DNA from: Rhizobiales bacterium CCH3-A5
GTDB lineage: Bacteria; Pseudomonadota; Alphaproteobacteria; Rhizobiales; Beijerinckiaceae
DNA: 64,000 nucleotides
Reading direction: 5' to 3'
Assembly: GCA_001556025.1 (NCBI GenBank)
Contig: LSIB01000122.1
Coordinates: 1 to 64,000 of the forward strand
Shown: one piece after another, positions 1-64,000 of the stretch
How positions within the stretch are numbered: the stretch's first letter is position 1
Layout: each line of letters starts with the position of its first letter
The notes under the pieces: generated by a model
Seen by the model: the letters and a program-made list of their open reading frames with translations, nothing else
Told to the model about the DNA's origin: nothing
Databases searched by the model: none
Program-made: the position numbers and the translations under genes

Positions 1-1093
1 CGCGCGCCGCCAGGCCGACATCGGCCGACGTCACCTGGATCGTCCGCACCGTCGCCGACAGACGCTCGACGGTTTCGTTGAAGTCGTCGCGCAGCTTGAC
101 GTAAGCCTCGGGCATGTCGATCGCGATCTGGTAGGTGAGATTGCCCTGGGCCAGTTCCGCGAGCCCCGACGCCAGCGCTCCCAGTACGGCTTCGAGCTGG
201 TGGGCTTCCTCGGTCTGACGCCGCTGCGACGCGGTGCGCTCGGCTTCGGTCATGCGCCGCGTCTCGTCCATCATGCCGGACTGGCGCACGGCTTCGGCTT
301 CGAGTTCCGCCTTGTCGATCGCGGCCTGACGCAGGATGCCGAAGGCGTCGGCCATGGCGGCGATCTCGTCGCCGCTGCGCATGGCGGGAACCTCTGCTGC
401 GAGATCGCCCGAGGCCAGCTTGTGCATCGCCTCCTTCAGGACGCCAAGCGGCTTCAGCATGCGCCGCACCAGCAACAGCAGCAGGCCGCCGCCGACGAGT
501 GCGATCAGCAGGCCGGCAGCGATGTTGCCGACCATCATCGTGTCGATGACCTGCAGGAAGTCGGCCTGCTTGATGCCGACGAAGAGGATGCCGATGACCT
601 GATTGTTCGACTTCTGGACGATCGGCTCGTAGATCGTGAAGTAGGACGTGCCGAGAATGTCGGCCGCACCGGAGTAGGTTACACGCTGCTTGAAGACAGC
701 GTCATAGGCCGGGCCCTGCGCCAGCTTGGTGCCAACCGCGCGGCCACCATCGGGCTTCTCGACATTGGTCGCGACCCGGACATCGCCCATGAAGACGGTG
801 GCGACGCTGCCGGCCAGCGTCTTGACCTTGTCGACGGCGGCGAAATTGCCGTTCACGGCCTCGTTGCCGAAGAACAGCTTGTCGCCCTCCAGCCGGGGCT
901 CGCCCTTGGCGGCGAGCAGATCGCGCAGCAGGTTGATGTTGACGGCGAGGCTGGACTGGGCGCGCTCGCGCATCGCCTTGTCGGCGGCCTGGATCGAGAC
1001 CAGCATCGAGGCCGCCACGGCGACGCCGACGATGACGACGCCGAGGACGGCCAGACGAAGCGAAATCGGCAGCCGAAGAGAGAAGCGCTTCAT
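1..1093 (-). CDS. Methyl-accepting chemotaxis protein, N-terminal part (C-terminus beyond window)
   Basis: The reading frame starts at an ATG at 1093 and stays open to the window edge, giving about 364 residues. Residues 1-30 hold a basic start and a first membrane segment. A periplasmic Cache_3-Cache_2 type sensor follows, with the family pattern of an LRDLLAAKGE helix, 'NGNFAAVDKVKTLAG' and 'GTSYFTIYEP'. A second membrane segment (GGLLLLLVRR) leads into a HAMP region beginning 'MLKPLGVLKEA', then a long helical stretch. The methyl-accepting signalling domain would lie outside the window, so assignment as a chemoreceptor rather than another Cache-HAMP sensor is inferred from the family. The ligand is unknown. 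Confidence 0.85.
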   Translation of the reverse strand, partial: MKRFSLRLPISLRLAVLGVVIVGVAVAASMLVSIQAADKAMRERAQSSLAVNINLLRDLLAAKGEPRLEGDKLFFGNEAVNGNFAAVDKVKTLAGSVATVFMGDVRVATNVEKPDGGRAVGTKLAQGPAYDAVFKQRVTYSGAADILGTSYFTIYEPIVQKSNNQVIGILFVGIKQADFLQVIDTMMVGNIAAGLLIALVGGGLLLLLVRRMLKPLGVLKEAMHKLASGDLAAEVPAMRSGDEIAAMADAFGILRQAAIDKAELEAEAVRQSGMMDETRRMTEAERTASQRRQTEEAHQLEAVLGALASGLAELAQGNLTYQIAIDMPEAYVKLRDDFNETVERLSATVRTIQVTSADVGLAAR

Positions 1094-1249
1094 GGGGTTC
1101 TCTGGAGTTTGGGTCGAAAAAACGAAAGCTCTCCGGCCACTTCGCAGCAAATGGGTAAAAATCGGCTTAAATCTGGAAGAATTCCGGTGTGATGGCGCAG
1201 CACGATCTGGCGCATTTTCGGGCACGATGGCCGCTCCGGTGAGAAACGC

Positions 1250-4108
1250 TCAGAGGCTGGCGGCGAAACCTTGGTCTGCGACGCCATAGACGCGCACCGT
1301 ATTGCGGCCGGCCGCCTTGGCCGCATAGAGCGCCACGTCGGCGTCATGATGGAGCTGTTCGGTGTCGCCGCCCTCGCGCGCGTAGGCGATGCCGATGCTC
1401 AGGCCGATGAGGAGCTTCTGGCCCATCGCCCCAAATGGCTGTTCGATCGCCGCGATCAGGCGCTGCGCGGTGCGCAGGGCCTGATCGGACCCTTCGGCCA
1501 GCGTCGACACCACCGCGAACTCGTCTCCGCCAAGCCTCGCCAGCATGTCGTCGCCGCGCAGGGCGGCTCTCAGCCGTGTGGCGACCTGCCGGAGCAACTC
1601 GTCGCCGACGAGATGGCCGTACGTGTCGTTGACTGCCTTGAAGCGATCGAGATCGAGGCAAAGCAGCGCGACGCCGTCGCCATGGCGACGTGCATGCGCC
1701 AGGCTGCGCTGCAGGTGATCGCGGAACAGGCTGCGATTGGGCAGGCCCGTCAGTTCGTCATGACGGGCCAGATGCTCGATCCGCCGTTCGGCTTCCTTGC
1801 GCTCCGTGATGTCGAAGTTCAGTCCGATCATCCCGCAAGGTTCGCCCTGCGCGTCGAGCATCACCCGGCCGCAGCCCGAAATCCAGCGCCAGGTCCCGTC
1901 GGGCGCACCGACGGGACGAATCCGGAAATCGGCGGCGTAGGACCCGCGCTCCGCCAGCGCGCTGGCGGTTTTCTCCCAGACCATGTCGAGATCGTCGGGG
2001 TGGCAGCGCTGCCCCCAGTCCGATACCGGCATCTCGATGCTCTGGCCGTCGTCACAGCGCCAGCCCCACATGCGTGCGCTTTCGCTGGAGAGCCTGACGC
2101 TGTCCGACCGGGCATCCCATTCCCACATACCGGCTCCGGCCGCATCCTGCGCCAGACGCAACAGCTCGGCGTTCTCTTCCAGCTTGCGCTTGGCGGCATA
2201 GAGGTCGTCGATGTCGAGCGAGGTGCCGAGCCATTCGACGACGTCGCCCGTCAGGTCGGAGCGTATCGGAATCATCACCAGCCTGTGCCAGCGCCAGGCT
2301 CCGTCGAGCCGCCTGAGCCGACCCTCGACCTCGAAGGTGGTTCCCGTCCGATAGGCCTGCTCGCGGGCGGCGCTCATGCGGGCCGCGTCGTCGGGATGGT
2401 TCAGCGCGATGCGCTCGGCGAGACTCGAGCCGATAGGGCCGTGATAGGCCGCCATCTGCGCATTGAAATAGATCGCGGTCCCATCCGGCTTCGCGATCCA
2501 GACCTTTTGCGGCAAAGCGTCGGCGAGCGTCCGGTAGCGCTTCTCGCTGGCGACGACGGCCGCCTCGACGCGGCGGCGCTCGGTGATGTCGGTATACGTT
2601 CTGACAGCGCCGCCATTGGCCATCGCGACCGTGCGAACCTCGACGACCGAGCCGTTGCTGCGTAGCCTTTCGTAAACCGGCGGCATCTCGCAGACGGGGT
2701 TGAGCGCGATGGCCGCGCGCGTCTTGGCGTCTAGCCGGGCGAACTCGCCCATCGTGTCCTGGATCGCGCGGATCTCCTCGATCGTCACGGTGGTCCCGAG
2801 GATTTCCGGCGGCAGGCCGAGCAAGTGGACGGCGCGGCGGCTGATGATCGGCATCCGGCCGTCGGCGTCGATGACGGCCAGTCCCTGGTCCATGCTGTCG
2901 AGCGTCGCCCGCAGGAAGTCGCCGGTCTCGGTCAGAGCCGCCGTCCGCTCGGCGACGCGCTGCTCCAACTCGCGGTTGGCCTCTTCCAGCGCGCTCGCCT
3001 GCCAGCGCAGCCGCAGCGCGGCTTCGCGCATCTCGGTCGCGACCTGATCGGTTTCGCGAACGCCGGTCGGCTTCGCCGGGGCGATCTCGTCATCGTGCAG
3101 GGCGCGGGCGATCACGGCGAGCGCGGACTGCGCCGCCACCAGCCGTCTTGCGATCGGAATGGCGATGGACAGGCCGAGCGCCAGCAGCGCGGCTGCAAGC
3201 GCGCCAAGCATCCAGAGCGAGCGATGCAGCGGCGCTTCGAGCGCCGCACGCTCCAGCCCGGTCGTCACCAGCCAGCCGGTCAGCGCCGAGCGCTGATAGG
3301 TGCCGAAGATGTCGAGCCCTTCCACGCTGATCCCGGTCCAGGTGCCTTTGTCTCCAGCAAACTCGTCGAAGCCAGCCAGCTTCTGCCCGATGAAGCGAGC
3401 CGGTTCGAGCGATCGCGTGATGATTGTGCCGGCGCTGTCGGTCACCGCGCTGCGATAGGGCAGGGGGAGCTTGGCGAGTTCGAGCGCGGCCGCGAGGCGG
3501 GCCGGAGACAACGCCAGGCTCAGAAGGTAACGGGTCTCGCCGTCGCGAATCACGGGCACGCGCAGCAGCACCAGAGGTGCGCCGGTGTTGGGTCCGACGA
3601 TCAGGTCGGAGACGTAAGGCAGGCCCGTCGCGACGAGGGCGGCGTCGCCGGCGATCTGGACCGTCGGCAAGAGCGCTCCGCGGGGCAGCCGGGTGTTGAC
3701 CCTCTGCCGGTTGGTTCGGTCGCGCAGGATGAGATGGGCGCCTTCTGCTTCGGTGAAGGCGCGGGCCTGTTCCTCGAAGCGGGCATAGTCGCCAGCGTCG
3801 AGCGCCGGCGAGGTCGCGAGCGCCTGCAGGGTGGCGAAGCGGCTGGAGACGAAACGGTCGAGATTGGCGGCGAGATCCGCGGTCAGCCTGACGGCGTCGG
3901 CTTCGAGCCGGGCGCGCTCCGCCTGCAGCAGCTTGTGGGTGAAAAGCCCCGAGAGCACCAGGCAGGGCACGAGCAAAGCGAGTACGACCGCGCCGATGTA
4001 CCAGGCGGTCGACAGCCCCGTCTTCCGCGCTAACGCGCCGCCCATGCCGGCCGATGCGTTTGCACGGCCTGGTGTCGCCTGCGCGCCAAGGGGGGAAGGG
4101 TGGTTCAT
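1250..4108 (-). CDS. Membrane-bound diguanylate cyclase with Cache-like and multiple PAS domains
   Basis: This 952-residue protein is predicted to make cyclic di-GMP from two GTP. An N-terminal membrane segment (around residues 33-55) is followed by a roughly 240-residue extracytoplasmic sensor, a second membrane segment, a coiled coil (EEANRELEQRVAERT) and three PAS-type domains, two of them followed by ITERR/ITERK linkers. The C-terminal GGDEF domain has the intact active site GGDEF at residue 860. An RGDD inhibitory site lies five residues before it, so product feedback is likely. There is no EAL domain. The open frame extends upstream to 4237, but that extension is arginine-rich and unlike a protein start, so the MNHPSPLG start at 4108 is preferred. 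The signal sensed cannot be told. Confidence 0.88.
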   Translation of the reverse strand: MNHPSPLGAQATPGRANASAGMGGALARKTGLSTAWYIGAVVLALLVPCLVLSGLFTHKLLQAERARLEADAVRLTADLAANLDRFVSSRFATLQALATSPALDAGDYARFEEQARAFTEAEGAHLILRDRTNRQRVNTRLPRGALLPTVQIAGDAALVATGLPYVSDLIVGPNTGAPLVLLRVPVIRDGETRYLLSLALSPARLAAALELAKLPLPYRSAVTDSAGTIITRSLEPARFIGQKLAGFDEFAGDKGTWTGISVEGLDIFGTYQRSALTGWLVTTGLERAALEAPLHRSLWMLGALAAALLALGLSIAIPIARRLVAAQSALAVIARALHDDEIAPAKPTGVRETDQVATEMREAALRLRWQASALEEANRELEQRVAERTAALTETGDFLRATLDSMDQGLAVIDADGRMPIISRRAVHLLGLPPEILGTTVTIEEIRAIQDTMGEFARLDAKTRAAIALNPVCEMPPVYERLRSNGSVVEVRTVAMANGGAVRTYTDITERRRVEAAVVASEKRYRTLADALPQKVWIAKPDGTAIYFNAQMAAYHGPIGSSLAERIALNHPDDAARMSAAREQAYRTGTTFEVEGRLRRLDGAWRWHRLVMIPIRSDLTGDVVEWLGTSLDIDDLYAAKRKLEENAELLRLAQDAAGAGMWEWDARSDSVRLSSESARMWGWRCDDGQSIEMPVSDWGQRCHPDDLDMVWEKTASALAERGSYAADFRIRPVGAPDGTWRWISGCGRVMLDAQGEPCGMIGLNFDITERKEAERRIEHLARHDELTGLPNRSLFRDHLQRSLAHARRHGDGVALLCLDLDRFKAVNDTYGHLVGDELLRQVATRLRAALRGDDMLARLGGDEFAVVSTLAEGSDQALRTAQRLIAAIEQPFGAMGQKLLIGLSIGIAYAREGGDTEQLHHDADVALYAAKAAGRNTVRVYGVADQGFAASL

Positions 4109-4252
4109 CTGACGTCCGGCGTCCGTGATAGGCCGCGTCGCGACGATGGCTGACGATTGGTTAAGCGCTGGTGAAATCGGGCTGCTGCATTGGCGCGCGC
4201 CATCGCGCATCGACCGGCCAGGGCGGCCTCGGGCCATCGCGGATCGGGCTGC

Positions 4253-5029
4253 TCACGGGGCCGTCGCGCTCAACCGCGCGACCGTCGCCAGCCCGCCATC
4301 GATCAGCAGGTTGATGTCGTTGGTCGCAATGATCAGTTTTGCCCCGAGGTCGTGAGCGTGGCTTGGCAGCAGCGCCTCGGCGACGCCGATGACGGAGAAG
4401 ACCTTGCCGTGAGCGTGGGCCGCGCGCGCGATCGCGGCGAAGGCCGCCAGCACCTCGGGATGATCGACCGCGCCGACATGACCCATATCGGCGGCGAGGT
4501 CGTTGGCGCCGACCATCAGGACGTCGACGCCCGGCACGGCGGCGATCGCCTCGGCATTGGCGACGCCCCGCGCGCTCTCGATCATCAGCACGACCAGCGT
4601 CTCCTCCTCGATGCGGCGCATCATCTCGACCGCAGGCGGTACGCGAAAGCCGAGCCTGACCAGAGGGCTCGGCAGCGAGCGCCTGCCGACCGGCTGGAAG
4701 CGGCATTTCCCGACGATCAGCCCCGCCTCTTCCGCCGTCTCGACATGAGGCACGACGACGCCCTCGGCCCCGCAATCGAGCACCCGGGCGAGGTCGGGAT
4801 GCGTCGGCCCGCCGACGCGCACCAGCGCCGGCAGCCCAGCCTCCCAGGCAGTGACGCAGAGCGAAGCCGCATCGCCAATGCCGATCGGTCCGTGCTCGGT
4901 GTCGATCAGCAGGCAGTCGAAGCCGCAACTCCTCGTCACGGTGACGATCTCCGGCGATCGCATGACGCAGGCCGCGAGCCCGAGCGAGAGCGGTTGCAGG
5001 CCGAAGCGCTGGCGCAGGGTCGTCCGCAT
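4253..5029 (-). CDS. HpcH/HpaI family aldolase
   Basis: This 258-residue protein belongs to the HpcH/HpaI class II aldolase family, metal-dependent TIM-barrel enzymes that cleave 2-keto-3-deoxy acids to pyruvate or related products and an aldehyde. The family signature 'CLLIDTEHGPIG' is present, as are 'ALVRVGG' and the metal-binding style segment 'LMIESARGVANAEAI'. It is the last gene of a leftward unit after a TRAP transporter. Together with the lactonase, aldo-keto reductase and mutarotase nearby, this suggests the terminal cleavage step of a non-phosphorylated sugar-acid pathway such as 2-keto-3-deoxy-fuconate or -rhamnonate breakdown. The exact substrate is inferred, not seen. Confidence 0.85.
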   Translation of the reverse strand: MRTTLRQRFGLQPLSLGLAACVMRSPEIVTVTRSCGFDCLLIDTEHGPIGIGDAASLCVTAWEAGLPALVRVGGPTHPDLARVLDCGAEGVVVPHVETAEEAGLIVGKCRFQPVGRRSLPSPLVRLGFRVPPAVEMMRRIEEETLVVLMIESARGVANAEAIAAVPGVDVLMVGANDLAADMGHVGAVDHPEVLAAFAAIARAAHAHGKVFSVIGVAEALLPSHAHDLGAKLIIATNDINLLIDGGLATVARLSATAP

Positions 5030-5077
5030 GGTGGGAAGGCTCCGAGGGATGATGGAGCCGCCTAGCAGATTTCGGGC

Positions 5078-6364
5078 CTAGCGCCCCATCACCAGTTTCG
5101 GCAGCCAGGTCGTCAGCGGCGGCCAAAGCGTGATGGCGACCAGCACCGCCAGCAGCGGCATCAGCCAGGGGATGATGGCGCGCGACATCGCCTCGAAGCT
5201 GATCTTCGCGATTTTCGATGTCACGAACAGCACCACGCCGACGGGTGGCGTGATCGTCCCGATCATCAGGTTGAGCACGAAGATCAGGCCGAACTGGATC
5301 GGGTCGATACCGAACTGGTTCGCCGCCGGCACCAGGATCGGGACCAGGATCAGCATGGCCGCCAGCGCTTCCATGAAGCAGCCGACGAAGAGCAGGAGCA
5401 GGTTGACGATCAGCAGGAACATCAGCGGGTTGCCCGCGAGATCGACCAGCATCGGCCCGACTGTCTGGGGGATGCGGGAAATCGACAGGCACCAGCCGAG
5501 CGCGGCCGCCGTCATCACCAGCGCCAGCACCACTCCGGTGGTCTCGACCGTCTGCACGACGAGTTCGGGGAGGTCGTCGAGCGAGAAGCTGCGATAGACG
5601 AAGAGGCCGAGCACGAGCGCATAGGCTGTGGCGACGGCGGCGGCCTCTGTCGGCGTGAAGATGCCGGCCATCATGCCGCCGAACAGGATCACGGGCGTCA
5701 TCAGCGCCCAATGCGCCTCCTTGTAGGCGGCCCAGAGCTGCGCCGAGCCGGGGAAGGGATGGCGCGGCATGCCGCGACGGCGGGCGACGACGGTGACCAT
5801 CGCCATCAGCGCGCCCGCCATCAGCAGGCCGGGGATGACGCCGGCCAGGAACAGCCCGCCGATCGAGACGTCGGCCGAGACGCCGTAGATCACCATGGGC
5901 AGGGACGGCGGGATGATCGGGCCGATCGTCGCCGAGGCGGCCGTGATCGCGGCCGCCGTCTCGGGGTCGTAGCCCTCGTCGGTCATCGCCTTGATCTCGA
6001 GCGTGCCGACGCCGCCGGCATCGGCCACCGCAGACCCCGACATGCCGGCGAAGATCACGCTGGCGAGGATGTTGGCATGGCAGAGCCCACCGCGCATGAA
6101 GCCGACGCAGGCTGTGGCAAAGGCGAAAATCCGGTCGGTGATGCCGGCCGAGTTCATGATGTTGCCCATCAGGATGAACAGCGGCGCGGCCAGCAGCGGA
6201 AAGGAATTGGCCGATTGCGCGATCTTCTGCGGCACGATGCCGAGCGGGAAGCCGCCGAAGACCGCGAAGGCGATGGCGGCGAGCCCCATCGAGACGAAGA
6301 GCGGCACGCCGATCAGCAGGGCCGCGAACCAGACCGCGAGAATCTGCAGCATCAGCGTGGTCAT
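5078..6364 (-). CDS. TRAP transporter large permease (DctM type)
   Basis: This 428-residue, highly hydrophobic protein is the 12-helix, ion-coupled translocating subunit of a tripartite ATP-independent periplasmic transporter. The start 'MLQILAVWFAALLIGVPLF', the segment 'IIPPSLPMVIYG' and the C-terminal 'GTITPPVGVVLFV' are typical DctM features. Its start overlaps the stop of the small permease by 4 bases (ATGA), indicating translational coupling. It works with the DctQ protein at 6361-6861 and the binding protein at 7082-8074, and the adjacent aldolase implies that the solute is a sugar acid or lactone-derived compound. Confidence 0.93.
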   Translation of the reverse strand: MTTLMLQILAVWFAALLIGVPLFVSMGLAAIAFAVFGGFPLGIVPQKIAQSANSFPLLAAPLFILMGNIMNSAGITDRIFAFATACVGFMRGGLCHANILASVIFAGMSGSAVADAGGVGTLEIKAMTDEGYDPETAAAITAASATIGPIIPPSLPMVIYGVSADVSIGGLFLAGVIPGLLMAGALMAMVTVVARRRGMPRHPFPGSAQLWAAYKEAHWALMTPVILFGGMMAGIFTPTEAAAVATAYALVLGLFVYRSFSLDDLPELVVQTVETTGVVLALVMTAAALGWCLSISRIPQTVGPMLVDLAGNPLMFLLIVNLLLLFVGCFMEALAAMLILVPILVPAANQFGIDPIQFGLIFVLNLMIGTITPPVGVVLFVTSKIAKISFEAMSRAIIPWLMPLLAVLVAITLWPPLTTWLPKLVMGR

Positions 6365-6861
6365 AGCGGCTGCGATCCCGGTTCGGCGGCCGCGAAGCGT
6401 CGGCCGGACACAACGTCGCCGATCTCGGCCAGCGCCTGCAGGATCAGCGCGAAGCCCGCAACCGGCATGACCATGTAGAGAGCCGCCGTCGAGACCGGCA
6501 GTGCGATCGAATCCACATCCCAGGTCCGCTCGATGAGGCCGAAGGAATAGCGCGTCAGGATCGCCGCGAAGACGATGATCGCCGCTTGCGTGACGATTTC
6601 CAGCGTATGGCCTGCGCGCCCCGAGAGCTTCTCGGCGAAGACGGTGATGCGGATATGCGAGCGCCGCCGCGCTGCAATGATCCAGCCGGTGAAGCCGGTC
6701 CAGACCAGGAGATACTGGGCGAGTTCGTCCGTCCAGGCCAGCGGCGCGTTGAGCTGGCGCGAGACGACGCCGGCGACGACGGTGGCGAGCAGCGTCAGCA
6801 GCAGCGCGACGGCGGCATAGCGCACGAGTCGGTCCGAGAGGTTGAGGAGGGATTTCAGCAT
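6361..6861 (-). CDS. TRAP transporter small permease (DctQ type)
   Basis: This 166-residue protein has four predicted membrane helices. It carries the DctQ signature region 'LAWTDELAQYLLVWTGFTG' followed by 'RRRSHIRI'. It joins the large permease to form the membrane part of the TRAP transporter. It overlaps dctM by 4 bases downstream. It is separated from the upstream binding-protein gene by 220 bases that hold an inverted-repeat element, so its expression may be set below that of the binding protein. Confidence 0.92.
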   Translation of the reverse strand: MLKSLLNLSDRLVRYAAVALLLTLLATVVAGVVSRQLNAPLAWTDELAQYLLVWTGFTGWIIAARRRSHIRITVFAEKLSGRAGHTLEIVTQAAIIVFAAILTRYSFGLIERTWDVDSIALPVSTAALYMVMPVAGFALILQALAEIGDVVSGRRFAAAEPGSQPL

Positions 6862-6886
6862 TTTTTGCCGTGAGGGCGGTTAACGA

Positions 6887-7076
6887 GACTCCTCCCTTCC
6901 CCCTCGTGGGGAAGGGTATTGGGGGGCGGGCGACCGGGCGAATGGTTGCTTCGACAGAGATCGGAATCGCATCGGTTGCCTTGCGGAGGCGCGGGCGTGG
7001 ACCTCGCGGCCGCTCGCTCCGGCATTTCGCCCCTACCCCTAACCCCTCCCCACAAGGGGGAGGGGAGTTGGGTCGA
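6887..7076. repeat. Palindromic intergenic repeat element, two inverted arms (family C)
   Basis: The gap between the binding-protein and small-permease genes holds two related arms in opposite orientation. The left arm (about 6887-6926) reads CTCCCTTCCCC then GTGGGGAAGGG. The right arm (about 7029-7076) reads CCCCTCCCC then AAGGGGGAGGGG, and its reverse complement matches the left arm closely. Each arm can fold into its own hairpin and the pair can fold together. A related two-armed element lies inside envC at 17276-17420. The element probably acts at the RNA level between dctP and dctQ, by stabilising upstream mRNA or causing partial termination. Confidence 0.7.
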
Positions 7077-7081
7077 GGCTT

Positions 7082-8074
7082 TCACAGCCCCGCCAGCGTA
7101 TCCCAGGTGCCCTTGCCCCATTTGCCTTCGAACTGGGCCGGCAGCGTCGCCAGAACCGGCTTGCGGAAGGACTCGAGGTCGGGCTCGGTCACGCTCATGC
7201 CGGCGGCTTTGAGGGTCGCGACGAGGCTGCCCTCCTGATTGCCGAGTTCGGCGTCCTGCCAGGCGGCTCCGTTTGCGATGGCCGTCTCCAGCACCGTGCG
7301 GTCGGCCTCCTTAAGGCCCTTCCAGAAGTCGCTGTTCACGATGACGAGGCGCGGCGTAATGATATGCCCGGTCAGGATCAGGTGCTTCTGAACCTCCTGC
7401 AATTTGGCGCTGTGGATCGTCGGCAGCGGGTTTTCCTGGCCGTCGACCGCGCCCTGGCTCAGCGCCAGATAAAGCTCGTTGAAATTGACCGGCGTCGCCT
7501 TGGCCCCCCAGGCCTCGACCATGGCGCGGAAGGTGTCGACCGGGGGCACGCGCAGCTTGAGGCCGGCCACGTCGGCGACTGACTTCACCGCTTTCGAGCC
7601 GGTGGTCAGGTGGCGCTTGCCGTAATAGGTGACGGCGGCCATGCGCATGCCGCGCTTCTTCTCCAGCTCGGCGTTCATCTGGGTAAACACAGCCGCCTTG
7701 CCGACCTTGGCCATATGGGCGGCGTCGCGCCAGAGATAGGGCGCCTCTATCACCGAAAGCTGCGGCAGGAAGGAGCCGAGTGCCGCCGCCCCGTCCGTGG
7801 TCATGGTCAGCGCGCCCGAGGCGACCGATTCCATCATGTCCTTGCCCGAGCCGAGCTGCCCCGCCGGGAAGGACTGGATGTCAACGCGGCCGGAAGTCTT
7901 CTCCTTCACCTCCTTGGCGATGCGATCGACCATCTGCACCTGCGGGTGGGTGGCCGGCAGCATTTCGCCCCAGCGCAAAACGGTCGCCTGAGCGCGCAGG
8001 ACCGTGGGCATAGCGATGCCGACGCCTGCGGCTGCGGACGTTATGAGAAAGCGGCGTTTCGTGATCGTCGTCAT
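7082..8074 (-). CDS. TRAP transporter substrate-binding protein (DctP family)
   Basis: This 330-residue periplasmic solute receptor begins with a Tat-type signal (KRRFLI followed by a hydrophobic stretch ending VLRAQA), so it is probably exported folded. The conserved ligand-contacting arginine of the family lies in 'GLKLRVP', and 'GAVDGQENPLPTI' matches the family's hinge-region motif. It follows the GntR regulator on the same strand and precedes dctQ and dctM after a repeat-containing gap. Context with sugar-acid enzymes suggests an aldonate-like or similar carboxylate ligand, since TRAP receptors generally bind carboxylates. The ligand itself is not readable from the sequence. Confidence 0.93.
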   Translation of the reverse strand: MTTITKRRFLITSAAAGVGIAMPTVLRAQATVLRWGEMLPATHPQVQMVDRIAKEVKEKTSGRVDIQSFPAGQLGSGKDMMESVASGALTMTTDGAAALGSFLPQLSVIEAPYLWRDAAHMAKVGKAAVFTQMNAELEKKRGMRMAAVTYYGKRHLTTGSKAVKSVADVAGLKLRVPPVDTFRAMVEAWGAKATPVNFNELYLALSQGAVDGQENPLPTIHSAKLQEVQKHLILTGHIITPRLVIVNSDFWKGLKEADRTVLETAIANGAAWQDAELGNQEGSLVATLKAAGMSVTEPDLESFRKPVLATLPAQFEGKWGKGTWDTLAGL

Positions 8075-8148
8075 GGTGGTCTTCTCCCCGGTGAACGGCC
8101 GGTTCTCCGGCTCGATGTCTGTTCGTGCGTGAGTCGGTCGGTCGTGCC

Positions 8149-8823
8149 TCAGTAGGTCATGGCCCGGTTGCGGGCGTTGCCGATATGGGCGCTCATCTCG
8201 TCGGCTGCGGCGTCGGGATCGCGTTTCTCGATCGCCGCGATGATCCTGAGATGATCCTCCATCACCGGGATCAGGATGTGGTTCTGGATGCGGGTTTCGT
8301 ATTGCCGGATCAGCCTGATCTTCAGCCAGGTGACGCGAAACGCCTGGCTGACGATGTCGTTGTCGAGATGGTCGATGATCGCCTCGTGCATCAGCCGGTC
8401 GACCGTCTCGGCGTCCTCGATCAACTGCGGGTCGCCGCCGGCCCTGGCGCGCGCCACGATCGCCTCGTGGCGGGCACGCTGTCCGGCGATCTCGGCGTCG
8501 GTGGCGTTCACCGCATAGAGGGCGGTGGCCTCGCGCTCCAGAAAGAGCCGGAACTGGAAGGCGTTGCGGATCAGGTTGAGGTCGACATGGGCGACCTGCA
8601 TGCCGCGCTGCGGCACGGTCTTGATCAGCCCTTCAGCCTCCAGCCGGGGGATCAACTCGCGGATCGCGCCGAGCGGGAACCCGGTCATGGCGACGAGCTC
8701 GCGCTGGGTGACGAACTGGCCCGGCCTGATCTCGCGCGCCAGCAGCCGCTCGGTGAAGCTCGCATAGGCGCGCTCCCGCAGCTTCAGCGGCTCGGCGTCG
8801 CGCGCGGGCTCCGGCTGGTCCAC
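8149..8823 (-). CDS. GntR-family transcriptional regulator, FCD (FadR) subfamily
   Basis: This 224-residue regulator starts at a GTG. An N-terminal winged helix-turn-helix (about residues 15-80, 'QFVTQRELVAMTGFPLGAIR') is followed by an all-helical FCD ligand-binding domain. That domain has histidines placed as in metal-binding FCD proteins ('DRLMHEAI', 'EDHLRI', 'SAHIGNAR'). It lies between the DapA-like gene and the TRAP genes in one leftward unit. The two TGACATGTC boxes in the divergent promoter region at 9755-9818 are plausible operators. The inducer is probably a pathway intermediate, which is inference. Confidence 0.9.
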   Translation of the reverse strand: MDQPEPARDAEPLKLRERAYASFTERLLAREIRPGQFVTQRELVAMTGFPLGAIRELIPRLEAEGLIKTVPQRGMQVAHVDLNLIRNAFQFRLFLEREATALYAVNATDAEIAGQRARHEAIVARARAGGDPQLIEDAETVDRLMHEAIIDHLDNDIVSQAFRVTWLKIRLIRQYETRIQNHILIPVMEDHLRIIAAIEKRDPDAAADEMSAHIGNARNRAMTY

Positions 8824-8832
8824 GCTCTCTCC

Positions 8833-9729
8833 TCAGGCGGCTTTGGCGCGGGTGATGACGTCGAAGGCGGCGAAGAGGCGCCGGGCGCGCGCCTCGTCCA
8901 GCGCCTCCAGCGGCGGGCGCATCGCCCGATAGCCCGGATCGCCATGGAGATGGCCGACCAGCGCCTTGACCGCCGGCAGCACGGGATGGCTGCAGATTTC
9001 ATCGACCAGCGCATTCACGGTCGGGTCGTCGGTCCCCTCGTAAACGATCGGGCGCAGAAGATGAGGCACAAGGTTGGCGACGCCGCAGATCGTGCCCTGA
9101 GCGCCCGCCCGCACCGCGCGCCCGAGCAGGCGCTCGTCGCCGACGAGGATGGCGAGCTCGCCATGGGCCTTCAGGAAGGCTTCGGTGCTGGCATAGTCGC
9201 CCGAGGAATCCTTCACGCCCGCAATCAGCCCCGGAAAGGCTGTCTTCAGCCGCTGCACCAGCCCAACGTTGATGTTCACCGCCGTGACCGAGGGGATGTG
9301 GTAGAGGATGATGTTGCGCGCCGACGCGCCGAGCTTCTCGATGAACTGCGCGAACCAGGCATGGAGCCCGTCATCGCTGACGCCCTTGAAATAGAAGGGC
9401 GGGGCGACCAGCAGGCCTTTGGCCCCCGCGTCGAGCGCGATCCGCGCCTGGTCGATCGCTTCATGCAGCGAGGCGGCGGCGATGCCGGCGTAGACCTGCC
9501 GCGACGGATCGAGCCCCGCGCCGATGAGCGCGCCCATCATGGCGGTGCGGGCCGGTAGGCCGAGCGCCGCGCCCTCGCCGGTCGTACCGAAGAGCGTGAC
9601 CGAGTCGCAGCCCTGCGCCAGCACATGACGGGCATGGTGGACGAGACGCGGCAGGTCGATGGCGCCGCCCTCGCGCATCGGCGTGGTGATGGCGCAGGAA
9701 AGGCCGAAGCGGTTGGAGTCTATCGCCAT
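8833..9729 (-). CDS. Dihydrodipicolinate synthase-family aldolase/dehydratase (DapA-like)
   Basis: This 298-residue class I TIM-barrel enzyme has the family features 'FGTTGEGAAL' (carboxylate-binding TTGE), the active-site tyrosine in 'IILYHIPSVT' and the Schiff-base lysine in 'GVKDSSGD'. Its setting among transport and sugar-acid genes points to a catabolic member rather than lysine biosynthesis. Candidates are a 2-keto-3-deoxy-acid aldolase or a keto-deoxy-acid dehydratase. It is the first gene of the leftward unit and its promoter region carries the palindrome at 9755-9766. Two aldolase-type enzymes occur in this locus (also 4253-5029), so the division of labour is unclear. Confidence 0.88.
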   Translation of the reverse strand: MAIDSNRFGLSCAITTPMREGGAIDLPRLVHHARHVLAQGCDSVTLFGTTGEGAALGLPARTAMMGALIGAGLDPSRQVYAGIAAASLHEAIDQARIALDAGAKGLLVAPPFYFKGVSDDGLHAWFAQFIEKLGASARNIILYHIPSVTAVNINVGLVQRLKTAFPGLIAGVKDSSGDYASTEAFLKAHGELAILVGDERLLGRAVRAGAQGTICGVANLVPHLLRPIVYEGTDDPTVNALVDEICSHPVLPAVKALVGHLHGDPGYRAMRPPLEALDEARARRLFAAFDVITRAKAA

Positions 9730-9754
9730 GCGCGTGATCTTTCGAATGCATCTG

Positions 9755-9818
9755 CTGACATGTCAGTCCGATATCGCAGTACTATCGTGATCCGATCTTG
9801 GTTGCAAGCTGACATGTC
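9755..9818. promoter_or_regulatory. Pair of TGACATGTC palindromes in a divergent promoter region
   Basis: A perfect 12-base palindrome CTGACATGTCAG lies at 9755-9766. A second copy, CTGACATGTC, lies at 9809-9818. Their centres are 54 bases apart. They sit between the leftward DapA-like gene (start 9729) and the rightward aldo-keto reductase gene. Short palindromes in such positions are typical operators for GntR/FCD regulators, and one is encoded at 8149-8823. The site-regulator pairing is inferred. Confidence 0.65.
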
Positions 9819-9861
9819 GCCGTGCACATAGTCGGTCTCCGTCATGGAAGGCTCACGCGAC

Positions 9862-10887
9862 ATGCCAGAGGCCGCCCCGATCCCGACACGCCGGCTCGGC
9901 CGCGCCAGCCTGTCCGTGACGGTGCTCGGCTTCGGCGCGGCGCCGCTCGGCGATCTCTATGCGAAGCTCGACGAGGCGGCTGCCGTCGCAACAGTCGAGG
10001 CGGCATTGGCCGGTGGCGTCAGGCTGATCGACACATCGCCGCTCTATGGCCATGGCCTGTCCGAGCACCGCGTCGGTTCGGCGCTGAGGCGCTCGTCCGC
10101 GCGCGGCGTCGTGGTCTCGACCAAGGTCGGGCGCGTGACGGAGCCCTTCGCGGGGCGTGGCGATGGCTCGGGCTATCTCGGCGGTCTGCCGCACGCCTTA
10201 CGCTTCGACTATTCCCATGACGGCGCGATGCGTTCGCTGGAACAGTCGGCGCTCAGGCTCGGCGTCGATGCGATCGACATCGCGCTGATCCACGACGTCG
10301 ATGTCTGGACGCATGGGGCGGACGCGATCGAGGCCCGCTTCGCGGAGGCGATGGAGGGGGCCTACCGCGCGCTGGAGCGGCTGCGTGCGGCCGGCGCCGT
10401 CAAGGCGATCGGCGTCGGCGTCAACGAGGCGGCGATGTGCGAGCGGTTCGCCCGCGCCGGGGATTTTGACACAATGCTGATGGCGGGGCGCTATTCGCTG
10501 CTGGAGCAGCCGGCGCTCGCCGCCTTCATGCCGCTGGCGCTGGAGAAGGGTATCGGCGTGATGCTCGGTGGGGTGTTCAATTCCGGCATCCTCGCGACGG
10601 GACCGGTTCCGGGCGCGAAATACAACTACAGGCCGGCGCCGCCCGGGGTCATGGCGAAGGTCGCCGCGATCGAGGCCGTCTGCACCCGTCATGGCGTGTC
10701 GCTAAGGCGGGCCGCGCTCCAGTTCCCGCTCGGGCATCCGGCAGTTGCGAGCCTCGTCATGGGCGCGGTGTCGCCGGGCGAAGTCGCGGACCAGATCGCG
10801 GACATGGCCGCGCCGGTTCCCGCCGGGCTCTGGGCCGACCTTAGATCCGAGGGCCTGCTCGCGCCCGACGTGCCTGTGCCGGGCTGA
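9862..10887 (+). CDS. Aldo/keto reductase, probable aldose 1-dehydrogenase type
   Basis: This NAD(P)-dependent TIM-barrel oxidoreductase of about 341 residues has the AKR catalytic tetrad in place: Asp and Tyr in 'DTSPLYGHGLSEHRVG', Lys in 'VVVSTKVGR' and His in 'IALIHDVD'. The family includes L-fucose and D-threo-aldose dehydrogenases, which oxidise the sugar to its lactone. It is followed 4 bases later by a lactonase-like amidohydrolase and then a FucU-type mutarotase, which fits that first oxidation step. An ATG at 9844 would add six residues; the ATG at 9862 is preferred because GGAAGG lies upstream of it. Substrate identity is inferred from neighbours. Confidence 0.88.
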   Translation: MPEAAPIPTRRLGRASLSVTVLGFGAAPLGDLYAKLDEAAAVATVEAALAGGVRLIDTSPLYGHGLSEHRVGSALRRSSARGVVVSTKVGRVTEPFAGRGDGSGYLGGLPHALRFDYSHDGAMRSLEQSALRLGVDAIDIALIHDVDVWTHGADAIEARFAEAMEGAYRALERLRAAGAVKAIGVGVNEAAMCERFARAGDFDTMLMAGRYSLLEQPALAAFMPLALEKGIGVMLGGVFNSGILATGPVPGAKYNYRPAPPGVMAKVAAIEAVCTRHGVSLRRAALQFPLGHPAVASLVMGAVSPGEVADQIADMAAPVPAGLWADLRSEGLLAPDVPVPG

Positions 10888-10891
10888 GGCG

Positions 10892-11734
10892 ATGCGGATC
10901 GACGCCCATCAGCATTTTTGGAGTCTGTCGCGCGGCGACTATGGCTGGCTGACGCCGGCGCTCGGCGAAATCTATCGCGATTTCGGACCCGACGATCTCA
11001 GGCCCCTGCTGGCCGCGCATGCCATCGACCGCACGATCCTGGTGCAGGCTGCGCCGACGGAGGCCGAAACGCGCTATTTGCTCGGTCTCGCCGCGCGGAC
11101 TGATTTTGTCGCGGGCGTCGTGGGCTGGGTGGATTTCGAGGCCTCCGATACGGCCGGACGTATCGCCGCGTTGGCGGCCGATCCGCTTCTCGTCGGTCTG
11201 CGGCCGATGGTGCACGACATCGCCGATGACGACTGGCTGACGCGGCCGGGGCTCGATGCGGGCTTCGCCGCGCTGATCGGGCAGGGGCTCGTCTTCGATG
11301 CGCTGCTGAAGCCGCGCCATATCGCGCCGATGCTGCGCCGGCTGGAGCGCAGCCCCGGTCTATCGGTAGTGATCGACCATGCCGCCAAGCCCGACCTCGC
11401 CGGCGGCGATCTGGCACACTGGCGGGACGGGATCGCGGCGCTGGCGCGTTCCGAGGCCGTCGCCTGCAAGCTCTCCGGGCTGGTCACGGAAGCCGGCCCG
11501 GACTGGACGATCACGACGCTCGAGCCCGTCTTCGACCATCTTCTCGCGTGCTTCGGGCCGGAGCGGCTGATCTTCGGCAGCGACTGGCCGGTCGTGACGT
11601 TGCGGGCGAGCTATGGGCGCTGGGTCGAGACGGTCGCGGCGCTGCTGTCTACACTCGGAGCGAATGAACGCGACGCCATCATGGGCGGCACTGCGCGGCG
11701 GGTCTACCTGTCGCGCCGGGGCCGCACAGGCTGA
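10892..11734 (+). CDS. Amidohydrolase-2 family lactonase (L-fuconolactonase/rhamnonolactonase type)
   Basis: This 280-residue metal-dependent hydrolase starts at ATG 10892, giving MRIDAHQHFW with the HxH metal-binding motif at its N-terminus. Later motifs are 'VIDHAAKPDL' and 'LIFGSDWPV', the latter carrying the conserved metal or catalytic aspartate. The protein matches the COG3618 group that opens sugar-acid lactones to acids. It begins 4 bases after the aldo-keto reductase stop, so the two genes are co-transcribed and probably act in sequence. A longer open frame begins at 10745 but runs inside the previous gene. Confidence 0.88.
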   Translation: MRIDAHQHFWSLSRGDYGWLTPALGEIYRDFGPDDLRPLLAAHAIDRTILVQAAPTEAETRYLLGLAARTDFVAGVVGWVDFEASDTAGRIAALAADPLLVGLRPMVHDIADDDWLTRPGLDAGFAALIGQGLVFDALLKPRHIAPMLRRLERSPGLSVVIDHAAKPDLAGGDLAHWRDGIAALARSEAVACKLSGLVTEAGPDWTITTLEPVFDHLLACFGPERLIFGSDWPVVTLRASYGRWVETVAALLSTLGANERDAIMGGTARRVYLSRRGRTG

Positions 11735-11747
11735 GGAAAAACCAATC

Positions 11748-12200
11748 ATGCTCAAGGGGATTGATCCTCTCCTCTGCGCCGATCTGCTCTGGATCCTCGC
11801 GGCGATGGGTCATGGCGACGATCTCGCTCTGGTCGACGCCAATCACCCCGCCGAGACAATCGCGCGGGCGACGGCGAGCGGGCGGCTGGTTCGCCTGCCC
11901 GGACTGACCATGGGCCGGGCGGCGCGCGCGATCCTGTCGGTGCTGCCGATCGACGATTTCGAGCCCGCGCCGGTCCGGCGGATGCAGGTCGTCGGCGACG
12001 CCCAGGCCGTGCCCGAAGTTCAGGCGCAGGTCCAGCGCGAGGTGGACGCGGCGCTGGGGCGGGTCTCGCCAATGGCGGGGCTGGAGCGCTTCGCCTTCTA
12101 TGCGGCGGCGAAGGCGGCGTTCGCTGTGGTGCAAATCGGCGACCCGCGCCCCTATGGCTGCTTCCTGCTGCGCAAGGGCGTGATCGCGGGCCAGCCCTGA
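11748..12200 (+). CDS. RbsD/FucU-family sugar mutarotase
   Basis: This 150-residue protein of the FucU/RbsD family starts at ATG 11748. The N-terminal motif 'MLKGIDPLL' and 'LAAMGHGDDLALVDANHPA' contain the conserved histidine and aspartate of the family. These enzymes interconvert sugar anomers (FucU: L-fucose) before a pyranose dehydrogenase acts. It is the third gene of the rightward catabolic unit, and its presence is the best hint that the locus handles L-fucose or a related sugar. It ends one base before the stop of the convergent hisE-like gene. Confidence 0.85.
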   Translation: MLKGIDPLLCADLLWILAAMGHGDDLALVDANHPAETIARATASGRLVRLPGLTMGRAARAILSVLPIDDFEPAPVRRMQVVGDAQAVPEVQAQVQREVDAALGRVSPMAGLERFAFYAAAKAAFAVVQIGDPRPYGCFLLRKGVIAGQP

Positions 12201-12201
12201 G

Positions 12202-12549
12202 CTATTCCGCCGCCATCGGGGCCGGTTTCGGATTGCGGATTTTCGGCAGCTTTTCGGCGATGCCGTAGAGTTGCTCGCGCCGGTCGATCTCGCGCCAGAC
12301 ATCGTCGGGCGAAATGCCGATCTCGCTCCAGAGCACGACGAGATTATAGATCAGGTCGGCGCTTTCGAGGATCACGCGCGGCCGGTCGCCCTGCACGGCC
12401 TCAAGCCCAACCTCGACGGCTTCCTCGGCCAGCTTCTTGGCCATTTTCGGCACGCCTTCGCCGAGCAGCTTGGCAGTGCGGGAAAAGGCCGGATCGCGCG
12501 AGCGCGCGGCCAGCACGGCGGCGTGTAGCCTGTGGACCGAATCAACCAT
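12202..12549 (-). CDS. Phosphoribosyl-ATP pyrophosphatase-like protein (HisE/MazG fold)
   Basis: This small all-alpha NTP pyrophosphohydrolase has about 115 residues. The motifs 'KMAKKLAEEAVEV' and 'ESADLIYNLVVLW' give the EExxE and ExxD metal-binding residues of HisE. HisE hydrolyses phosphoribosyl-ATP in histidine synthesis. Here the gene is away from other his genes, and the C-terminus (KLPKIRNPKPAP) differs from ordinary HisE, so it may be a second paralogue with another nucleotide substrate. The MVDSVHRLH start at 12549 was chosen; in-frame ATGs at 12573 and 12606 would extend it with a low-quality sequence. Confidence 0.75.
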   Translation of the reverse strand: MVDSVHRLHAAVLAARSRDPAFSRTAKLLGEGVPKMAKKLAEEAVEVGLEAVQGDRPRVILESADLIYNLVVLWSEIGISPDDVWREIDRREQLYGIAEKLPKIRNPKPAPMAAE

Positions 12550-12689
12550 GGCTGGAGAATCGTCTCGTCGCATGAGGGTTTGATGACGCCTGGATGAAGA
12601 CCGCAACGCGACAGCATGACGAATCGCGACGTCTCGAATCTACGCTGGAATACGCTCCGCGAAAGCGGTTTCGCGCGGCGTTCGTCGCG

Positions 12690-13217
12690 TCAGGATCCTT
12701 TTGCGGGGATAGCGTAAGGTGCAAACAGCGTGGCGACGGCGCGATAGACCTCGGCCTTGAAGGGAATGATCAGGTCCGGCGTCAGCGCCAGCTTTTCCCA
12801 GCGCCAGGCATCGAACTCGGCCTTGTGGCCCCCGGCGGGATGCTCGATGTCGATTTCGCCTTCCGCGCCCTCGTCGAGCCGGAAGGCGAACCATTTCTGG
12901 GCCTGGCCGCGCCAGCGGCCCTTCCAGGCTTCTTTGCCGATATCGACCGGCAGATCGTAGCTCAGCCAGCCCGGCGCTTCCGCGATCAGCGTGGCGGAGA
13001 CGACATTGGTCTCCTCCTGCAATTCGCGGCGGGCGGCCTGGAGCGGCGTCTCGCCTTTGTCGATGCCGCCCTGCGGCATCTGCCATTGATGGGTCGCGTC
13101 GACATGCTCGCGCAGCGCCTTGTTGGCGCGCCGGCCGACGAAGACGAGCCCGTCCCGGTTGAACAGGGCCAGCCCGACGCAGGGGCGATAGCCTTCGGGA
13201 GCGTCTGTCGTCATCAT
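12690..13217 (-). CDS. rppH: RNA pyrophosphohydrolase (Nudix)
   Basis: This 175-residue Nudix hydrolase carries the Nudix box 'GGIDKGETPLQAARRELQEE' at about residues 50-70, preceded by 'HQWQMPQ'. RppH removes pyrophosphate from the 5' end of triphosphorylated RNA and starts 5'-end-dependent decay. 'YRPCVGLALFNRDGLVFVGRR' is the typical N-terminus. Its start overlaps the stop of the deacetylase-like gene by 4 bases, and it is the last gene of the leftward envC-ctpA block. An identification as a general Ap5A hydrolase is the alternative, as the two names are used for the same family. Confidence 0.93.
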   Translation of the reverse strand: MMTTDAPEGYRPCVGLALFNRDGLVFVGRRANKALREHVDATHQWQMPQGGIDKGETPLQAARRELQEETNVVSATLIAEAPGWLSYDLPVDIGKEAWKGRWRGQAQKWFAFRLDEGAEGEIDIEHPAGGHKAEFDAWRWEKLALTPDLIIPFKAEVYRAVATLFAPYAIPAKGS

Positions 13218-14416
13218 CGAAGCGAGCCGGTCGTGCCGGGATTGCGGAAGCCGCGCGCGGCGCTGACCGGGACGAGCGCGATGCCCTTGGCCTCCAGCGT
13301 CTGGGCCCAGCGCGCGATCCGGTCGATCGAGACCGGGAGCGCGCTGGCGGCGGCCACCGCGATGCCCTGCTCGCGGGCGAGCGCTTCCAGCCTGGCCAGC
13401 TCCCTGTCGATGGTGTCGGCGCGGACGACGCCGTCGATGACGCGGTCGACTCTCAGCGCCGGAATCTGCGCCCGGCCTGCCGAGGTGGCGAGCAGGCTGC
13501 GCGAGGACGAGCCGTCATCGACGACCATCAGCCCGCGCCCGGCGATCTCGCGCAGCACCGGCGAGAGCGCCGCCTCGTCGGCGGTCAGGCGTCCGCCAAG
13601 AAAATTGACGATGCCGACATAGCCGGTGAAGCGGCCGAGCACCCATTGCAGACGATCGATGTTCTCGGCCGCCTTCGGCCCCGACAGCAAGGTGTGAGGG
13701 CCGGGGTCGTTGTCGGGATAGTCGAAGGGCTCCATCGGCACCTGCAGAAAGACCTCGTGACCCTCGGTGCGGGCGCGCTGCACGGTGCGCTCGAGCTCGG
13801 CTCCATAAGGCGCGAAGGCCAGCGAGACGACGCCGGGCAGCTTCGTGATCGCGTCCGCCGTGCCGCTCTGGCTGATGCCGAGGCCGCCAACGAGCAGGGC
13901 GATGCGGCCCGCAGGCTTGGCCACCGCCTGCGAGCCGAGCGGACGGGCATAGACCTGCGCCGGCGTCGCGCCGTCGGGGCCGAGCTTCGGCAGCAGGCCA
14001 TGGCGGGTGCGCTCGGTCAGGCGCGGATCGGGCGAAGTCGCGAGCCTGACCGCGCCGCTGTCGGGGATGGTGATGACGATCGAGCCTGGCGCGTCGGTGC
14101 CGCCGGGCCTGACGACGGTGACGCCGGCCTCGGTCTCCATCTGGCGGGCGCTGGACTGGGTGCGTGGCTCGGGCTGCGCGGTCGCGGCCGGCGGCAGCGC
14201 AGCGGTTTGCGGCGCTGCGCGGCGCTTCTCGATCGAAGCTGTCGCCGTGGGCTCGCCGCCGGTCGGATCCCGCCTGATCGCCACGACCAGCAGGAGTGAC
14301 GTCAGGCTCAAGCCCACGAGGCCGGCGCAGCCCCATGCGATCCAGCGGGCCCAGGGCCTGCCGGATTGCGGTGGGCGGTCCTGACCAAGCGGGCGGTCAA
14401 GCTCCGTGAGCGGCAT
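13214..14416 (-). CDS. Divergent polysaccharide deacetylase family protein (YibQ-like)
   Basis: This protein of about 400 residues has a cytoplasmic N-terminus, one membrane anchor (WIAWGCAGLVGLSLTSLLLVV), a proline/alanine-rich linker and a C-terminal divergent polysaccharide deacetylase domain ('IALLVGGLGISQSGT', 'VFLQVPMEPFDYPDNDPGPHTL', 'GIVNFLGGRLT'). The family is envelope-associated and usually sits beside envC and ctpA, as here. Its enzymatic activity is poorly established. The start at 14416 (MPLTELDRP) was preferred over an upstream in-frame start at 14530, which would run across the terminator at 14528-14561. Confidence 0.85.
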   Translation of the reverse strand: MPLTELDRPLGQDRPPQSGRPWARWIAWGCAGLVGLSLTSLLLVVAIRRDPTGGEPTATASIEKRRAAPQTAALPPAATAQPEPRTQSSARQMETEAGVTVVRPGGTDAPGSIVITIPDSGAVRLATSPDPRLTERTRHGLLPKLGPDGATPAQVYARPLGSQAVAKPAGRIALLVGGLGISQSGTADAITKLPGVVSLAFAPYGAELERTVQRARTEGHEVFLQVPMEPFDYPDNDPGPHTLLSGPKAAENIDRLQWVLGRFTGYVGIVNFLGGRLTADEAALSPVLREIAGRGLMVVDDGSSSRSLLATSAGRAQIPALRVDRVIDGVVRADTIDRELARLEALAREQGIAVAAASALPVSIDRIARWAQTLEAKGIALVPVSAARGFRNPGTTGSLR

Positions 14417-14527
14417 TCCGGCCAAGGGCAGCCGTCCTCGATGCGTACGAATCGGGCCCGAATCAGCGGCCCGCGCGCTAGTCTTGTCGCGTCGTGGGCG
14501 CGCCGTCGAGCCCGAGGCCTTGGGCAA

Positions 14528-14561
14528 CAAAAAAGCCCGGGCGGATTTCTCCGTCCAGGCT
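14528..14561 (-). terminator. Rho-independent terminator after ctpA
   Basis: On the minus strand a 12-base stem (AGCCTGGACGGA paired with TCCGCCCGGGCT, with two G-U pairs) and a 4-base loop are followed by six T residues. The hairpin lies about 50 bases after the ctpA stop at 14609 and before the deacetylase gene, so it should separate or attenuate the two parts of the block. Confidence 0.8.
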
Positions 14562-14608
14562 TTCGATTTCGCTAAGGCCGAGGTCCACTTTGTCGGCTTG
14601 GCGACGCC

Positions 14609-15952
14609 TCAGTTCGGCTTCGGCGCGTCGGGTGCCGGGGCCGTCGCCGGCGCGGCGGCGTCCTTCTTGACGCCGCGCAGCAGGTTCAGCGCCGCGATCA
14701 GCTGGGTGTCCTTAGTCGGGTCAGCGGGAACATAGGAGGCCGAGCCGGACTGCTCGTCCTTGCCGTCGCCGGCCTTGAGATGGCCCTTCAGTGCCGCCTC
14801 GCCCTTGTTTTCGGTGAGCTTGTCTTTCAGTTCGGCCGGGATGTCCTGGATGACCTCGACATCGGGCGTGATGCCCTTAGCCTGGATCGATGTGCCGGCC
14901 GGGGTGTAGTAGCGCGCCGTGGTCAGACGCAGGCCGCCATTGCCGCCGAGCGGGATCACGGTCTGGACCGAGCCCTTGCCGAAGGAACGCGTGCCCATCA
15001 CGGTGGCGCGCTTGTGGTCCTGCAGCGCGCCGGCGACGATCTCGGCAGCAGAGGCGGACGAACCGTTGATCAGCACGACGACGGGCTTGCCCTTGGTCAG
15101 ATCGCCGTTCTTGGCGTTGAAGACCTGCGTCTCCTCGGCATTGCGGCCGCGCGTCGAGACGATCTTGCCGCGATCGAGGAAGGCGTCGGACACCAGCACC
15201 GACTGGTCGAGACGGCCGCCGCGATTGTTGCGCAGATCGATGACGTATCCCTTGACCTTGTCGGCGCCGATCTCGGTGTTGACCTTGTCGATCGCCTTGC
15301 GCAGCCCCTCATAGGTCTGCTCGCTGAAGGTGCCGATGCGGATATAGCCGATGTCGGCCTCGACGCGCTCCTCGACGGCCGGCACGACGATGGTCGAGCG
15401 GGTGAGGGTGAATTCCAGCGGCTCGGGCTTGCCGGGACGCTCGATCTTGAGTTTGACCTGCGTGTTGATCAGCCCGCGCATCTTCTCGACGGCCTGGGTC
15501 AGGCTCAGGCCCTTGACCTCGGTCTCGTCGATCTGGCGGATCAGGTCACCGGTGAGGATCCCGGCCTTGGAGGCGGGCGTGTCGCGGATTGGCTTGGCGA
15601 CCTTGAGGACGCCATCCTCCATCGTCACCTCGATGCCGAGGCCGCCGAACTGGCCACGCATGTCGGTGTCCATGTCGCGGAAGGACTTGGCGTCGAGATA
15701 GCCGGAATGAGGGTCGAGCGAGGAGACCATGCCGTTGATGGCGGCCTCGATCAGCTTCTGTTCATCGGGCTTCTCGACATAGTCGGTGCGGATCTTCTCG
15801 AAGATGTCGCCGAACAGGTTGAGGCTGCGATAGACCTCGGCCGAAGCCGCGACCGCGCTGGTGGAGGAGAACAGCCTGGTCTGGGTAACCACGCCCGTCA
15901 GGCCCGCGCCGGCGATTGCGCCGGCCAGAACGAGAGAAACCTTGCGCATCAT
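14609..15952 (-). CDS. ctpA: S41 family carboxyl-terminal processing peptidase
   Basis: This 447-residue periplasmic serine protease starts at the ATG-ATG at 15952. It has a signal peptide or anchor (VSLVLAGAIAGAGLTGVV), then a PDZ domain ('GGLGIEVTMEDGVLKVAKPI', 'AGILTGDLIRQID'), then the S41 catalytic domain. The nucleophile serine lies in 'INGSSASAAEI' and the general-base lysine in 'SFGKGSVQTV'. CtpA enzymes trim periplasmic proteins and often control murein hydrolases. The gene overlaps envC by 4 bases (ATGA), so an envelope-remodelling partnership is likely. A strong terminator follows. Confidence 0.95.
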   Translation of the reverse strand: MMRKVSLVLAGAIAGAGLTGVVTQTRLFSSTSAVAASAEVYRSLNLFGDIFEKIRTDYVEKPDEQKLIEAAINGMVSSLDPHSGYLDAKSFRDMDTDMRGQFGGLGIEVTMEDGVLKVAKPIRDTPASKAGILTGDLIRQIDETEVKGLSLTQAVEKMRGLINTQVKLKIERPGKPEPLEFTLTRSTIVVPAVEERVEADIGYIRIGTFSEQTYEGLRKAIDKVNTEIGADKVKGYVIDLRNNRGGRLDQSVLVSDAFLDRGKIVSTRGRNAEETQVFNAKNGDLTKGKPVVVLINGSSASAAEIVAGALQDHKRATVMGTRSFGKGSVQTVIPLGGNGGLRLTTARYYTPAGTSIQAKGITPDVEVIQDIPAELKDKLTENKGEAALKGHLKAGDGKDEQSGSASYVPADPTKDTQLIAALNLLRGVKKDAAAPATAPAPDAPKPN

Positions 15953-17457
15953 CCGCGAACCTTTTCGCTTTGCGGTTTCGTCCACCAGGGCGTCGGATCG
16001 ATCGAGACGCCGTCCTTGCGGAATTCGATATAGAGGATCGGCTGCCCGGTGCCCGAGCCGACGATCGATGCCGCAGCTTCCGACGTTTCGCCCATCACTG
16101 CAACAGGTTCTCCGGCGAGAACGAACTGATTGAGCGATACGTCGATCCGCTGCATGCCGGCCAAAAGAATATAGTACCCCCCACCCGCATTCAGGATCAA
16201 CAATTGCCCGAAGGAGCGGAAGGGACCAGCATAAGCCACCCAAGCGTCAGAAGGTGCCGAAATCAGGGCATTGGGGCGGGTGCTCACAGAAATTCCGCGC
16301 GTCTGGCCGCCAACGCCGTCGTTTTCGCCAAAACCACGCAATTGTGATCCGACGGCCGGCAGCGCCAGCAGGCCCCGCGCCTCGGCAAAGGCGATCTTGG
16401 GTGCGAGTCTGGCAGGATCCTTGAAAGCGAGCGCGGCCATGCGCTGGCGCTGCTCGCGGGTCTCGGCCTCGAGCGCCTGACGTGCCGAATCGGCGGCGCG
16501 CGTCGCCGCCGAGATCTCCTTTTCCATCCGTTCGACGAAATCGCGCATGGATTTCGCCTGCGCGGCAAGCTCACCGGCCTGGCTGCGCTGGGCGTCGGCA
16601 TCCTTGGCGGCGCTGGCTTCGCGGTCGCGCCTGGCCTCGACCAGCGAGGCGAGGCGCTGGCGTTCAGTCGCGAGCTGCTCGAGCTCCGTGGTGATCGCCT
16701 TGCGTTCCGAGCCGATGCCGTCGCGCAGGCGCACCAGCTCGCCGAGGTCGGCGCTGAGGATCTCGATTTCCTGGCGCAGATCGGGAACCACAGCGCCGAG
16801 CAGCATCGAGGCGCGCACGGCTTCCAGGATGTCTTCGGGCCGCACCAGCACGGCGGGCGGCGGGCGCCGGCCGATGCGTTGCAGAGCCGCCAGAACCTCG
16901 CCGATCAGGCCGCGCCGGCCCTCCAGCGAGCGCCGGATCGCCGCCTCGCTGCTCTGCAGCAAGGCCAGCCGCTCCTCGATGGCGCTGACGCGCCGCTCGG
17001 CGGCCTGGGCGCGCCGTGTAGTCTCCAGCAGCGAGCCGTTCAGCGCGGCGCGGTCGGCGCGGATCGCGGCGATCTCGGCCTCGAGCTTCCTGCGCGCCTC
17101 CGCATTGTTCGACAGCCGCTCCTCTATCGCCTTCAGCTCGCCCTCGCGCGCCTGTTTCTCCGCCTGCTTGGTCTGGGCCTCGCGGGTGAGTTGGTCGGGA
17201 TCGGGGGTGGGGGTCTGGGCTGTGGCGGGGGCAAGCGTGAGAGCGAGCAACGCCAGACCGGCGAGCCACAACCTGTCCCCTTCCCCCCGCTTGCGGTGGG
17301 GAAAGGTTAGGGATGGGAGGGCGTGCAGAAAGAGGCTCGACTTCGCAGCCGGGCAATGACGGCCTGGACTCGGCCCCCCATCCCGACCTCCCCCACCGCA
17401 AGCAGGGGGAGGGGGGAGCGGCGTGCCTCGACGAATCAGGGAGCGCAAAAGCGTCAT
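15949..17457 (-). CDS. envC: Murein hydrolase activator (EnvC-like, degenerate LytM) with a repeat in its N-terminal coding region
   Basis: This is a periplasmic coiled-coil protein (about residues 85-370, rich in E/R/A/Q heptads) with a C-terminal LytM/M23 domain. The domain lacks the zinc ligands: the usual Y-x-H and H-x-H positions read 'YYILLAGM' and 'LYIEFRKD', as in EnvC-type activators of amidases. The frame from ATG 17457 overlaps the rlmH stop (ATGA) and runs through a two-armed palindromic repeat before reaching the signal peptide '[19 protein letters not shown]'. A TTG at 17271, after a GGAAGGGGA purine run, is a credible internal start. Either residues 8-62 are repeat-derived, or translation begins after the repeat. 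Confidence 0.85.
17276..17420. repeat. Palindromic two-armed repeat (family C) inside the envC 5' coding region
   Basis: The left arm at 17276-17316 contains CCCCGCTTGCGGTGGGG and then AGGTTAGGGATGGG. The right arm at about 17379-17420 is its near-perfect inverse (CCCATCCCGACC then CCCCCACCGCAAG). About 60 bases lie between them. The architecture matches the element at 6887-7076. The envC frame stays open through the whole element. Confidence 0.75.
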
Positions 17458-17933
17458 GCGCGATGATAGGGGTGGCCGGCGATGATCGTCATCGCCCGAT
17501 AGAGCTGTTCGAGCGCAAGCGCGCGCACGATCTGGTGGGGGATGGTCAAGGCGCCGAACGCCAGCGTGAGGTCGGCGCGGTCGCGGATGTCCTCGGCCAA
17601 ACCGTCGGCCCCGCCGATGACGAGGCTGGCATTGGCGGTGTCTGCGTCGCGCGCGGAGGCGATCTTCGCTGCGAAGGCATCGCTGGTCTGGCTCCTGCCG
17701 CGCTCGTCGAGTGCGATGACGAGACCTGGCTGGAGCTTGGCGAGGATCGCCTGGCCCTCCTCGCGCTTGCGCTCGTCGGGACGGCGGCCGCGGCTTTCCG
17801 GAATTTCGATGATGTCGGGGCCGCTGAGTCCGAGCCCGCGCCCGAGCGCGGCGGCACGCTCGCGGTAGCGTTCGCAGAGGTCGCGCTCGGGGCCGTCCTT
17901 GAGACGGCCCACGGTGATCAGCGCGAGGCGCAT
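17454..17933 (-). CDS. rlmH: 23S rRNA (pseudouridine(1915)-N(3))-methyltransferase
   Basis: This 159-residue SPOUT-family methyltransferase uses S-adenosylmethionine to methylate pseudouridine 1915 in helix 69 of 23S rRNA. Family features are '[20 protein letters not shown]' at the N-terminus, 'VIALDERGR', '[17 protein letters not shown]' (the SAM-binding knot) and the C-terminal '[12 protein letters not shown]'. It lies between rsfS and envC, a conserved ribosome-related order, and overlaps envC by 4 bases. Confidence 0.96.
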
Positions 17934-17937
17934 GACA

Positions 17938-17982
17938 GCATGATGCCGAAAAGTTGGGACCGGTTTTCAGATGACATCATGC
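17938..17982. repeat. Short palindromic repeat between rsfS and rlmH (family D)
   Basis: The 45-base element starts GCATGATGCCGAAAAG and ends GACATCATGC, with perfect 8-base inverted ends (GCATGATG/CATCATGC) and partial pairing inside (CCGAAAAG against GGTTTTCAG). It resembles short palindromes scattered through Rhizobiales intergenic regions; that comparison is from memory. It lies directly upstream of the rlmH start at 17933. Confidence 0.65.
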
Positions 17983-17999
17983 AGCGGAGAGCCGTCAGA

Positions 18000-18356
18000 T
18001 CAGCTGACGAGCCGCTCATTGGGCCGGTCGGCGCCCCACATCTTTTCCAGATTGTAGAATTGGCGCACTTCCGGGCGGAAGATGTGGACGATGATGTCGC
18101 CGGTGTCGATCAGCACCCAGTCGCAGGCCGGAACACCCTCGACCTTGGGGGCGGGCAGGCCGGACTCCTTCAGCGCCTCGACCAGCGAATCGGCGATGGA
18201 GGCGACATGGCGGTTGACGCGGCCGGACGCGATGATCATCGCGTCGGCCAGCGAGGTCTTGCCGACCAGATCGATGACGGTGACGTCCTCGGCCTTCATT
18301 TCTTCGAGGACATGCAATGCGAGGGCAACGCTATCGGCGGAGGGGTTGTCCGACAT
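18000..18356 (-). CDS. rsfS: Ribosome silencing factor
   Basis: This 118-residue RsfS/Iojap protein binds ribosomal protein L14 and blocks 30S-50S joining in starvation. Typical segments are 'LEEMKAEDVTVIDL', 'SLADAMIIASGRVNRHV', 'CDWVLIDTGDIIVHIF' and 'RQFYNLEKMWGA'. The gene sits between nadD and rlmH, its usual alphaproteobacterial position. Confidence 0.96.
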   Translation of the reverse strand: MSDNPSADSVALALHVLEEMKAEDVTVIDLVGKTSLADAMIIASGRVNRHVASIADSLVEALKESGLPAPKVEGVPACDWVLIDTGDIIVHIFRPEVRQFYNLEKMWGADRPNERLVS

Positions 18357-18480
18357 AGCGGCCTGGGGAAGCGGCGCGGGCTCGGCTTCGCCAAGGGTTT
18401 GACGGTTCAGTTCCGTATCCTCTCGATCACGACGCGCTCCTGGCGCGACAGGATCAAATTACGCCCTTCGGGGCCGAAAT

Positions 18481-19128
18481 TCAATCGGATTCGGCCTGCG
18501 CGCGCAGTTGCGTGGACGACAGCGCCGAACGCCTGCCGTGCAGAAAGACCCAGGCGGGAGCCTCCGCGCCTGCCAGCGCGCCAGCCTGGTTCTCCGAAAT
18601 TCGCCAGCGCGAGAGCCAGTTGGCGGCGGGCGAGGCGACGGCGCGGTGGGTCGAGCCTGGCCGGTCGACCACCGCGATCGGCATCATCCGGGCGATCGCG
18701 CGCCATTCATTCCAGCAGTGGAAGCTCGCCAGATTGTCGGAGCCCATGATCCAGACGAAACGGACGCCGGGGCAGCGCAGGGTCAGCGCGCGCAGCGTGT
18801 CGGCGGTGTAGCGGGTGCGGAGCTTCGCCTCGATTCCGGTGGCCTGGATACGGGCATGGTCGGCGATTTCGCGGGCGACCGCGATCCGCGCAGCGAGCGG
18901 GGGCAGGCGGGCATTGTCCTTGAGCGGATTGCCGGGCGTCACCAGCCACCAGACCCGGTCGAGCTGTAGGCGGCGCAGCGCCGTCAGGCTCGCGAGCCGA
19001 TGGCCGTCATGGGCCGGGTTGAACGTGCCGCCGAACAGGCCGATGCGCAGGCCCGGCGCATGCGGCGGCAGGCGCAAATGCTCGCCGCTCGCGACGGAAC
19101 CGGGGGGCACGACGTCGGTTCCGGTCAC
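18481..19128 (-). CDS. nadD: Nicotinate-nucleotide adenylyltransferase
   Basis: This 215-residue enzyme of NAD synthesis transfers AMP from ATP to nicotinate mononucleotide. The nucleotidyltransferase signature '[14 protein letters not shown]' is near residue 30, '[16 protein letters not shown]' is the NMN-site region, and the C-terminal 'ALSSTQLR' matches the family's ISST-x-LR motif. Translation appears to start at a GTG at 19128 that overlaps the proA stop (GTGA). The 124 bases downstream, before rsfS, show no gene. Confidence 0.95.
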
Positions 19129-20432
19129 GGCCTGATCTGGCCGTCGCCATGGACCCGGTACTTGAAGGAGCAGAGCTGCTCGACGCCGACCGGCCCGCGG
19201 GCATGCATGCGGCCCGTGGCGATGCCGATCTCCGCGCCGAAGCCGAACTCGCCACCGTCGGCGAACTGGGTCGAGGCGTTGTGCAGCACGATGGCGGAAT
19301 CGACCTCGGCGAGGAAACGGGCGGCGGCGGCTTGAACTGCCGTGACGATCGCCTCGGTGTGGCTGGAGCCAAAGCGGGTGATGTGGTCGATCGCCTCGTC
19401 GAGGCCCGCGACGACTTTGACGGCGATGGTCCTGTCGAGAAACTCGGTCGCCCAGTCAGCTTCCGTCGCCGGCGTCACGCGGGGATCGACGTCCTGCGTC
19501 GTCGCATCGCCGCGCACGGCGCAGCCGGCGTCGAGCAGGTCGATCACCAGCGGGCCGAGATGGGTTGCGGCGCAGGCCTGATCGACCAGCAGCGTTTCGG
19601 CCGCGCCGCAGACGCCGGTGCGGCGCAGTTTGGCGTTGAGCACGATGGCCCTGGCCATGGCGAGATCGGCCTGCGCATGAACGTAGACATGGCAGTTGCC
19701 GTCGAGATGGGCGAAGACCGGGACGCGCGCATCGCTCTGGACACGGGCGACGAGGCTTTTGCCGCCGCGCGGCACGACGACATCGACGCAGCCGGACAGC
19801 CCTTTCAGGATTTCGCCGACGGCGTCGCGGTCGCGGGTCGGGACGAGCTGGATCGCGTCCGCCGGAAGGCCGGCCGCCTCCAGCCCCTCGCGCAGAGCGG
19901 CGGCGATGGCGCTCGACGTGCGAAACGAGTCGGAGCCGGCGCGCAGGATCGCGGCGTTGCCGCTCTTGAGGCAGAGCGCGCCAGCATCCGCGGTCACATT
20001 GGGACGGCTCTCGAAGATGACGGCGATGACGCCGAGCGGCGTCGCGACGCGCTCGAAGCGCAGGCCATTGGGTTGCGTCCATTCGGCAGTGACGCGCCCG
20101 ACGGGGTCGGCCAGCGCCGCGACCTCGGCAACGGCGTCGGCGACGCCGTCGAGCCGGACCGCGTCGAGCATCAGCCGGTCGATGAAGGCGGCGGTCTGGT
20201 TGCCGGCTTTGGCGTCGGCGAGGTCGAGCGCGTTGGCGGCGAGGATCGCCTGCGCGTTCGCGCGCAGCGCGTCGGCCATGGCGAGCAGTGCTGCATCCTT
20301 CCGCGTCGTCGGCGCCAGCGCGACAGAGCGAGCGGCCGCCCGCGCCCGCCGGCCGAGATCGGCCATCAGCGGTGCGATGTCGACGCCGTCGTTCCCTGAT
20401 GAGACCACGCGCAGGGCGCTTTCACTCGTCAT
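19125..20432 (-). CDS. proA: Gamma-glutamyl phosphate reductase
   Basis: This 435-residue aldehyde-dehydrogenase-superfamily enzyme reduces glutamyl-5-phosphate to glutamate semialdehyde in proline synthesis. Family features are '[28 protein letters not shown]', which contains the cofactor region, and '[13 protein letters not shown]' with the catalytic cysteine. It follows proB by 31 bases and is coupled to nadD, so proline synthesis, NAD synthesis and ribosome maintenance genes share one leftward transcript. Confidence 0.96.
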
Positions 20433-20463
20433 CGCACACCTGTTCCAGCTATCCGCGCCGACC

Positions 20464-21594
20464 TTAGCCCAGCCCGAGCGCCATGTCGTCCCGGTGGATC
20501 ATCTCGGCGCGGCCGGGATAGCCCAGCACGGCGGCGATGTCGCGGGAGGCCTTGCCCAGCACAAGGGCCGCCTCGGCCGCGTCATAGGCGACGAGGCCCC
20601 GACCGAGCACGGTTCCCGTCGCATCGCGGATCAGCACCGCATCGCCGCGTGCGAAATCGCCCTCGATCCGGCTGACGCCGACCGGCAGCAGGCTCGCCCC
20701 GCCGCCGAGCGCGCGGGCCGCGCCGGCATCGACGTAAAGCGAGCCGCGCGGCTCCAGCGAGCCGGCTATCCAGGTCTTTCGCGCCGTGGCGGGCGTCGAG
20801 GCGGTGAGGAACCAGGTGCAGCGCGCGCCTTGATTTATCGCGGCGAGCGGGTTCTTGGGCCGGCCGTCTGCGATCAGCATGTGCGTGCCGCCGGCGGACG
20901 CGATTTTTCCGGCCTCGATCTTGGTGCGCATGCCGCCGCGCGACAATTCCGAGGCCGCGCCGCCCGCCATCGCGTCGATCTCTGGCGTGATGCGCTCGAC
21001 GATCGGCAGATGCCGGGCCGAGGGGTCGCTGGCGGGCGGCGCTGTATAAAGCCCGTCGATGTCGGAGAACAGCACCAGCAGGTCGGCGCCGGCCATGGTC
21101 GCGACGCGGGCGGCGAGCCGGTCGTTGTCGCCATAGCGGATCTCGGTGGTGGCGACCGTGTCGTTCTCGTTGATCACCGGAATGGCGCGCAGATCGAGCA
21201 GGCGGCCGAGCGTGGCGCGGGCATTGAGATAACGCCGGCGCTCCTCAGTGTCGGCCAGCGTCAGCAGGATCTGGCCGGCGGTGAGGCCGTGGGCTCCCAG
21301 CGCCTCGGCCCAGGTCCGGGCGAGCGAAATCTGGCCGACGGCGGCGGCAGCCTGACTTTCCTCCAGCCTGAGCGGGCCCGAGGGCAAGCCGAGCACGGTG
21401 CGCCCGAGCGCGATCGCGCCCGAGGAGACGACGAGGAGATCGGCCCCGCGCTGATGAAGTTCGGCGAGGTCCTCGGCGAGCGCCGCGAGCCAGGCCTGGC
21501 GCAGACGGCCGCGCGCCCGGTCGACGAGCAGGCTGGAGCCGACCTTGACGACGATGCGGCGGAACTGGGCGAGCGAGGGGGTCTGCACGGGCAT
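20464..21594 (-). CDS. proB: Glutamate 5-kinase
   Basis: This 376-residue kinase begins proline synthesis by phosphorylating glutamate. The amino-acid-kinase domain has '[13 protein letters not shown]' at the N-terminus, '[10 protein letters not shown]', '[14 protein letters not shown]' and '[15 protein letters not shown]'-type residues. A C-terminal PUA domain (after about residue 275) includes '[15 protein letters not shown]'. The [11 protein letters not shown] start at 21594 was chosen because the 48-residue extension from 21738 is not family-like. An obg gene often precedes proB in this order of bacteria; here the upstream neighbour is a divergent cold-shock gene instead. Confidence 0.95.
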
Positions 21595-21704
21595 GGCGCT
21601 GGGAACTGGACAAGGACAGCCCTGCCTTTGGCGAAAAGCGCGCGCTTGTAAAGCGTTGCGGCCTGCCGGCGAAGCGCGCCGCGCCGATTCAGCCGCGGGT
21701 TGCA

Positions 21705-21733
21705 TTGACAAGCGCGGTTCTAGCGCCCATATG
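21705..21733 (+). promoter_or_regulatory. Possible sigma-70 type promoter ahead of the cold-shock gene
   Basis: A perfect TTGACA at 21705-21710 is followed after 17 bases by CATATG at 21728-21733, a weak -10 match. If used, it would give the cold-shock mRNA a 5' leader of about 130 bases, as is common for cold-shock genes. The call rests only on the -35 match and the spacing. Confidence 0.35.
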
Positions 21734-21873
21734 ACCATGGTCGATATTTAGGCCGAACGACGTGGCCCCGCGCATGAGAATGCGCCTGCTGACGACCTTC
21801 ACCGCTCAAAAAATCGAAATCCTTGCGCGTGAGCGATCGCGCGCCGTCACACTACAAGCGAAAGAGGTTCGTC

Positions 21874-22083
21874 ATGGCCGCTGGCACAGTCAAATGGTTC
21901 AATTCCACCAAGGGTTTCGGCTTCATTCAGCCGGATGATGGCGGGCAGGACGTGTTCGTCCACATCAGCGCCGTCGAGCGGGCCGGAATGCGCGATCTCC
22001 GCGAGGGTCAGAAGATCTCCTACGAGATGGTTCAGGACAAGCGCTCGGGCAAGATGTCGGCCGACCAGCTTCGCGCCGAGTGA
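21874..22083 (+). CDS. Cold-shock protein (CspA family)
   Basis: This 69-residue single OB-fold nucleic-acid-binding protein has both RNA-binding motifs: RNP1 'KGFGFI' and RNP2 'DVFVHI'. The start '[17 protein letters not shown]' is canonical. Such proteins act as RNA chaperones during cold shock or general growth. An AAAGAGG stretch lies just upstream of the ATG at 21874. The gene is followed by a terminator-like hairpin and then rpsU. Confidence 0.95.
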
Positions 22084-22182
22084 GCCCAAGGGCCGCGTTG
22101 GCCTGGTCTCGGAATCGGTTAAGGCGACCGCGGATGTACCGGCGCCCGAGCCACCAGATCTGACGACGACGCGGCACGATGA

Positions 22183-22212
22183 GGGGTCGGGGTTCAAAGC
22201 CCGGCCCTTTTT
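22183..22212 (+). terminator. Terminator or attenuator between csp and rpsU
   Basis: An 8-base stem GGGTCGGG/CCCGGCCC (one G-U pair) with an 8-base loop is followed by five T residues at 22208-22212. It can end the csp transcript or attenuate read-through into rpsU, which starts 32 bases later. Confidence 0.65.
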
Positions 22213-22243
22213 CCGTCATTCCAAACGCAGGAGACAAAACGCC

Positions 22244-22507
22244 ATGCAGGTTCTCGTCCGCGACAACAATGTCGACCAGGCCCTCCGGGTCCTGAAGAAG
22301 AAGATGCAGCGCGAAGGCGTGTTCCGCGAGATGAAGCGCCGCTCGGCTTATGAGAAGCCTTCCGAGAAGCGCGTCCGCGAGAAGGCCGACGCCATCCGCC
22401 GCGCCCGCAAGGTCGCCCGCAAGCAGATGCAGCGCGAGGGCCTGATCGCCGCGCCGAAGGTCAAGCCGAAGCCGGTCCGCGCTGGAAGCCCAGCCCCCGC
22501 GCGTTGA
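22244..22507 (+). CDS. rpsU: 30S ribosomal protein S21
   Basis: This 87-residue basic protein has the S21 signature '[20 protein letters not shown]', then '[20 protein letters not shown]'. The C-terminal tail is extended and rich in lysine, proline and alanine, as is usual in Rhizobiales. S21 assists initiation on the 30S subunit. A clear ribosome-binding site (CGCAGGAGA) lies 8 bases before the ATG at 22244. Alphaproteobacteria often carry two or more S21 copies, and the csp neighbour suggests this one may be cold-linked. Confidence 0.96.
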
Positions 22508-22591
22508 TTTCGATACCAATCCGGCGCGAATTGGATTATTGCCCGCTCGCGGGCTGACCTTTCGCCCGTCTGAACCCGAAGAAGGCCGACC

Positions 22592-22969
22592 TTGAAGAAC
22601 CCGAACGACCGCAGCTTTACTGATCGCCAGTCCAACTCCGCAGCCGCCAAGAAGGCGCTTCTCGAGCGCTTCAAGGCGAGGCCGGGACCGGACGACCCGA
22701 TCATGCAGCAGCGCCGCGCGGAACGTGAGGCCGTCGCCGCCGCCCGCGCCGCCCGCGAGGCCGAGAAGGCCGCCATCCGTGCCGAAGAAGAGCGTCTCGC
22801 CGAGATCGAGCGCGCCCGCCTCGCCGAGGAGGAGCGTCTGGCCGAGATCGCCCGCGAGGTCGAGCGCAAGGCCGAGCAGGCCAGGCGCGACGCCGAGCGC
22901 CCGCGCAAGGTGCTGCTCGAGGCCGTGCAATACGCCCAGATGCGCGCCGCCGGCAAAGGTCGTCGCTGA
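22592..22969 (+). CDS. DUF6481-type small charged helical protein
   Basis: This 125-residue hydrophilic protein is almost entirely a predicted long helix of alternating E/R/A residues ('AEREAVAAARAAREAEK', 'RLAEIERARLAEEERLAEI'). Its N-terminus, 'MKNPNDRSFTDRQSNSAAAKKALLERFKARP', resembles the DUF6481 group; the family name is from memory. It has no signal peptide. The position directly after csp and rpsU recurs in related genomes by recollection and suggests a role with RNA or ribosomes. No function is established. Confidence 0.7.
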   Translation: MKNPNDRSFTDRQSNSAAAKKALLERFKARPGPDDPIMQQRRAEREAVAAARAAREAEKAAIRAEEERLAEIERARLAEEERLAEIAREVERKAEQARRDAERPRKVLLEAVQYAQMRAAGKGRR

Positions 22970-23172
22970 GTCTGGGCGCCGGCTGCCGCCTGACCGGCGC
23001 AGCCTTTCGATCCGGTTCGTCGCTTCCTCGTCGGGCCGGCAAGACCTTCGACCGCGCAGACCATCCGGACTGTGTCCGGTCGAAGCTAAACTTGCCTGAG
23101 AGGAGCGCGATCGCTCCGGGCCGACGGCCCGAAGCGCGAATCCCGCTCCCGCCCGAGACCGGAGCGAGCCGC

Positions 23173-23550
23173 ATGGCCACGCGAGGATTGTCGGCCGACG
23201 AGATCAAGCGTCGCGCCCAAGCCGCTTTCGACAAGGCCGACGCCCGCAAGCAGGAGGCTTCGCGCGCGATGGAGGCCGAGCGCGCCGCGCGCGATGCCGT
23301 GCTGCAGAAGACCGAGCGACTGCGCGCGTTGCGCCTCGCCAAAGAAGCCGTCGAGGCCGAGACGGCTGCGATTGTCGCCGCCGAACAGGCCGCGGCGAAG
23401 GCCGAGATCGTCGAAGCCAAGGCCGCGGCAAAGGCCGCCAAGACCAAGACCGCGACCGACAAGGCCGCCAGAAGCGCGGAACGGGCGATCAAGAGCGCCG
23501 ACAAGGCGCTGAAGGCCGCAGCCAAAGCGGCCAAGCGCGAAGCCGTCTGA
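23173..23550 (+). CDS. Ala/Lys-rich small helical protein, histone H1-like tail
   Basis: The protein has 125 residues. The N-terminus 'ATRGLSADEIKRRAQAAFDKADARKQEA' is followed by an A/E/R helix, and the last 60 residues are dominated by alanine and lysine ('AAKAAKTKTATDKAARSAE', 'KALKAAAKAAKREAV'), like H1-type nucleoid tails. GGAGCGAG precedes the ATG at 23173. It is the fourth gene of the csp-rpsU-DUF6481 run and may bind nucleic acid through its basic C-terminus, which is inference from composition alone. An upstream in-frame start at 23092 is not protein-like. Confidence 0.6.
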   Translation: MATRGLSADEIKRRAQAAFDKADARKQEASRAMEAERAARDAVLQKTERLRALRLAKEAVEAETAAIVAAEQAAAKAEIVEAKAAAKAAKTKTATDKAARSAERAIKSADKALKAAAKAAKREAV

Positions 23551-23583
23551 CGCACGCGTCGAATACGGCCTCGACGGTTCTCG

Positions 23584-24084
23584 TCAGGTAGCGACGAATG
23601 TCAGCGCCGCGCCGTTGATGCAGTGTCGTTTGCCGGTCGGGGCCGGGCCATCGTCGAAGACATGGCCGAGATGGCCGCCGCAACGGCGGCAATGCACTTC
23701 CGTCCGCGTCATCAGGAACTTGCGGTCGGTCTTCGTGCCGACGGCGTTGGGCAGCGCCTCCCAGAAACTCGGCCAGCCCGTGCCGCTGTCGAATTTCGCC
23801 GACGAGGCATAGACCGGAAGGTCGCAGCCGGCGCATCGGAAGACGCCGGCGCGCTTCTCCCTGTCGAGCGGGCTGGTAAAGGCGCGCTCGGTGCCCTCCC
23901 GGCGAAGCACCTCGTATTGCGCCGGCGTCAGCAGCGTTTTCCACTCGGCGTCGGTGCGGGCGACCTCGAAGACCCCGTCCACGGCGGCATTCGCGCCGTC
24001 GTTTCGACCTGCGAGGATAAAGCCGGCAGTGCTCACCGCGCCGATCGCGGCGGCGCCGGACAAGAGATTGCGTCTCGACAGCAT
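23584..24084 (-). CDS. msrB: Exported peptide-methionine (R)-S-oxide reductase
   Basis: This 166-residue protein starts at ATG 24084, preceded by GAGGAGT. A Tat signal (SRRNLLSGAA, hydrophobic to about residue 30) directs it to the periplasm. The MsrB domain shows two zinc-binding CxxC pairs ('FRCAGCDLP' and 'VHCRRCGGHLGHVF'), 'DSGTGWPSF' and the catalytic cysteine in 'RHCINGAAL'. It repairs methionine-R-sulfoxide in periplasmic proteins. It is convergent with the Ala/Lys-rich gene and transcribed alone. Confidence 0.95.
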   Translation of the reverse strand: MLSRRNLLSGAAAIGAVSTAGFILAGRNDGANAAVDGVFEVARTDAEWKTLLTPAQYEVLRREGTERAFTSPLDREKRAGVFRCAGCDLPVYASSAKFDSGTGWPSFWEALPNAVGTKTDRKFLMTRTEVHCRRCGGHLGHVFDDGPAPTGKRHCINGAALTFVAT

Positions 24085-24480
24085 GGTGCGACTCCTCGTC
24101 ACTGTTTCCGATAACGCAACAGAGTTGATCCGGCTGCTTGCGCGATCTCACGATGCCGCGACCGATTTCGTGCTGCAGTGCAGCTAAACGGCGCGCCGCA
24201 GTCCCATTGGGGTCAGGATGAGCCCCGATTTTATGGTTGTCGTCGCAACTGTCAGGCGATTTTCATGTTGCGCTGCGAAGAGTTTCCGAGCGGGCAGTCG
24301 AATGCCGTTCGACGTTTCATGCCGCGTCGGCGGCGTCGAACGCTGTGTCGGATAGACTTTAGTCTTAAGTCGCACTCTTGCGTTGCGAAGAGAAGCGATA
24401 AACTCTGCACCATCGCGGCGCAAAGCCGCTTCAATGACTCGTCCAGCCTACAAGGACAGAGCAGCAGGGGAGAAGACACG
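24085..24480. other. Divergent intergenic region with a 15-base direct repeat
   Basis: This 396-base gap separates leftward msrB from the rightward TRAP operon and should hold both promoters. No protein-like frame is seen. The one regular feature is a direct repeat, TTGCGCTGCGAAGAG at 24268-24282 and TTGCGTTGCGAAGAG at 24378-24392 (14 of 15 identical, 110 bases apart). It could be a regulator-binding site or chance. A good ribosome-binding site (AGGGGAGA) ends the region. Confidence 0.5.
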
Positions 24481-25590
24481 ATGTCGGAGACTGTCAAACC
24501 ACGTGCGAGCCGCCGCAACTTCCTCAAGGTCGCCGGCCTCGCCGGCGCCGGCGCCATCGCGATGCCGCAGGTCAGCCGGGCCCAGACGGTGACCTGGAAA
24601 TATCAATCGACCTGGCCCACCAAGGATATCTTCCACGAGTTCGCAGGCGACTTCGCCAAGCGCGTCAACGACATGTCGGGCGGCCGCCTGAAGCTCGACG
24701 TCCTCGCCGCCGGCGCGGTCGTGCCGGCCTTCCAGATGCAGGATGCTGTCCATGCCGGCATCCTCGACGCCGGGCACGGCGTCTCGGCCTACTGGTACGG
24801 CAAGAACAAGGCGTTCTCGCTTTTCGGCACCCCGCCGGCGTTGGGCTGGGACGCCCATTCCTTCCTCGCCTGGATGAACTATGGCGGCGGCTACGAACTC
24901 TACAACGACCTCGTCCAGAACCAGCTCAAGCTCAATCTCGTCGGCATCCTGACCGGGCCGATGCCATGCCAGCCGCTCGGCTGGTTCAAGAAGGAACTCA
25001 AGACCGCCGACGACTTCAAGGGTCTGAAATACCGCACCGTCGGTCTCGCGGCCGACCTGATGCGCGAGATGGGTGCGGCGGTGACGATCCTCGCCGGCGG
25101 CGAGATCGTCCCGGCGCTGGAGCGCGGCGTCATCGACGGGGCCGAGTTCAACAACCCGTCCTCGGATTCTCTGCTCGGCTTCCAGGATGTCGCCAAGTTC
25201 TTTATGCTGCAGAGCTACCATCAGGCGGCCGAGAGCTTCGAGATCCTGTTCAACAAGGCCAAGTTCGATGCGCTTTCGCCGGAGCTGAAGGCGATCGTCA
25301 AATACTCGGCCGAATCCGCGTCCTCGGACATGAACTGGAAGGCGCTCGACCGCTATTCCAAGGATCTCGAGGTGCTGCGCGGGAAGGGCGTTAATGTCAT
25401 CCAGACGCCAGAAGCGATCCTGAAGGCGCAGCTCGCCGCCTGGGACAAGGTGATCGAGAAGCTGGGGGCCGATCCGTTCTTCAAGAAGGTGGTCGATTCG
25501 CAGAAGGCCTGGGTCCAGCGCTCCGTCGCTTATGAGCGCGTCAACACGCCCTCGCGCGAACTGGCCTACACGCACTTTTTCAAGGCGTGA
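24481..25590 (+). CDS. TRAP transporter substrate-binding protein (FcbT1/TakP-like)
   Basis: This 369-residue periplasmic receptor has a Tat signal (SRRNFLKVAGLAG, cleavage after 'VSRAQ'). The sequence 'VTWKYQSTWPTKDIFHEFAGDFAKRV', 'GKNKAFSLFGTPPALG' and 'DFKGLKYRTVGLAADLM' places it in the COG4663 type of TRAP receptor. The conserved ligand-contacting arginine is in GLKYRT. Members bind 2-oxoacids, lactate or aromatic acids, often as dimers. The frame extends upstream to 24178 without resembling a protein, so ATG 24481 with its ribosome-binding site is used. It is followed by a stable hairpin before the permease genes. Confidence 0.93.
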   Translation: MSETVKPRASRRNFLKVAGLAGAGAIAMPQVSRAQTVTWKYQSTWPTKDIFHEFAGDFAKRVNDMSGGRLKLDVLAAGAVVPAFQMQDAVHAGILDAGHGVSAYWYGKNKAFSLFGTPPALGWDAHSFLAWMNYGGGYELYNDLVQNQLKLNLVGILTGPMPCQPLGWFKKELKTADDFKGLKYRTVGLAADLMREMGAAVTILAGGEIVPALERGVIDGAEFNNPSSDSLLGFQDVAKFFMLQSYHQAAESFEILFNKAKFDALSPELKAIVKYSAESASSDMNWKALDRYSKDLEVLRGKGVNVIQTPEAILKAQLAAWDKVIEKLGADPFFKKVVDSQKAWVQRSVAYERVNTPSRELAYTHFFKA

Positions 25591-25612
25591 ACGCAGGCGT
25601 TTCCACTCTTGC

Positions 25613-25645
25613 AACGCCCGCCATCCCGACAGGATGGCGGGCGTT
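25613..25645 (+). terminator. Strong hairpin between TRAP receptor and small-permease genes
   Basis: A perfect 14-base stem (AACGCCCGCCATCC / GGATGGCGGGCGTT) with a 5-base loop lies 23 bases after the receptor stop and is followed by T and G. The T-run is too short for a complete terminator, so partial termination or protection of the upstream mRNA from 3' decay is more likely. Confidence 0.7.
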
Positions 25646-25687
25646 TGTCGCGACGCAGACGACGTCCGGCGGAATCCAGGAACGGCG

Positions 25688-26281
25688 ATGAAGTTCATTC
25701 TGGCGATAGACAAGTTCAACACCGCCATCGGCAAGTTCGCCGGCTGGGCGATCCTGATCCTGACCTTCGCGATCAGCTACGAGGTGTTCGCGCGCTATGC
25801 GCTGCGGGCGCCGACCGAGTGGGCCTTCGACGTCAGCTATATCCTCTACGGCACGCTGTTCATGCTGGCGGGGCCCTATGCGCTGGCCCGCAACGCGCAT
25901 GTGCGGGGCGATTTCCTCTATCGGCAGTGGTCGCCGGTGACGCAGGCCAAGCTCGATCTCGTGCTCTATATCCTGTTCTTCTTTCCCGGCATCATCGCGC
26001 TCGCCTGGGCCGGCTACAAATTCGCGGCCTTCTCCTGGCTGATCAAGGAGCACTCCTCCAATTCGCCGAACGGGCCGCCGCTCTACCATTTCAAGTCGCT
26101 GATCCCGATCGCCGGCGTGCTGATGACGGTGCAGGGGCTGGCGGAGGTGGCGCGCTGCGTCATCTGCATCCGCACCGGCGACTGGCCGGCGCGCCTCCAC
26201 GACGTCGAGGAAACCGAGAAGCTTATTCTCGAACAGGCCGCCGCCGCGCAGGGCGCGCCCACCGCAGGAAACGCGATCTGA
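25688..26281 (+). CDS. TRAP transporter small permease (DctQ type)
   Basis: This 197-residue membrane protein has four predicted helices. The segment 'ISYEVFARYALRAPTEWAFDVSYILYGTLFM' is the conserved DctQ region, here of the longer form usually paired with FcbT1/TakP receptors. The ATG at 25688 begins 'MKFILAIDKFN'; the upstream open frame belongs to the intergenic sequence. Its stop overlaps the large-permease start by one base (TGATG). Confidence 0.93.
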   Translation: MKFILAIDKFNTAIGKFAGWAILILTFAISYEVFARYALRAPTEWAFDVSYILYGTLFMLAGPYALARNAHVRGDFLYRQWSPVTQAKLDLVLYILFFFPGIIALAWAGYKFAAFSWLIKEHSSNSPNGPPLYHFKSLIPIAGVLMTVQGLAEVARCVICIRTGDWPARLHDVEETEKLILEQAAAAQGAPTAGNAI

Positions 26282-27609
26282 TGTTCGGCATGGGAAATCC
26301 GGAACTGGGCGTGGTCATGCTCGTCCTGTTCATCTTCTTCATCATGCTCGGCTTTCCGATCGCCTTCACCCTGATGGCCCTGGGGGTCGGCTTCGGCTTC
26401 TACGCGATGGGCGACACGGTGTTCGCGCTGGTGGTGCAGCGCACCTACTCGGTCATGGCCAATGACGTGCTGGTCTCGATCCCGCTGTTCATCTTCATGG
26501 GCTACATCATCGAGCGGGCAAACATTCTCGACAAACTGTTCCACTCGCTGCAGCTCGCGCTCGGAAACATCCCCGGTTCGCTCGCGGTCGCGACGCTCGC
26601 GACCTGCGCGATCTTCGCGACTGCGACCGGCATCGTCGGCGCGGTCGTGACGCTGATGGGCCTGCTCGCCTTTCCCGCGATGCTGCGGGCAGGCTACGAC
26701 GTCAAGCTCTCGGCCGGCGTCGTCTGTGCCGGCGGCTGCCTGGGCATCCTGATCCCGCCCAGCGTGATGCTGATCCTCTATGGCGCGACGGCGGGCGTCT
26801 CGGTGCCGAAGCTCTATGCCGGCGCACTGTTTCCCGGGCTGCTGCTGGCGAGCCTCTATATGGGCTACGTCATCATCCGCTGCTGGCTGAACCCGGCGCT
26901 GGCGCCCAAATTGCCCAAAGAGCAGACCGACGTCCCGTGGTCGACCGTGCTTTGGGCGCTGGCCAAGAGCTTCTTCCCTCTAACCATCCTGATCATGTCG
27001 GTGCTGGGCGCGATCTTCTTCGGCTTCGCCACGCCGACGGAGGCTGCCGCCGTCGGCTCGCTCGGCAGCCTGATCCTGGCGGCGGCCTATCGCTCGCTCA
27101 CTTTCACCAAGGTCAAGGAGTCGGTGATCCTGACGGCGCGGACCTCGGCGATGGTGTGCTGGCTCTTCGTCGGTTCGTTCATCTTCTCGTCGATCTTCGC
27201 CCTGCTGGGCGGTCACGAGCCGATCAAGAACCTCGTCACGGCGATGAACCTGTCGCCGACCATGTTCCTGATCGTGGCGCAGATCATCATCTTCATCCTC
27301 GGCTGGCCGCTGGAATGGACCGAGATCATCGTGATTTTCGTGCCGATTTTCCTGCCGCTGCTGGAGTTCTTCAAGATCGACCCGCTGTTCTTCGGCATTC
27401 TGATCGCGCTGAACATCCAGACCTCGTTCCTGTCTCCGCCGGTGGCGATGGCGCCGTTCTACCTGAAGGGCATCGCGCCGCCGCACGTCACTATCAACCA
27501 GATCTTCTCCGGCGTGATGCCCTTCCTCTGGATCGTCTTCGTCGCGCTGATCCTGGTCTACACCTTCCCCGGCATCGCGCTCTGGCTGCCGAAATATCTC
27601 TACGGCTGA
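26281..27609 (+). CDS. TRAP transporter large permease (DctM type)
   Basis: This 442-residue, about 12-helix subunit carries out ion-coupled solute movement. 'LVSIPLFIFMGYIIERANI', 'CLGILIPPSVMLILYGATAGVSV' and 'FGFATPTEAAAVGSLG' are typical DctM segments. It completes the receptor-DctQ-DctM operon and is followed by a 12-base-stem hairpin that probably ends the transcript. Confidence 0.95.
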   Translation: MFGMGNPELGVVMLVLFIFFIMLGFPIAFTLMALGVGFGFYAMGDTVFALVVQRTYSVMANDVLVSIPLFIFMGYIIERANILDKLFHSLQLALGNIPGSLAVATLATCAIFATATGIVGAVVTLMGLLAFPAMLRAGYDVKLSAGVVCAGGCLGILIPPSVMLILYGATAGVSVPKLYAGALFPGLLLASLYMGYVIIRCWLNPALAPKLPKEQTDVPWSTVLWALAKSFFPLTILIMSVLGAIFFGFATPTEAAAVGSLGSLILAAAYRSLTFTKVKESVILTARTSAMVCWLFVGSFIFSSIFALLGGHEPIKNLVTAMNLSPTMFLIVAQIIIFILGWPLEWTEIIVIFVPIFLPLLEFFKIDPLFFGILIALNIQTSFLSPPVAMAPFYLKGIAPPHVTINQIFSGVMPFLWIVFVALILVYTFPGIALWLPKYLYG

Positions 27610-27637
27610 GGCCTCCCGGTCTCGTCTGGCCCGCTCA

Positions 27638-27666
27638 AATCGCTGGCGCAACGCGCGCCAGCGATT
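27638..27666 (+). terminator. Hairpin terminator after the second TRAP operon
   Basis: A perfect 12-base stem AATCGCTGGCGC / GCGCCAGCGATT with a 5-base loop lies 28 bases after the dctM stop, followed by AATCTTT. The A-rich left edge and the weak T-run suggest termination, possibly in both directions. Confidence 0.65.
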
Positions 27667-27744
27667 AATCTTTGGCGCGATTGAACCTTAGCCGCGCTCG
27701 CAGCGACCAACCCATGCGAGCCGCTATGCCGGGCCTCGAGCGCG

Positions 27745-28305
27745 ATGCATACGGAATCCGACGACGATCTCGTCAAGCGCATCGCCTCCGGCGATCGGCT
27801 CGCGATGAAGGTGCTGTTCTCGCGGCATCAGGTGCGGGTCTACCGTTTCGTGCTGCGGCTCGTCCGCGACGAGACGCTCGCGGAGGATGTGATCAGTGAC
27901 GTCTTCATGGATCTGTGGCGGCAGGCCGACCGCTTCGAGGCGCGCGCCTCGGTCGCGACCTGGCTGCTCGCCATCGCGCGCAACAAGGCCTGGTCGCTGC
28001 TGCGCAAGCGGCGCGAGGCCGGGCTCGACGAGGATTACGCCGAAAGCATCCCGGACGAGGCCGACGATCCGGAAATCGTGCTGCAGAAACAGGACAAGGG
28101 TCTCGCGCTCAGGGCCTGCCTGGAGCGGCTTTCAGCCGAGCATCGCGAGGTCATCGACCTCGTCTACTACCACGAGACCTCTGTCGAAGAGGTGGCGCGG
28201 ATCGTCGGCATCCCTGAGAACACCGTCAAGACGCGGCTTTTCCATGCCCGCAAGAAGCTCGGCGAGATCCTCAAGGCAGCCGGAATCGACCGGGGCTGGC
28301 CCTGA
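27745..28305 (+). CDS. ECF-type RNA polymerase sigma factor
   Basis: This 186-residue protein has sigma region 2 ('LFSRHQVRVYRFVLRLVRDETLAEDVISDVFMDLWRQ', about residues 25-60) and region 4 ('LSAEHREVIDLVYYHETSVEEVARIVGIPENTVKTRLFHARKKL', about 130-175). There is no region 1.1 or 3, as expected for group IV sigma factors. It is followed 48 bases later by a membrane anti-sigma factor and then a secreted subtilase, so it probably responds to an envelope signal. No matching -35/-10 self-promoter could be picked out by eye. Confidence 0.93.
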   Translation: MHTESDDDLVKRIASGDRLAMKVLFSRHQVRVYRFVLRLVRDETLAEDVISDVFMDLWRQADRFEARASVATWLLAIARNKAWSLLRKRREAGLDEDYAESIPDEADDPEIVLQKQDKGLALRACLERLSAEHREVIDLVYYHETSVEEVARIVGIPENTVKTRLFHARKKLGEILKAAGIDRGWP

Positions 28306-28353
28306 GATGCCGGTCCTGTCCACCGTTCAACCGATCCCGAAGGGAGGTCTGTC

Positions 28354-29034
28354 ATGACTGACGCCATCGCGACCGACCCCAGGCGGGCGGAACTGGAAGA
28401 ACTGCTGCCGTTTTACGCCAATGGCCGGATTTCGTCGGCCGACAAGGCGCGGATCGAACAGGCGCTCGCCGCCGATCCGGAACTCGGGCTTCGGCTGGAG
28501 ATCATCCGCGAGGACATGGCCGAGACGGCCCTGCTGAACGAGAGCCTCGGCGCGCCGTCGCCGCGTGCGCTCGACAGGCTGATGGCCGGCATCGAGGCCG
28601 AGCCCCGGCAGGCACCGCTGATGGCCCGCGCGAAAGGCGGCATGATTGCGTGGTTGGGCCGGTGGCTCGCCGCCCAGCCGCCGCGCCGGCTGGCTTGCGC
28701 CGGGGCTGCAGCGCTGGCGATCATGGTCGTCCAGGGCGCGGTTCTGACGGGGCTTGCCGTGCGCGGCGGGGGCGGCGCATTCGAGACGGCGTCAGCGCCG
28801 ACGCAGGCGTCCGAGCGCTATGTGCTGCTGAGTTTCGCGCCTGAGGCCAAGGCCTCCGAGATCGCCGCCTTCTTCCGGCGCTATGAGGCGTCCGTGGTCG
28901 ATGGACCGCGCGCCAACGGCTTCTTCAAGGTGCGTGTCGGCGACGCCAAGCTCTCGACCGCTCAGGTCGATGCCATCGCCGCGCGCATGAAGGCCGAGGC
29001 CGGCATCGTCAGCTTCGTCGCGCCCGCACCGTGA
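28354..29034 (+). CDS. Membrane anti-sigma factor, probable regulator of the adjacent ECF sigma
   Basis: This 226-residue protein has a cytoplasmic N-terminal helical domain ('LEELLPFYANGRISSADKARIEQAL'), one membrane span at about residues 112-135 ('LACAGAAALAIMVVQGAVLTGLAV') and an extracytoplasmic C-terminal domain. It lacks the HxxxCxxC zinc motif of ZAS anti-sigmas, so it resembles the RskA-like group. Position directly after the sigma gene, with a GGGAGG ribosome-binding site, supports the role. The C-terminal segment ('FFRRYEASVVDGPRANGFFKVRV') resembles the fold preceding subtilase domains, which may link it to the protease encoded next. Confidence 0.8.
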   Translation: MTDAIATDPRRAELEELLPFYANGRISSADKARIEQALAADPELGLRLEIIREDMAETALLNESLGAPSPRALDRLMAGIEAEPRQAPLMARAKGGMIAWLGRWLAAQPPRRLACAGAAALAIMVVQGAVLTGLAVRGGGGAFETASAPTQASERYVLLSFAPEAKASEIAAFFRRYEASVVDGPRANGFFKVRVGDAKLSTAQVDAIAARMKAEAGIVSFVAPAP

Positions 29035-29099
29035 GCGATTGCCCGCTCGCCTGAACATGCGCGCCGTCGTAATGTGATCTCTCGCGGAGGCGAAACGCC

Positions 29100-30857
29100 A
29101 TGTCGCTGCTGCCATCGGGCCTTGCCGCAATCCTTCGTCCCGTTCGCGCTTCGCTGCTGACCGGGGCCGCCATCCTCCTGACGGGCTGTGCCGCTCTGGC
29201 CGGCGAGGGCGGGGGCGGCGGCGACAGCCGCGAATATCCTGTCTACAATCCTGCCCAATCGCGGGCGTCCCAAGGCGCAGGCCGGCAACCCTCGTTCCGC
29301 GAGCCGCAGATCAGGCAACGCGAGAGTCTGTCGCGGACGCCGGGCCGGCCCTTTCCCGGCGAACGGCCCGGGCGGCCGGATCGTCGTCCGGGCGGCGGCT
29401 GGGGCGGTCCGGCCGTCGGCATCGGGGCCGGCATTATCGGCGGCATCATCCTCGACCAGGCGGTGCGGCGGCCGGTCTACGACCCCTACGAGCCCCTTCC
29501 GCCGCCGCGCCGTGTGCGCCGCCCGGTCATCGTCGAAGATTATGACGTCGAGGAGGTCGCGCCGCGACGGCCACGGCGTCCGCCAGTTCAGCAGGCGGCT
29601 CCGCCGCGGCGCGCGCCGCCGCCGGCCCAGACAGCGCGGCCCGCACCGCGCCAGCCGAACGTCGTCGTGCCGGCGCTGGCCGAGACGAGGCTGGTCAGCG
29701 AGGAGATCCTGTTCGAGCTTGCGCCCAACGCGCAGCTCGACGCCGTGCTGGCCCGCCACCGCGCCACCCTGATCACGAGCCGGCGCTTCGAGCTCGCCGG
29801 CGTCACCATCATCCGGGCGCGGCTGAACGACGGCCGTAGCGCCCGCACGGTGCTGGCGCAGATGGCGGGCGATGCGAGAGTCGCCAGCGCCCAGCCGAAC
29901 TACGTCTATGCGCTGCAGCAGGATGCGCCCAAGCCGGCAGCCGGCGACGCGCAGACGCCGGTCGCGTCGGCTCCCGCGACGCAGCCTGCGCCATCCGCCC
30001 TGCGCATCCGCCAGCCGCAATACATCGTCGACAAGCTCCGGCTGGACGATGCGCACCGGCTCGCCAGAGGTGAACGCGTTCGCGTCGCGGTGATCGATTC
30101 CGGCATGGATGGCGCGCACCCTGAACTGCAGGGGATCATCGCCGGCAGCTTCGACGCGCTCGGGCAGGAGCCCGCCCCGCATGCCCATGGCACGGCCATG
30201 GCGGCGGCGATTTCGGCGCAGGCGCAACTGCAGGGCGTCGCCCCCGCCGCGCGCCTGCTGGCGGCGCGGGCCTTCTCCGGCACGGCCGGGCCGGCCTCGG
30301 CCAGCGGCACGACGTTCCATATCCTCGCCGCCTTCGACTGGGCGGCAAGCGAGGGCGCGCGCGTTGTCAATCTGAGTTTCGCCGGCCCGCAGGACCGTCT
30401 GCTCTCGCGCACGCTCGCCGGCGCCAAAGCCAAGGGCATCGTCAGCATCGCGGCGGCCGGCAATGGCGGGGCCAAAGCCGCGCCGCTCTATCCCGGCGCC
30501 GACGCCAACGTCATTGCCGTGACGGCGACCGACGCCGACGACAAGCCCTTCGCGGGGGCCAATCGCGGGGCTTACGTCACCGTGGCCGCGCCTGGCGTCG
30601 ATGTGCTCGCAGCCGAGCCGCAGGGGCGCTACGCCTTCTCGTCTGGAACCTCGATTGCGGCGGCCCATGTCTCGGGGTTAGCCGCCCTGATCCTGGAGAA
30701 GCGGCCTGACCTCGATCTCGACGGCGTACGCAAGCTGCTGATGGACAGCGCGGTCGATCTCGGCGCGCGTGGGCGCGATCCGGTGTTCGGGGCAGGCCGC
30801 GTCGATGCGCCGGCAGCGCTCGCAAAGGCTGTGCCGGTTACCGCTGCACGGCCCTGA
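29100..30857 (+). CDS. Lipoprotein S8 (subtilisin-like) serine protease
   Basis: The protein has 585 residues. The N-terminal signal ends in a lipobox (ILLTGC, Cys about 29), predicting a lipid anchor. A proline/arginine-rich spacer (to about residue 190) precedes an inhibitor-like prodomain ('SEEILFELAPNAQLDAVLARH'). The S8 catalytic domain follows with Asp333 (VIDSGMD), His363 (HAHGTAMA) and Ser518 (SGTSIAAAHVSG), plus the oxyanion asparagine in 'AAAGNGG'. It is the third gene of the sigma/anti-sigma unit and so a likely target or effector of that stress system. Catalytic residues are intact, and activity is expected in the periplasm or at the cell surface. Confidence 0.9.
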   Translation: MSLLPSGLAAILRPVRASLLTGAAILLTGCAALAGEGGGGGDSREYPVYNPAQSRASQGAGRQPSFREPQIRQRESLSRTPGRPFPGERPGRPDRRPGGGWGGPAVGIGAGIIGGIILDQAVRRPVYDPYEPLPPPRRVRRPVIVEDYDVEEVAPRRPRRPPVQQAAPPRRAPPPAQTARPAPRQPNVVVPALAETRLVSEEILFELAPNAQLDAVLARHRATLITSRRFELAGVTIIRARLNDGRSARTVLAQMAGDARVASAQPNYVYALQQDAPKPAAGDAQTPVASAPATQPAPSALRIRQPQYIVDKLRLDDAHRLARGERVRVAVIDSGMDGAHPELQGIIAGSFDALGQEPAPHAHGTAMAAAISAQAQLQGVAPAARLLAARAFSGTAGPASASGTTFHILAAFDWAASEGARVVNLSFAGPQDRLLSRTLAGAKAKGIVSIAAAGNGGAKAAPLYPGADANVIAVTATDADDKPFAGANRGAYVTVAAPGVDVLAAEPQGRYAFSSGTSIAAAHVSGLAALILEKRPDLDLDGVRKLLMDSAVDLGARGRDPVFGAGRVDAPAALAKAVPVTAARP

Positions 30858-30909
30858 CGGCTCGCGCAGGCCCTTGACCTTCGCGGTCCCATGCTCCTGA
30901 TGTCGCGGC

Positions 30910-32067
30910 ATGCCGCGCCGTCCAAAGCTCCTCTTCGTCGCCACAGAAGACTGGTTCTTCGCCTCGCATTTCCTGCCCATGGCGCGGGCGGCGCGCGAAC
31001 TCGATCTCGAGGTCGTGGTGATCGCGCGCGAGCGCCAGCACCGGCGGATCATCGAGGCGACAGGCGCGCGGCTCGTCGCGCTGGAGGCGGAACGCCGCAG
31101 CCTGTCGCCGGCCGGGCTGGTGCGGCAGATCATGGCGCTGCGGCGGCTGATCGCGCAGGAGAAGCCCGAGATCCTGCATTGCATCGCGCTCAAGCCGATC
31201 GCGCTGGCAGGGCTCGTCGGCAAGCTCGCCGGCGTCGAGCGGCGGGTCTACGCACTAACGGGACTGGGCTTTCTCGGCGCGCGCAGGGGCCTCATTGCGG
31301 CGCTCGCCCGGTTTGGCGTCTCGCTCTGGCTGCGCGAGGCGATCGACGGGCCGAAGGTGCGCTTCCTGTTCGAGAATCCCGACGATCCGGTCGCGCTGGG
31401 TCTGGACCCGGCCGACATCGCCAAGGTCGCGCTGGTCGGCGGGGCCGGCGTCGATCCGCTGATCCTGATGCCTGAGCCGATGCCGCTGTTCCCGCCGCTC
31501 CGGGTCGCGCTGGTGGCGCGCATGCTCTGGTCGAAGGGCGTCGATCTCGCGGTCGAGGCCGTCAGGCTGGCGCGGGCCGAGGGCGCGCGGGTGGAACTCA
31601 CCATCCATGGTGCGCCCGACCCGTCCAATCCCAAGGCGATCCCCGAGGCGACGTTGAAGGAATGGGCGGCGCGGCCGGGCGTGACGTGGGCCGGGCCGAC
31701 GCGCGACATCGAGGGCGTCTGGCGCAGGCATCATCTCTGCTGCCTGCCATCGCGCGGCGGGGAAGGGCTGCCGCGCAGCCTGCTGGAGGCCGCCGCCTGC
31801 GGGCGCGCCATCCTGACCACGGATGTCCCCGGCTGCCGCAGCTTCGTGCGCGACGGGGTGGACGGCATAGTGGTTCCCGCCGAGAATGCAGCCGCGCTCG
31901 CCAAGGCGCTCATCGTCATGGCGGGCGCGCCTTCGCTGGTCGACCGCATGGGCGCAAGCGCCAGGCTGCGGCTGCTCGACGGGCATACCGAACGCGACGT
32001 GATGGACAGGGTCAAAGCGCTCTATCGCGGTCTGCTCGCGGCACCGACGACGGACAGCCTCGCGTGA
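30910..32067 (+). CDS. Glycosyltransferase family 4-type protein
   Basis: This 385-residue GT-B-fold glycosyltransferase has an N-terminal acceptor domain ('KLLFVATEDWFFASHFLPMARAA', 'HCIALKPIALAGLVGKLAG') and a C-terminal nucleotide-sugar domain ('RVALVARMLWSKGVDLAVEAV', 'CLPSRGGEGLPRSLLEAAACGRAILTTDVPGC' with the ExxxxxxE-like EGLPRSLLEA motif). Such enzymes build surface polysaccharide or lipid-linked sugars. There are no other polysaccharide genes next to it, so the product is unknown. It overlaps the following methyltransferase gene (GTGA). Confidence 0.87.
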   Translation: MPRRPKLLFVATEDWFFASHFLPMARAARELDLEVVVIARERQHRRIIEATGARLVALEAERRSLSPAGLVRQIMALRRLIAQEKPEILHCIALKPIALAGLVGKLAGVERRVYALTGLGFLGARRGLIAALARFGVSLWLREAIDGPKVRFLFENPDDPVALGLDPADIAKVALVGGAGVDPLILMPEPMPLFPPLRVALVARMLWSKGVDLAVEAVRLARAEGARVELTIHGAPDPSNPKAIPEATLKEWAARPGVTWAGPTRDIEGVWRRHHLCCLPSRGGEGLPRSLLEAAACGRAILTTDVPGCRSFVRDGVDGIVVPAENAAALAKALIVMAGAPSLVDRMGASARLRLLDGHTERDVMDRVKALYRGLLAAPTTDSLA

Positions 32068-32738
32068 GCGGCGCGGGCGTGGCGCTCGACCGACGGAAGT
32101 TCATTCTGGCGCATACGGCCTTGCTGCCTGTTCCGCATGCGCCCGAGATTTCGCTGCATGTCGCCCAGGAGGCTACTGAGCTCTGGCAGAAGACCGAGGA
32201 CGAACTCGCCGTGATCGGCCTGCCGCCGCCGTTCTGGGCGTTTGCCTGGGCAGGCGGGCAGGCCTTGGCGCGCTTTCTGCTCGACCATCCGGAGACCGTC
32301 GCCGGGCGACGCGTGCTCGATGTCGCCAGCGGTTCCGGGCTGGTCGCGATTGCGGCCGCCAAAGCCGGCGCGGCGCGTGTCGAGGCTTGCGACATCGACG
32401 CTTTCGCGGCGGATGCGATGGCGCTCAACGCGGAGGCGAATGCGGTTGCGCTGACGACCCGGCTGGAGGATCTGGTCGGCCGCGACGAGGACTGGGAGGT
32501 GATCTGCGCCGGCGACGTCTGCTACGAAAAGGCGATGGCGGAACGCGTGGTCGTCTGGCTCGCAGGCCTTGCCCGGCGCGGCGCGCTCGTGCTGATCGGC
32601 GATCCGGGACGCAGCTACCTGCCGCGCGCGGCGCTGACCGAGATCGCCAGCTATCAGGTGCCGGTGACGCGCTCGCTCGAAGATGCCGAGATCAAGCGCA
32701 GCGCGGTCTGGCGTCTGAGCGGAGATCCGGCCGTGTGA
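32064..32738 (+). CDS. Class I SAM-dependent methyltransferase, ETF-beta lysine methyltransferase-like
   Basis: This methyltransferase of about 224 residues starts at a GTG overlapping the glycosyltransferase stop. 'LPPPFWAFAWAGGQALARFLLD' is the signature of the ETFBKMT/PrmA-like protein lysine methyltransferases. SAM-binding motif I is 'VLDVASGSGLVAIAAAKAGA', and 'EACDIDAFAADAMALN' is motif II. The motif after it, 'VICAGDVCYEKAMAE', resembles the D-x-x-Y active-site segment. Substrates in relatives include electron-transfer flavoprotein beta and ribosomal L7/L12; the target here is not known. Confidence 0.78.
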   Translation: MSGAGVALDRRKFILAHTALLPVPHAPEISLHVAQEATELWQKTEDELAVIGLPPPFWAFAWAGGQALARFLLDHPETVAGRRVLDVASGSGLVAIAAAKAGAARVEACDIDAFAADAMALNAEANAVALTTRLEDLVGRDEDWEVICAGDVCYEKAMAERVVVWLAGLARRGALVLIGDPGRSYLPRAALTEIASYQVPVTRSLEDAEIKRSAVWRLSGDPAV

Positions 32739-32831
32739 GCGGGCGGGGAGCGGTCACACTGCGTTCAGGCTGCCGCAGTTAAGCCTTGTCTCAATGCGAT
32801 GCGATGCGTCGCAGTCCGAGGGAGAGCCGTC

Positions 32832-33386
32832 GTGACATCGAAACTTCTCGTTCCCGCCATTCTTCTCGGCCTGACGCTGTGCGCCGGGCCGGTCCTTGCG
32901 CAGCGGGCCGGAAGCTATCAGCAGAGTTGCTCCGGCTGGGATATGGATGGCGACCAGATCGTCGCCGCCTGTCCCGACGCGGCCGGCACGCTGCGCGCCG
33001 CGCGCATCGATCCGCGCGGCTGCGCGGGCGACATCGCCAACGTCAACGGCACGCTGGTCTGCCGCGGCGGTGGTGGTGCCCCTCCGGCTTCAGCCCCGCG
33101 CGCCGCGCCGCCGCCTCAGGCTCCACCCCGCGCCGCTGCGCCGCCGCAGCAAGCGCCGCGCCAGGAGCAGCGTCAGGAGTTCCGCGACGAGCGCCGCGAC
33201 CGCCGCGACGATGGGCGCGGACGCGACGCCTATGGCGAGCGCCGCGATCGCGGCGGCTATGACGACCGCCGTCTCGACCGTGGCGGCGACGGGCGGCGCT
33301 ACGAGGATCGCCGGCGTCGCTATCAGGACGAGGACGAGGATTTCGACGATCCGCCGCCGCGCCGCCGCTTCGACAACCGCTGGTGA
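32832..33386 (+). CDS. Secreted CVNH-domain protein with charged Arg/Asp-rich tail
   Basis: The protein has about 184 residues from a GTG at 32832, after a GAGGGAGAG ribosome-binding site. A signal peptide (LLVPAILLGLTLCAGPVLAQ) is followed by a single cyanovirin-N homology-like domain ('SYQQSCSGWDMDGDQIVAAC', then 'CAGDIANVNGTLVCRGGG') with paired cysteines. The rest is low complexity: a Pro/Ala/Gln linker, then repeated Arg-Asp-Gly-Tyr stretches ending 'PPPRRRFDNRW'. CVNH domains bind glycans in some proteins. Here a cell-envelope or matrix-binding role is only suggested by secretion and domain type. Confidence 0.72.
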   Translation: MTSKLLVPAILLGLTLCAGPVLAQRAGSYQQSCSGWDMDGDQIVAACPDAAGTLRAARIDPRGCAGDIANVNGTLVCRGGGGAPPASAPRAAPPPQAPPRAAAPPQQAPRQEQRQEFRDERRDRRDDGRGRDAYGERRDRGGYDDRRLDRGGDGRRYEDRRRRYQDEDEDFDDPPPRRRFDNRW

Positions 33387-33398
33387 AGGCCGGCGGCC

Positions 33399-34019
33399 TC
33401 AGCCGCCGTGCTTTTCGAGGAAGGCCTCGACACCCAGCGCGCGGAAATCGTCCAGCGCGCCACGCAGGCGGGCATGATCCCAGTCCCACCAGCCGAGCCG
33501 CAGCAGGCGCTCGGCGATCGGCCCTGGGAAGCGGTCGCGGATCGGCCGCGCCGGATTTCCTGCCACGATGGCATAGGGCGCGACGTCCTTGGTGACGACC
33601 GCGCCGCCGGCGACGACCGCGCCCGTGCCGATGCTCCGGCCCGGCAGGATGATCGCGCCATGGCCAATCCAGACGTCGTGGCCGATCGTCACCGGCGTCG
33701 AGCGCCGCCAGTCGAAGAACGCCGCGTCATCCTGCGCGTCCTCGAAATAGGCGCTTGCGCGATAGGTGAAATGCGACTGGCTCGCCCGCTGCATTGGGTG
33801 GTTGCCGGGGTTGATCCGGGTCATCGCAGCGATCGAGCAGAACTTGCCGATCGTCGTGTAGATGACATTGGAATCGTTCACGACATAGGAGTAGTCGTCC
33901 ATCGACGACTCGACGAAGGCGGTGCGCGCGCCGATTTCGGTATAGCGTCCCAGCGTCGCCTGCCGCACCTGCGCGGTCGGGTCGATCAAAGGTTCAGGTC
34001 CGAGTGTCTTGCCCGCCAT
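33399..34019 (-). CDS. Phosphonate-locus hexapeptide acyltransferase (TIGR03308-type)
   Basis: This 206-residue left-handed beta-helix protein has hexapeptide repeats ('[18 protein letters not shown]', '[28 protein letters not shown]') and the segment '[26 protein letters not shown]'. It matches the xenobiotic acetyltransferase-like proteins restricted to C-P lyase gene clusters (phn_thr-fam). Acetylation of a phosphonate or pathway intermediate is plausible but unproven. It is divergent from phnN, and the two start codons overlap by two bases (CAT at 34017-34019, ATG at 34018-34020), so no intergenic promoter exists. Confidence 0.88.
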
Positions 34020-34623
34020 GGCGTCAGCTTCTCCTGTGTCGTCAACCGTTTCAGATGCGCGGACCGGCGCGCTCGTGCTCGTCGTCGGCCCGTCGGGGGC
34101 CGGCAAGGACACGCTGATGGACGCCGCGCGCGCGCGGCTCGCGGAATGCCGTTTCGCGCGCCGGCTGATCACGCGTCCGGCGATGATCGGCGCGGAAGAT
34201 CATGACAGTTGCTCGCCGGCGGAATTCGAGGCGGCCGTCGCACGCGGCGAGATCGCGCTGCACTGGCAGGCGCACGGGCTGAGCTACGGCATCCCGGCGG
34301 CCGCATTGGCGGGCGTCGGACGAGGCGAAGTCGTGATCGCCAATGTCTCGCGGGGCGTGATCGCGCAGGCCGAGGGTTTGGGCGCGCGCGTCGTCGTGAT
34401 CAACATCACCGCGCCGCGCGATGTGCTGGCGAAGCGCCTCAGCCTGCGCGGGCGCGAGAGCGAGGCCGACATTGCCGCGCGACTGGCCCGGGAAGCGCCA
34501 TTGCGGACGAAGACCGCAGAACTGGTGACGATCTGCAACGACCGTACGGTGGCCGAGGGGGCGGATGAGCTGACCCGGGCGATCGCGGCGCTCCTCCCGC
34601 ATCGCGCGCTCAACTCAGGCTGA
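34018..34623 (+). CDS. phnN: Ribose 1,5-bisphosphate phosphokinase
   Basis: This 201-residue guanylate-kinase-like enzyme has a Walker A loop '[17 protein letters not shown]' and '[18 protein letters not shown]'. PhnN phosphorylates ribose 1,5-bisphosphate to PRPP, the last step that returns the C-P lyase ribose moiety to metabolism. A TTG at 34009 is in frame, but the ATG at 34018 is preferred; no good ribosome-binding site is visible for either. The 3' end overlaps the convergent 2H-phosphoesterase gene by 14 bases. Its orientation is opposite to the rest of the phn core. Confidence 0.93.
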
Positions 34624-35305
34624 CGGAATCGAGCAGGCGGAAGCGGCTCTCGCGCGTCTCCTGCCGGAACAGCGCGATCCGGTCGATCGCGACCGGGCCG
34701 CCGGGCACCGCCTGCGCATAAGCCTGCGCCAGCGCCAGCCTGACCGGGGCGACCATCTCCTGCGGCAGCGAGCCCGTCAGCGTCATGTGAAAACGGAAGG
34801 CGTCGCCGACATAGGGATAGCCATAGGCTTCGAGATAAGCGCGCTGGGCCGGCGTCAGCGGGCTTTTCAGCCGCCGCGCCCTGTCGGCCTCGCCCAGCGC
34901 CGCGCGAAACGGCTCGAAGGCCTGCACCAGCGCGAAGGCGAAGCGCTGCAGCGCCGGGTTTTCTCCGGGCGGCGTCAGAGCGACGAATGAGCCCAGCGCC
35001 GAGACGCTCAGGCCCGTCAGCACCACGGGCTCAAGGCTTGCGGCGTAATTGTGGGTGAAGGCCCGAAGCTGCGCTTCGCTCCGGCCGGGCGCGAGCGTGA
35101 AGGGCGCTTTCAGCGTGGCGTGAAAGCCGTAGCGGCGGGGGTCTTCCGTCAGGCCCGGCCATGCCGAGACGTCGCAGCCATCGGGCAGGGCGAAGGGGAT
35201 GTCCTCGCCGGTGATCGCGTCATAGCCCAGCACGGCGCTGCCGAAGCGCCAGAGCGCGCTGTCGGCAGCCGGCGCATAATACAGGGCGTAGCACGGGCCG
35301 CTCAA
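34610..35305 (-). CDS. DUF1045 2H-phosphoesterase-like phosphonate metabolism protein
   Basis: This 231-residue protein has two HxT motifs, 'RYGFHATLKAPF' and 'FRFHMTLTGSL', typical of 2H phosphoesterases that act on cyclic phosphodiesters. It belongs to the DUF1045 / TIGR03223 group found only with phn genes. The pathway produces 5-phosphoribosyl-1,2-cyclic phosphate, normally opened by PhnP, and no phnP-like metallo-beta-lactamase gene is seen here. This protein is therefore the obvious candidate for that step, which is inference. It overlaps phnM by 4 bases and is translated with the C-P lyase operon. Confidence 0.85.
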   Translation of the reverse strand: MSGPCYALYYAPAADSALWRFGSAVLGYDAITGEDIPFALPDGCDVSAWPGLTEDPRRYGFHATLKAPFTLAPGRSEAQLRAFTHNYAASLEPVVLTGLSVSALGSFVALTPPGENPALQRFAFALVQAFEPFRAALGEADRARRLKSPLTPAQRAYLEAYGYPYVGDAFRFHMTLTGSLPQEMVAPVRLALAQAYAQAVPGGPVAIDRIALFRQETRESRFRLLDSVSLS

Positions 35306-36441
35306 AACGCGCGCTGCCCTTGCGACCAGACGGTGGCGATCACCGGCGTCGGGCCCAGCGCCCGGAAGCGCACGATGTCGGCGCGCAGGCCGGCCTTGAG
35401 ATGGCCGCGATCCGTCAGGCCGAGAATGTCGGCGACCTTCCAGGTCACCATGCCCATCGCCTCGGGCAGGGCGATGCCATGCTCGGCATGGAGCTTCAGC
35501 ACGGCCTGGAGCAGGCTGGCTGGAACATAGTCCGAGGAGAGGCCGTCGAGCAGGCCCTTCTCGGCCAGTTCCGAGACCGAGACGCCGCCGGAATGCGAGC
35601 CGCCTCGCACGACGTTAGGCGCGCCCGCGACCGTCGCCAGCCCGCGCTCCTTTGCGGCAGCGGCCGCCTCGACCGTCGTGGGGAATTCGGAGATGACGGC
35701 GCCCGACGCAACGCCGGCCTCGACATGGTCGAGGGTTGTGTCGTCATGGGTCGCGATCGGGATGCCCCGCGAGCGGAACAGATCGACCACGGCCGACCAG
35801 TTGCGCGAGACGTTCGCCGCGCCCTCCTGCTGGCGGACCGTGACGTCCTCCTCGAACTCCTCGACCGTCTTGCCGTTGCCGAGCGCATAGGTGCGCAGGT
35901 GGTCGATATTGCGCCACTGGCGCTGGCCCGGCGTGTGGTCCATCAGCGAAACGAGCTGGACCAGTTCGTCGTCCTGATAGGGTTCGATATCGGCCAGCAG
36001 GTCAGGGCTCGTCAGCTCGCAGCGCATATGGATGCGGTGGTCGATGCGGAAGACGTTTTCGCGACGGCCTTCGGCCAGCGCCAGCATGACGTCGGCGAAA
36101 ATGTCCTTGCGGTAGTCCTTGGCCGAGAAGGGCGTGCCGGCGCAGATCGCGTCATAGACGGTGGTGACGCCGGCCGCCGCCATCTGCGCGTCATGGACGA
36201 GCGCGGCCGCCAGCCCGTTCGGCCAGAACACTTTCGGCCGGGGCATGAAGTGCTTTTCCATGTTGTCGGTGTGCATCTCGACCAGGCCCGGCGCGACATA
36301 GTCGCCGCCGATGTCGAGCGCGCCCGGCACCGAGGAGAGCCCCTGGTCGACGGCGGTGATGCCGGCCTCGTCGAAGACGATCGTACCGGTGACGACCTCG
36401 TTTTCGAGGATCAGGCGGGCATTGGTCAGGATCGTCGTCAT
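35302..36441 (-). CDS. phnM: Alpha-D-ribose 1-methylphosphonate 5-triphosphate diphosphatase
   Basis: This 379-residue amidohydrolase-fold enzyme releases pyrophosphate from the triphosphate made by the PhnGHI(L) stage, giving the substrate for PhnJ. Motifs match PhnM: 'VAPGLVEMHTDNMEKHFMPRP', 'DAQMAAAGVTTVYDA' and 'PIATHDDTTLDHVE', which carry metal ligands. Its start overlaps the phnL stop by one base (TGATG) and its stop overlaps the next gene. The length is near the family norm. Confidence 0.96.
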   Translation of the reverse strand: MTTILTNARLILENEVVTGTIVFDEAGITAVDQGLSSVPGALDIGGDYVAPGLVEMHTDNMEKHFMPRPKVFWPNGLAAALVHDAQMAAAGVTTVYDAICAGTPFSAKDYRKDIFADVMLALAEGRRENVFRIDHRIHMRCELTSPDLLADIEPYQDDELVQLVSLMDHTPGQRQWRNIDHLRTYALGNGKTVEEFEEDVTVRQQEGAANVSRNWSAVVDLFRSRGIPIATHDDTTLDHVEAGVASGAVISEFPTTVEAAAAAKERGLATVAGAPNVVRGGSHSGGVSVSELAEKGLLDGLSSDYVPASLLQAVLKLHAEHGIALPEAMGMVTWKVADILGLTDRGHLKAGLRADIVRFRALGPTPVIATVWSQGQRAF

Positions 36442-37139
36442 CAGGCGGCCTTCCGGAAATCGGTGATGTCGAGATAACGCGTCGCGACCCTTTCGCGCAC
36501 GGCCTCGTCATGGAAGATTCCGACGATGGCCGCGCCGTTCTGGCGTGCCTCGGCGATGAGCTCAACCACCACGTCGCGATTGGTGGCGTCGAGCGAGGCG
36601 GTGGGTTCGTCGATCAGCATGATCGGCGAGGGATCGACGAAGGAGCGGGCGATGTTCACGCGCTGCTGCTCGCCGCCGGAGAAGGTTGCGGGTGCAAGGT
36701 TCCAGAGGCGTTCGGGCAGGTTGAGCCGGGCAAGCATGGCCTGCGCGCGGATGGTCGCCTGCTCGGGCGATAGGCCGCGCGCCAGTACCGGATCGCGCAC
36801 GATGTCGAGCGCCGAGACGCGCGGGATCACCCGCAGGAACTGCGAGACGAAGCCGAGCGTGCGGCGGCGGATGTCGAGCACGGTGCGTGGCACGGCCGCG
36901 ACGATGTCGATGGCGCGGCCAGCATGGGTGATATGGATATGGCCGGATGTCGGCCGGTAATTGCCGTAGAGGATGCGCAGCAGGCTCGATTTGCCCGCGC
37001 CCGACGCGCCGGCCAGCACCAGCGCCTCTCCGGCCGCGACGCTGAAATTGACGGCGTCGAAGACGGGCAGCCGGACGCCGCCCTGATTGTGCAGGGTGAA
37101 GGTCTTGGCGACGTTCTCGACGTGAATCATCGTGGTCAT
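36441..37139 (-). CDS. phnL: Phosphonate C-P lyase system ATP-binding protein PhnL
   Basis: This 232-residue ABC-type ATPase has Walker A '[18 protein letters not shown]', signature '[13 protein letters not shown]' and Walker B '[12 protein letters not shown]'. PhnL has no membrane partner; it helps the PhnGHI core couple phosphonate to the ribose of ATP. The start at 37139 (MTTMIHVEN) was chosen; the frame extends upstream to 37268 through a repeat-bearing gap. This is the only sizeable gap (125 bases) within the otherwise overlapping phn operon. Confidence 0.95.
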
Positions 37140-37204
37140 GGTGTCAGTGCCTTGTGCCGGCGGAGTGACGCGGGTGTGACGGGGCGCCTGCAGGATGAAG
37201 CGCG

Positions 37205-37236
37205 CCCACCCCTCGCCTGTGAGGAGAGGGGTTCCC
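37205..37236. repeat. Imperfect palindromic repeat in the phnK-phnL gap
   Basis: The segment CCCCTCGCC TGTGA GGAGAGGGG at 37209-37231, flanked by CCCA and TTCCC, can form an imperfect hairpin. It resembles one arm of the family C elements (CCCCTC-loop-GAGGGG). It lies in the only long gap of the phn operon and could modulate phnL expression. Confidence 0.45.
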
Positions 37237-37264
37237 GGTGTCCCTCGCCCCGATGTTGGTTCTT

Positions 37265-38071
37265 TCACACACTCAGCACCGCCGAGGTGAGAAGCTGCGT
37301 GTAGGCGTGGTGCGGATCGTCGAGCACCTGGTCTGTCAGGCCCTGCTCGACAACATGGCCGTCCTTCATCACCATCAGCCGGTCGGTGAGCAGCCTCGCT
37401 ACGGCGAGGTCGTGCGTGACGATGATGGCGGCCAGCCCGAGATCGCGGACCAGCACGCGCAGCAGGTCGAGCAGCCGGGCCTGCACCGAGACGTCGAGCC
37501 CCCCCGTCGGCTCGTCCATGAAGACGAGCTTCGGCTCCGAGACCAGCACGCGGGCGATCTGCAGGCGCTGCTGCATGCCGCCGGAGAACTGGCGCGGGCG
37601 GTCGTCGATGCGTTCGCGGGAAATCTCGACGCGGGAGAGCCAGTCGAGCGCGCGCTCTCTGATGCGGCCGTAATGCCGGTCGCCGCGGTCCATCAGCCGC
37701 TCGCCGACATTGCCGCCGGCCGAGACGTCCATGCGCAGGCCGTCGCGCGGGTTCTGGTGGACGATGCCCCAGGCGGTGCGCATCAGGCGGCGGCGTTCCT
37801 GCTCGGCGACCGAATAGATGTCGAGGGCTGAGCCTGCGCCCCTGAACAGCACCTCGCCCGCATCGGGCCGGTCGATGCCGGCAAGGCAGCGCAACAGCGT
37901 CGATTTGCCCGAGCCGGATTCGCCGACGATGCCGAGCACCTCACCGGGCCAGAGCTCGAAGGAGACGTCCGCGCAGCCGATGCGCTCGCCATAGAAGCGG
38001 GAAACGCCTGCGACGGAGAGTAGCGGCGCGGGGTCGAGCGCCGCGTCGGGCGGGGGGACATGGACGGTCAT
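37265..38071 (-). CDS. phnK: Phosphonate C-P lyase system ATP-binding protein PhnK
   Basis: This 268-residue ABC-type ATPase associates with the PhnGHIJ core complex. Walker A is '[19 protein letters not shown]', the signature is '[13 protein letters not shown]' and Walker B is '[14 protein letters not shown]', followed by '[11 protein letters not shown]'. The N-terminus '[23 protein letters not shown]' is PhnK-like. The ATG at 38071 overlaps the phnJ stop by 4 bases; the upstream extension to 38155 lies inside phnJ. Confidence 0.95.
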
Positions 38072-38994
38072 GGCTGGTTCTCCTCGACGAGATGGAGCGC
38101 GGCCGCGTCGCCCAGCATCGCGCCGCGGTGGCCGGCCTCGCGACGGGTCTCGCAATGGTGGCTGTCGGAGCAGACGAACATGCGTCCGCCCCGGTCGTCG
38201 GTGACGACTTCGTCGAGATAGGAGTCGTTTGCACCGCAGAGGCCACAGGGCTGGCTCCAGCTCTGGATGCGGAAGGGGTGGTCGTCGAAGTCGAGGCTCC
38301 TGACGCTGGTATGCGGCGGCAGAGCGTAGATGCGCTTCTCGCGGCCGGCGCCGAAGAGCTGCAAGGCCGGCGACATGTGCATCTTGGGATTGTCGAATTT
38401 CGGGATCGGCGACGGCGCCATGACATAGCGGCCATTGACCATGACCGGGTAGTCATAGGTCGTCGTCACCTCGCCGAAGCGGGCGATGTTCTCGTAGAGC
38501 TTGACCTGCATGAGCCCATATTCGGCCCAGGCGTGCATCTTGCGCGTCTCAGTCTCGTGCGGCTCGAGCTTGCGCAGCGGCTCCGGCATCGGCACCTGGT
38601 AGACCATGATCTGGCCGGCGCTCAGCGGCGCTTCGGGAATGCGATGGCGGGTCTGGATGATCGTGGCTTCGGGCGTCGCCTCGGTCGTCTTCGCAGCCGC
38701 CGTGCGCTCGAAGAAGCGGCGGATCGAGACCGCGTTGGTGGTGTCGTCCGCGCCCTGGTCGATCACCTTCAGCGTGTCGTCGGGGCCGATGATCGCGGCC
38801 GTGACCTGGATGCCGCCGGTGCCCCAGCCGCGCGCCAGCGGCATCTCGCGCGAGCCGAACGGCACCTGGTAGCCCGGGATCGCGACGGCCTTGAGCAGCG
38901 CGCGCCGGATCATCCGCTTGGTCTGCTCGTCGAGATAGGCGTAGTTGTAAGCCGGCTTCGTATCGTCGGCGGAGAGCGTCTGGTGGATGGTCAT
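38068..38994 (-). CDS. phnJ: Alpha-D-ribose 1-methylphosphonate 5-phosphate C-P lyase
   Basis: This 308-residue radical-SAM-type C-P bond lyase breaks the carbon-phosphorus bond to give a hydrocarbon and 5-phosphoribosyl-1,2-cyclic phosphate. The cysteines needed for the 4Fe-4S cluster and catalysis are in place: 'QPCGLCGANDSYLDEVV' and 'VCSDSHHC'. 'YNYAYLDEQTKRMIRRALLKAVAIPGYQVPFGSREMP' is the conserved N-terminus. Translation is coupled to phnI and phnK by 4-base overlaps. The presence of this gene makes phosphonate degradation the firm function of the operon. Confidence 0.97.
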   Translation of the reverse strand: MTIHQTLSADDTKPAYNYAYLDEQTKRMIRRALLKAVAIPGYQVPFGSREMPLARGWGTGGIQVTAAIIGPDDTLKVIDQGADDTTNAVSIRRFFERTAAAKTTEATPEATIIQTRHRIPEAPLSAGQIMVYQVPMPEPLRKLEPHETETRKMHAWAEYGLMQVKLYENIARFGEVTTTYDYPVMVNGRYVMAPSPIPKFDNPKMHMSPALQLFGAGREKRIYALPPHTSVRSLDFDDHPFRIQSWSQPCGLCGANDSYLDEVVTDDRGGRMFVCSDSHHCETRREAGHRGAMLGDAAALHLVEENQP

Positions 38995-40181
38995 TCGGCG
39001 GCCTCCTGCAGGAGCTCGTTCTCGCGCGCCAGCCGCTCTTCGCGCTCGCGGGTGATGCGGCGGATCAGCTCGAGCTCGCCCTGGAAATCGACATAGTGCG
39101 GCAGCTTGAGGTGCTCGACGAAACCGGCCGCCTCGACATTGTCGGAGTGGTAGAGCACGAACTCATCCTGCTGGGCCGGGTAGGTCGCGGCCTCGCCGAA
39201 TTCGCGGCACTTAAGCGCCCGGTCGACCAGCGACATCGACATCGCCTTGCGCTCGGCATGTCCGAAGGCGAGGCCGTAGCCGCGCGTGAACTGGGGAGCG
39301 ACCTCTTTCGAGCCGGTGAACTGGTTGACCATCTGGCATTCGGTCAGGGTGATCTCGCCGAGATCGACCGCGAAGCCGAGTTCCTCGGGGGTGAATTCGA
39401 CAGATACCTCGCCGACCCTGATCTCGCCGACGAAGGGATGGTTGCCGCCGAAGCCGCGCTGCACGGAGTAACCGAGACCCAGCAGGAAGCCTTCGTCGCC
39501 GCGCGCCATCGCCTGCAGCCGGACATCGCGATCGGCCGGGAAGGAGACCGGCTCGCGGGTGAGATCGAAGGGGCGGGGGTCGCCTTCGGGCGGCGTCTCC
39601 GGCTCCATCAGCCCTTCCGCCCCGAGAATGTCGGGCACACGGGGCATGTGGGGATCGAGGGGAGCGACGTCATGCTCGGGCGTGACCCGAGCTTCTCCGG
39701 GCGAATGAGGCACCGGTGAAGTAAGCCCTTCTCGTCCGGAGATGGTCGGGTCAAGCCCGACCAGGACGTCGTGTCCCTCCATCAGCGCAAAGTCGAACAG
39801 ACGGTGCGTGTAGTCGTAGGTCGGCCCGAGCACCTGCCCGCCCGGCAGATCCTTGTAGGTCGCCGACACCCGCCGGCGGATCGCCATCGCGGCGGTGTCG
39901 ACCGGCTCCGACGAGCCGAAGCGCGGCAGCGTGGTGCGGTAGGCGCGCATCAGGAAGGCCGCCTCGATGACATCACCCTGCGCCTGCTTCAGGGCGAGCG
40001 CGGCGAGGTCCATGTCGTAAAGCGAGCCCTCGTTCATGACGCGTGCGCAGGCCAGGCCCTGCTGCTCGCGGATCTGCGCAACCGAGAGTTCGGGCACGGC
40101 CTCGTCGCCGCGCCGTGCCTGCGCGATCAGATCATGCGTGGCGAGGATCGCGGCCTCGCCGCCCTTCACGGCGACATACAT
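38991..40181 (-). CDS. phnI: Phosphonate C-P lyase core subunit PhnI, with a repeat-derived internal insertion
   Basis: PhnI is the nucleosidase-like core subunit that, with PhnG, PhnH and PhnL, attaches the phosphonate to ribose. The protein has 396 residues against 354 in E. coli. 'AVKGGEAAI', 'ELSVAQIREQQGLACARVMNEG', 'ALALKQAQGD' and 'LPHYVDFQGELELIRRI' are canonical. Between 'DYTHRLFDFALMEG' (ending at residue 136) and 'PHMPRVPDILGAEGL' (from residue 177) sits an extra segment of about 38 residues (137-174). It is encoded by an in-frame palindromic repeat at 39666-39773. The insertion falls in a region that is variable between PhnI proteins, so function may be kept. Confidence 0.96.
   Translation of the reverse strand: MYVAVKGGEAAILATHDLIAQARRGDEAVPELSVAQIREQQGLACARVMNEGSLYDMDLAALALKQAQGDVIEAAFLMRAYRTTLPRFGSSEPVDTAAMAIRRRVSATYKDLPGGQVLGPTYDYTHRLFDFALMEGHDVLVGLDPTISGREGLTSPVPHSPGEARVTPEHDVAPLDPHMPRVPDILGAEGLMEPETPPEGDPRPFDLTREPVSFPADRDVRLQAMARGDEGFLLGLGYSVQRGFGGNHPFVGEIRVGEVSVEFTPEELGFAVDLGEITLTECQMVNQFTGSKEVAPQFTRGYGLAFGHAERKAMSMSLVDRALKCREFGEAATYPAQQDEFVLYHSDNVEAAGFVEHLKLPHYVDFQGELELIRRITREREERLARENELLQEAAE
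39666..39773. repeat. Palindromic repeat (family A) inserted in the phnI coding region
   Basis: The element begins GACGTCATGCTCGGG and ends CCAGGACGTCGTG. It contains two hairpins, GCTCGGG-CGTGA-CCCGAGC (from 39674) and GGTCGGG-TCAAG-CCCGACC (from 39744), each a perfect 7-base stem with a 5-base loop. The intergenic element at 49602-49697 has the same plan with the arms in the other order. The length here is a multiple of three and the phnI frame stays open. Confidence 0.85.
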
Positions 40182-40786
40182 CAGCGGGCCCCCAGTACAT
40201 GCGTCGAGCGCGGCAGGCCGATCATGGCATCGCCGCAGGTGAGGATGACATCGACGCCGAGCGGGTAGCTCTCGGCATTGGCCGCGATTTCGGCCCAGAA
40301 GCCATCGCGCAGGCCGCGTGGCGCGATGGTGCAGGAGCCGGCAATGCCGGGACCGGAGAGGGTGACGCCCGAGCCGCCGTCGAGAGCCGCGCAGGAGACG
40401 ATGACGGTGGTCGAGCGGTCGGGGAACTGGTCTTGGCCCGGGTTGAACTCGGCAAGTCGGGGGCCATCAGCGCTTCCGTCGATCACGGCGAAGCTCGCCG
40501 ACGCCGGCGCCTCGACCAAGGCCGCGCCACAATGGAAGCGCAGCCAGGCTCCTGCCGGGCCGTCCCGCAGGCCGGGCGGCAGCCAGATCGGCGTCTCGTA
40601 ATCGGCGAGCGTCAGCAGGATGGTCGCAGCCGCGCCGTCAAGACCCTCGGGGCCGGGCGCATCTCGGGCGATCTCGTGGTGCGTGCCGGGCTCCGACAGG
40701 CTTGCGAGCAGCGCACGAAATGCGCTCTGCGACTGGAAAACGGGGTCGGAAAACCCCGGCGCGATCAGCATTCCGCCAGCCATCAC
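40181..40786 (-). CDS. phnH: Phosphonate C-P lyase core subunit PhnH
   Basis: This 201-residue PLP-transferase-like fold protein without PLP forms part of the PhnGHIJ core. 'GFSDPVFQSQSAFRALLASLSEPGT' is the typical N-terminus, and 'WLRFHCGAALVEAPASASFAVIDG' and 'GPGI' style glycine-rich segments follow. It overlaps phnG by 4 bases and phnI by one base, consistent with fixed-ratio synthesis of the core complex. Confidence 0.95.
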   Translation of the reverse strand: MMAGGMLIAPGFSDPVFQSQSAFRALLASLSEPGTHHEIARDAPGPEGLDGAAATILLTLADYETPIWLPPGLRDGPAGAWLRFHCGAALVEAPASASFAVIDGSADGPRLAEFNPGQDQFPDRSTTVIVSCAALDGGSGVTLSGPGIAGSCTIAPRGLRDGFWAEIAANAESYPLGVDVILTCGDAMIGLPRSTHVLGAR

Positions 40787-41214
40787 GCGCCCCTGACCAG
40801 AGTGAAGAAATCGACCTTGGTGGCGGCGGCCTTGCGCGAGGCGAGGTCGCGGGCGGCGACCTGCGCCTCCGCGAGCCGGGCGATGCCCTGCCGCAGCGCG
40901 CCGTCGCTTTCGCGCTGGAGGCGGGCGTCGAGGATCGCGGCGAGCCTTGCCTTGCGGCCGTCGCGGCCAAGCGCATAGGAGAAGCCCATCGCCCCGTCCG
41001 AAAGCCGGACGATGCAGCGCGTCATCGTCGCCTCGCCGAGATTGAAGCGCCGGCCCGCGCCGCCGGCCCGCCCCTCGACCATGACCGTGCCGGTCTCCGG
41101 GGCCTTCATGATCTCGTGGGCCGGAAGCTCCGGCCCGGACAGCGCCTCGATCTCGGCGCGGCTGGCGCGGGCGAGAACCGCCATCCAGCGTTTGCGTTCT
41201 TCCGGTCCGCTCAT
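40783..41214 (-). CDS. phnG: Phosphonate C-P lyase core subunit PhnG
   Basis: This 143-residue first gene of the C-P lyase operon has the PhnG features 'RKRWMAVLARASRAEIEAL', 'APETGTVMVEGRAGGAGRRFNLGEATMTRC' and 'GRDGRKARLAAILDA'. It binds PhnI in the core. Its promoter region, shared with the divergent phnF, holds the paired GTCTAGAC-type sites at 41238-41288. No Pho box was seen there, so control is probably by PhnF. Confidence 0.95.
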   Translation of the reverse strand: MSGPEERKRWMAVLARASRAEIEALSGPELPAHEIMKAPETGTVMVEGRAGGAGRRFNLGEATMTRCIVRLSDGAMGFSYALGRDGRKARLAAILDARLQRESDGALRQGIARLAEAQVAARDLASRKAAATKVDFFTLVRGA

Positions 41215-41237
41215 GGTGCAGGCTCTCTGGTCAATCT

Positions 41238-41288
41238 AAAATGTCTAGACTATAATAGGCTTGTCGCTCGAAAAGGTCTATACATTTT
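41238..41288. promoter_or_regulatory. Paired PhnF-type operators between phnG and phnF
   Basis: AAAATGTCTAGAC at 41238-41250 and GTCTATACATTTT at 41276-41288 form a 13-base inverted repeat with one mismatch. Each half contains a smaller palindrome, perfect GTCTAGAC at 41243-41250 and near-perfect GTCTATAC. Their centres are 33 bases apart, about three helical turns, suggesting cooperative binding by a dimeric GntR/UTRA repressor. They lie exactly between the divergent phnG and phnF starts. Binding by PhnF is inferred from position and from the TATAGAC core recalled for this family. Confidence 0.75.
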
Positions 41289-41301
41289 GGATGAAATTTT
41301 G

Positions 41302-42057
41302 ATGACGGCTCCAGCGGAGCGCGAGATCGAGCCGGTCGGCGAGAGCGGCACTGCCTGGCGGCGCATCGCCGACGGGCTGGCCGAGGCGATCGCGCGCGGG
41401 GACTACCGGCCCGGCGACACGCTGCCGGCCTCGGTCGCGCTGGCCGAGCAGTTCGGCGTGCATCGGCACACGGTCCGCCAGGCCTTCCGCCATCTGGCGG
41501 AGCAGGGGCTGGTGACGGTGGCGCGCGGACGCGGCACGCAGGTCTCAGCGCCGCGCTTTCCCTATCGCATCGGTCGTCGGGTGAGCATGCGGGCGAATTT
41601 CGGCGCGGCCGGCATCGCGGTGTCAGGCGCGATCCTCGCCGCCGAAATTATCGCCGGAGAGGCAATGCCCTGCGCGGCTTTGAGGCTGACGGAGGGCGCA
41701 AGGCTCTGGCGCATCGAGACGCTGAGCCTTGCCGGCGGCGTGCCGGTCGGCACCGGCGTTCACTGGCTGGAGGCAGCGCGCTTTCCCGGTTTCGATGCGG
41801 TGCTGGCTGCGGCCGGCGTCTCGATCACGGCCGCGTTCAAGGCCTGCGGCATCGGCGATTATGTGCGCCGCTCGACCCGCCTTTCCGCCCGCCTCGCCAG
41901 CGAACGCGAGGCGGTGCTGCTCAAGATCGAGCCCGGCGCGGCGGTGATGCTGTCGGGCGCGGTTGATGCGCTGCCCGACATGACGCCGATTCATCTGGTG
42001 GACAGCGTCTTCGCAGGGGAGCGCATGGAGATGGTGGTCGAGCCGTTCGAGGCGTGA
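41302..42057 (+). CDS. phnF: GntR/UTRA transcriptional regulator of phosphonate genes
   Basis: This 251-residue regulator has an N-terminal GntR winged helix ('WRRIADGLAEAIARGDYRPGDTLPASVALAEQFGVHRHTVRQAF') and a C-terminal UTRA effector domain ('CAALRLTEGARLWRIETLSLAGGVPVG'). It is divergent from phnG, as PhnF usually is, and the operator pair lies in between. It probably represses phnGHIJKLM in the absence of a phosphonate or phosphate-starvation signal. The start at 41302 (MTAPAERE) fits; a longer upstream frame runs through the promoter region. Confidence 0.93.
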   Translation: MTAPAEREIEPVGESGTAWRRIADGLAEAIARGDYRPGDTLPASVALAEQFGVHRHTVRQAFRHLAEQGLVTVARGRGTQVSAPRFPYRIGRRVSMRANFGAAGIAVSGAILAAEIIAGEAMPCAALRLTEGARLWRIETLSLAGGVPVGTGVHWLEAARFPGFDAVLAAAGVSITAAFKACGIGDYVRRSTRLSARLASEREAVLLKIEPGAAVMLSGAVDALPDMTPIHLVDSVFAGERMEMVVEPFEA

Positions 42058-42079
42058 CCACAGCCGCCATGCCTCATGA

Positions 42080-45000
42080 TCACTCTGCCGGCTGCGGGTG
42101 GGCCTGCGCTGTCGGTTCGGCAGAAGCCGCACGCGTCTTGCGGGCGAGATAGGTATAGGCGACCGGTACGACGAACAGCGTCAGAAGCGTACCGAAGCTC
42201 ATGCCGCCGACGATGACCCAGCCGATCTGCCGGCGGCTCTCGGCACCGGCTCCGGTCGCGAGCGCCAGCGGCACGGCTCCCAGCACCATCGCGCCGGTGG
42301 TCATCAGGATCGGCCGCAGGCGCAGTTCCGCCGCCTCGACCAGCGCATCGACCATCTCTTTGCCCTCTTCACGCAACTGGTTGGTGAATTCGAGGATCAG
42401 GATGCCGTGCTTGGTGATGAGGCCGACCAGCGTGATCAGACCGATCTGGCTGTAGACGTTCATCGTGCCGCCCGTGAACCAGAGCGCAGCCAGCGCGCCG
42501 GTCAGCGAAAGCGGCACCGAGACCATGATCACGACCGGGTCGATGAAGCTCTCGAACTGCGCCGCCAGCACGAGATAGATGAAGAACAGCGCCAGCAGGA
42601 AGACGATCAGGATCGACGAGCCCGACTGCTTGAACTCGCGGCTTTGTCCGCCATAGTCGATCTGGACGGAGGCCGGCAGGACCTTGGCGGCCGCCGTCTC
42701 CAGCACGGCGAGCGCGTCGCCGAGCGAATAGCCGGGCCCGGGCACGGCCGTGATCGTCGCGGAGCGGAGCTGGTTGAAGCGGATCAGCTCTTTGGGCGCG
42801 ACATTTTCCTCGATGGTCACGAGCGAGGATAACTGCACAACCGCGCCGTTTCGGCCCATCAAGTAGATCGTCTGCAGGGCCTGCGGCGTGTTCCGGTCCT
42901 GGCCTTCGACCTGCACGACGACGTCGTATTGCTCGCCATTCATGTTGAAGCGCGTGACCTGGCGGCCGCCCAGCAGGGTCTCCATGGTGCGGCCGATGAC
43001 ATCGACGCCGACGCCGAGATCGGCGGCGCGCTGGCGGTCGATCGAGACCTTGAGCTGCGGCTTGTCGAGGATCAGGTTCGATTCGAGATTGGTCAGAGCG
43101 GGGTTGCCGCGGACCTCGGCGATGAGCTGATCGACATAGGTCTTGATCTGCTCATAGGGCTCCGCTGAACGCAGCACGAACTCGACTGGCCTGCTGGTTG
43201 CGCCGCCACCGCCGAGCGATGGCGGATTGGTGGCGAAGAGCCTGATGCCGGGGATCTGGGACAGGCCGCGATTGATCTCGGTGACGATGTCCTGCTGCTT
43301 GCGGCCGCGCTCCTCCCAGGGCTTGAGCCTGGCAAAAGCGATGGCGCGCGTCACATCGGGAAAGCCGACGATGACGAGATAGTTCTGCACCTCGGGCAGC
43401 TTGGAGAAATACTCCTCGACGCGGCGGGCGTAGTCGGCCGTGAAGCTCAGCGTCGCGCCCTCTGGAGCGACGCCGATGGCGGTAATGGTGCCGCGATCCT
43501 CGATCGGCGCGAGCTCCGAGCGCAGGCTGGTAAAGAAGAAATAGCTTCCGCCCGCGACGGCCAGCGCCAGAACGACGATGACCGGGCGCATCGACAAGGC
43601 GGCGCGCAGCGAGCGGCGGTAGCCGTTGGACATGGCGTTGAAGCCGCGCTCGAGCCAGTTGTAGAAGCGGCCATGCGAGTCCTGGTGCCTGATCAGCTTG
43701 GCGCACATCATCGGCGTCAGCGTCAGCGCCACGAAGCCCGAGACCAGAACCGCGCCGGCCAGCGTCAACGCGAATTCGACGAAAAGCTTGCCGGTGCGGC
43801 CGGTGGAGAACGCCATCGGCGCATAGACCGCGACCAGCGTCAGCGTCATGGCGATGACTGCGAAGGCGATCTCCTTGATGCCGCGAATCGCCGCGGCGTT
43901 CGGCTCCATGCCGTCCTCGATATGGCGGTGGATATTCTCCAGCACCACGATGGCGTCGTCGACGACAAGGCCGATGGCGAGCACCATCGAGAGCAGCGTC
44001 AGCGTGTTCACGGTGAAGCCGAAGGCATACATCAGTGCGAATGCGCCGATCAGCGACACGGGTATCGTGACCAAAGGGATCAGCGTCGCGCGGAGCGAGC
44101 GCAGGAACACGAAGATGATCAGCACCACCAGCGCCACCGCCTCGGCGATGGTGGTGTAGACCGCCTTGATCGAGCGATCGATGAAGATCGAGGTGTCGTA
44201 GGAGGTGGCGATCGACATGCCGTCGGGCAGATCCTCGATGATGCCGGGAAGCGCCGCCTGCACGCCGGTCGAGACGTCGAGCGGGTTGGCCGTCGCCTGC
44301 TTCACGATGCCGATGGTCACCGAGTTCCGGCCCGAGAACCACGCCGCGTTGCGCTCCGCCAGCGCGCCGAGTTCGACCCGCGACACGTCGCCGAGCTTCA
44401 CCGAAAAGCCGTTCACATCCCGCACGACGATCTGCTGGAACTGCTCGGGCGTGGTCAGGCTGGTCTGGGAGAGCACCGTGAATTCGCGGTTGTTGCTCTC
44501 GATGCGGCCGGACGGGATCTCGACGTTCTGCGCCCGCATCGCCGCCTCGATCTCCTGGACGGTGATGTTGTAGGCGGCCATGCGGGCGCGATCGAGCCAG
44601 ACGCGCATGGCGTAGCGGCGCTCGCCGCGAATCTGCACCTCGGCCACGCCGGTGATGTTCTGGACGCGGTCGGTTATGAAGCGGTCGGCGAAGTCGGTCA
44701 GCTCGAGCGGGTTGTGCCGTGTCGAGGTGAGCGAGAGGAACATGATCGGCTGGGCGTCGGCCTCGACCTTGGCGATGATCGGCTCGTCGATTTCGGTCGG
44801 CATGCGGCCGCGCACGCGGCTCGCCCGGTCGCGCACGTCGGAGGCGGCGACGTCGGGATCGACGTCGGGGCGGAAGCGCACGGTGATGTTGCTGGTTTCC
44901 TGCCGGCTGGTCGAGGAGATGATCTCGATGCCCTCGATGCCGGCGATGGAATTCTCGAGGATTTGCGTGACCTGCGTCTCGACGATCTCGGCCGAAGCCC

Positions 45001-45157
45001 CGGTATAGGTCGTGCGCACCGAGACGGTAGGCTCGTCGATGTTGGGATATTCGCGGATCGTCAGGCGCGTATAGGAGACGATGCCGATCAGAACGACCAG
45101 CAGACTGAGCACCGTGGAGAGGACGGGGCGGCGGACGAAGAGTTCGAACAGGCTCAT
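42080..45157 (-). CDS. Efflux RND transporter permease subunit
   Basis: This 1025-residue inner-membrane proton-driven pump of the hydrophobe/amphiphile efflux class has twelve predicted membrane helices in two halves, each with a large periplasmic loop. 'MSLFELFVRRPVLSTVLSLLVVLIG' is the canonical N-terminus. The proton-relay aspartates are in 'AIGLVVDDAIVVLENIHRH'. It is translated with the upstream adaptor through a 4-base overlap. No outer-membrane channel gene is adjacent, so a shared TolC-like protein is probably used. Multidrug export is the usual role, and substrates are unknown. Confidence 0.95.
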   Translation of the reverse strand: MSLFELFVRRPVLSTVLSLLVVLIGIVSYTRLTIREYPNIDEPTVSVRTTYTGASAEIVETQVTQILENSIAGIEGIEIISSTSRQETSNITVRFRPDVDPDVAASDVRDRASRVRGRMPTEIDEPIIAKVEADAQPIMFLSLTSTRHNPLELTDFADRFITDRVQNITGVAEVQIRGERRYAMRVWLDRARMAAYNITVQEIEAAMRAQNVEIPSGRIESNNREFTVLSQTSLTTPEQFQQIVVRDVNGFSVKLGDVSRVELGALAERNAAWFSGRNSVTIGIVKQATANPLDVSTGVQAALPGIIEDLPDGMSIATSYDTSIFIDRSIKAVYTTIAEAVALVVLIIFVFLRSLRATLIPLVTIPVSLIGAFALMYAFGFTVNTLTLLSMVLAIGLVVDDAIVVLENIHRHIEDGMEPNAAAIRGIKEIAFAVIAMTLTLVAVYAPMAFSTGRTGKLFVEFALTLAGAVLVSGFVALTLTPMMCAKLIRHQDSHGRFYNWLERGFNAMSNGYRRSLRAALSMRPVIVVLALAVAGGSYFFFTSLRSELAPIEDRGTITAIGVAPEGATLSFTADYARRVEEYFSKLPEVQNYLVIVGFPDVTRAIAFARLKPWEERGRKQQDIVTEINRGLSQIPGIRLFATNPPSLGGGGATSRPVEFVLRSAEPYEQIKTYVDQLIAEVRGNPALTNLESNLILDKPQLKVSIDRQRAADLGVGVDVIGRTMETLLGGRQVTRFNMNGEQYDVVVQVEGQDRNTPQALQTIYLMGRNGAVVQLSSLVTIEENVAPKELIRFNQLRSATITAVPGPGYSLGDALAVLETAAAKVLPASVQIDYGGQSREFKQSGSSILIVFLLALFFIYLVLAAQFESFIDPVVIMVSVPLSLTGALAALWFTGGTMNVYSQIGLITLVGLITKHGILILEFTNQLREEGKEMVDALVEAAELRLRPILMTTGAMVLGAVPLALATGAGAESRRQIGWVIVGGMSFGTLLTLFVVPVAYTYLARKTRAASAEPTAQAHPQPAE

Positions 45158-46269
45158 CGCAGCACGCTCGGCGCGGGCGCTTGCGTCGCGCTGGTCTGCA
45201 CCGGGGACGCATTCTTGATCGCCACCGTCGCGCCGTCACGCAAACGCATCTGGCCGGCGCTGACCAGCTGCATGTCGGCCTTGAGACCCTTCACGATCTC
45301 GACCTTGCCGGGCAGGCGCTTGCCGAGTTCGACGGGCACCCGCTTGGCCTTGCCGTTCTCGACGACGTAGACGATCTTGCCGACCCCGTCGGGCACCACC
45401 GCCGTCTCGGGGATGACGATCGCGTTTTCGCGCTGGTCGACGACGATGACGATGCGGGCGAAAAGGCCGGGCTTGAGCACGAGATCGGCGTTGGGGATCG
45501 CGGCGCGCAAGCGGATGGCGCGGCCGTTGACGTCGACGACAGGATCGATGGCGAAGATCCTGCCGTCGAAATCGCGCCCGGGCACGGCATCGACCCTGAC
45601 CTTGATCGGCTGGTCGGCCTTCACGCGCGATAGGAAGATCTCGGGCACGCGGAAATCGACCTTGATCGGGTCGATGTTGGTCAGCGTGATCAGCGTTTTG
45701 CCGACCGAGACATAGTCGCCGACGCCGACCGAGCGCAGGCCGACGACGCCGTTGAAGGGCGCGACGATGGTGGATTGCGCGAGCTTGGCCTGGGCGAGCT
45801 GGAGCCGCGCCTCGTTCGAGGCGAGCTGCGCGGTCGCCTGTTCGAGCGCCACCTGCGTGCCGGCGCCGCGCTGAACCAGCGCCTGGTTGCGCTGGAAGTT
45901 ATCGCGCGAAAGGCTGAGGTCCGCCTGCGCCTGCTTGAGCTCGGCGTCGAGGATCGCGGTGTCGAGCTTGACCAAAGGCTGGCCCTTGCTGACGCGCTCG
46001 CCCTCCTTGAAGCCCAGCGACATGACGCGGCCGGCGATCTCGGGCGCGATCACGACGGATTCGTCGGCCGCCAGCGTGCCCAGCGCCTCGACCTCCTCAT
46101 TGACCGTCATGGTCTCGATCTTGCCGATCTCGACCGGCACACCTGCCGCCTGCGGATTGGCGGCGGCCCGGGCCGCGTTCGGCTCGGCTGCCCCCTTGAA
46201 ATGCCTGTAGCCATAGAAGCCGCCGCCCGCCGCGCCGGCGATGAGGAGGAGGATGAAAAGGCGCTTCAT
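45154..46269 (-). CDS. Efflux RND transporter periplasmic adaptor subunit
   Basis: This 371-residue membrane-fusion protein has an N-terminal anchor or signal (LFILLLIAGAAGGGFYGY), a first biotinyl-lipoyl half 'GRVMSLGFKEGERVSKGQPLVKLD', a short coiled-coil hairpin ('ELKQAQADLSLSRDNFQRNQALVQRGAG' and return helix), a second lipoyl half 'IVAPFNGVVGLRSVGVGDYVSVG', then beta-barrel and membrane-proximal domains. It links the RND pump to an outer-membrane channel. It is divergent from a TetR regulator, with a palindromic operator between. Confidence 0.95.
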   Translation of the reverse strand: MKRLFILLLIAGAAGGGFYGYRHFKGAAEPNAARAAANPQAAGVPVEIGKIETMTVNEEVEALGTLAADESVVIAPEIAGRVMSLGFKEGERVSKGQPLVKLDTAILDAELKQAQADLSLSRDNFQRNQALVQRGAGTQVALEQATAQLASNEARLQLAQAKLAQSTIVAPFNGVVGLRSVGVGDYVSVGKTLITLTNIDPIKVDFRVPEIFLSRVKADQPIKVRVDAVPGRDFDGRIFAIDPVVDVNGRAIRLRAAIPNADLVLKPGLFARIVIVVDQRENAIVIPETAVVPDGVGKIVYVVENGKAKRVPVELGKRLPGKVEIVKGLKADMQLVSAGQMRLRDGATVAIKNASPVQTSATQAPAPSVLR

Positions 46270-46305
46270 GGGGCTGGACGCTCCGCTACCGGATGCATAG
46301 ATTGG

Positions 46306-46320
46306 ACTGGACGGTCCAGT
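46306..46320. promoter_or_regulatory. Probable TetR-family operator
   Basis: ACTGGAC-G-GTCCAGT is a perfect 7-base inverted repeat around one central base. It lies between the start of the leftward adaptor gene (46269) and the rightward TetR gene (46336), just 15 bases before the latter. This is the expected place for an autoregulatory repressor site controlling both. Confidence 0.75.
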
Positions 46321-46335
46321 TTGCTAAGAGACCAT

Positions 46336-47019
46336 ATGGGCGGAAGCATGGCTGAATCAACCACCTTGCGGCGGCAGGCGTCGGCTCCGGGCGTCGTCGA
46401 GCGTCCGTCGGTCGAAAGGGCGCGGCCCGACAAGCACAGCGCCATAACCAGAGCCGCCTCGGAGATGTTCCTGTCCGAAGGCTTCGACCGGGCGAGCCTC
46501 GACCAGATCGCGCAGCGGGCCGGCGTGTCCAAGCAGACGATCTACAGCCACTTCGCCGACAAGGACGCGCTGTTCAAGGCGATCTGCACGGAACTCACTG
46601 AAACATTGACGATTCCGCTGCGTAAGACGCTGCCGGCGCAAGGCAGTCTGCGCGAGATTTTGCTGCGGCTCGGCGAGGATACGCTGCAGTTAATGTTGCG
46701 GCCGGCTTCGCTAGATCTTCACCGACTGGTGATGAACGCGGCCGCGCGCTTTCCTGAACTTGGCAGGGCCGCTTTCGAGGCCGGCGCGACCCGGATGGTC
46801 GACGACCTCTCGGCCCTGCTGGCGCAACGGTCACAACTGCGTGATGGGCTCGCGAGGCCGCTTTCCGAGGACGAGGCGCGAATTCTCGCGGAACAGTTCA
46901 TCGGCATGCTGCGCGGCTTCCACCAGCAGCGCGCGCTGCTCGGCGTGAAGCCGGAATCGCCTCAGGCGCGGCGCAGATATGTCCAGGCTTGCGTCGATCT
47001 GCTGCTGCGCGCCGTCTGA
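46336..47019 (+). CDS. TetR/AcrR-family transcriptional regulator
   Basis: This 227-residue repressor has a helix-turn-helix at about residues 35-80 ('[45 protein letters not shown]') and a C-terminal ligand domain of the type with '[21 protein letters not shown]'. It is divergent from the RND efflux operon, which it likely represses until a pump substrate binds. ATG 46336 was chosen because AAGAGA lies upstream; ATG 46348 (MAESTTLRR) is an alternative. Confidence 0.92.
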
Positions 47020-47110
47020 AGCGGTCGTGAAGTCCGGTGGCCGGGGCGGTTGCCCGGCCGGCGAAATTGCCGTCCCATGGCCCGGCCAGCCGCTCTCCCG
47101 GGGACCTTTC

Positions 47111-47584
47111 ATGTCGCAAACTCAGCGCCCGCCACTGCCACCCTTCACGCCCGAGACCGCAGCCCAGAAGGCGCGCATGGCCGAGGACGCCTGGAACTCG
47201 CTCGATCCGCAGCGCGTCAGCCTCGCCTATACGGCCGACAGCCGCTGGCGCAACCGCTCCGAGTTCTTCTCGGGTCGCGAGGCGATCGTGGCCTTCCTCG
47301 AACGGAAATGGGCGAGCGAGATCGAGTACCGGCTGATCAAGGAGGTCTGGGCCTTCCATGAGAACCGGATCGCGGTGCGTTTCGCCTACGAGCATCATGA
47401 CGCCGCCGGCAACTGGTATCGCTCCCATGGCAACGAGCAATGGGAGTTCGACGAGAACGGGCTGATGCGCCGACGCGAAGCCTCGATCAACGACGTCCCG
47501 ATCGCGGAGGCCGAGCGCAAGTTTCTCTGGGAAGGGCGGATCAGGCCGGCGGATTATCCGGGGCTGACGGCGCTGGCGTTGTGA
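47111..47584 (+). CDS. DUF1348 / nuclear transport factor 2-like protein
   Basis: This 157-residue protein has an NTF2-like fold of the DUF1348 type. Characteristic segments are '[32 protein letters not shown]' and '[24 protein letters not shown]'. Members are small cytoplasmic proteins of uncertain role, sometimes annotated as SnoaL-like. It follows the TetR gene by about 90 bases and may share its transcript. No enzymatic function is assigned. Confidence 0.85.
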
Positions 47585-47664
47585 CGAGGGCCGGCGCTGT
47601 CAGAGCGCGCCGGCTGCTCGAAAATCCGACTGCCGGCTAAGCGTATGGCCGCCGTCAGGCGATT

Positions 47665-47682
47665 TTGTCATGGGCCTGTCAT
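47665..47682 (+). promoter_or_regulatory. Pho box upstream of phnC
   Basis: TTGTCAT at 47665-47671 and CTGTCAT at 47676-47682, separated by GGGC, form the 7-4-7 direct repeat with 11-base periodicity that PhoB recognises. It lies about 100 bases before the phnC start. It is the only such site noticed in the window and implies that phosphonate uptake is induced by phosphate starvation. Confidence 0.85.
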
Positions 47683-47782
47683 CGTCCAACGTTAACGCTT
47701 TGTGCAGTGCAAGAACGACTGGCGTTGCGCGAGAACCGCGACGGCATTCGTTTCATGCCGTTTCGCAAGCGAGAGCCGGTTC

Positions 47783-48601
47783 ATGCTGCGTATCGAAGGC
47801 CTGACCAAGCGTTTTGGCGGCAAGGCCGCCGTCGAAAACGTCACGCTTTCGATCCCGCGCGGCGAGATGGTCGGCATCATCGGCCGCTCTGGCGCAGGCA
47901 AATCGACGCTGTTGCGCATGCTCAACCGCCTCGCCGATCCCAGCGAAGGCCGCATCCTCTCTGGCGAACGCGATGTGACCGCGCTGAAGGGCGCCGCCTT
48001 GCGCGCCTGGCGGCGCGACACGGCGATGATCTTCCAGCAGTTCAACCTGGTCGGCCGTCTCGATGTGCTGACCAATGTCCTGCTCGGCCGGCTGAACCAT
48101 CGCTCCGCGCTGCTGACGCTGGTGAAGAGCTTCTCTCAGGACGACAAGGTCCGCGCCATCGCCGCGCTTGAGCGGCTCGACATGGGTCATCTTCTGGCGC
48201 AGCGGGCCGAGACGCTGTCGGGCGGCCAGCAGCAGCGCGTCGCCATCGCCCGCGCCCTCGTGCAGGAGCCTACCGTTATCCTCGCCGACGAGCCGATCGC
48301 CTCGCTCGACCCGCGCAACACGCAGATCGTGATGGACGCGCTGTTCCGGATCAATCGCGAGGACGGCATCACCGTCATCTGTAATCTGCATCATCTCGAT
48401 ATCGCGCAGAAATACTGCGACCGGCTGATCGGCATGGCTGCCGGCAAGGTCGTCTTCGACGGGCCGCCCCACGCGCTCACCGCCGAGATCGCCGCCGAAC
48501 TCTACGGCATCGAGGCCAAGGACGCCGGCGCGGAGGCGCTCGACCAGCTCGACGCCATTGCCAGCGAAGAAGCCCAGCGCGCCAAGCAGAACGTCGCCTG
48601 A
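47783..48601 (+). CDS. phnC: Phosphonate ABC transporter ATP-binding protein
   Basis: This 272-residue ATPase energises phosphonate import. Walker A is '[20 protein letters not shown]', the signature is '[15 protein letters not shown]' and Walker B is '[13 protein letters not shown]', followed by '[17 protein letters not shown]', typical of PhnC. The ATG at 47783 gives '[17 protein letters not shown]'. It begins the phnCDE1E2 operon downstream of the Pho box. The C-terminal tail is a little longer than usual. Confidence 0.96.
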
Positions 48602-48664
48602 GCCTGCCGACCGCCTTTCCCCTGGTCCAACAGTCAAGAACCCGACCGCAACAGGAGCAAACCC

Positions 48665-49582
48665 ATGCTGACCCGTCGTCAAACCCTCACGCTCGCCGCC
48701 GCCGGCCTCGCCGTTTCGCTCGCCGCCCCGGCCTTCGCCCAGGACTGGAAGGCGAAGTATCCCGAGCTCGTCTTCGCGATCATCCCGGCCGAGAACGCGT
48801 CCGGCGTCGTCGAGCGCTACACCCCCTTCGTCAACTACCTGTCGAAGGAACTCGGCACCAAGATCACGCTGCGCATCGCCAGCGACTATGCCGCCCTGAT
48901 CGAGGGCCAGCGCGCCGGCAACATCCATATCGGCATGTACGGCCCGTCCTCCTTCGCGCGCGCGCTGATGACCGGCGCCAAGATCGACGCCTTCGCGATC
49001 GAGACCAATCTCGACGGCACCAAGGGCTATTATTCGGTTTTCTATGTGAAGAAGGATTCGCCCTATCAGAAAATCGAGGATCTGAAGGGCAAGAATCTCG
49101 GCCTCGTCGATCCGAACTCGACCTCCGGCAACAACGTACCGCGTTTCGCGCTCGACGGCATGAAGATCGATCCCGAGACCTATTTCGCCAAGGTCGTCTA
49201 TACGGGCAGCCATGAGAATGCGGTGATCGCGCTCGGCCAGGGGACCGTCGATGTCGCCGCTAACTGGTGGAACGACGAGCAGGAATCGAACCTCCTGCGC
49301 ATGGCCCGCAAGAACATGGTCAAGGCGGAAGATTTCCGGATCATCTACAAGTCCGATCAGATCGTGAACTCGCCGATGGCCTATCTTTCCGACCTCCCGA
49401 CCGATCTCAAGGCCAAGATCAAGGACGCGGTGCTGAACCTCGCCACCAAGGACAAGACCGCCTTCGACAAGATCTATGAAGGCAAGCAGGGACCGCTGCA
49501 GGCCGTCGACAACAAGGCCTATGACCCGATCATCGAACTGAACAAGTTCGTTGACGCGCTGCGCCGCAAAAAGGCGTCGTAA
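48665..49582 (+). CDS. phnD: Phosphonate-binding periplasmic protein
   Basis: This 305-residue receptor has a signal peptide (LTLAAAGLAVSLAAPAFAQ) and the PhnD pattern 'LVFAIIPAENASGVVERYTPFVNYLSKELG', 'IHIGMYGPSSFARAL' and 'LGLVDPNSTSGNNVPRFAL', in which the Ser-Thr-Ser/Gly segment binds the phosphonate oxygens. An AGGAG ribosome-binding site lies just upstream. A palindromic repeat separates it from phnE1. Confidence 0.96.
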   Translation: MLTRRQTLTLAAAGLAVSLAAPAFAQDWKAKYPELVFAIIPAENASGVVERYTPFVNYLSKELGTKITLRIASDYAALIEGQRAGNIHIGMYGPSSFARALMTGAKIDAFAIETNLDGTKGYYSVFYVKKDSPYQKIEDLKGKNLGLVDPNSTSGNNVPRFALDGMKIDPETYFAKVVYTGSHENAVIALGQGTVDVAANWWNDEQESNLLRMARKNMVKAEDFRIIYKSDQIVNSPMAYLSDLPTDLKAKIKDAVLNLATKDKTAFDKIYEGKQGPLQAVDNKAYDPIIELNKFVDALRRKKAS

Positions 49583-49601
49583 AAACGCCGCGATCCCTTT
49601 C

Positions 49602-49697
49602 CCGTCATGGTCGGCCTTGTGCCGACCATCCACGCCTTCGGTCGTCGAGCCCCGTGACCAAGACGTGGATGCTCGCCACAAGGGCGAGCATGACGAG
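49602..49697. repeat. Palindromic intergenic repeat (family A) between phnD and phnE1
   Basis: The element has outer ends CGTCATG and CATGACG. It contains GGTCGGC-CTTGT-GCCGACC (from 49609) and GCTCGCC-ACAAG-GGCGAGC (from 49671), both perfect 7-base stems with 5-base loops. It has the same plan as the copy inside phnI. It lies after the receptor gene and before the permeases, where it could protect phnD mRNA or reduce phnE translation. Confidence 0.8.
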
Positions 49698-49740
49698 GAG
49701 GGGGCCGTCGCTCAACGCCACTTCCGGCAGCAGAACCCAA

Positions 49741-50622
49741 ATGACCCTCGCGATCGACCGCAGCGACCCCGCGATCTTGGCCCATGCCGCCGCCTATCGG
49801 CAGGCCATTTCGGCCAAGCGACGGCAGACGCTGATCGGCGTCGCGATCTTCGTCGCTCTTGTGCTGGTCTCTGCCCGCGGCTCGGAGGTCGATCTGCAGA
49901 AATTCGCCGAGAACGCATGGCGTTTCCCGAAATACATTCTCGAGACCATGCCGGCGCTGCGCTGGAACAGCCTCGGCGCTGATCTTGCCGAATGGTTCTG
50001 GGGCTGGAAGGGCTGGCTCAAGCTGCTGTGGCAGACCGTGTTGATCGCCTATGTCGGCACGATCCTCGGCGCGGTCGGCGGTTTTTTGCTCTGCTTTGTC
50101 GCCGCCGCCAATCTCGGCCGCTCCGGCACCTTGCGCTTCGTCACGAGGCGCTATCTCGAATTCTGCCGCACCGTTCCCGAGATCGTGTTCGCGCTGATCT
50201 TCGTCATCGCCTTCGGGCTCGGGCCGCTGCCCGGCGTGCTTGCGATCGCGATTCACACCACAGGCGCGATGGGCAAGCTGTTCTCCGAGGTCGTCGAGAA
50301 CATCGACATGAAGCCGGTCGATGGGCTGACCGCGACGGGCGCCGGCTGGTGGCAGGTGATCCGCTTCGCGGTCGTGCCGCAGGTGCTCTCGAATTTCGCG
50401 AGCTATTCGCTGCTGCGCTTCGAGATCAATGTCCGTGGCGCTTCGATCATGGGCTTCGTCGGAGCCGGCGGCATCGGCCAGGATCTGATCGAGGCGATCC
50501 GGAAGTTCTACTTCACCGATATCAGCGCCATCCTGCTGCTGATCATCGTCACCGTGATGCTGATCGACTACGGCACCGAGCGCCTGCGCCACGCGCTGAT
50601 CAGCCTGGAGCACGGCAAATGA
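49741..50622 (+). CDS. phnE: Phosphonate ABC transporter permease PhnE (first copy)
   Basis: This 293-residue inner-membrane permease has a cytoplasmic N-terminus and about six helices. The EAA loop region is 'KPVDGLTATGAGWWQVIRFAVVPQVLSNF', and 'GFVGAGGIGQDLIEAIRKF' is the typical PhnE C-terminal motif. The frame is open upstream to 49654 through the repeat; ATG 49741 (MTLAIDRSD) is the family-like start. It overlaps the second phnE by 4 bases, so the transporter is probably a heterodimer. Confidence 0.94.
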   Translation: MTLAIDRSDPAILAHAAAYRQAISAKRRQTLIGVAIFVALVLVSARGSEVDLQKFAENAWRFPKYILETMPALRWNSLGADLAEWFWGWKGWLKLLWQTVLIAYVGTILGAVGGFLLCFVAAANLGRSGTLRFVTRRYLEFCRTVPEIVFALIFVIAFGLGPLPGVLAIAIHTTGAMGKLFSEVVENIDMKPVDGLTATGAGWWQVIRFAVVPQVLSNFASYSLLRFEINVRGASIMGFVGAGGIGQDLIEAIRKFYFTDISAILLLIIVTVMLIDYGTERLRHALISLEHGK

Positions 50623-51473
50623 GCCTCGCTTTGTCCGCCACTGAACGAGCCGCGCTCGTTTCGCGCCACAAGGCCGCGATCGACGGCTCGCTTCGCAACC
50701 GCCTGATGACGATCGCGGTCGTAGCCGGGCTCGTCGGGCTCTTCCTCTACGGGCTTTCGACGCTGGAGGTCTCGTTCTGGCGGATCATCTCGGGCTTCGG
50801 CAATCTCGGCACCTTCGTCGTGCTGATGCTGCCGCCCGATCCGGGCTCGTTCGCGCGGGCGATATTGTTCGTCAAGGCGCTGTTCGAGACGATCGCGATC
50901 GCTTTCCTCGGCACCATCCTGGGCGCGATCATCGCCTTCCCGCTCGGTTTCATCGCGGCCAAGAACGTCATCGCCAACAAGGTCGTGCATTTCCTGGCGC
51001 GGCGCTCGCTCGACACGGTGCGCGGCGTCGATGCGCTGATCTGGGCCTTGATCTGGGTCAATGTCGTGGGCCTGGGGCCTTTCGCCGGTATGCTCGCGAT
51101 CATGACCAGCGACATCGGGGCGTTCGGCAAGCTCTATTCGGAGGCGATCGAGGCCGCCGACCGCAAGCCCGTGGAGGGCGTCACCTCGATGGGCGGCGGC
51201 AAGCTGCACGAGATCCGCTTCGGCATGATCCCGCAGGTGCTGCCGGTGATCGCGAGCCAGGTGCTGTACTATATCGAGTCCAACACGCGCTCCTCGACCA
51301 TCATCGGCATCGTCGGGGCCGGCGGCATCGGGCTTTATCTCGCCGAGACCATCCGCACGCTGGAATGGCAGCAGGTTTCTTTCCTGATCCTGCTGATCCT
51401 CGCCGCTGTGACCGCGATCGACTTCATCTCGAGCAAATTGCGCTTCGCGATCATCGGCAAGCGCGCCATCTGA
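50619..51473 (+). CDS. phnE: Phosphonate ABC transporter permease PhnE (second copy)
   Basis: This 284-residue permease is paralogous to the preceding one. It has about six helices, the EAA-type loop 'KPVEGVTSMGGGKLHEIRFGMIPQVLPVIAS' and 'GIVGAGGIGLYLAETIRTL'. The ATGA overlap with the first copy implies equal synthesis. The gene ends 7 bases before the stop of the convergent pbpC gene, leaving no room for a separate terminator outside coding sequence. Confidence 0.94.
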   Translation: MSLALSATERAALVSRHKAAIDGSLRNRLMTIAVVAGLVGLFLYGLSTLEVSFWRIISGFGNLGTFVVLMLPPDPGSFARAILFVKALFETIAIAFLGTILGAIIAFPLGFIAAKNVIANKVVHFLARRSLDTVRGVDALIWALIWVNVVGLGPFAGMLAIMTSDIGAFGKLYSEAIEAADRKPVEGVTSMGGGKLHEIRFGMIPQVLPVIASQVLYYIESNTRSSTIIGIVGAGGIGLYLAETIRTLEWQQVSFLILLILAAVTAIDFISSKLRFAIIGKRAI

Positions 51474-51480
51474 CTCCGCG

Positions 51481-53601
51481 CTATTGGAGGCGGACAGAGA
51501 CGCTCTCGCTGACGCCGGCTGAGTCGATCACGGAAATCCGCACGAAGCCGCGCCCGCCGGGCTGCCAGGCGGCCTCGCGCCGGCGGGTGGGCGACAGTAC
51601 CGGCGCGCCATCGACCAGCCAGGTGAAGGGCGGCGCGCCGCCGGTGACCTTGAGGTTGAGGAGTGCGCGGCCATCGACGGCCGAGGCGGCGAGGTCGATG
51701 CGCGCGCCCTCCGGCGGGAAGGCAAGCTTGAGCGTGGGCGTCGCCATGGCCAACACGGTCTTGGGGATGTCCTGTCGCAGATGGCGCAAGGGCGGCGGCA
51801 ATTGCGCGGCGCTGGCGGTGATCGCATCCGCCGGCATCGGGAAGGCGCGCGGGTCGATCCCGAGCCTCGCGAAGGCGTCGAACAGGATCGGAGCCGCCAC
51901 GCTGCGCCCAACGAGGCCGGGCACCGCGCCATTGTCGGCCCGCCCGACCCAGACGCCGATCGTGTGCTTGCGGTCGAACCCGACCGCCCAGGCGTCGCGA
52001 TAGCCGTAAGAGGTGCCGGTCTTGTATGCGATGCGGCCGGGAGCGGCGTTGAGCGGCGGCGGCGCGCCGAGCAGCGTATCGGCGACATACCAGGCGGCGA
52101 CCGGATCGACGAGGCGAAGCGGGAGCGCCTCCGCCGAGGGGGAAGATTTGACGGTCAACTCCGACATCTGCCCGCCGCGCGCCAGCCCGACATAAAGCCG
52201 CGTCAGGTCCGACAGCGTGATGCCAAGGCCGCCGAGACCGACCGCCAGCCCCGGCGCGCCGCCCTCCTTGGGCATGGCGACCGTGACCCCTGCATCGCGC
52301 AGCCGCGACAGGAAGCGCTGCGGCCCAACCGCCGAGAGCAACTCGACAGCCGGCAAGTTGAGCGAGAGCTGCAGCGCCTTTCGCGCGGACACCATGCCCT
52401 GGAACGTCATATCGAAGTTCTCGGGCACATAGATGCCGTAGCGCGTCGGCCGGTCCTCCAGCATCGTTTCGGGATGGGCGAGGCCGTTGTCGAAGGCGAG
52501 CGCGTAGATCAAAGGCTTCAGCGCCGAGCCGGGCGAGCGCAGCGCACGCGTCAGGTCGAGCGAGCCGGCGCGCTCGGCGGCGAAATAGTCGACGCCGCCG
52601 ACCGAGGCGCGGATCGCGCCGGTGTCGTTGTCGACCACGAGGATCGCGGTCGAGACCTGAGGCGGCAACGTCACGACGCGCTCGCGGGCGAGGCTTTCGA
52701 GATTGGACTGCAGGCGCGCATCGAGGGTAAGCCGGTGGACGGGCTCAGCGGGAGCCTGCGCCACGACCTGCTCGGCGACATGCGGGGCGAGGTTGGGGAA
52801 GGGTTTTCGCGCAGCGGGGATCGGCTCGTCGCGGGCGGCGGCGATTTCGGCCGACGTAACTAGTCCTGCTCTGGCTGCACGAGCCAGGACGCGGTCACGG
52901 GCGCGCTCGGCGGTGGCGGCGAAGCGGTCGGGACGGCGCTGCTCGGGGGCTTGCGGCAGGGCCACCAGAAGCGCGGCCTCGGCAGTCGAGAGCCGCTTCG
53001 GCTCCTTGCCGAAATAGGCGAAGCTCGCTGCGCGCACGCCTTCGAGATTGCCGCCAAAGGGGGCGAGCGTCAGATAGAGATCGAGAATGCGGGCCTTTTC
53101 GAATCGCCGCTCCAGCTCGATGGCGCGCACCGCCTGCCTGAGCTTGGCGGCAAGCGAGCGCTCCTCGCGCGGCTCCAGCAGCCGGGCGACCTGCATCGAG
53201 AGCGTCGAGCCGCCGGAGACGATGCGGCCGTTCGCGAGCGCCTGCCATGCGGCGCGGGCCATGCCGAGCGGATCGATGCCGGCATGGCTGTCGAAGCGCT
53301 TGTCCTCATAGGCCTTCAGCATGGCGAGGTAACGTGGATCGACGTCGGCATGCGTGACCGGCAGCTTCCAGCGGCCGTCATCGGTCAGGAAAGGCCGCAG
53401 CAGACGGCCCTCGCGGTCGAGCACGACGGTGGAGCGATCGGAGGCGGTTGTGAGGTCGAGCGGGGGGAGGCTGGCGGCGTAGGCGAGGAGGGCGGCGCAC
53501 CCCGTCATTGCGAGGAGCGTCAGCGACGAAGCAATCCAGCGGGCTGCGCGACGGCTCCTGGGTTGCTTCGCTGCGCTCGCAATGACGCCTGGCACTTCCA
53601 T
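51481..53601 (-). CDS. pbpC: Penicillin-binding protein 1C, with a repeat in its N-terminal coding region
   Basis: This 706-residue bifunctional-type murein synthase has a membrane anchor, a glycosyltransferase-51 domain (about residues 60-240: 'YEDKRFDSHAGIDPLGMARAAWQAL', 'GGSTLSMQVARLLEP'), a transpeptidase domain with the SxxK motif 'SPGSALKP' and 'YKTGTSYGYRDAWAVGF', and a C-terminal BiPBP_C domain. The frame from ATG 53601 lies 4 bases after the upstream alpha-2-macroglobulin stop and runs through an 85-base palindromic repeat, which would encode 'VIASAAKQPRSRRAARWIAS'. A second ATG at 53508 (MTGCAALLAYAA) would avoid it but lacks a clear ribosome-binding site. Pairing with alpha-2-macroglobulin is a classic arrangement. 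Confidence 0.93.
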   Translation of the reverse strand: MEVPGVIASAAKQPRSRRAARWIASSLTLLAMTGCAALLAYAASLPPLDLTTASDRSTVVLDREGRLLRPFLTDDGRWKLPVTHADVDPRYLAMLKAYEDKRFDSHAGIDPLGMARAAWQALANGRIVSGGSTLSMQVARLLEPREERSLAAKLRQAVRAIELERRFEKARILDLYLTLAPFGGNLEGVRAASFAYFGKEPKRLSTAEAALLVALPQAPEQRRPDRFAATAERARDRVLARAARAGLVTSAEIAAARDEPIPAARKPFPNLAPHVAEQVVAQAPAEPVHRLTLDARLQSNLESLARERVVTLPPQVSTAILVVDNDTGAIRASVGGVDYFAAERAGSLDLTRALRSPGSALKPLIYALAFDNGLAHPETMLEDRPTRYGIYVPENFDMTFQGMVSARKALQLSLNLPAVELLSAVGPQRFLSRLRDAGVTVAMPKEGGAPGLAVGLGGLGITLSDLTRLYVGLARGGQMSELTVKSSPSAEALPLRLVDPVAAWYVADTLLGAPPPLNAAPGRIAYKTGTSYGYRDAWAVGFDRKHTIGVWVGRADNGAVPGLVGRSVAAPILFDAFARLGIDPRAFPMPADAITASAAQLPPPLRHLRQDIPKTVLAMATPTLKLAFPPEGARIDLAASAVDGRALLNLKVTGGAPPFTWLVDGAPVLSPTRRREAAWQPGGRGFVRISVIDSAGVSESVSVRLQ
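53503..53587. repeat. REP-like palindrome (family B) inside the 5' end of pbpC
   Basis: The 85-base element has perfect 12-base inverted ends, CGTCATTGCGAG and CTCGCAATGACG. Inside are GACGAAGCAATCCAG and GGGTTGCTTCGCTGCG, which are complementary over the core GAAGCAA. The type is a common intergenic repeat of Hyphomicrobiales by recollection. Here it covers codons about 5-33 of the pbpC frame. Confidence 0.85.
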
Positions 53602-53605
53602 CGCC

Positions 53606-56600
53606 CTACCGCGCCGAAGCGATGTCCACCGTCCCGAACGCCGTGCGCCCGAAGCGATCGGGCCGGTACATGTCCTCGATCACGGCGGCGGGCGCGACAT
53701 AGCGGCCGGGCGAGACGGCGCGGGCGATGTAGGCGACGGTGAAGGCGAGTTTTTGGGAGCTTGAGCCGTCGCGGTCAAACGCCGCGACATAGCGGTCATC
53801 GCGCGCTTCGGAGTGGACCGGCGTGACTTCCTGCTTCAGCCAGTCGAGCCCGGCGGTCGAAGCGCCTTCGGTCAGGTTGGCGTTCTCGATCTCCAGGCCC
53901 GCCGGCAGCGGATCGACCAGCAGCACCCGGCCGTAGCGGGTCGTCGGCTCGGTCACGGTCAGCGCCACGACATAGCGCTCGTTCTGGCGCAGCCGCGCAG
54001 GGTCGGCCCGCTCGCCCTTCATCGTGTAGATCACGCGCTCCAGCCCGAAGCCCTGGTTCAGCGCGGGCTCGGCCCCTGTCGGGATGCCGGAGACGGTGAT
54101 CACGGCCTGCGCTGCGCCCGCGCCGGGATTGGCGACGGTGAGCGGCCGGGCCTCCAGCGCCTCCTGCGAGATCGTGCGGTAGAGCGGGCCCTTACGCTCG
54201 GTTCCGTCGACGATCAGCGACATGCCTTCGGCGTCCTTGGCCATGGCTTGGGCAGCGAGCACCATCCACATCTGCTCCTGCGTCGAGGTGTAGCGCGCAG
54301 CACTGCGCGCCTGCTCGACGACTGAAGCGGCGCGCGAGATGTCGGCGCGTTCGCCATTGGCCTCGGCGATCAGCGCCAGCACGCCCGCGCCGTCGCGCAG
54401 GCGCGTGCCGTAATCTGCCCGCGACAGCCCGTCATCGCGGGTCGCCTGCAGGCTGGCGAGGGCGCTGGTGAAGGCGGTCCGGCCACGCGCGCGGTCGCCG
54501 AGCGCCGACAAGGCCGCGCCGATCTGGCCGCGCGAGAGAGGCGTGGCGAAGTCGTTCAGCTTGTTGTCGGCGAGATAGCGCAGGTCGCCCATCACCGGCC
54601 GGCCGTTGCGGGCCAGCACATAGAGCGCATAGGCGATGCCGGCAGCCTCCTCCTTGTTGATCTCGCTGGTATTGACGACCTGGTTGCGCAGGCGATCGAG
54701 GGCGAGGTTGAAAGCGATCGTCGGCACCGCGAACTGGCGCTCGCGGGCGCGGGTAAGGAAGTCGGCGACGAACGCATCGAGCCAGAGATCCTCGCCGCCG
54801 ACGCCCCAGAGGCCGAAGGAGCCATTGGCGCCCTGGCGGGCCAGCACGCGCTCGATCGCGCCATTGACGCGCTCGTCGGCGTTGGCGTCGAGCGCCAGGT
54901 TCTCCATCGTGGCGAGCCTGTTGACCGCGAGCAGCGGCAGCGCGCGGCTGACCGTCTGCTCGGTGCAGCCGTAAGGGTAGCGGTCGAGCGCCTTGAGCAA
55001 GGCCGGCACGTCGAGCGCGGCCAGCGGCGAGACCGAGACCGAGACCTGTCCGGAATTGGGCACGAGATCAGCCATCAGATCGGCAGAGACGGTGATCGAG
55101 CCGCCATTGCCGGGGATCGGCCGGACGACGCGCCGTGCGATCGTCGCGGCTGAAGGCTGCACCCGGACAGCGAGATTCTGCACCGTGCCGACGCCGTTCG
55201 GCCCGGTGATCTTCACATCGAACTCGGCTCGGCCCAATCCTGCGGCAGTGACCGGCAGCGTCATCTGCGTCTTGGCCCCGGTGGCGAGCTGGACCGTGCG
55301 GCGTGTCGCGTCGGCTGCTATCAGGACGGGGCCGCGCACATCGAGATCGACCACATAGGGCCCGGCCGGGCCCTCGACATTGTCGATCTGGAGGTGGAAA
55401 CGCGACTGGTCGCCGATGGCGAGGAAGCGCGGCAGGGTCGCCTGCGCCACCACCGGGTCGCGCACGATGACGTCGGTGCTGGCCTGCCCGGTGCGGCCGG
55501 CGCTCCAGGCCACCGCCATGACGCGGACCGAGCCGTTGAACGCCGGCATGTCGAAATCGATCTTCGCCGTGCCGTCGGGGCCGACCTTCACCACGCCGGA
55601 ATAGCGCGCCACCGGCTCCTGCGTGGGCTTTTCGCCGCCGAGCGCGGGGGCTGCGTCGCCGCCAGTGCGGATCGCGCCGCGCACGCCCTGCATGCCGTCG
55701 ATCAGATAGCCGTAGAGATCGCGCAGTTCGTGGCCGAGCTGGCGCTGGCCGAAGAAGAATTTGCTCGGATCGGGGCTCTCGAAGCGTGTCAGGTTGAGAA
55801 TGCCGACATCGACGGCGGCAACCGTGACGAAGGCGTCCTCACCGGCGCGCGCGCCGGCGACCTTGACCGGCAGAGACAGGGTCGAGAGCGGGCGAATCAG
55901 ATTGGGCGCGCCGAGATCGAGCGTCAGCGTCCTGCTCTCCTTGCCGATCTGGAACCAGGACAGGCCGATGGCGCGGCCGGGCAGACGCTGGGCGGCCGTA
56001 TCCATCGGGCGGTGCGCCAGCACGACGAGATAGGCGCTGGCGCCCCACTCGGCCTTGACCGGGATCGACGCTGTCGCGCCGCCTGCGGATACGTCGATCG
56101 TGCGCAATTCGCTCAGCCGGTCGCTGACCACCGCGATCGTGGCCTTGCCCGCGAAACGGGGCGCGAGCCGGACCTGCAGGCTCTCGCCCTCGGCGTAGGA
56201 CGCCTTGTCGAGCGCGACATCGAGCACGTCGGGCGTATCGGCGGTCTTGTCGGCCTCGTAGCCGACGGTGAAGGAAACCGAGGTCTCGGTGGCGTCCGCG
56301 CCGTCGGCCGAGACGTCGAGCCGGTAAGTGCCCCAGTCGACCGCCGAGGCGATACGCGCGCCTGCATCGACCGTCACCGCGATTTCGCCATCGGCGACGC
56401 GGCGCGTCTGCTTGACGCCCTCGAAGTTCCAGCGCCCGTCCTGGAAGAACCACTGGTAGTTCCGCGTGACCTTGGACAGCGTCCATTTCACGCCGGGCCG
56501 GGCGAGGCGGCGGCCGTCGCCATTGGCCATGATGACCTCGAAATTCGCGGTCTGGCCGTTGCCGAGTTCGCCGTCCCTGAACAGCTTCTTCACGCCGATC

Positions 56601-58858
56601 GCCGCGCCCTTGGGCACGATCGGCAGAGTCACCGAACGGGCGATGGCGCGTCCGCCGGGCTCGCCGACGCGCAGGGTCAGTTCGACCTCCAGAGGGCGGT
56701 TGGTCTCCGGCTGTTCGACCGGATTGGCGAGCGTGGCCTTGCCGGCGGCGTCGGTCGTGGCGCTTTCCTCGAAGTCGAACTGGCGCGGCTCGAAGGCCTC
56801 GTCGGTCAGGCCGACCTCGTAGCCGTCGAAGCCGGTGATGGCGCTGGCGGCGGCCGACTTGATCGTCAGCGAGCCGGTGACGTCGAGCTCGGAGCCCGGC
56901 GCGCCGTAGAGATAGCGCGCAGTCACGTCGATCTCGGCCGGCTCGCCGGCCTGCAGGACCGGCTTCTTCGGCGCGAGCGTCAGCTCCAGCCGCTCGGGCA
57001 CGTAGTCCTCGACGAGGAAGGAGACCTCTCCGATCGCGGGACCCTTCGGATCGGCGAAGGCCTGCACGCGCCAGGTGCCGGTCTGCGCGCCGGAGATCAG
57101 CGGGATTGCGTGGGCGCGGCCGCCGGCGCCCTGGTCCTCGACCTGGCGGCGGCGGTATTCGACGCCGTCGGGGCGCTTGACCGCGATGGTCAGCGGCAGC
57201 CCGGTCACCGCCGCGCCGCGCGCATCGCGCAGCAGGCCGGTAAGATAGACCGTCTCGCCCGAGCGGTAGACGCCGCGCTCGGTGTAGAGATAGGCGTCGA
57301 GGCCGGCAGGGGCGACGCGGCCCTTGACGCCGCGGTCGGAGAGATCGAACGCCGTCTGCTTGAGGTCGAGGAAGCCGTAATCCTCGCCCAGCAGCGCGGT
57401 GACGAGGCCGGGCGCATTGCCGCCCTGGCCCTTGCCGAGCCCTGAGTCGAAGCGGGCATAGCCGTTAGCGTCAGAGCGGGCCGTGCCCAAAATCTCGTTG
57501 TTGCGGGCGACGAGGCGGATTTCCGTGTCGGCGACGGGAGAGGCGTCGGCGAGCGAGCGCACCAGCACATGCACGCCGTCTGGTCCGGTGAAGGCGGTGA
57601 GGCCGAGATCGGAGACGACGAACCATTGCGTGGCGCGCGTCGTGCCGTCGTCATAGTCGCCGCCGTCGCTATCGGATGGCGCTGGCGCCGCGCGGCCGCC
57701 GGAAGGCTTGGCGAACATCACATAGACGCCGGGCTTGAGCGCGCCGACCGCCTCGATCACCGGGAAGGCGGTGACCACGTCCTTGTTGAGTTCGGACTTG
57801 ACCTCCATCGAGCCGGTCCAGACGGTCTGGCCCTTGTCGGAAGCGATCTGCTTCGACTGATAGGAGCCAAGCTGGCCCAAAAAGTCCTCGGAATGGACCG
57901 AGTTGATCAGATTGCGGTCGCCGATGCGCATCACCTCGAGATCGAGCCTGTCGGCATTGACCGAGACGACCGGGACGCCCTGCTGGCCGGTGCGCGGCAG
58001 CACGTAGTTCTTGCCAGTAAAGCGCACAGACGGCGTGCGGTCGCGGACATAGATCTCGTAATCGCCCGATTTCAGCAGTTTCTCGTCGGGAATCGCCGAG
58101 GGCACGCCCTGGCGGATGACGAAGGCGTAGCGCTCGCCATGGCGCAGGCCGTCGACGCAGATCTGGCGCTCCTCGGCGCTGACGGCGAAATCGCCGCGCC
58201 CGCCTGAAACCGCCACATAGGGCGCAAAATCGACGCGGCCGCGCGCCAGCGGTTCGGAGAATTCGAAGCAGGCGCGGGGCGAGGCTGCGTCGGCATCGAC
58301 CTTGTTGCCGGTGAGGCGGAAGCCGCGCGTTTCGCGCAGGGCCTCGTAGGCGGTGCGCAGCGATGCATTGTCGACGAGGTCGAGGCTGAGGCGATAGGTC
58401 GTCAGCGCCGGACGCCAGACCTCGTTCTTCTCGAAGGTGCGGGCGAGCACGCCGAGCGAGGCGGCCTCGTCGGCCCGGTTCGCCGAGCGCTGATAGGCGA
58501 GATAGGCCGCCGAAACGGCTCGCTCGCGCAGCTCGTAGCGCTCGCGGTAGTCGCGCGGCTCGATCGCGTTGGCGGCGTTGGCCATCAGCCGCCAGGCGGC
58601 GGCGTTGTTGGGCTCGGCCACCACGGCTGCGTTGGCGCGCGGCAGGGCGGCGCGGGCGTCACCCCGGCCGAGCGCGGCGAGGCCGTCGCGCAGAGCCGTC
58701 GTCGCGGGCTGTCCGGCCGAAACCTCGCGCTTCAGCCGCTCTTCGAGCTGTTGGCCCTGGGCCGCGAGATCAGAGCGGACATAGGCTTTCTGGGCGAAAG
58801 CGGGGGCGGCCGCGACGACCAGACCCAAGGCAAGCGCGAGGCGGGCGAGCAGCGTCAT
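53606..58858 (-). CDS. Alpha-2-macroglobulin family protein (YfhM-like) with thioester motif
   Basis: This periplasmic protease trap has about 1750 residues. The cleavable signal 'LLARLALALGLVVAAAPAFAQ' has no lipobox cysteine, unlike the lipid-anchored E. coli protein. Multiple macroglobulin domains are followed by the thioester 'YPYGCTEQTVSR' with Cys at residue 1298 and the helical TED region. Thus it should covalently trap attacking proteases. It precedes pbpC by 4 bases in one operon, a widespread pairing thought to guard the envelope when murein is repaired. ATG 58858 with GGAG upstream is used; frames from 58870 and 58966 are possible. Confidence 0.95.
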   Translation of the reverse strand: MTLLARLALALGLVVAAAPAFAQKAYVRSDLAAQGQQLEERLKREVSAGQPATTALRDGLAALGRGDARAALPRANAAVVAEPNNAAAWRLMANAANAIEPRDYRERYELRERAVSAAYLAYQRSANRADEAASLGVLARTFEKNEVWRPALTTYRLSLDLVDNASLRTAYEALRETRGFRLTGNKVDADAASPRACFEFSEPLARGRVDFAPYVAVSGGRGDFAVSAEERQICVDGLRHGERYAFVIRQGVPSAIPDEKLLKSGDYEIYVRDRTPSVRFTGKNYVLPRTGQQGVPVVSVNADRLDLEVMRIGDRNLINSVHSEDFLGQLGSYQSKQIASDKGQTVWTGSMEVKSELNKDVVTAFPVIEAVGALKPGVYVMFAKPSGGRAAPAPSDSDGGDYDDGTTRATQWFVVSDLGLTAFTGPDGVHVLVRSLADASPVADTEIRLVARNNEILGTARSDANGYARFDSGLGKGQGGNAPGLVTALLGEDYGFLDLKQTAFDLSDRGVKGRVAPAGLDAYLYTERGVYRSGETVYLTGLLRDARGAAVTGLPLTIAVKRPDGVEYRRRQVEDQGAGGRAHAIPLISGAQTGTWRVQAFADPKGPAIGEVSFLVEDYVPERLELTLAPKKPVLQAGEPAEIDVTARYLYGAPGSELDVTGSLTIKSAAASAITGFDGYEVGLTDEAFEPRQFDFEESATTDAAGKATLANPVEQPETNRPLEVELTLRVGEPGGRAIARSVTLPIVPKGAAIGVKKLFRDGELGNGQTANFEVIMANGDGRRLARPGVKWTLSKVTRNYQWFFQDGRWNFEGVKQTRRVADGEIAVTVDAGARIASAVDWGTYRLDVSADGADATETSVSFTVGYEADKTADTPDVLDVALDKASYAEGESLQVRLAPRFAGKATIAVVSDRLSELRTIDVSAGGATASIPVKAEWGASAYLVVLAHRPMDTAAQRLPGRAIGLSWFQIGKESRTLTLDLGAPNLIRPLSTLSLPVKVAGARAGEDAFVTVAAVDVGILNLTRFESPDPSKFFFGQRQLGHELRDLYGYLIDGMQGVRGAIRTGGDAAPALGGEKPTQEPVARYSGVVKVGPDGTAKIDFDMPAFNGSVRVMAVAWSAGRTGQASTDVIVRDPVVAQATLPRFLAIGDQSRFHLQIDNVEGPAGPYVVDLDVRGPVLIAADATRRTVQLATGAKTQMTLPVTAAGLGRAEFDVKITGPNGVGTVQNLAVRVQPSAATIARRVVRPIPGNGGSITVSADLMADLVPNSGQVSVSVSPLAALDVPALLKALDRYPYGCTEQTVSRALPLLAVNRLATMENLALDANADERVNGAIERVLARQGANGSFGLWGVGGEDLWLDAFVADFLTRARERQFAVPTIAFNLALDRLRNQVVNTSEINKEEAAGIAYALYVLARNGRPVMGDLRYLADNKLNDFATPLSRGQIGAALSALGDRARGRTAFTSALASLQATRDDGLSRADYGTRLRDGAGVLALIAEANGERADISRAASVVEQARSAARYTSTQEQMWMVLAAQAMAKDAEGMSLIVDGTERKGPLYRTISQEALEARPLTVANPGAGAAQAVITVSGIPTGAEPALNQGFGLERVIYTMKGERADPARLRQNERYVVALTVTEPTTRYGRVLLVDPLPAGLEIENANLTEGASTAGLDWLKQEVTPVHSEARDDRYVAAFDRDGSSSQKLAFTVAYIARAVSPGRYVAPAAVIEDMYRPDRFGRTAFGTVDIASAR

Positions 58859-59060
58859 GGTCGTCTCCATCGAACCGGGAGGGGCAGTCTCGCGCAGGCG
58901 CGCTTCGACTGGATGACGGGGCTGCCGGTCCGCACGGCAGGCTATCACCGGCGCTTGCGCGCGCAATCCGAAAGCGAAGGGTCGGACGCGCGATCGCAGT
59001 TGCGGAGTGGAGCGATCTGTCGCTGAATGCTGCTGCCTCTGACCACTCGGGAGACGGGCG

Positions 59061-60497
59061 ATGATGCTGACGATCGGATTTGCCTCGCTGCGCGGCGGCT
59101 GCGCCGGTCTCGTGCTGGCCGGGGCCTTCGCCCTGTCGGGAGCATCGCTCGCTCAGACGCCGGCGCCCAACCCGCAACTGGCCGCTGCGCAATCGGGTTT
59201 CGAGGCGCTGCCGGAAGCCGAACGCAAGGCGATCCAGACCGATCTGATCTGGACCGGTCATCTCAACAGCGCCGCGAGCGGTGGCTACGGGCCCTTGACC
59301 TTCCGGGCCGTCAACGCCTTCAAGGCGGGCAAGGGCGCGCCCGACGGGCTTTTGACGCCGGCCGAGCGGCGCGTTCTGGCGCAGCAGGGGCAGGCGGCGC
59401 GCGACGCCGCAGGCTTCCGGATCGTCAGCGACGAGCGCACCGGCATCAGGCTTGGTGTGCCGCAGGCGGTGCTGCCGAAGCGCGAAGCGCTGCCGACCGG
59501 CAGCCGGTGGCAGAGCGCCGACGGCAAGGTCACGCTCGATGTGACGACCACGCCGATGGTCGAGCCGCTGGAGGCCATCTTCGAGCGCGCGACGGTGGCG
59601 AACCCGAACAATCCCGGCCGCAAGATCACCTACAAGTTGCTGCGGCCGGATTTCTTCGTCATCACCGGCGAGACGCCGACGGGCAAGTTCTACCGCCGGC
59701 TCGCCGCCGGGCCGCAGGGCCTGCGCGGCTTCTCGATCGGCTATGATAAGGCGCTCGCGCCCGGCCTCGACAAGCTCGTCATCGCGATCGCGTCGAGCTT
59801 CGAGCCGTTCCCGACCGGGCCTGCGCCGACCGCGCCTGCCACGACGCCGGGCGGCGCGATCGCCGGGCTGACCGGGGGCGTCCCGCAACTGCCGCCGGTG
59901 ACCGCGCGGCCGACGGAGCGTCATGGCGTCGGACTCGCTCTGTCCGACCGTGCTGTCCTGACAGCGGCGAGCGCGCTCGATGGCTGCCGCACGCTGCGCG
60001 CCGGCGGGCGCGTCGCACGCCTGCGGCTCAAGGACGACGCGACGGGACTTGCGGTGCTCGATCTCGACGGCAACTCCGGAGCAGCCGCGTCCGGCTTGCG
60101 GGCCGAGGCGTTGGCCGACAAGGAGAGCCTCGTGCTGCTCGCCTTCGGCGACGATGGCGGCAAGCGGGCGGCGCAGGCCTTGCCGGGCTCGGGCGCGCGG
60201 ATCGGGCCGAACGCGGCGGTGTTCGCGCCGCTCCAGCCGGGCCAGGCCGGCAGCCCGGTGTTCGACCGGCAGGGGCGCTGGGTCGGCCTGGTCACCGCCA
60301 ACCCGTCCGACAAGGTGCTGGTCGCAGGCGTCGCGCCGCAGCGCGCCTATGCGATCGCTGACGGGGCGGCGCTGCAGGCTGTCCTCGGCAAGGCGGGCCT
60401 CGCCGTCGCACCGGCGGCGGCCGGCAGCGATCTCAGCACCGGGGAGGTGGTCGAGAAGGCCGGCAAAGCTGTGCTGCCGGTCGTCTGCGGATTGTGA
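59061..60497 (+). CDS. Secreted trypsin-like protein lacking catalytic His and Ser (probable pseudoprotease)
   Basis: The protein has 478 residues with a signal peptide (cleavage near 'GASLAQT'). An N-terminal helical region resembles a peptidoglycan-binding-like repeat ('IQTDLIWTGHLNSAASGGYGPLTFRAVNAFK'). A central domain and a Pro/Thr linker follow. The C-terminal third follows the S1C serine-protease pattern, but where active enzymes have a catalytic His this one has Ser304 ('VLTAASALDGC'). The usual GNSGGP serine motif reads 'GQAGSP', with Ala396 in place of the nucleophile. It is therefore unlikely to cut proteins and may bind or sense ligands. It is divergent from the alpha-2-macroglobulin/pbpC operon, so an envelope role is likely. 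Confidence 0.8.
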   Translation: MMLTIGFASLRGGCAGLVLAGAFALSGASLAQTPAPNPQLAAAQSGFEALPEAERKAIQTDLIWTGHLNSAASGGYGPLTFRAVNAFKAGKGAPDGLLTPAERRVLAQQGQAARDAAGFRIVSDERTGIRLGVPQAVLPKREALPTGSRWQSADGKVTLDVTTTPMVEPLEAIFERATVANPNNPGRKITYKLLRPDFFVITGETPTGKFYRRLAAGPQGLRGFSIGYDKALAPGLDKLVIAIASSFEPFPTGPAPTAPATTPGGAIAGLTGGVPQLPPVTARPTERHGVGLALSDRAVLTAASALDGCRTLRAGGRVARLRLKDDATGLAVLDLDGNSGAAASGLRAEALADKESLVLLAFGDDGGKRAAQALPGSGARIGPNAAVFAPLQPGQAGSPVFDRQGRWVGLVTANPSDKVLVAGVAPQRAYAIADGAALQAVLGKAGLAVAPAAAGSDLSTGEVVEKAGKAVLPVVCGL

Positions 60498-60596
60498 TGC
60501 CACACGCAAACAGCAGTTGTCTGCGCCGCGACAATCGGCTCAGATAGCGCGCCTATCCAAGAGCGCCCCGGTTTCGATCCGAGGAGCGCTCATGTT

Positions 60597-60608
60597 TAAA
60601 TCGATTTA
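60597..60608. promoter_or_regulatory. AT-rich palindrome before tctC
   Basis: TAAATCGATTTA is a perfect 12-base palindrome immediately before the GGAGGAAA ribosome-binding site of tctC. AT-rich palindromes are rare in this GC-rich sequence, so a regulator site covering the leader is possible. The regulator is not identified. Confidence 0.4.
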
Positions 60609-60622
60609 GCGGAGGAAACATC

Positions 60623-61621
60623 GTGAACGACATCATCAGCAGGCGCAGCATTCTGAAAGGCGCGGCAGCCGCCGGCGCGGCGGGTCTCGTCGCCAGCCCG
60701 GCCCTTGGTCAGGCGAAATGGCCGAACCGGCCGGTTACCGTCGTCTGCCCCTGGGGCGCGGGCGGCGGTACGGATGCGACCGCCCGCATCATCAGCGCCA
60801 TCCTCGAGAAGAACCTCGGCCAGCCCTTCAATGTGGTGAACCGCACCGGCGGCTCAGGTGTGGTCGGCCATTCCGCGATCGCGACGGCCGCGCCCGACGG
60901 CTACACCATCGGCATGATCACGGTCGAGATCACCATGATGCACCATCAGGGCCTGACCGAGCTGAACCCGACGAGCTATACGCCGCTTGCCCTGATGAAC
61001 GAGGACCCTCCGGGCGTTCAGGTCAAGTCGGATTCGCCTTACAAGGACATCAAGGCGCTCGCCGACGCCATCAAGGCGGCGCCTGCCGGCAAGTTCAAGG
61101 CATCGGGAACCGGGCAGGGCGGCATCTGGCATCTCGCGCTGATCGGCTGGTTGCAGGCCATGGGCCTTCAGCCGAATCACGTCGCCTGGGCGCCGTCGAA
61201 CGGCGCGGCTCCCGCCATGCAGGATCTCGCCGCCGGCGGCATCGACATGGTGACCTGCTCGGTGCCTGAAGGCCGCGCCATGATCGACGCCGGCAAGGCC
61301 AAGTCGCTTGCCATCATGGCCTCAGAGCGCAACCCGCAGTTCAAGGACGTGCCGACGCTGAACGAATCGCTCGGCATCAACTATTCGGTCGGCGCATGGC
61401 GCGGTATCGCCGGGCCGAAGAACCTGCCGGCCGACATCCAGGCGACGCTGATCGCCGAGCTGAAGAAGGCCTACGACTCGAAGGAGTTCCAGGACTTCAT
61501 GAACGCGCGCGGCTTCGGCATGAAGTTCGCCGACCAGGCCGGTTTCGCCAAGTTCATGGGCGAGGGCGACAAGGCGATGGGTTCGGCCATGACCGCGGCC
61601 GGCCTCGCCAAGAAGGCCTGA
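60623..61621 (+). CDS. Tripartite tricarboxylate transporter substrate-binding protein (TctC/Bug)
   Basis: This 332-residue periplasmic receptor of the Bug family starts at a GTG after GGAGGAAA. A Tat signal (SRRSILKGAAAAG) precedes the family pattern 'KWPNRPVTVVCPWGAGGGTDATARIISAILEKNLGQPFNVVNRTGGSG', 'PDGYTIG' and 'MQDLAAGGIDMVTCSVPEG'. It delivers carboxylates to TctBA. The ligand is unknown. It is followed by a stable hairpin before tctB. Confidence 0.94.
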   Translation: MNDIISRRSILKGAAAAGAAGLVASPALGQAKWPNRPVTVVCPWGAGGGTDATARIISAILEKNLGQPFNVVNRTGGSGVVGHSAIATAAPDGYTIGMITVEITMMHHQGLTELNPTSYTPLALMNEDPPGVQVKSDSPYKDIKALADAIKAAPAGKFKASGTGQGGIWHLALIGWLQAMGLQPNHVAWAPSNGAAPAMQDLAAGGIDMVTCSVPEGRAMIDAGKAKSLAIMASERNPQFKDVPTLNESLGINYSVGAWRGIAGPKNLPADIQATLIAELKKAYDSKEFQDFMNARGFGMKFADQAGFAKFMGEGDKAMGSAMTAAGLAKKA

Positions 61622-61635
61622 TTTCGACCCAATGC

Positions 61636-61673
61636 GACGGAGCGGCCGCCCGAGGCGGTCGCTCCGTCCTTTT
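61636..61673 (+). terminator. Hairpin with T-run between tctC and tctB
   Basis: A 15-base stem GACGGAGCGGCCGCC / GGCGGTCGCTCCGTC (one G-U pair) with a 3-base loop is followed by CTTTT. It starts 15 bases after the tctC stop. It should terminate part of the transcripts, giving more receptor than permease. Confidence 0.8.
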
Positions 61674-61744
61674 CGCCACATGGCTCCAGAAGGCCGCCAC
61701 CGCACGGAGATGCGCGCCCGGCCTCCTCGCAAGGTCCGCAGCCA

Positions 61745-62221
61745 ATGCGTTTCAACGATGCCGTCGTCGGCGCGATGTTCATTCTCCTCGCCGGAGCGAT
61801 GATCGCGCTGACCTTCTCGTTCCCGCCTTTTCCCGGCCAGAAATACGGCCCCAGCCTGTTCCCGCGCATCATCGCCAGCGGCATCATCCTGTGCTCGGCG
61901 ATGCTCGTGCTGCGTGGCCTGAAGGAGCGGCGCGAAGCGGGCAGCCCGTGGCTGGGTCTCGCGGAGTGGATGCACAAGCCGCATCGGCTCGCCTCGTTCG
62001 CGCTCATGATGGCGGCGATGGCGTTCTATATCCTCGCGTCGGAGCCGCTGGGCTTCATCCTGACCGCGTTCCTGATCCAGCTTTGCCTGTTCCTCTGGTT
62101 TGGGGTCAGGCCGGTGACGGCGCTCATCGTCGCCGTCGTCATGACGGGGCTGGTCCAGTACTTCTTCGGCTCGTTGATGCGTGTGCCCTTGCCGCGCGGC
62201 ATCCTCGACAGCATCCTGTGA
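61745..62221 (+). CDS. Tripartite tricarboxylate transporter TctB family protein
   Basis: This 158-residue protein has four predicted helices and the DUF1468/TctB pattern: 'FNDAVVGAMFILLAGAMIALTFSFPPFPGQKYGPSLFPRIIASGI' at the N-terminus and 'EPLGFILTAFLIQLCLFLWFG' later. It is the small membrane subunit of the TTT transporter, with TctA encoded 10 bases after it. Confidence 0.92.
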   Translation: MRFNDAVVGAMFILLAGAMIALTFSFPPFPGQKYGPSLFPRIIASGIILCSAMLVLRGLKERREAGSPWLGLAEWMHKPHRLASFALMMAAMAFYILASEPLGFILTAFLIQLCLFLWFGVRPVTALIVAVVMTGLVQYFFGSLMRVPLPRGILDSIL

Positions 62222-62231
62222 GGGTCGTGTC

Positions 62232-63728
62232 ATGACAGCGATCACCACGGCCTTCGGTCTCGTCTTCGACCCCTATGTGCTGGCGGTCATCATGGGCTCG
62301 GCGGTGTTCGGCATGTTCGTCGGCGCGATGCCCGGGCTGACGGCCACGATGGCAACAGCTCTTCTGGTGCCGGTGACCTTCTTCATGGCGCCGGTGCCGG
62401 CGCTCGGCGCCATCGTCACCGCCACGGCGATGGCGATCTTCGCCGGCGATATTCCGGCCGCGATGCTGCGCATGCCGGGCACGCCGGCCTCGGCCGCCTA
62501 TGCCGACGAGAGCTACGAGATGATGAAGAAGGGCCAGCTCGACCTCAATATGGGGGTGAATCTGGTCTTCTCGGTCCTCGGTGGCATCTTCGGCGTGCTG
62601 GTCCTGATCGTGCTCGCGCCGGCGCTGGCCGAGGTCGCGATCAATTTTTCGTCCTTCGAGTATTTCTGGCTCGCCTGCCTCGGGCTGACCTGCGCGGTCT
62701 TCATCGGCACGGGCGACCCGCTGAAAGGCCTGCTCTCGCTGTTCATCGGATTGGCCATAGGCTGCGTCGGCATCGATCCGGCGGCAGGCCAGCCGCGCTT
62801 CACCTTCGGCAATGTCGATCTGCTCTCGGGCATCAATTTCATCCCGACCCTGATCGGCATGTTCGCCGTTTCCGAACTGCTGCGCGGCGCTGTGACGATG
62901 GAGAAGGGTGGCATGCGGGTGACGCAGGCCGTCGGCAATTTGATGACCGGCATGGGCGAGATGTTCCGGAAATACTGGAAGAACTTCCTGCGCGGCTCGA
63001 TGATCGGCACGGTGATCGGGGCTCTTCCGGGCGCTGGCGCCGATATCGCCGCCTGGGTGTCCTACGCTGTCTCCAAGAAGCTCTCCAAGGAGCCCGAAAA
63101 ATTCGGGACCGGACATATCGAGGGTGTCGTCGATGCCACCTCGGCGAACAATTCGGCCGTCGGCGCAGCCTGGATTCCCGCGCTCGTCTTCGGCATTCCC
63201 GGCGATTCGATCACTGCGATCGTCATCGGCGTGCTCTACATGAAGGGGATGAATCCCGGCCCGAGCGTGTTCCTGCAGACGCCGGAGCTGATCTATGCCG
63301 TCTTCATCATCTTCATCCTCGCCAACCTCATCATGTTCCCGCTCGGCTGGGCGGCCATCAAATCGGCAAAGCAGATTTTGCGCGTGCCGCGCAACATCCT
63401 GCTGCCGATCATCCTGATCTTCTGCATGGTCGGCTCCTTCGCCATGACCAATTCGCTCTACGGCGTGGTGCTGATGGTGGTGATGGGCCTGTTCGGCTGG
63501 TTCCTCGAGGAACAGGGCATACCCGTCGCGCCGCTGATTCTCGGCCTCGTGCTCGGCGAGATGCTGGAGCAGAACTTCATGAGCTCGATGATCAAGGCCG
63601 ATGGTTCGTTCCTCGGTTTCCTCAACCGGCCGATCGCCGGCACGCTCGGGGTCGCGACGCTGCTGCTCTGGGCGGTGATGATCTGGAGAGCCCTGCCGAT
63701 CGGCAGGGCGCGCGCCGCGCCCGCCTGA
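62232..63728 (+). CDS. Tripartite tricarboxylate transporter permease TctA
   Basis: This 498-residue, about 12-helix permease has the TctA signature 'FVGAMPGLTATMATALLVPVTF' and its repeat in the second half, 'GTVIGALPGAGADIAAWVSYAVSKKLSKEPEKFGTGHIEGV', plus 'EAANN'-like 'DATSANNSAVGAAWIPALVFGIPG'. The start at 62232 (MTAITTAFG) is used rather than the frame from 62181. With TctC and TctB it forms a sodium- or proton-coupled carboxylate importer. The adjacent CoA-transferase-like gene may activate the imported acid, which is inference. Confidence 0.95.
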   Translation: MTAITTAFGLVFDPYVLAVIMGSAVFGMFVGAMPGLTATMATALLVPVTFFMAPVPALGAIVTATAMAIFAGDIPAAMLRMPGTPASAAYADESYEMMKKGQLDLNMGVNLVFSVLGGIFGVLVLIVLAPALAEVAINFSSFEYFWLACLGLTCAVFIGTGDPLKGLLSLFIGLAIGCVGIDPAAGQPRFTFGNVDLLSGINFIPTLIGMFAVSELLRGAVTMEKGGMRVTQAVGNLMTGMGEMFRKYWKNFLRGSMIGTVIGALPGAGADIAAWVSYAVSKKLSKEPEKFGTGHIEGVVDATSANNSAVGAAWIPALVFGIPGDSITAIVIGVLYMKGMNPGPSVFLQTPELIYAVFIIFILANLIMFPLGWAAIKSAKQILRVPRNILLPIILIFCMVGSFAMTNSLYGVVLMVVMGLFGWFLEEQGIPVAPLILGLVLGEMLEQNFMSSMIKADGSFLGFLNRPIAGTLGVATLLLWAVMIWRALPIGRARAAPA

Positions 63729-63742
63729 ACGCCGCTGCCCGC

Positions 63743-64000
63743 TCAGCCGATGGTCCCTGCGGCGCGCAATGTCGCGCGCCGGCCGGCATCTACCCCCAAC
63801 TCCTCCAGCACCGCATCCGTATCCTGCCCCAGCCCCGGCGGGCGATGGCGCAACGGGAGGCGTTCGCCGTCTAGCCTGTACGGCGGCGAGAGAACGGACG
63901 GCGCCGCCGCGGCGTCGGGAGCCACCGACACCATGCCGGCTTGCGTCGCGCGCTGCGAGCGCAGCGCCCGGTTGAGACCCAGCACCTCGCCTGCCGGGAT
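63743..64000 (-). CDS. CaiB/BaiF family CoA transferase, C-terminal end (partial)
   Basis: The last 85 codons of a leftward gene enter from the window edge. The reading frame begins '[24 protein letters not shown]' and ends 'PPGLGQDTDAVLEELGVDAGRRATLRAAGTIG', the standard C-terminus of CaiB/BaiF (family III) CoA transferases, which exchange CoA between an acyl-CoA and a free acid. A GTG at 63985 is inside the gene, not its start. It is convergent with tctA, 14 bases apart. Confidence 0.85.
   Translation of the reverse strand: MPAGEVLGLNRALRSQRATQAGMVSVAPDAAAAPSVLSPPYRLDGERLPLRHRPPGLGQDTDAVLEELGVDAGRRATLRAAGTIG

Follow-up and report, generated by a model that had tools for sequence, protein, structure and literature searches.

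According to the available part of PMC3767692, the RPE of Rickettsia are short palindromes found in frame in conserved proteins, at solvent-exposed places, and orthologous Rickettsia genes carry RPE-4, RPE-6 or RPE-7 in different species; the R. japonica authors favoured one common origin for RPE-4/6/7 and did not exclude hotspots. RPE-4 and RPE-6 are CGTC repeats, as stated in the accessible text of PMC3733652, in which Di Nocera et al. (2013) describe the CGTC-tagged REPs of alphaproteobacteria as starting with CGTC (a TGTC variant of the tag is allowed), forming inward-facing pairs and lying mostly outside genes. The same text reports that recB carries different REPs at nearly the same position in two species of Xanthomonas, and the part available gives no analysis of turnover. 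Further small repeats, cited here from excerpts, include YPAL/RU-2 and ERIC, which make signal or membrane peptides (Delihas 2007, PMC2229807), the pneumococcal BOX, RUP and SPRITE, which are nested in each other in intergenic, regulatory and pseudogene settings (PMC10969869), REPs that serve as insertion-sequence targets (PMC1525189), and repeats between genes in Bradyrhizobium (PMC5082802).

The palindromes of the genus Bosea resemble RPE-4/6/7 in that they lie in open frames of conserved genes and different families occupy orthologous sites; likeness in sequence is based on the CGTC class in the available text of PMC3733652. Unlike RPE, the Bosea families show no relationship to each other in BLAST, and near relatives have one in place of another; moreover, the genus is free-living. 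Family A agrees with the CGTC-tagged REPs, as far as described there, in its CGTC start, 9-bp stem, 5-base loop and inward-facing pairs, whereas families C1, C2, D and H have no tag. As with YPAL/RU-2 and ERIC in the excerpt cited, repeat-coded hydrophobic N-termini occur in pbpC of the window and envC of G001; the Bosea repeats, however, are other families, and the excerpt cited mentions no enzyme site at which families turn over. Nesting is shared with BOX, RUP and SPRITE as excerpted, but takes place within coding loops, in frame. What is new here is that sequence-unrelated families replace one another at fixed protein sites; titles and the opening parts of abstracts gave no such turnover in Bosea, the nearest reports being PMC3767692 and PMC3733652, with most subscription papers outside the scope. 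Bosea bears on the question, raised for Rickettsia in the part of PMC3767692 available, of hotspot versus old common insertion for coding palindromes: this soil genus is free-living, dozens of its genomes are available, and since near relatives differ in family at one codon position, gain, loss and replacement become datable and testable.

Results

Palindromes of the window and their host genes

The window, that is, the whole stretch of DNA analysed (64,000 nt of Rhizobiales bacterium CCH3-A5, GCA_001556025.1, contig LSIB01000122.1, positions 1-64,000, forward strand), has a GC content of 68% and contains the following features.

6887-7076, no strand: C-type palindrome between genes (inverted repeat)
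15949-17457, minus strand: envC-like M23 peptidase ORF (Peptidase_M23, PF01551)
17269-17271, minus strand: in-frame TTG that follows the repeat and could be another start of envC (ribosome-site-like stretch AAGGGGACAGG in front)
17276-17420, no strand: family C1 palindrome at the envC 5' end, before the signal sequence (inverted repeat, folding)
38991-40181, minus strand: phnI, C-P lyase core subunit PhnI, 396 aa (PF05861, E 2.7e-157; sequence match to solved chains 7z15_C and 4xb6_C)
39666-39773, no strand: head-to-head REP dimer of the CGTC type (family A), in frame in phnI, residues 137-172 (inverted repeat, folding, relatives' loop lengths)
49602-49697, no strand: family A element between genes (inverted repeat, folding; matches an A element over 28 bases at 89%)
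51481-53601, minus strand: pbpC, penicillin-binding protein 1C, 706 aa (PF00912, PF00905, PF06832)
53503-53587, no strand: family B CGTC-tagged palindrome at the pbpC 5' end, coding residues 5-33 (inverted repeat, folding)

An earlier note had named palindromes at five of these places, and inverted repeats were indeed found at all five. Four of the five (6887-7076 was left out) were folded as single-stranded DNA and each compared with 200 dinucleotide shuffles, which gave z of -8.1 (39655-39785), -8.4 (49595-49705), -6.3 (17270-17419) and -5.1 (53500-53590), none of the 200 shuffles being equally stable for any element. The ORFs of envC, phnI and pbpC were all confirmed open, and Pfam assigned the host proteins to the domains listed. 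Of the in-frame repeats claimed inside three genes, the one in phnI is internal, while those of envC and pbpC fall at the very beginning of their ORFs, whose start codons are ambiguous; we therefore rejected the picture of three equal in-gene cases in 64 kb.

The intergenic elements were said to follow the plan of those in genes, and 49602-49697 does match family A. The element at 6887-7076 shares its plan with the envC element, but BLAST at E 1e-3 did not match the two, so that 'family C' comprises at least two subfamilies; the 6887-7076 element matches a GlyS insert over 23 bases at 91%. BLAST also paired the envC element with a CobN insert of another Bosea (48 bases at 94%) and the pbpC element with a CobN insert (31 bases at 97%). 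An Rfam search of the window returned no match at the gathering threshold.

The internal insertion in PhnI

The phnI palindrome lies within the PhnI domain (residues 1-379), and the loop that contains it has 44 residues in the window versus 16-22 in 56 of the 62 more distant loci read. The claim of an added segment thus withstood comparison with relatives lacking the repeat, and the sequences confirm a true internal, in-frame insertion, in likeness to the palindromic elements of Rickettsia, as had been proposed. AlphaFold gave a mean pLDDT of 35 with 30 near-identical sequences and 66 with 55 sequences; in the latter the loop (137-171) fell under 50, without secondary structure, but stretches 113-131 and 351-368 were also low, and the model compares with E. 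coli PhnI (7z17_C) at TM 0.57/0.64. Disorder of the loop is weakly supported by this model.

Turnover at the PhnI loop

The earlier note overlooked that different families occupy the same site in different species. Across Bosea, the PhnI loop holds A (the CGTC-type REP dimer), C1, C2, D or none, and unrelated hairpin-forming repeats appear to have come and gone in it, differing by species. Classed by peptide pattern, 119 of the best 120 proteins comprised 68 A, 18 C2, 15 D-like (three doubtful), 5 C1, 11 short and 2 other loops. The loop is occupied, remnants counted, in 26 of 38 Bosea-genus rows.

We built a tree of 40 rows from 2.8 kb of phnI flanks with the loop removed; L023, L109 and L111, all with short loops, were left out (L111 stood among Bosea in an earlier tree). 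This tree requires at least 17 changes of loop state, or at least 15 without the three remnant-like loops (L015, L017 and L098), with C2 changing 8 times in 8 rows and D 4 times in 4 rows. Loop labels are somewhat clustered on it, since shuffled labels needed 20.6 changes on average and an equally low number occurred in 6 of 200 shuffles. Furthermore, 12 A rows share one type of right unit (12/12) and mostly one type of left unit (10/12), suggesting that most of A may go back to one old insertion and that some of the changes may be losses or replacements.

Among near relatives, L012 (D) and L024 (C2) have flanks 96% identical and unrelated inserts, whose likeness (0.31) equals that of shuffles (0.30 +- 0.01). 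In all three close pairs with two families (window/L010, L012/L024 and L014/L020), the flanks agree at 0.83-0.96 and the inserts are as unlike as shuffles. Four of ten unlike pairs, each with a short-loop partner, exceed the shuffles (e.g. L012/L025, 0.52 vs 0.42), as would be expected if they have loop ends in common. In-frame internal insertion, several families per site and unrelated inserts between near-identical flanks are thus apparent from the sequences themselves.

The GlyS and CobN sites

Palindromes were read within open frames of GlyS and CobN as well as PhnI, and GlyS, with two sites, and CobN, with three, show turnover like that of PhnI. By eye, 28 of 30 loci at CobN site 3 were assigned to four families, namely B (7), F (8), C1 (2) and H (3), or to short or remnant loops (8); GlyS site 1, with 27 of 30 loci read, had D in 2 and C1 in 1. 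Folding was weak at cobN L368 (z -1.9) and L381 (-1.6). The C2 copies of GlyS and PhnI agree at 98% over 45 bases and the D copies at 94% over 31, and family H was found only at its cobN site. The expectation that repeat insertion is a recurring source of protein segments therefore holds in that in-frame segments recur in phnI, glyS and cobN across Bosea, and is not supported as to three comparable cases in these 64 kb.

Conserved sites, and A copies of mostly shared unit types in PhnI, are what one old insertion per site, diverged into different-looking families, would leave, the view favoured for RPE-4/6/7 of Rickettsia. However, near relatives with 96% flank identity hold unrelated inserts, families recur across genes (GlyS and PhnI share C2 and D, and CobN shares C1 with envC of the window), and BLAST among 15 family representatives gave no cross-family match at E 1e-3. 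On the unrelated inserts and the recurrence in other genes we rejected this explanation, which we regard as extremely improbable.

Families and their genomic distribution

By eye, the family A unit reads CGTC, ATGGTCGGG, CTTGA, CCCGACCAT, with the CGTC tag, an 8-9 bp stem with an AT foot and a 4-5 base loop, as in CGTC-tagged REPs; of the 3-base tail, for which the class has a form fitting CCA, CCA stands at the left unit of 49602-49697 and CTC in most phnI copies. Family scans covered 33 of 37 same-genus genomes (G021, G026, G031 and G034 were left out), and a pattern built on A units matched in all 33 Bosea-genus genomes scanned, against 0 for the reversed control. The families C1, C2, D and H showed by eye no CGTC tag with an AT-footed stem and fall outside this class; in two C1 copies the stem is preceded by TGTC but has no AT foot. 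Families B and F start with CGTC or GTC-AT, as judged by eye only.

In one complete Bosea genome (G010), copies of family A, taken as 91 loci derived from 97 of the 157 A units found, include 42 inward-facing pairs (two counted twice in overlapping loci), in keeping with the mainly head-to-head dimers of CGTC-tagged REPs, and are mostly extragenic. Here the count went against frequent insertion into genes: 1 of 91 loci scored in a gene (phnI), versus 70 and 68 after shifts of -500 and +500 bp, although the scoring is incomplete and missed L280, the phnI copy of G033. In-gene insertion is thus rare for family A. The C1 pattern, which is too narrow to catch every C1 copy, matched 4 places in G010, including 2 in glyS.

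Family D matched 75 loci in 9 of 33 genomes, 4 of the 75 being phnI loops, and the four genomes concerned (G001, G003, G008 and G020) each carry D elsewhere too. We dropped as evidence the comparison in which 4 of 9 D-bearing genomes, versus 0 of 24 others, have D in phnI, since genomes without D cannot show it, and also the chance figures for D, which treated inherited copies as independent.

The presence of D elsewhere in all four genomes means that a local source exists, and this speaks against old loop alleles (A, C2, D, short) shuffled among the species of Bosea through homologous recombination of tiny tracts. In most pairs the 60 flanking bases adjoining the insert are as alike (0.80-0.98) as those further out, so that the tracts would have to be roughly the size of the insert. 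Such shuffling would nevertheless produce homoplasy on the flank tree, as observed, and each family keeps one reading frame within PhnI among the loops printed. We consider this explanation unlikely.

The envC and pbpC 5' ends

The envC and pbpC cases are less certain than phnI. The SPOUT methyltransferase gene upstream (17454-17933) overlaps with the envC ORF, the end of the former coinciding in part with the first ATG of the latter, and the repeat forms residues 13-61 of 502, ahead of a hydrophobic signal sequence. Since AAGGGGACAGG precedes the TTG at 17269-17271, a start after the repeat is possible. Of 25 readable envC junctions, that of the window among them, 4 had a stable hairpin, no more than random stretches (4/40), and the idea of a repeat before envC in nearly every Bosea was rejected.

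The pbpC repeat, residues 5-33 of 706, lies where pbpC adjoins the macroglobulin gene upstream and supplies about half of the membrane segment. The best 19-residue hydropathy is 1.79 with the repeat and 1.18 if the start is the ATG of the repeat's tail; three PbpC relatives, with starts chosen by hand, give 1.86-1.89. Because a start at the tail ATG leaves a weaker membrane segment, the pbpC repeat is probably translated. For these two genes alone, the chances appear evenly balanced that the repeats are untranslated 5' elements with the true starts downstream: both lie near the start, envC offers the TTG with its ribosome-site-like stretch, and such misannotation is described for NH2-terminal REPs in the available text of PMC3733652; the weaker hydrophobic segment of a shortened PbpC points the other way.

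A proposed course of insertion and replacement

We consider it probable that REP-like palindromes repeatedly colonise a few tolerant enzyme loops, in which families replace each other and the peptide is a tolerated passenger. The elements would be palindromic repeats of a REP-like kind that carry no genes, and selection would remove most in-gene insertions, leaving copies between genes. The tolerant loops (PhnI at about residues 135-178, the two GlyS and the three CobN sites) would have been colonised more than once, tolerance being the presumed reason. An occupied loop would then act as a landing place for further palindromes, some nested in the resident hairpin, and internal deletion may leave short remnants as an exit, so that one family could be swapped for another while the remaining enzyme stays under purifying selection and the insert is presumably translated. 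Nested palindromes were seen at C2 hairpin tips in phnI (L024) and cobN (L369 and L377), and this nesting, the remnant-like loops and the scarcity of A in genes can all be read from the DNA.

In 12 A-bearing phnI rows, conservation at codon positions 1/2/3 was 0.96/0.97/0.72 and 0.95/0.97/0.73 in the flanks, and 0.91/0.90/0.91 and 0.95/0.95/0.95 in the A stems. The stem DNA thus has no codon-position signal in these rows, and the insert peptide looks like a passenger. Third positions more conserved in the stems (0.91-0.95) than in the flanks (0.72) would also suit selection on the hairpin itself, as DNA or RNA, for mRNA stability, pausing or co-translational folding; any palindrome would then serve, and turnover would be an exchange of equivalents. 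Different families do share the same place, and at the 5' junction of pbpC z is under -3 in 17 of 26 loci (random stretches 4/40), with a family motif in 25 of 26 (random stretches 118/1000 or 69/1000). However, only a short loop is present in 12 of 38 Bosea-genus phnI rows and 56 of 62 more distant loci, and the stems may be alike because the insertions are recent or because other copies have converted them; selection on the hairpin seems to us improbable.

Colonisation of tolerant loops remains our preferred reading. More tentatively, and less likely than not, fixed codon positions of conserved enzymes may be standing docking sites at which unrelated palindromes swap via insertion into hairpins and palindrome-provoked deletion, the hairpin possibly being selected; if so, a protein loop would be a genomic niche for selfish palindromes. 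The PhnI complex has solved structures, and growth on phosphonate offers an assay for the cost of the insert. As a caution for annotation, repeat-made peptides such as VMVGLDPTIS and RHCERSEAIQ within conserved frames need not mean a false gene.

Window elements and their host genes

The earlier note had described inverted repeats at five places in the window, and we found them at all five coordinates:

Palindromic elements of the window
6887-7076, C-type palindrome, intergenic
17276-17420, family C1 palindrome in envC, residues 13-61
39666-39773, family A (a head-to-head CGTC-type REP dimer) in phnI
49602-49697, family A, intergenic
53503-53587, family B palindrome in pbpC, residues 5-33

Four elements were folded against 200 shuffles each (z -5.1 to -8.4), with no shuffle matching the stability of the native fold. 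The frames of envC, phnI and pbpC indeed run uninterrupted through the repeats, and Pfam identified all three hosts. The claim that the repeats lie inside three genes held for phnI, where the element is within the domain, whereas the envC and pbpC elements fall outside any domain. The closest named phnI loci belong to Bosea, and 20% of the sampled 31-letter words were common to the window and G001, the nearest compared genome. Judged from sequence, the source of the window is Bosea or a near relative; genome-wide repeat counts were taken from relatives' genomes.

Different palindromes occupy one PhnI loop

In the window PhnI, 44 residues separate LFDFALM from MPRVPD. When relatives were checked for equally long segments, this stretch measured 16-22 residues in 56 of 62 readable loci and 27-46 in the other six (64 loci sampled, L107-L170, nearly all from other genera, except that L111 grouped among Bosea in an earlier tree). 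Among 38 Bosea-genus phnI rows of the flank tree, window included, 14 carry A (two as remnants), eight C2 (including a half copy and a copy that bears a nested palindrome) and four D; 12 have a short loop. In L024, the first C2 hairpin contains a second palindrome. C1, to which the envC repeat of the window belongs, accounted for five more PhnI cases among the 120 best proteins (119 readable).

We then placed these states on a tree built from 2.8 kb of phn DNA, excluding the loop. The minimum number of changes between the states A, C2, D and short was 17, or 15 once three remnants were removed. Since shuffled labels gave a mean of 20.6 changes, and as few as the real tree in only 6 of 200 trials, the loop states are partly inherited. 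Indeed, one clade (support 100/100) unites eight A rows; with the same support, L010 (D) is the sister of the window (A). Ten of 12 close pairs differed in state. The three pairs with two different families showed insert likeness at shuffle level:

Insert identity in close pairs with different families
Window/L010: 0.46, shuffles 0.44
L012/L024: 0.31, shuffles 0.30
L014/L020: 0.40, shuffles 0.40

In seven pairs one partner had a short loop; three of these did not exceed shuffles and four did (L012/L025, L013/L025, L017/L019 and L011/L027), as expected if the loop ends are common to both partners. The two like-state pairs were more similar (L012/L013, 0.82; L008/L015, 0.55 versus shuffles 0.42). 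The right A unit is of CT type in all 12 full-A phnI rows and the left of GT type in ten; GT with CT, in either order, makes up 25 of 42 A pairs of G010. This uniformity of unit types in PhnI suggests that A is probably mostly a single old insertion, with the other families probably later replacements.

BLAST among 15 representatives (E 1e-3) yielded seven matching pairs, every one within a family (A/A and C1, two each; B, C2 and D, one each); F and H, with a single representative each, matched nothing in this set at that threshold.

Over the 12 full-A rows, identity at codon positions 1, 2 and 3 was 0.96, 0.97 and 0.72 to the left of the insert and 0.95, 0.97 and 0.73 to its right, the signature of selection on a protein. 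In the A stems it was 0.91, 0.90 and 0.91, and 0.95, 0.95 and 0.95, so the stems do not evolve as a peptide. At third positions the stems are better conserved than the flanks; recent insertion, gene conversion by other copies or constraint on the hairpin could each account for this.

In-frame palindromes are already known from Rickettsia and Wolbachia; new in Bosea is their replacement by sequence-unrelated families. The R. japonica paper reports orthologous genes with RPE-4, -6 or -7 in different species, in a list including PBP1C and two tRNA synthetases, its authors favouring common origin over hotspots while keeping the latter possible (PMC3767692). In Bosea, the inserts are replaced by families without sequence relationship. 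Family A conforms to the CGTC-tagged REPs of PMC3733652, except that their CCA tail is mostly absent from phnI A copies.

In-gene copies of family A are rare

The A unit pattern matched 157 times in G010 (one contig), and its reversed control never. Of 91 A loci, derived from 97 units with zero or one mismatch, one scored in-gene, in phnI, by an ORF and codon-usage test that misses cases (L280, the phnI copy of G033, went unflagged). Controls shifted by -500, +500, -700 and +700 scored 70, 68, 52 and 55 of 91, and random window places 389 of 1000. D had 75 loci in 9 of 33 genomes, four of them in the phnI loop; these four may be non-independent. G016 yielded six C2 units, one of them in phnI. 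Three genomes have a pair of D units spaced by about 410 bp (G001 C11:25652/26062, G008 C11:1068457/1068867, G011 C13:484089/484499), perhaps as ends of a longer element.

Repeats at gene starts

At the macroglobulin-pbpC junction, a family motif occurred in 25 of 26 loci (background, 118/1000 gene-body and 69/1000 window stretches) and folding reached z < -3 in 17 of 26 (background, 4/40 window stretches), the window's own stretch giving z -0.9 despite the presence of B. The methyltransferase-envC junction reached z < -3 in 4 of 25 readable loci (window, L061, L062, L066), no excess of stable hairpins over the random share. About half of the window PbpC membrane segment is encoded by the B repeat. 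In L061, from G001, a B-type repeat codes for the hydrophobic stretch of EnvC's signal sequence, where the window has C1. Both are plausible repeat-coded N-termini with putative start codons. In seven Bosea loci (L031, L033, L040, L042, L044-L046), the tail of an A repeat seems to supply the pbpC ATG, the peptide MT... following directly.

Inserts in GlyS and CobN

Further hosts were found via D loci (glyS) and C2 loci (cobN). In-gene flags on 30 D loci gave six entries for five separate copies (in phnI of three genomes and in glyS of two), and on 30 C2 loci two (phnI, cobN). At GlyS site 1, 27 of 30 loci were readable, two with D and one with a C1 type; site 3 has C-type palindromes in six of 30, plus a short hairpin in one more. 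CobN site 3, enclosed by the Pfam domain, was assigned by eye in 28 of 30 loci as B (7), F (8), C1 (2), H (3) and short or remnant (8); the F copies L368 and L381 gave weak folding z (100 base shuffles). CobN site 2 is occupied by C2 types. There, the C2 inserts of L369, L374, L376 and L377 harbour a nested palindrome coding a PISGLPEMGNPECQSRQQPTLM-like peptide, and L377 has a nested palindrome at each of two hairpin tips.

In GlyS beta (L322-L351), a segment of about 10-110 residues upstream of DLLSFFHDRLK varies strongly among Bosea species, as if repeatedly replaced, but does not look like palindromic repeats. An additional divergent GlyS beta (G032:C97:1926-4133; 59% identity) adjoins the normal copy and is possibly foreign DNA in the assembly.
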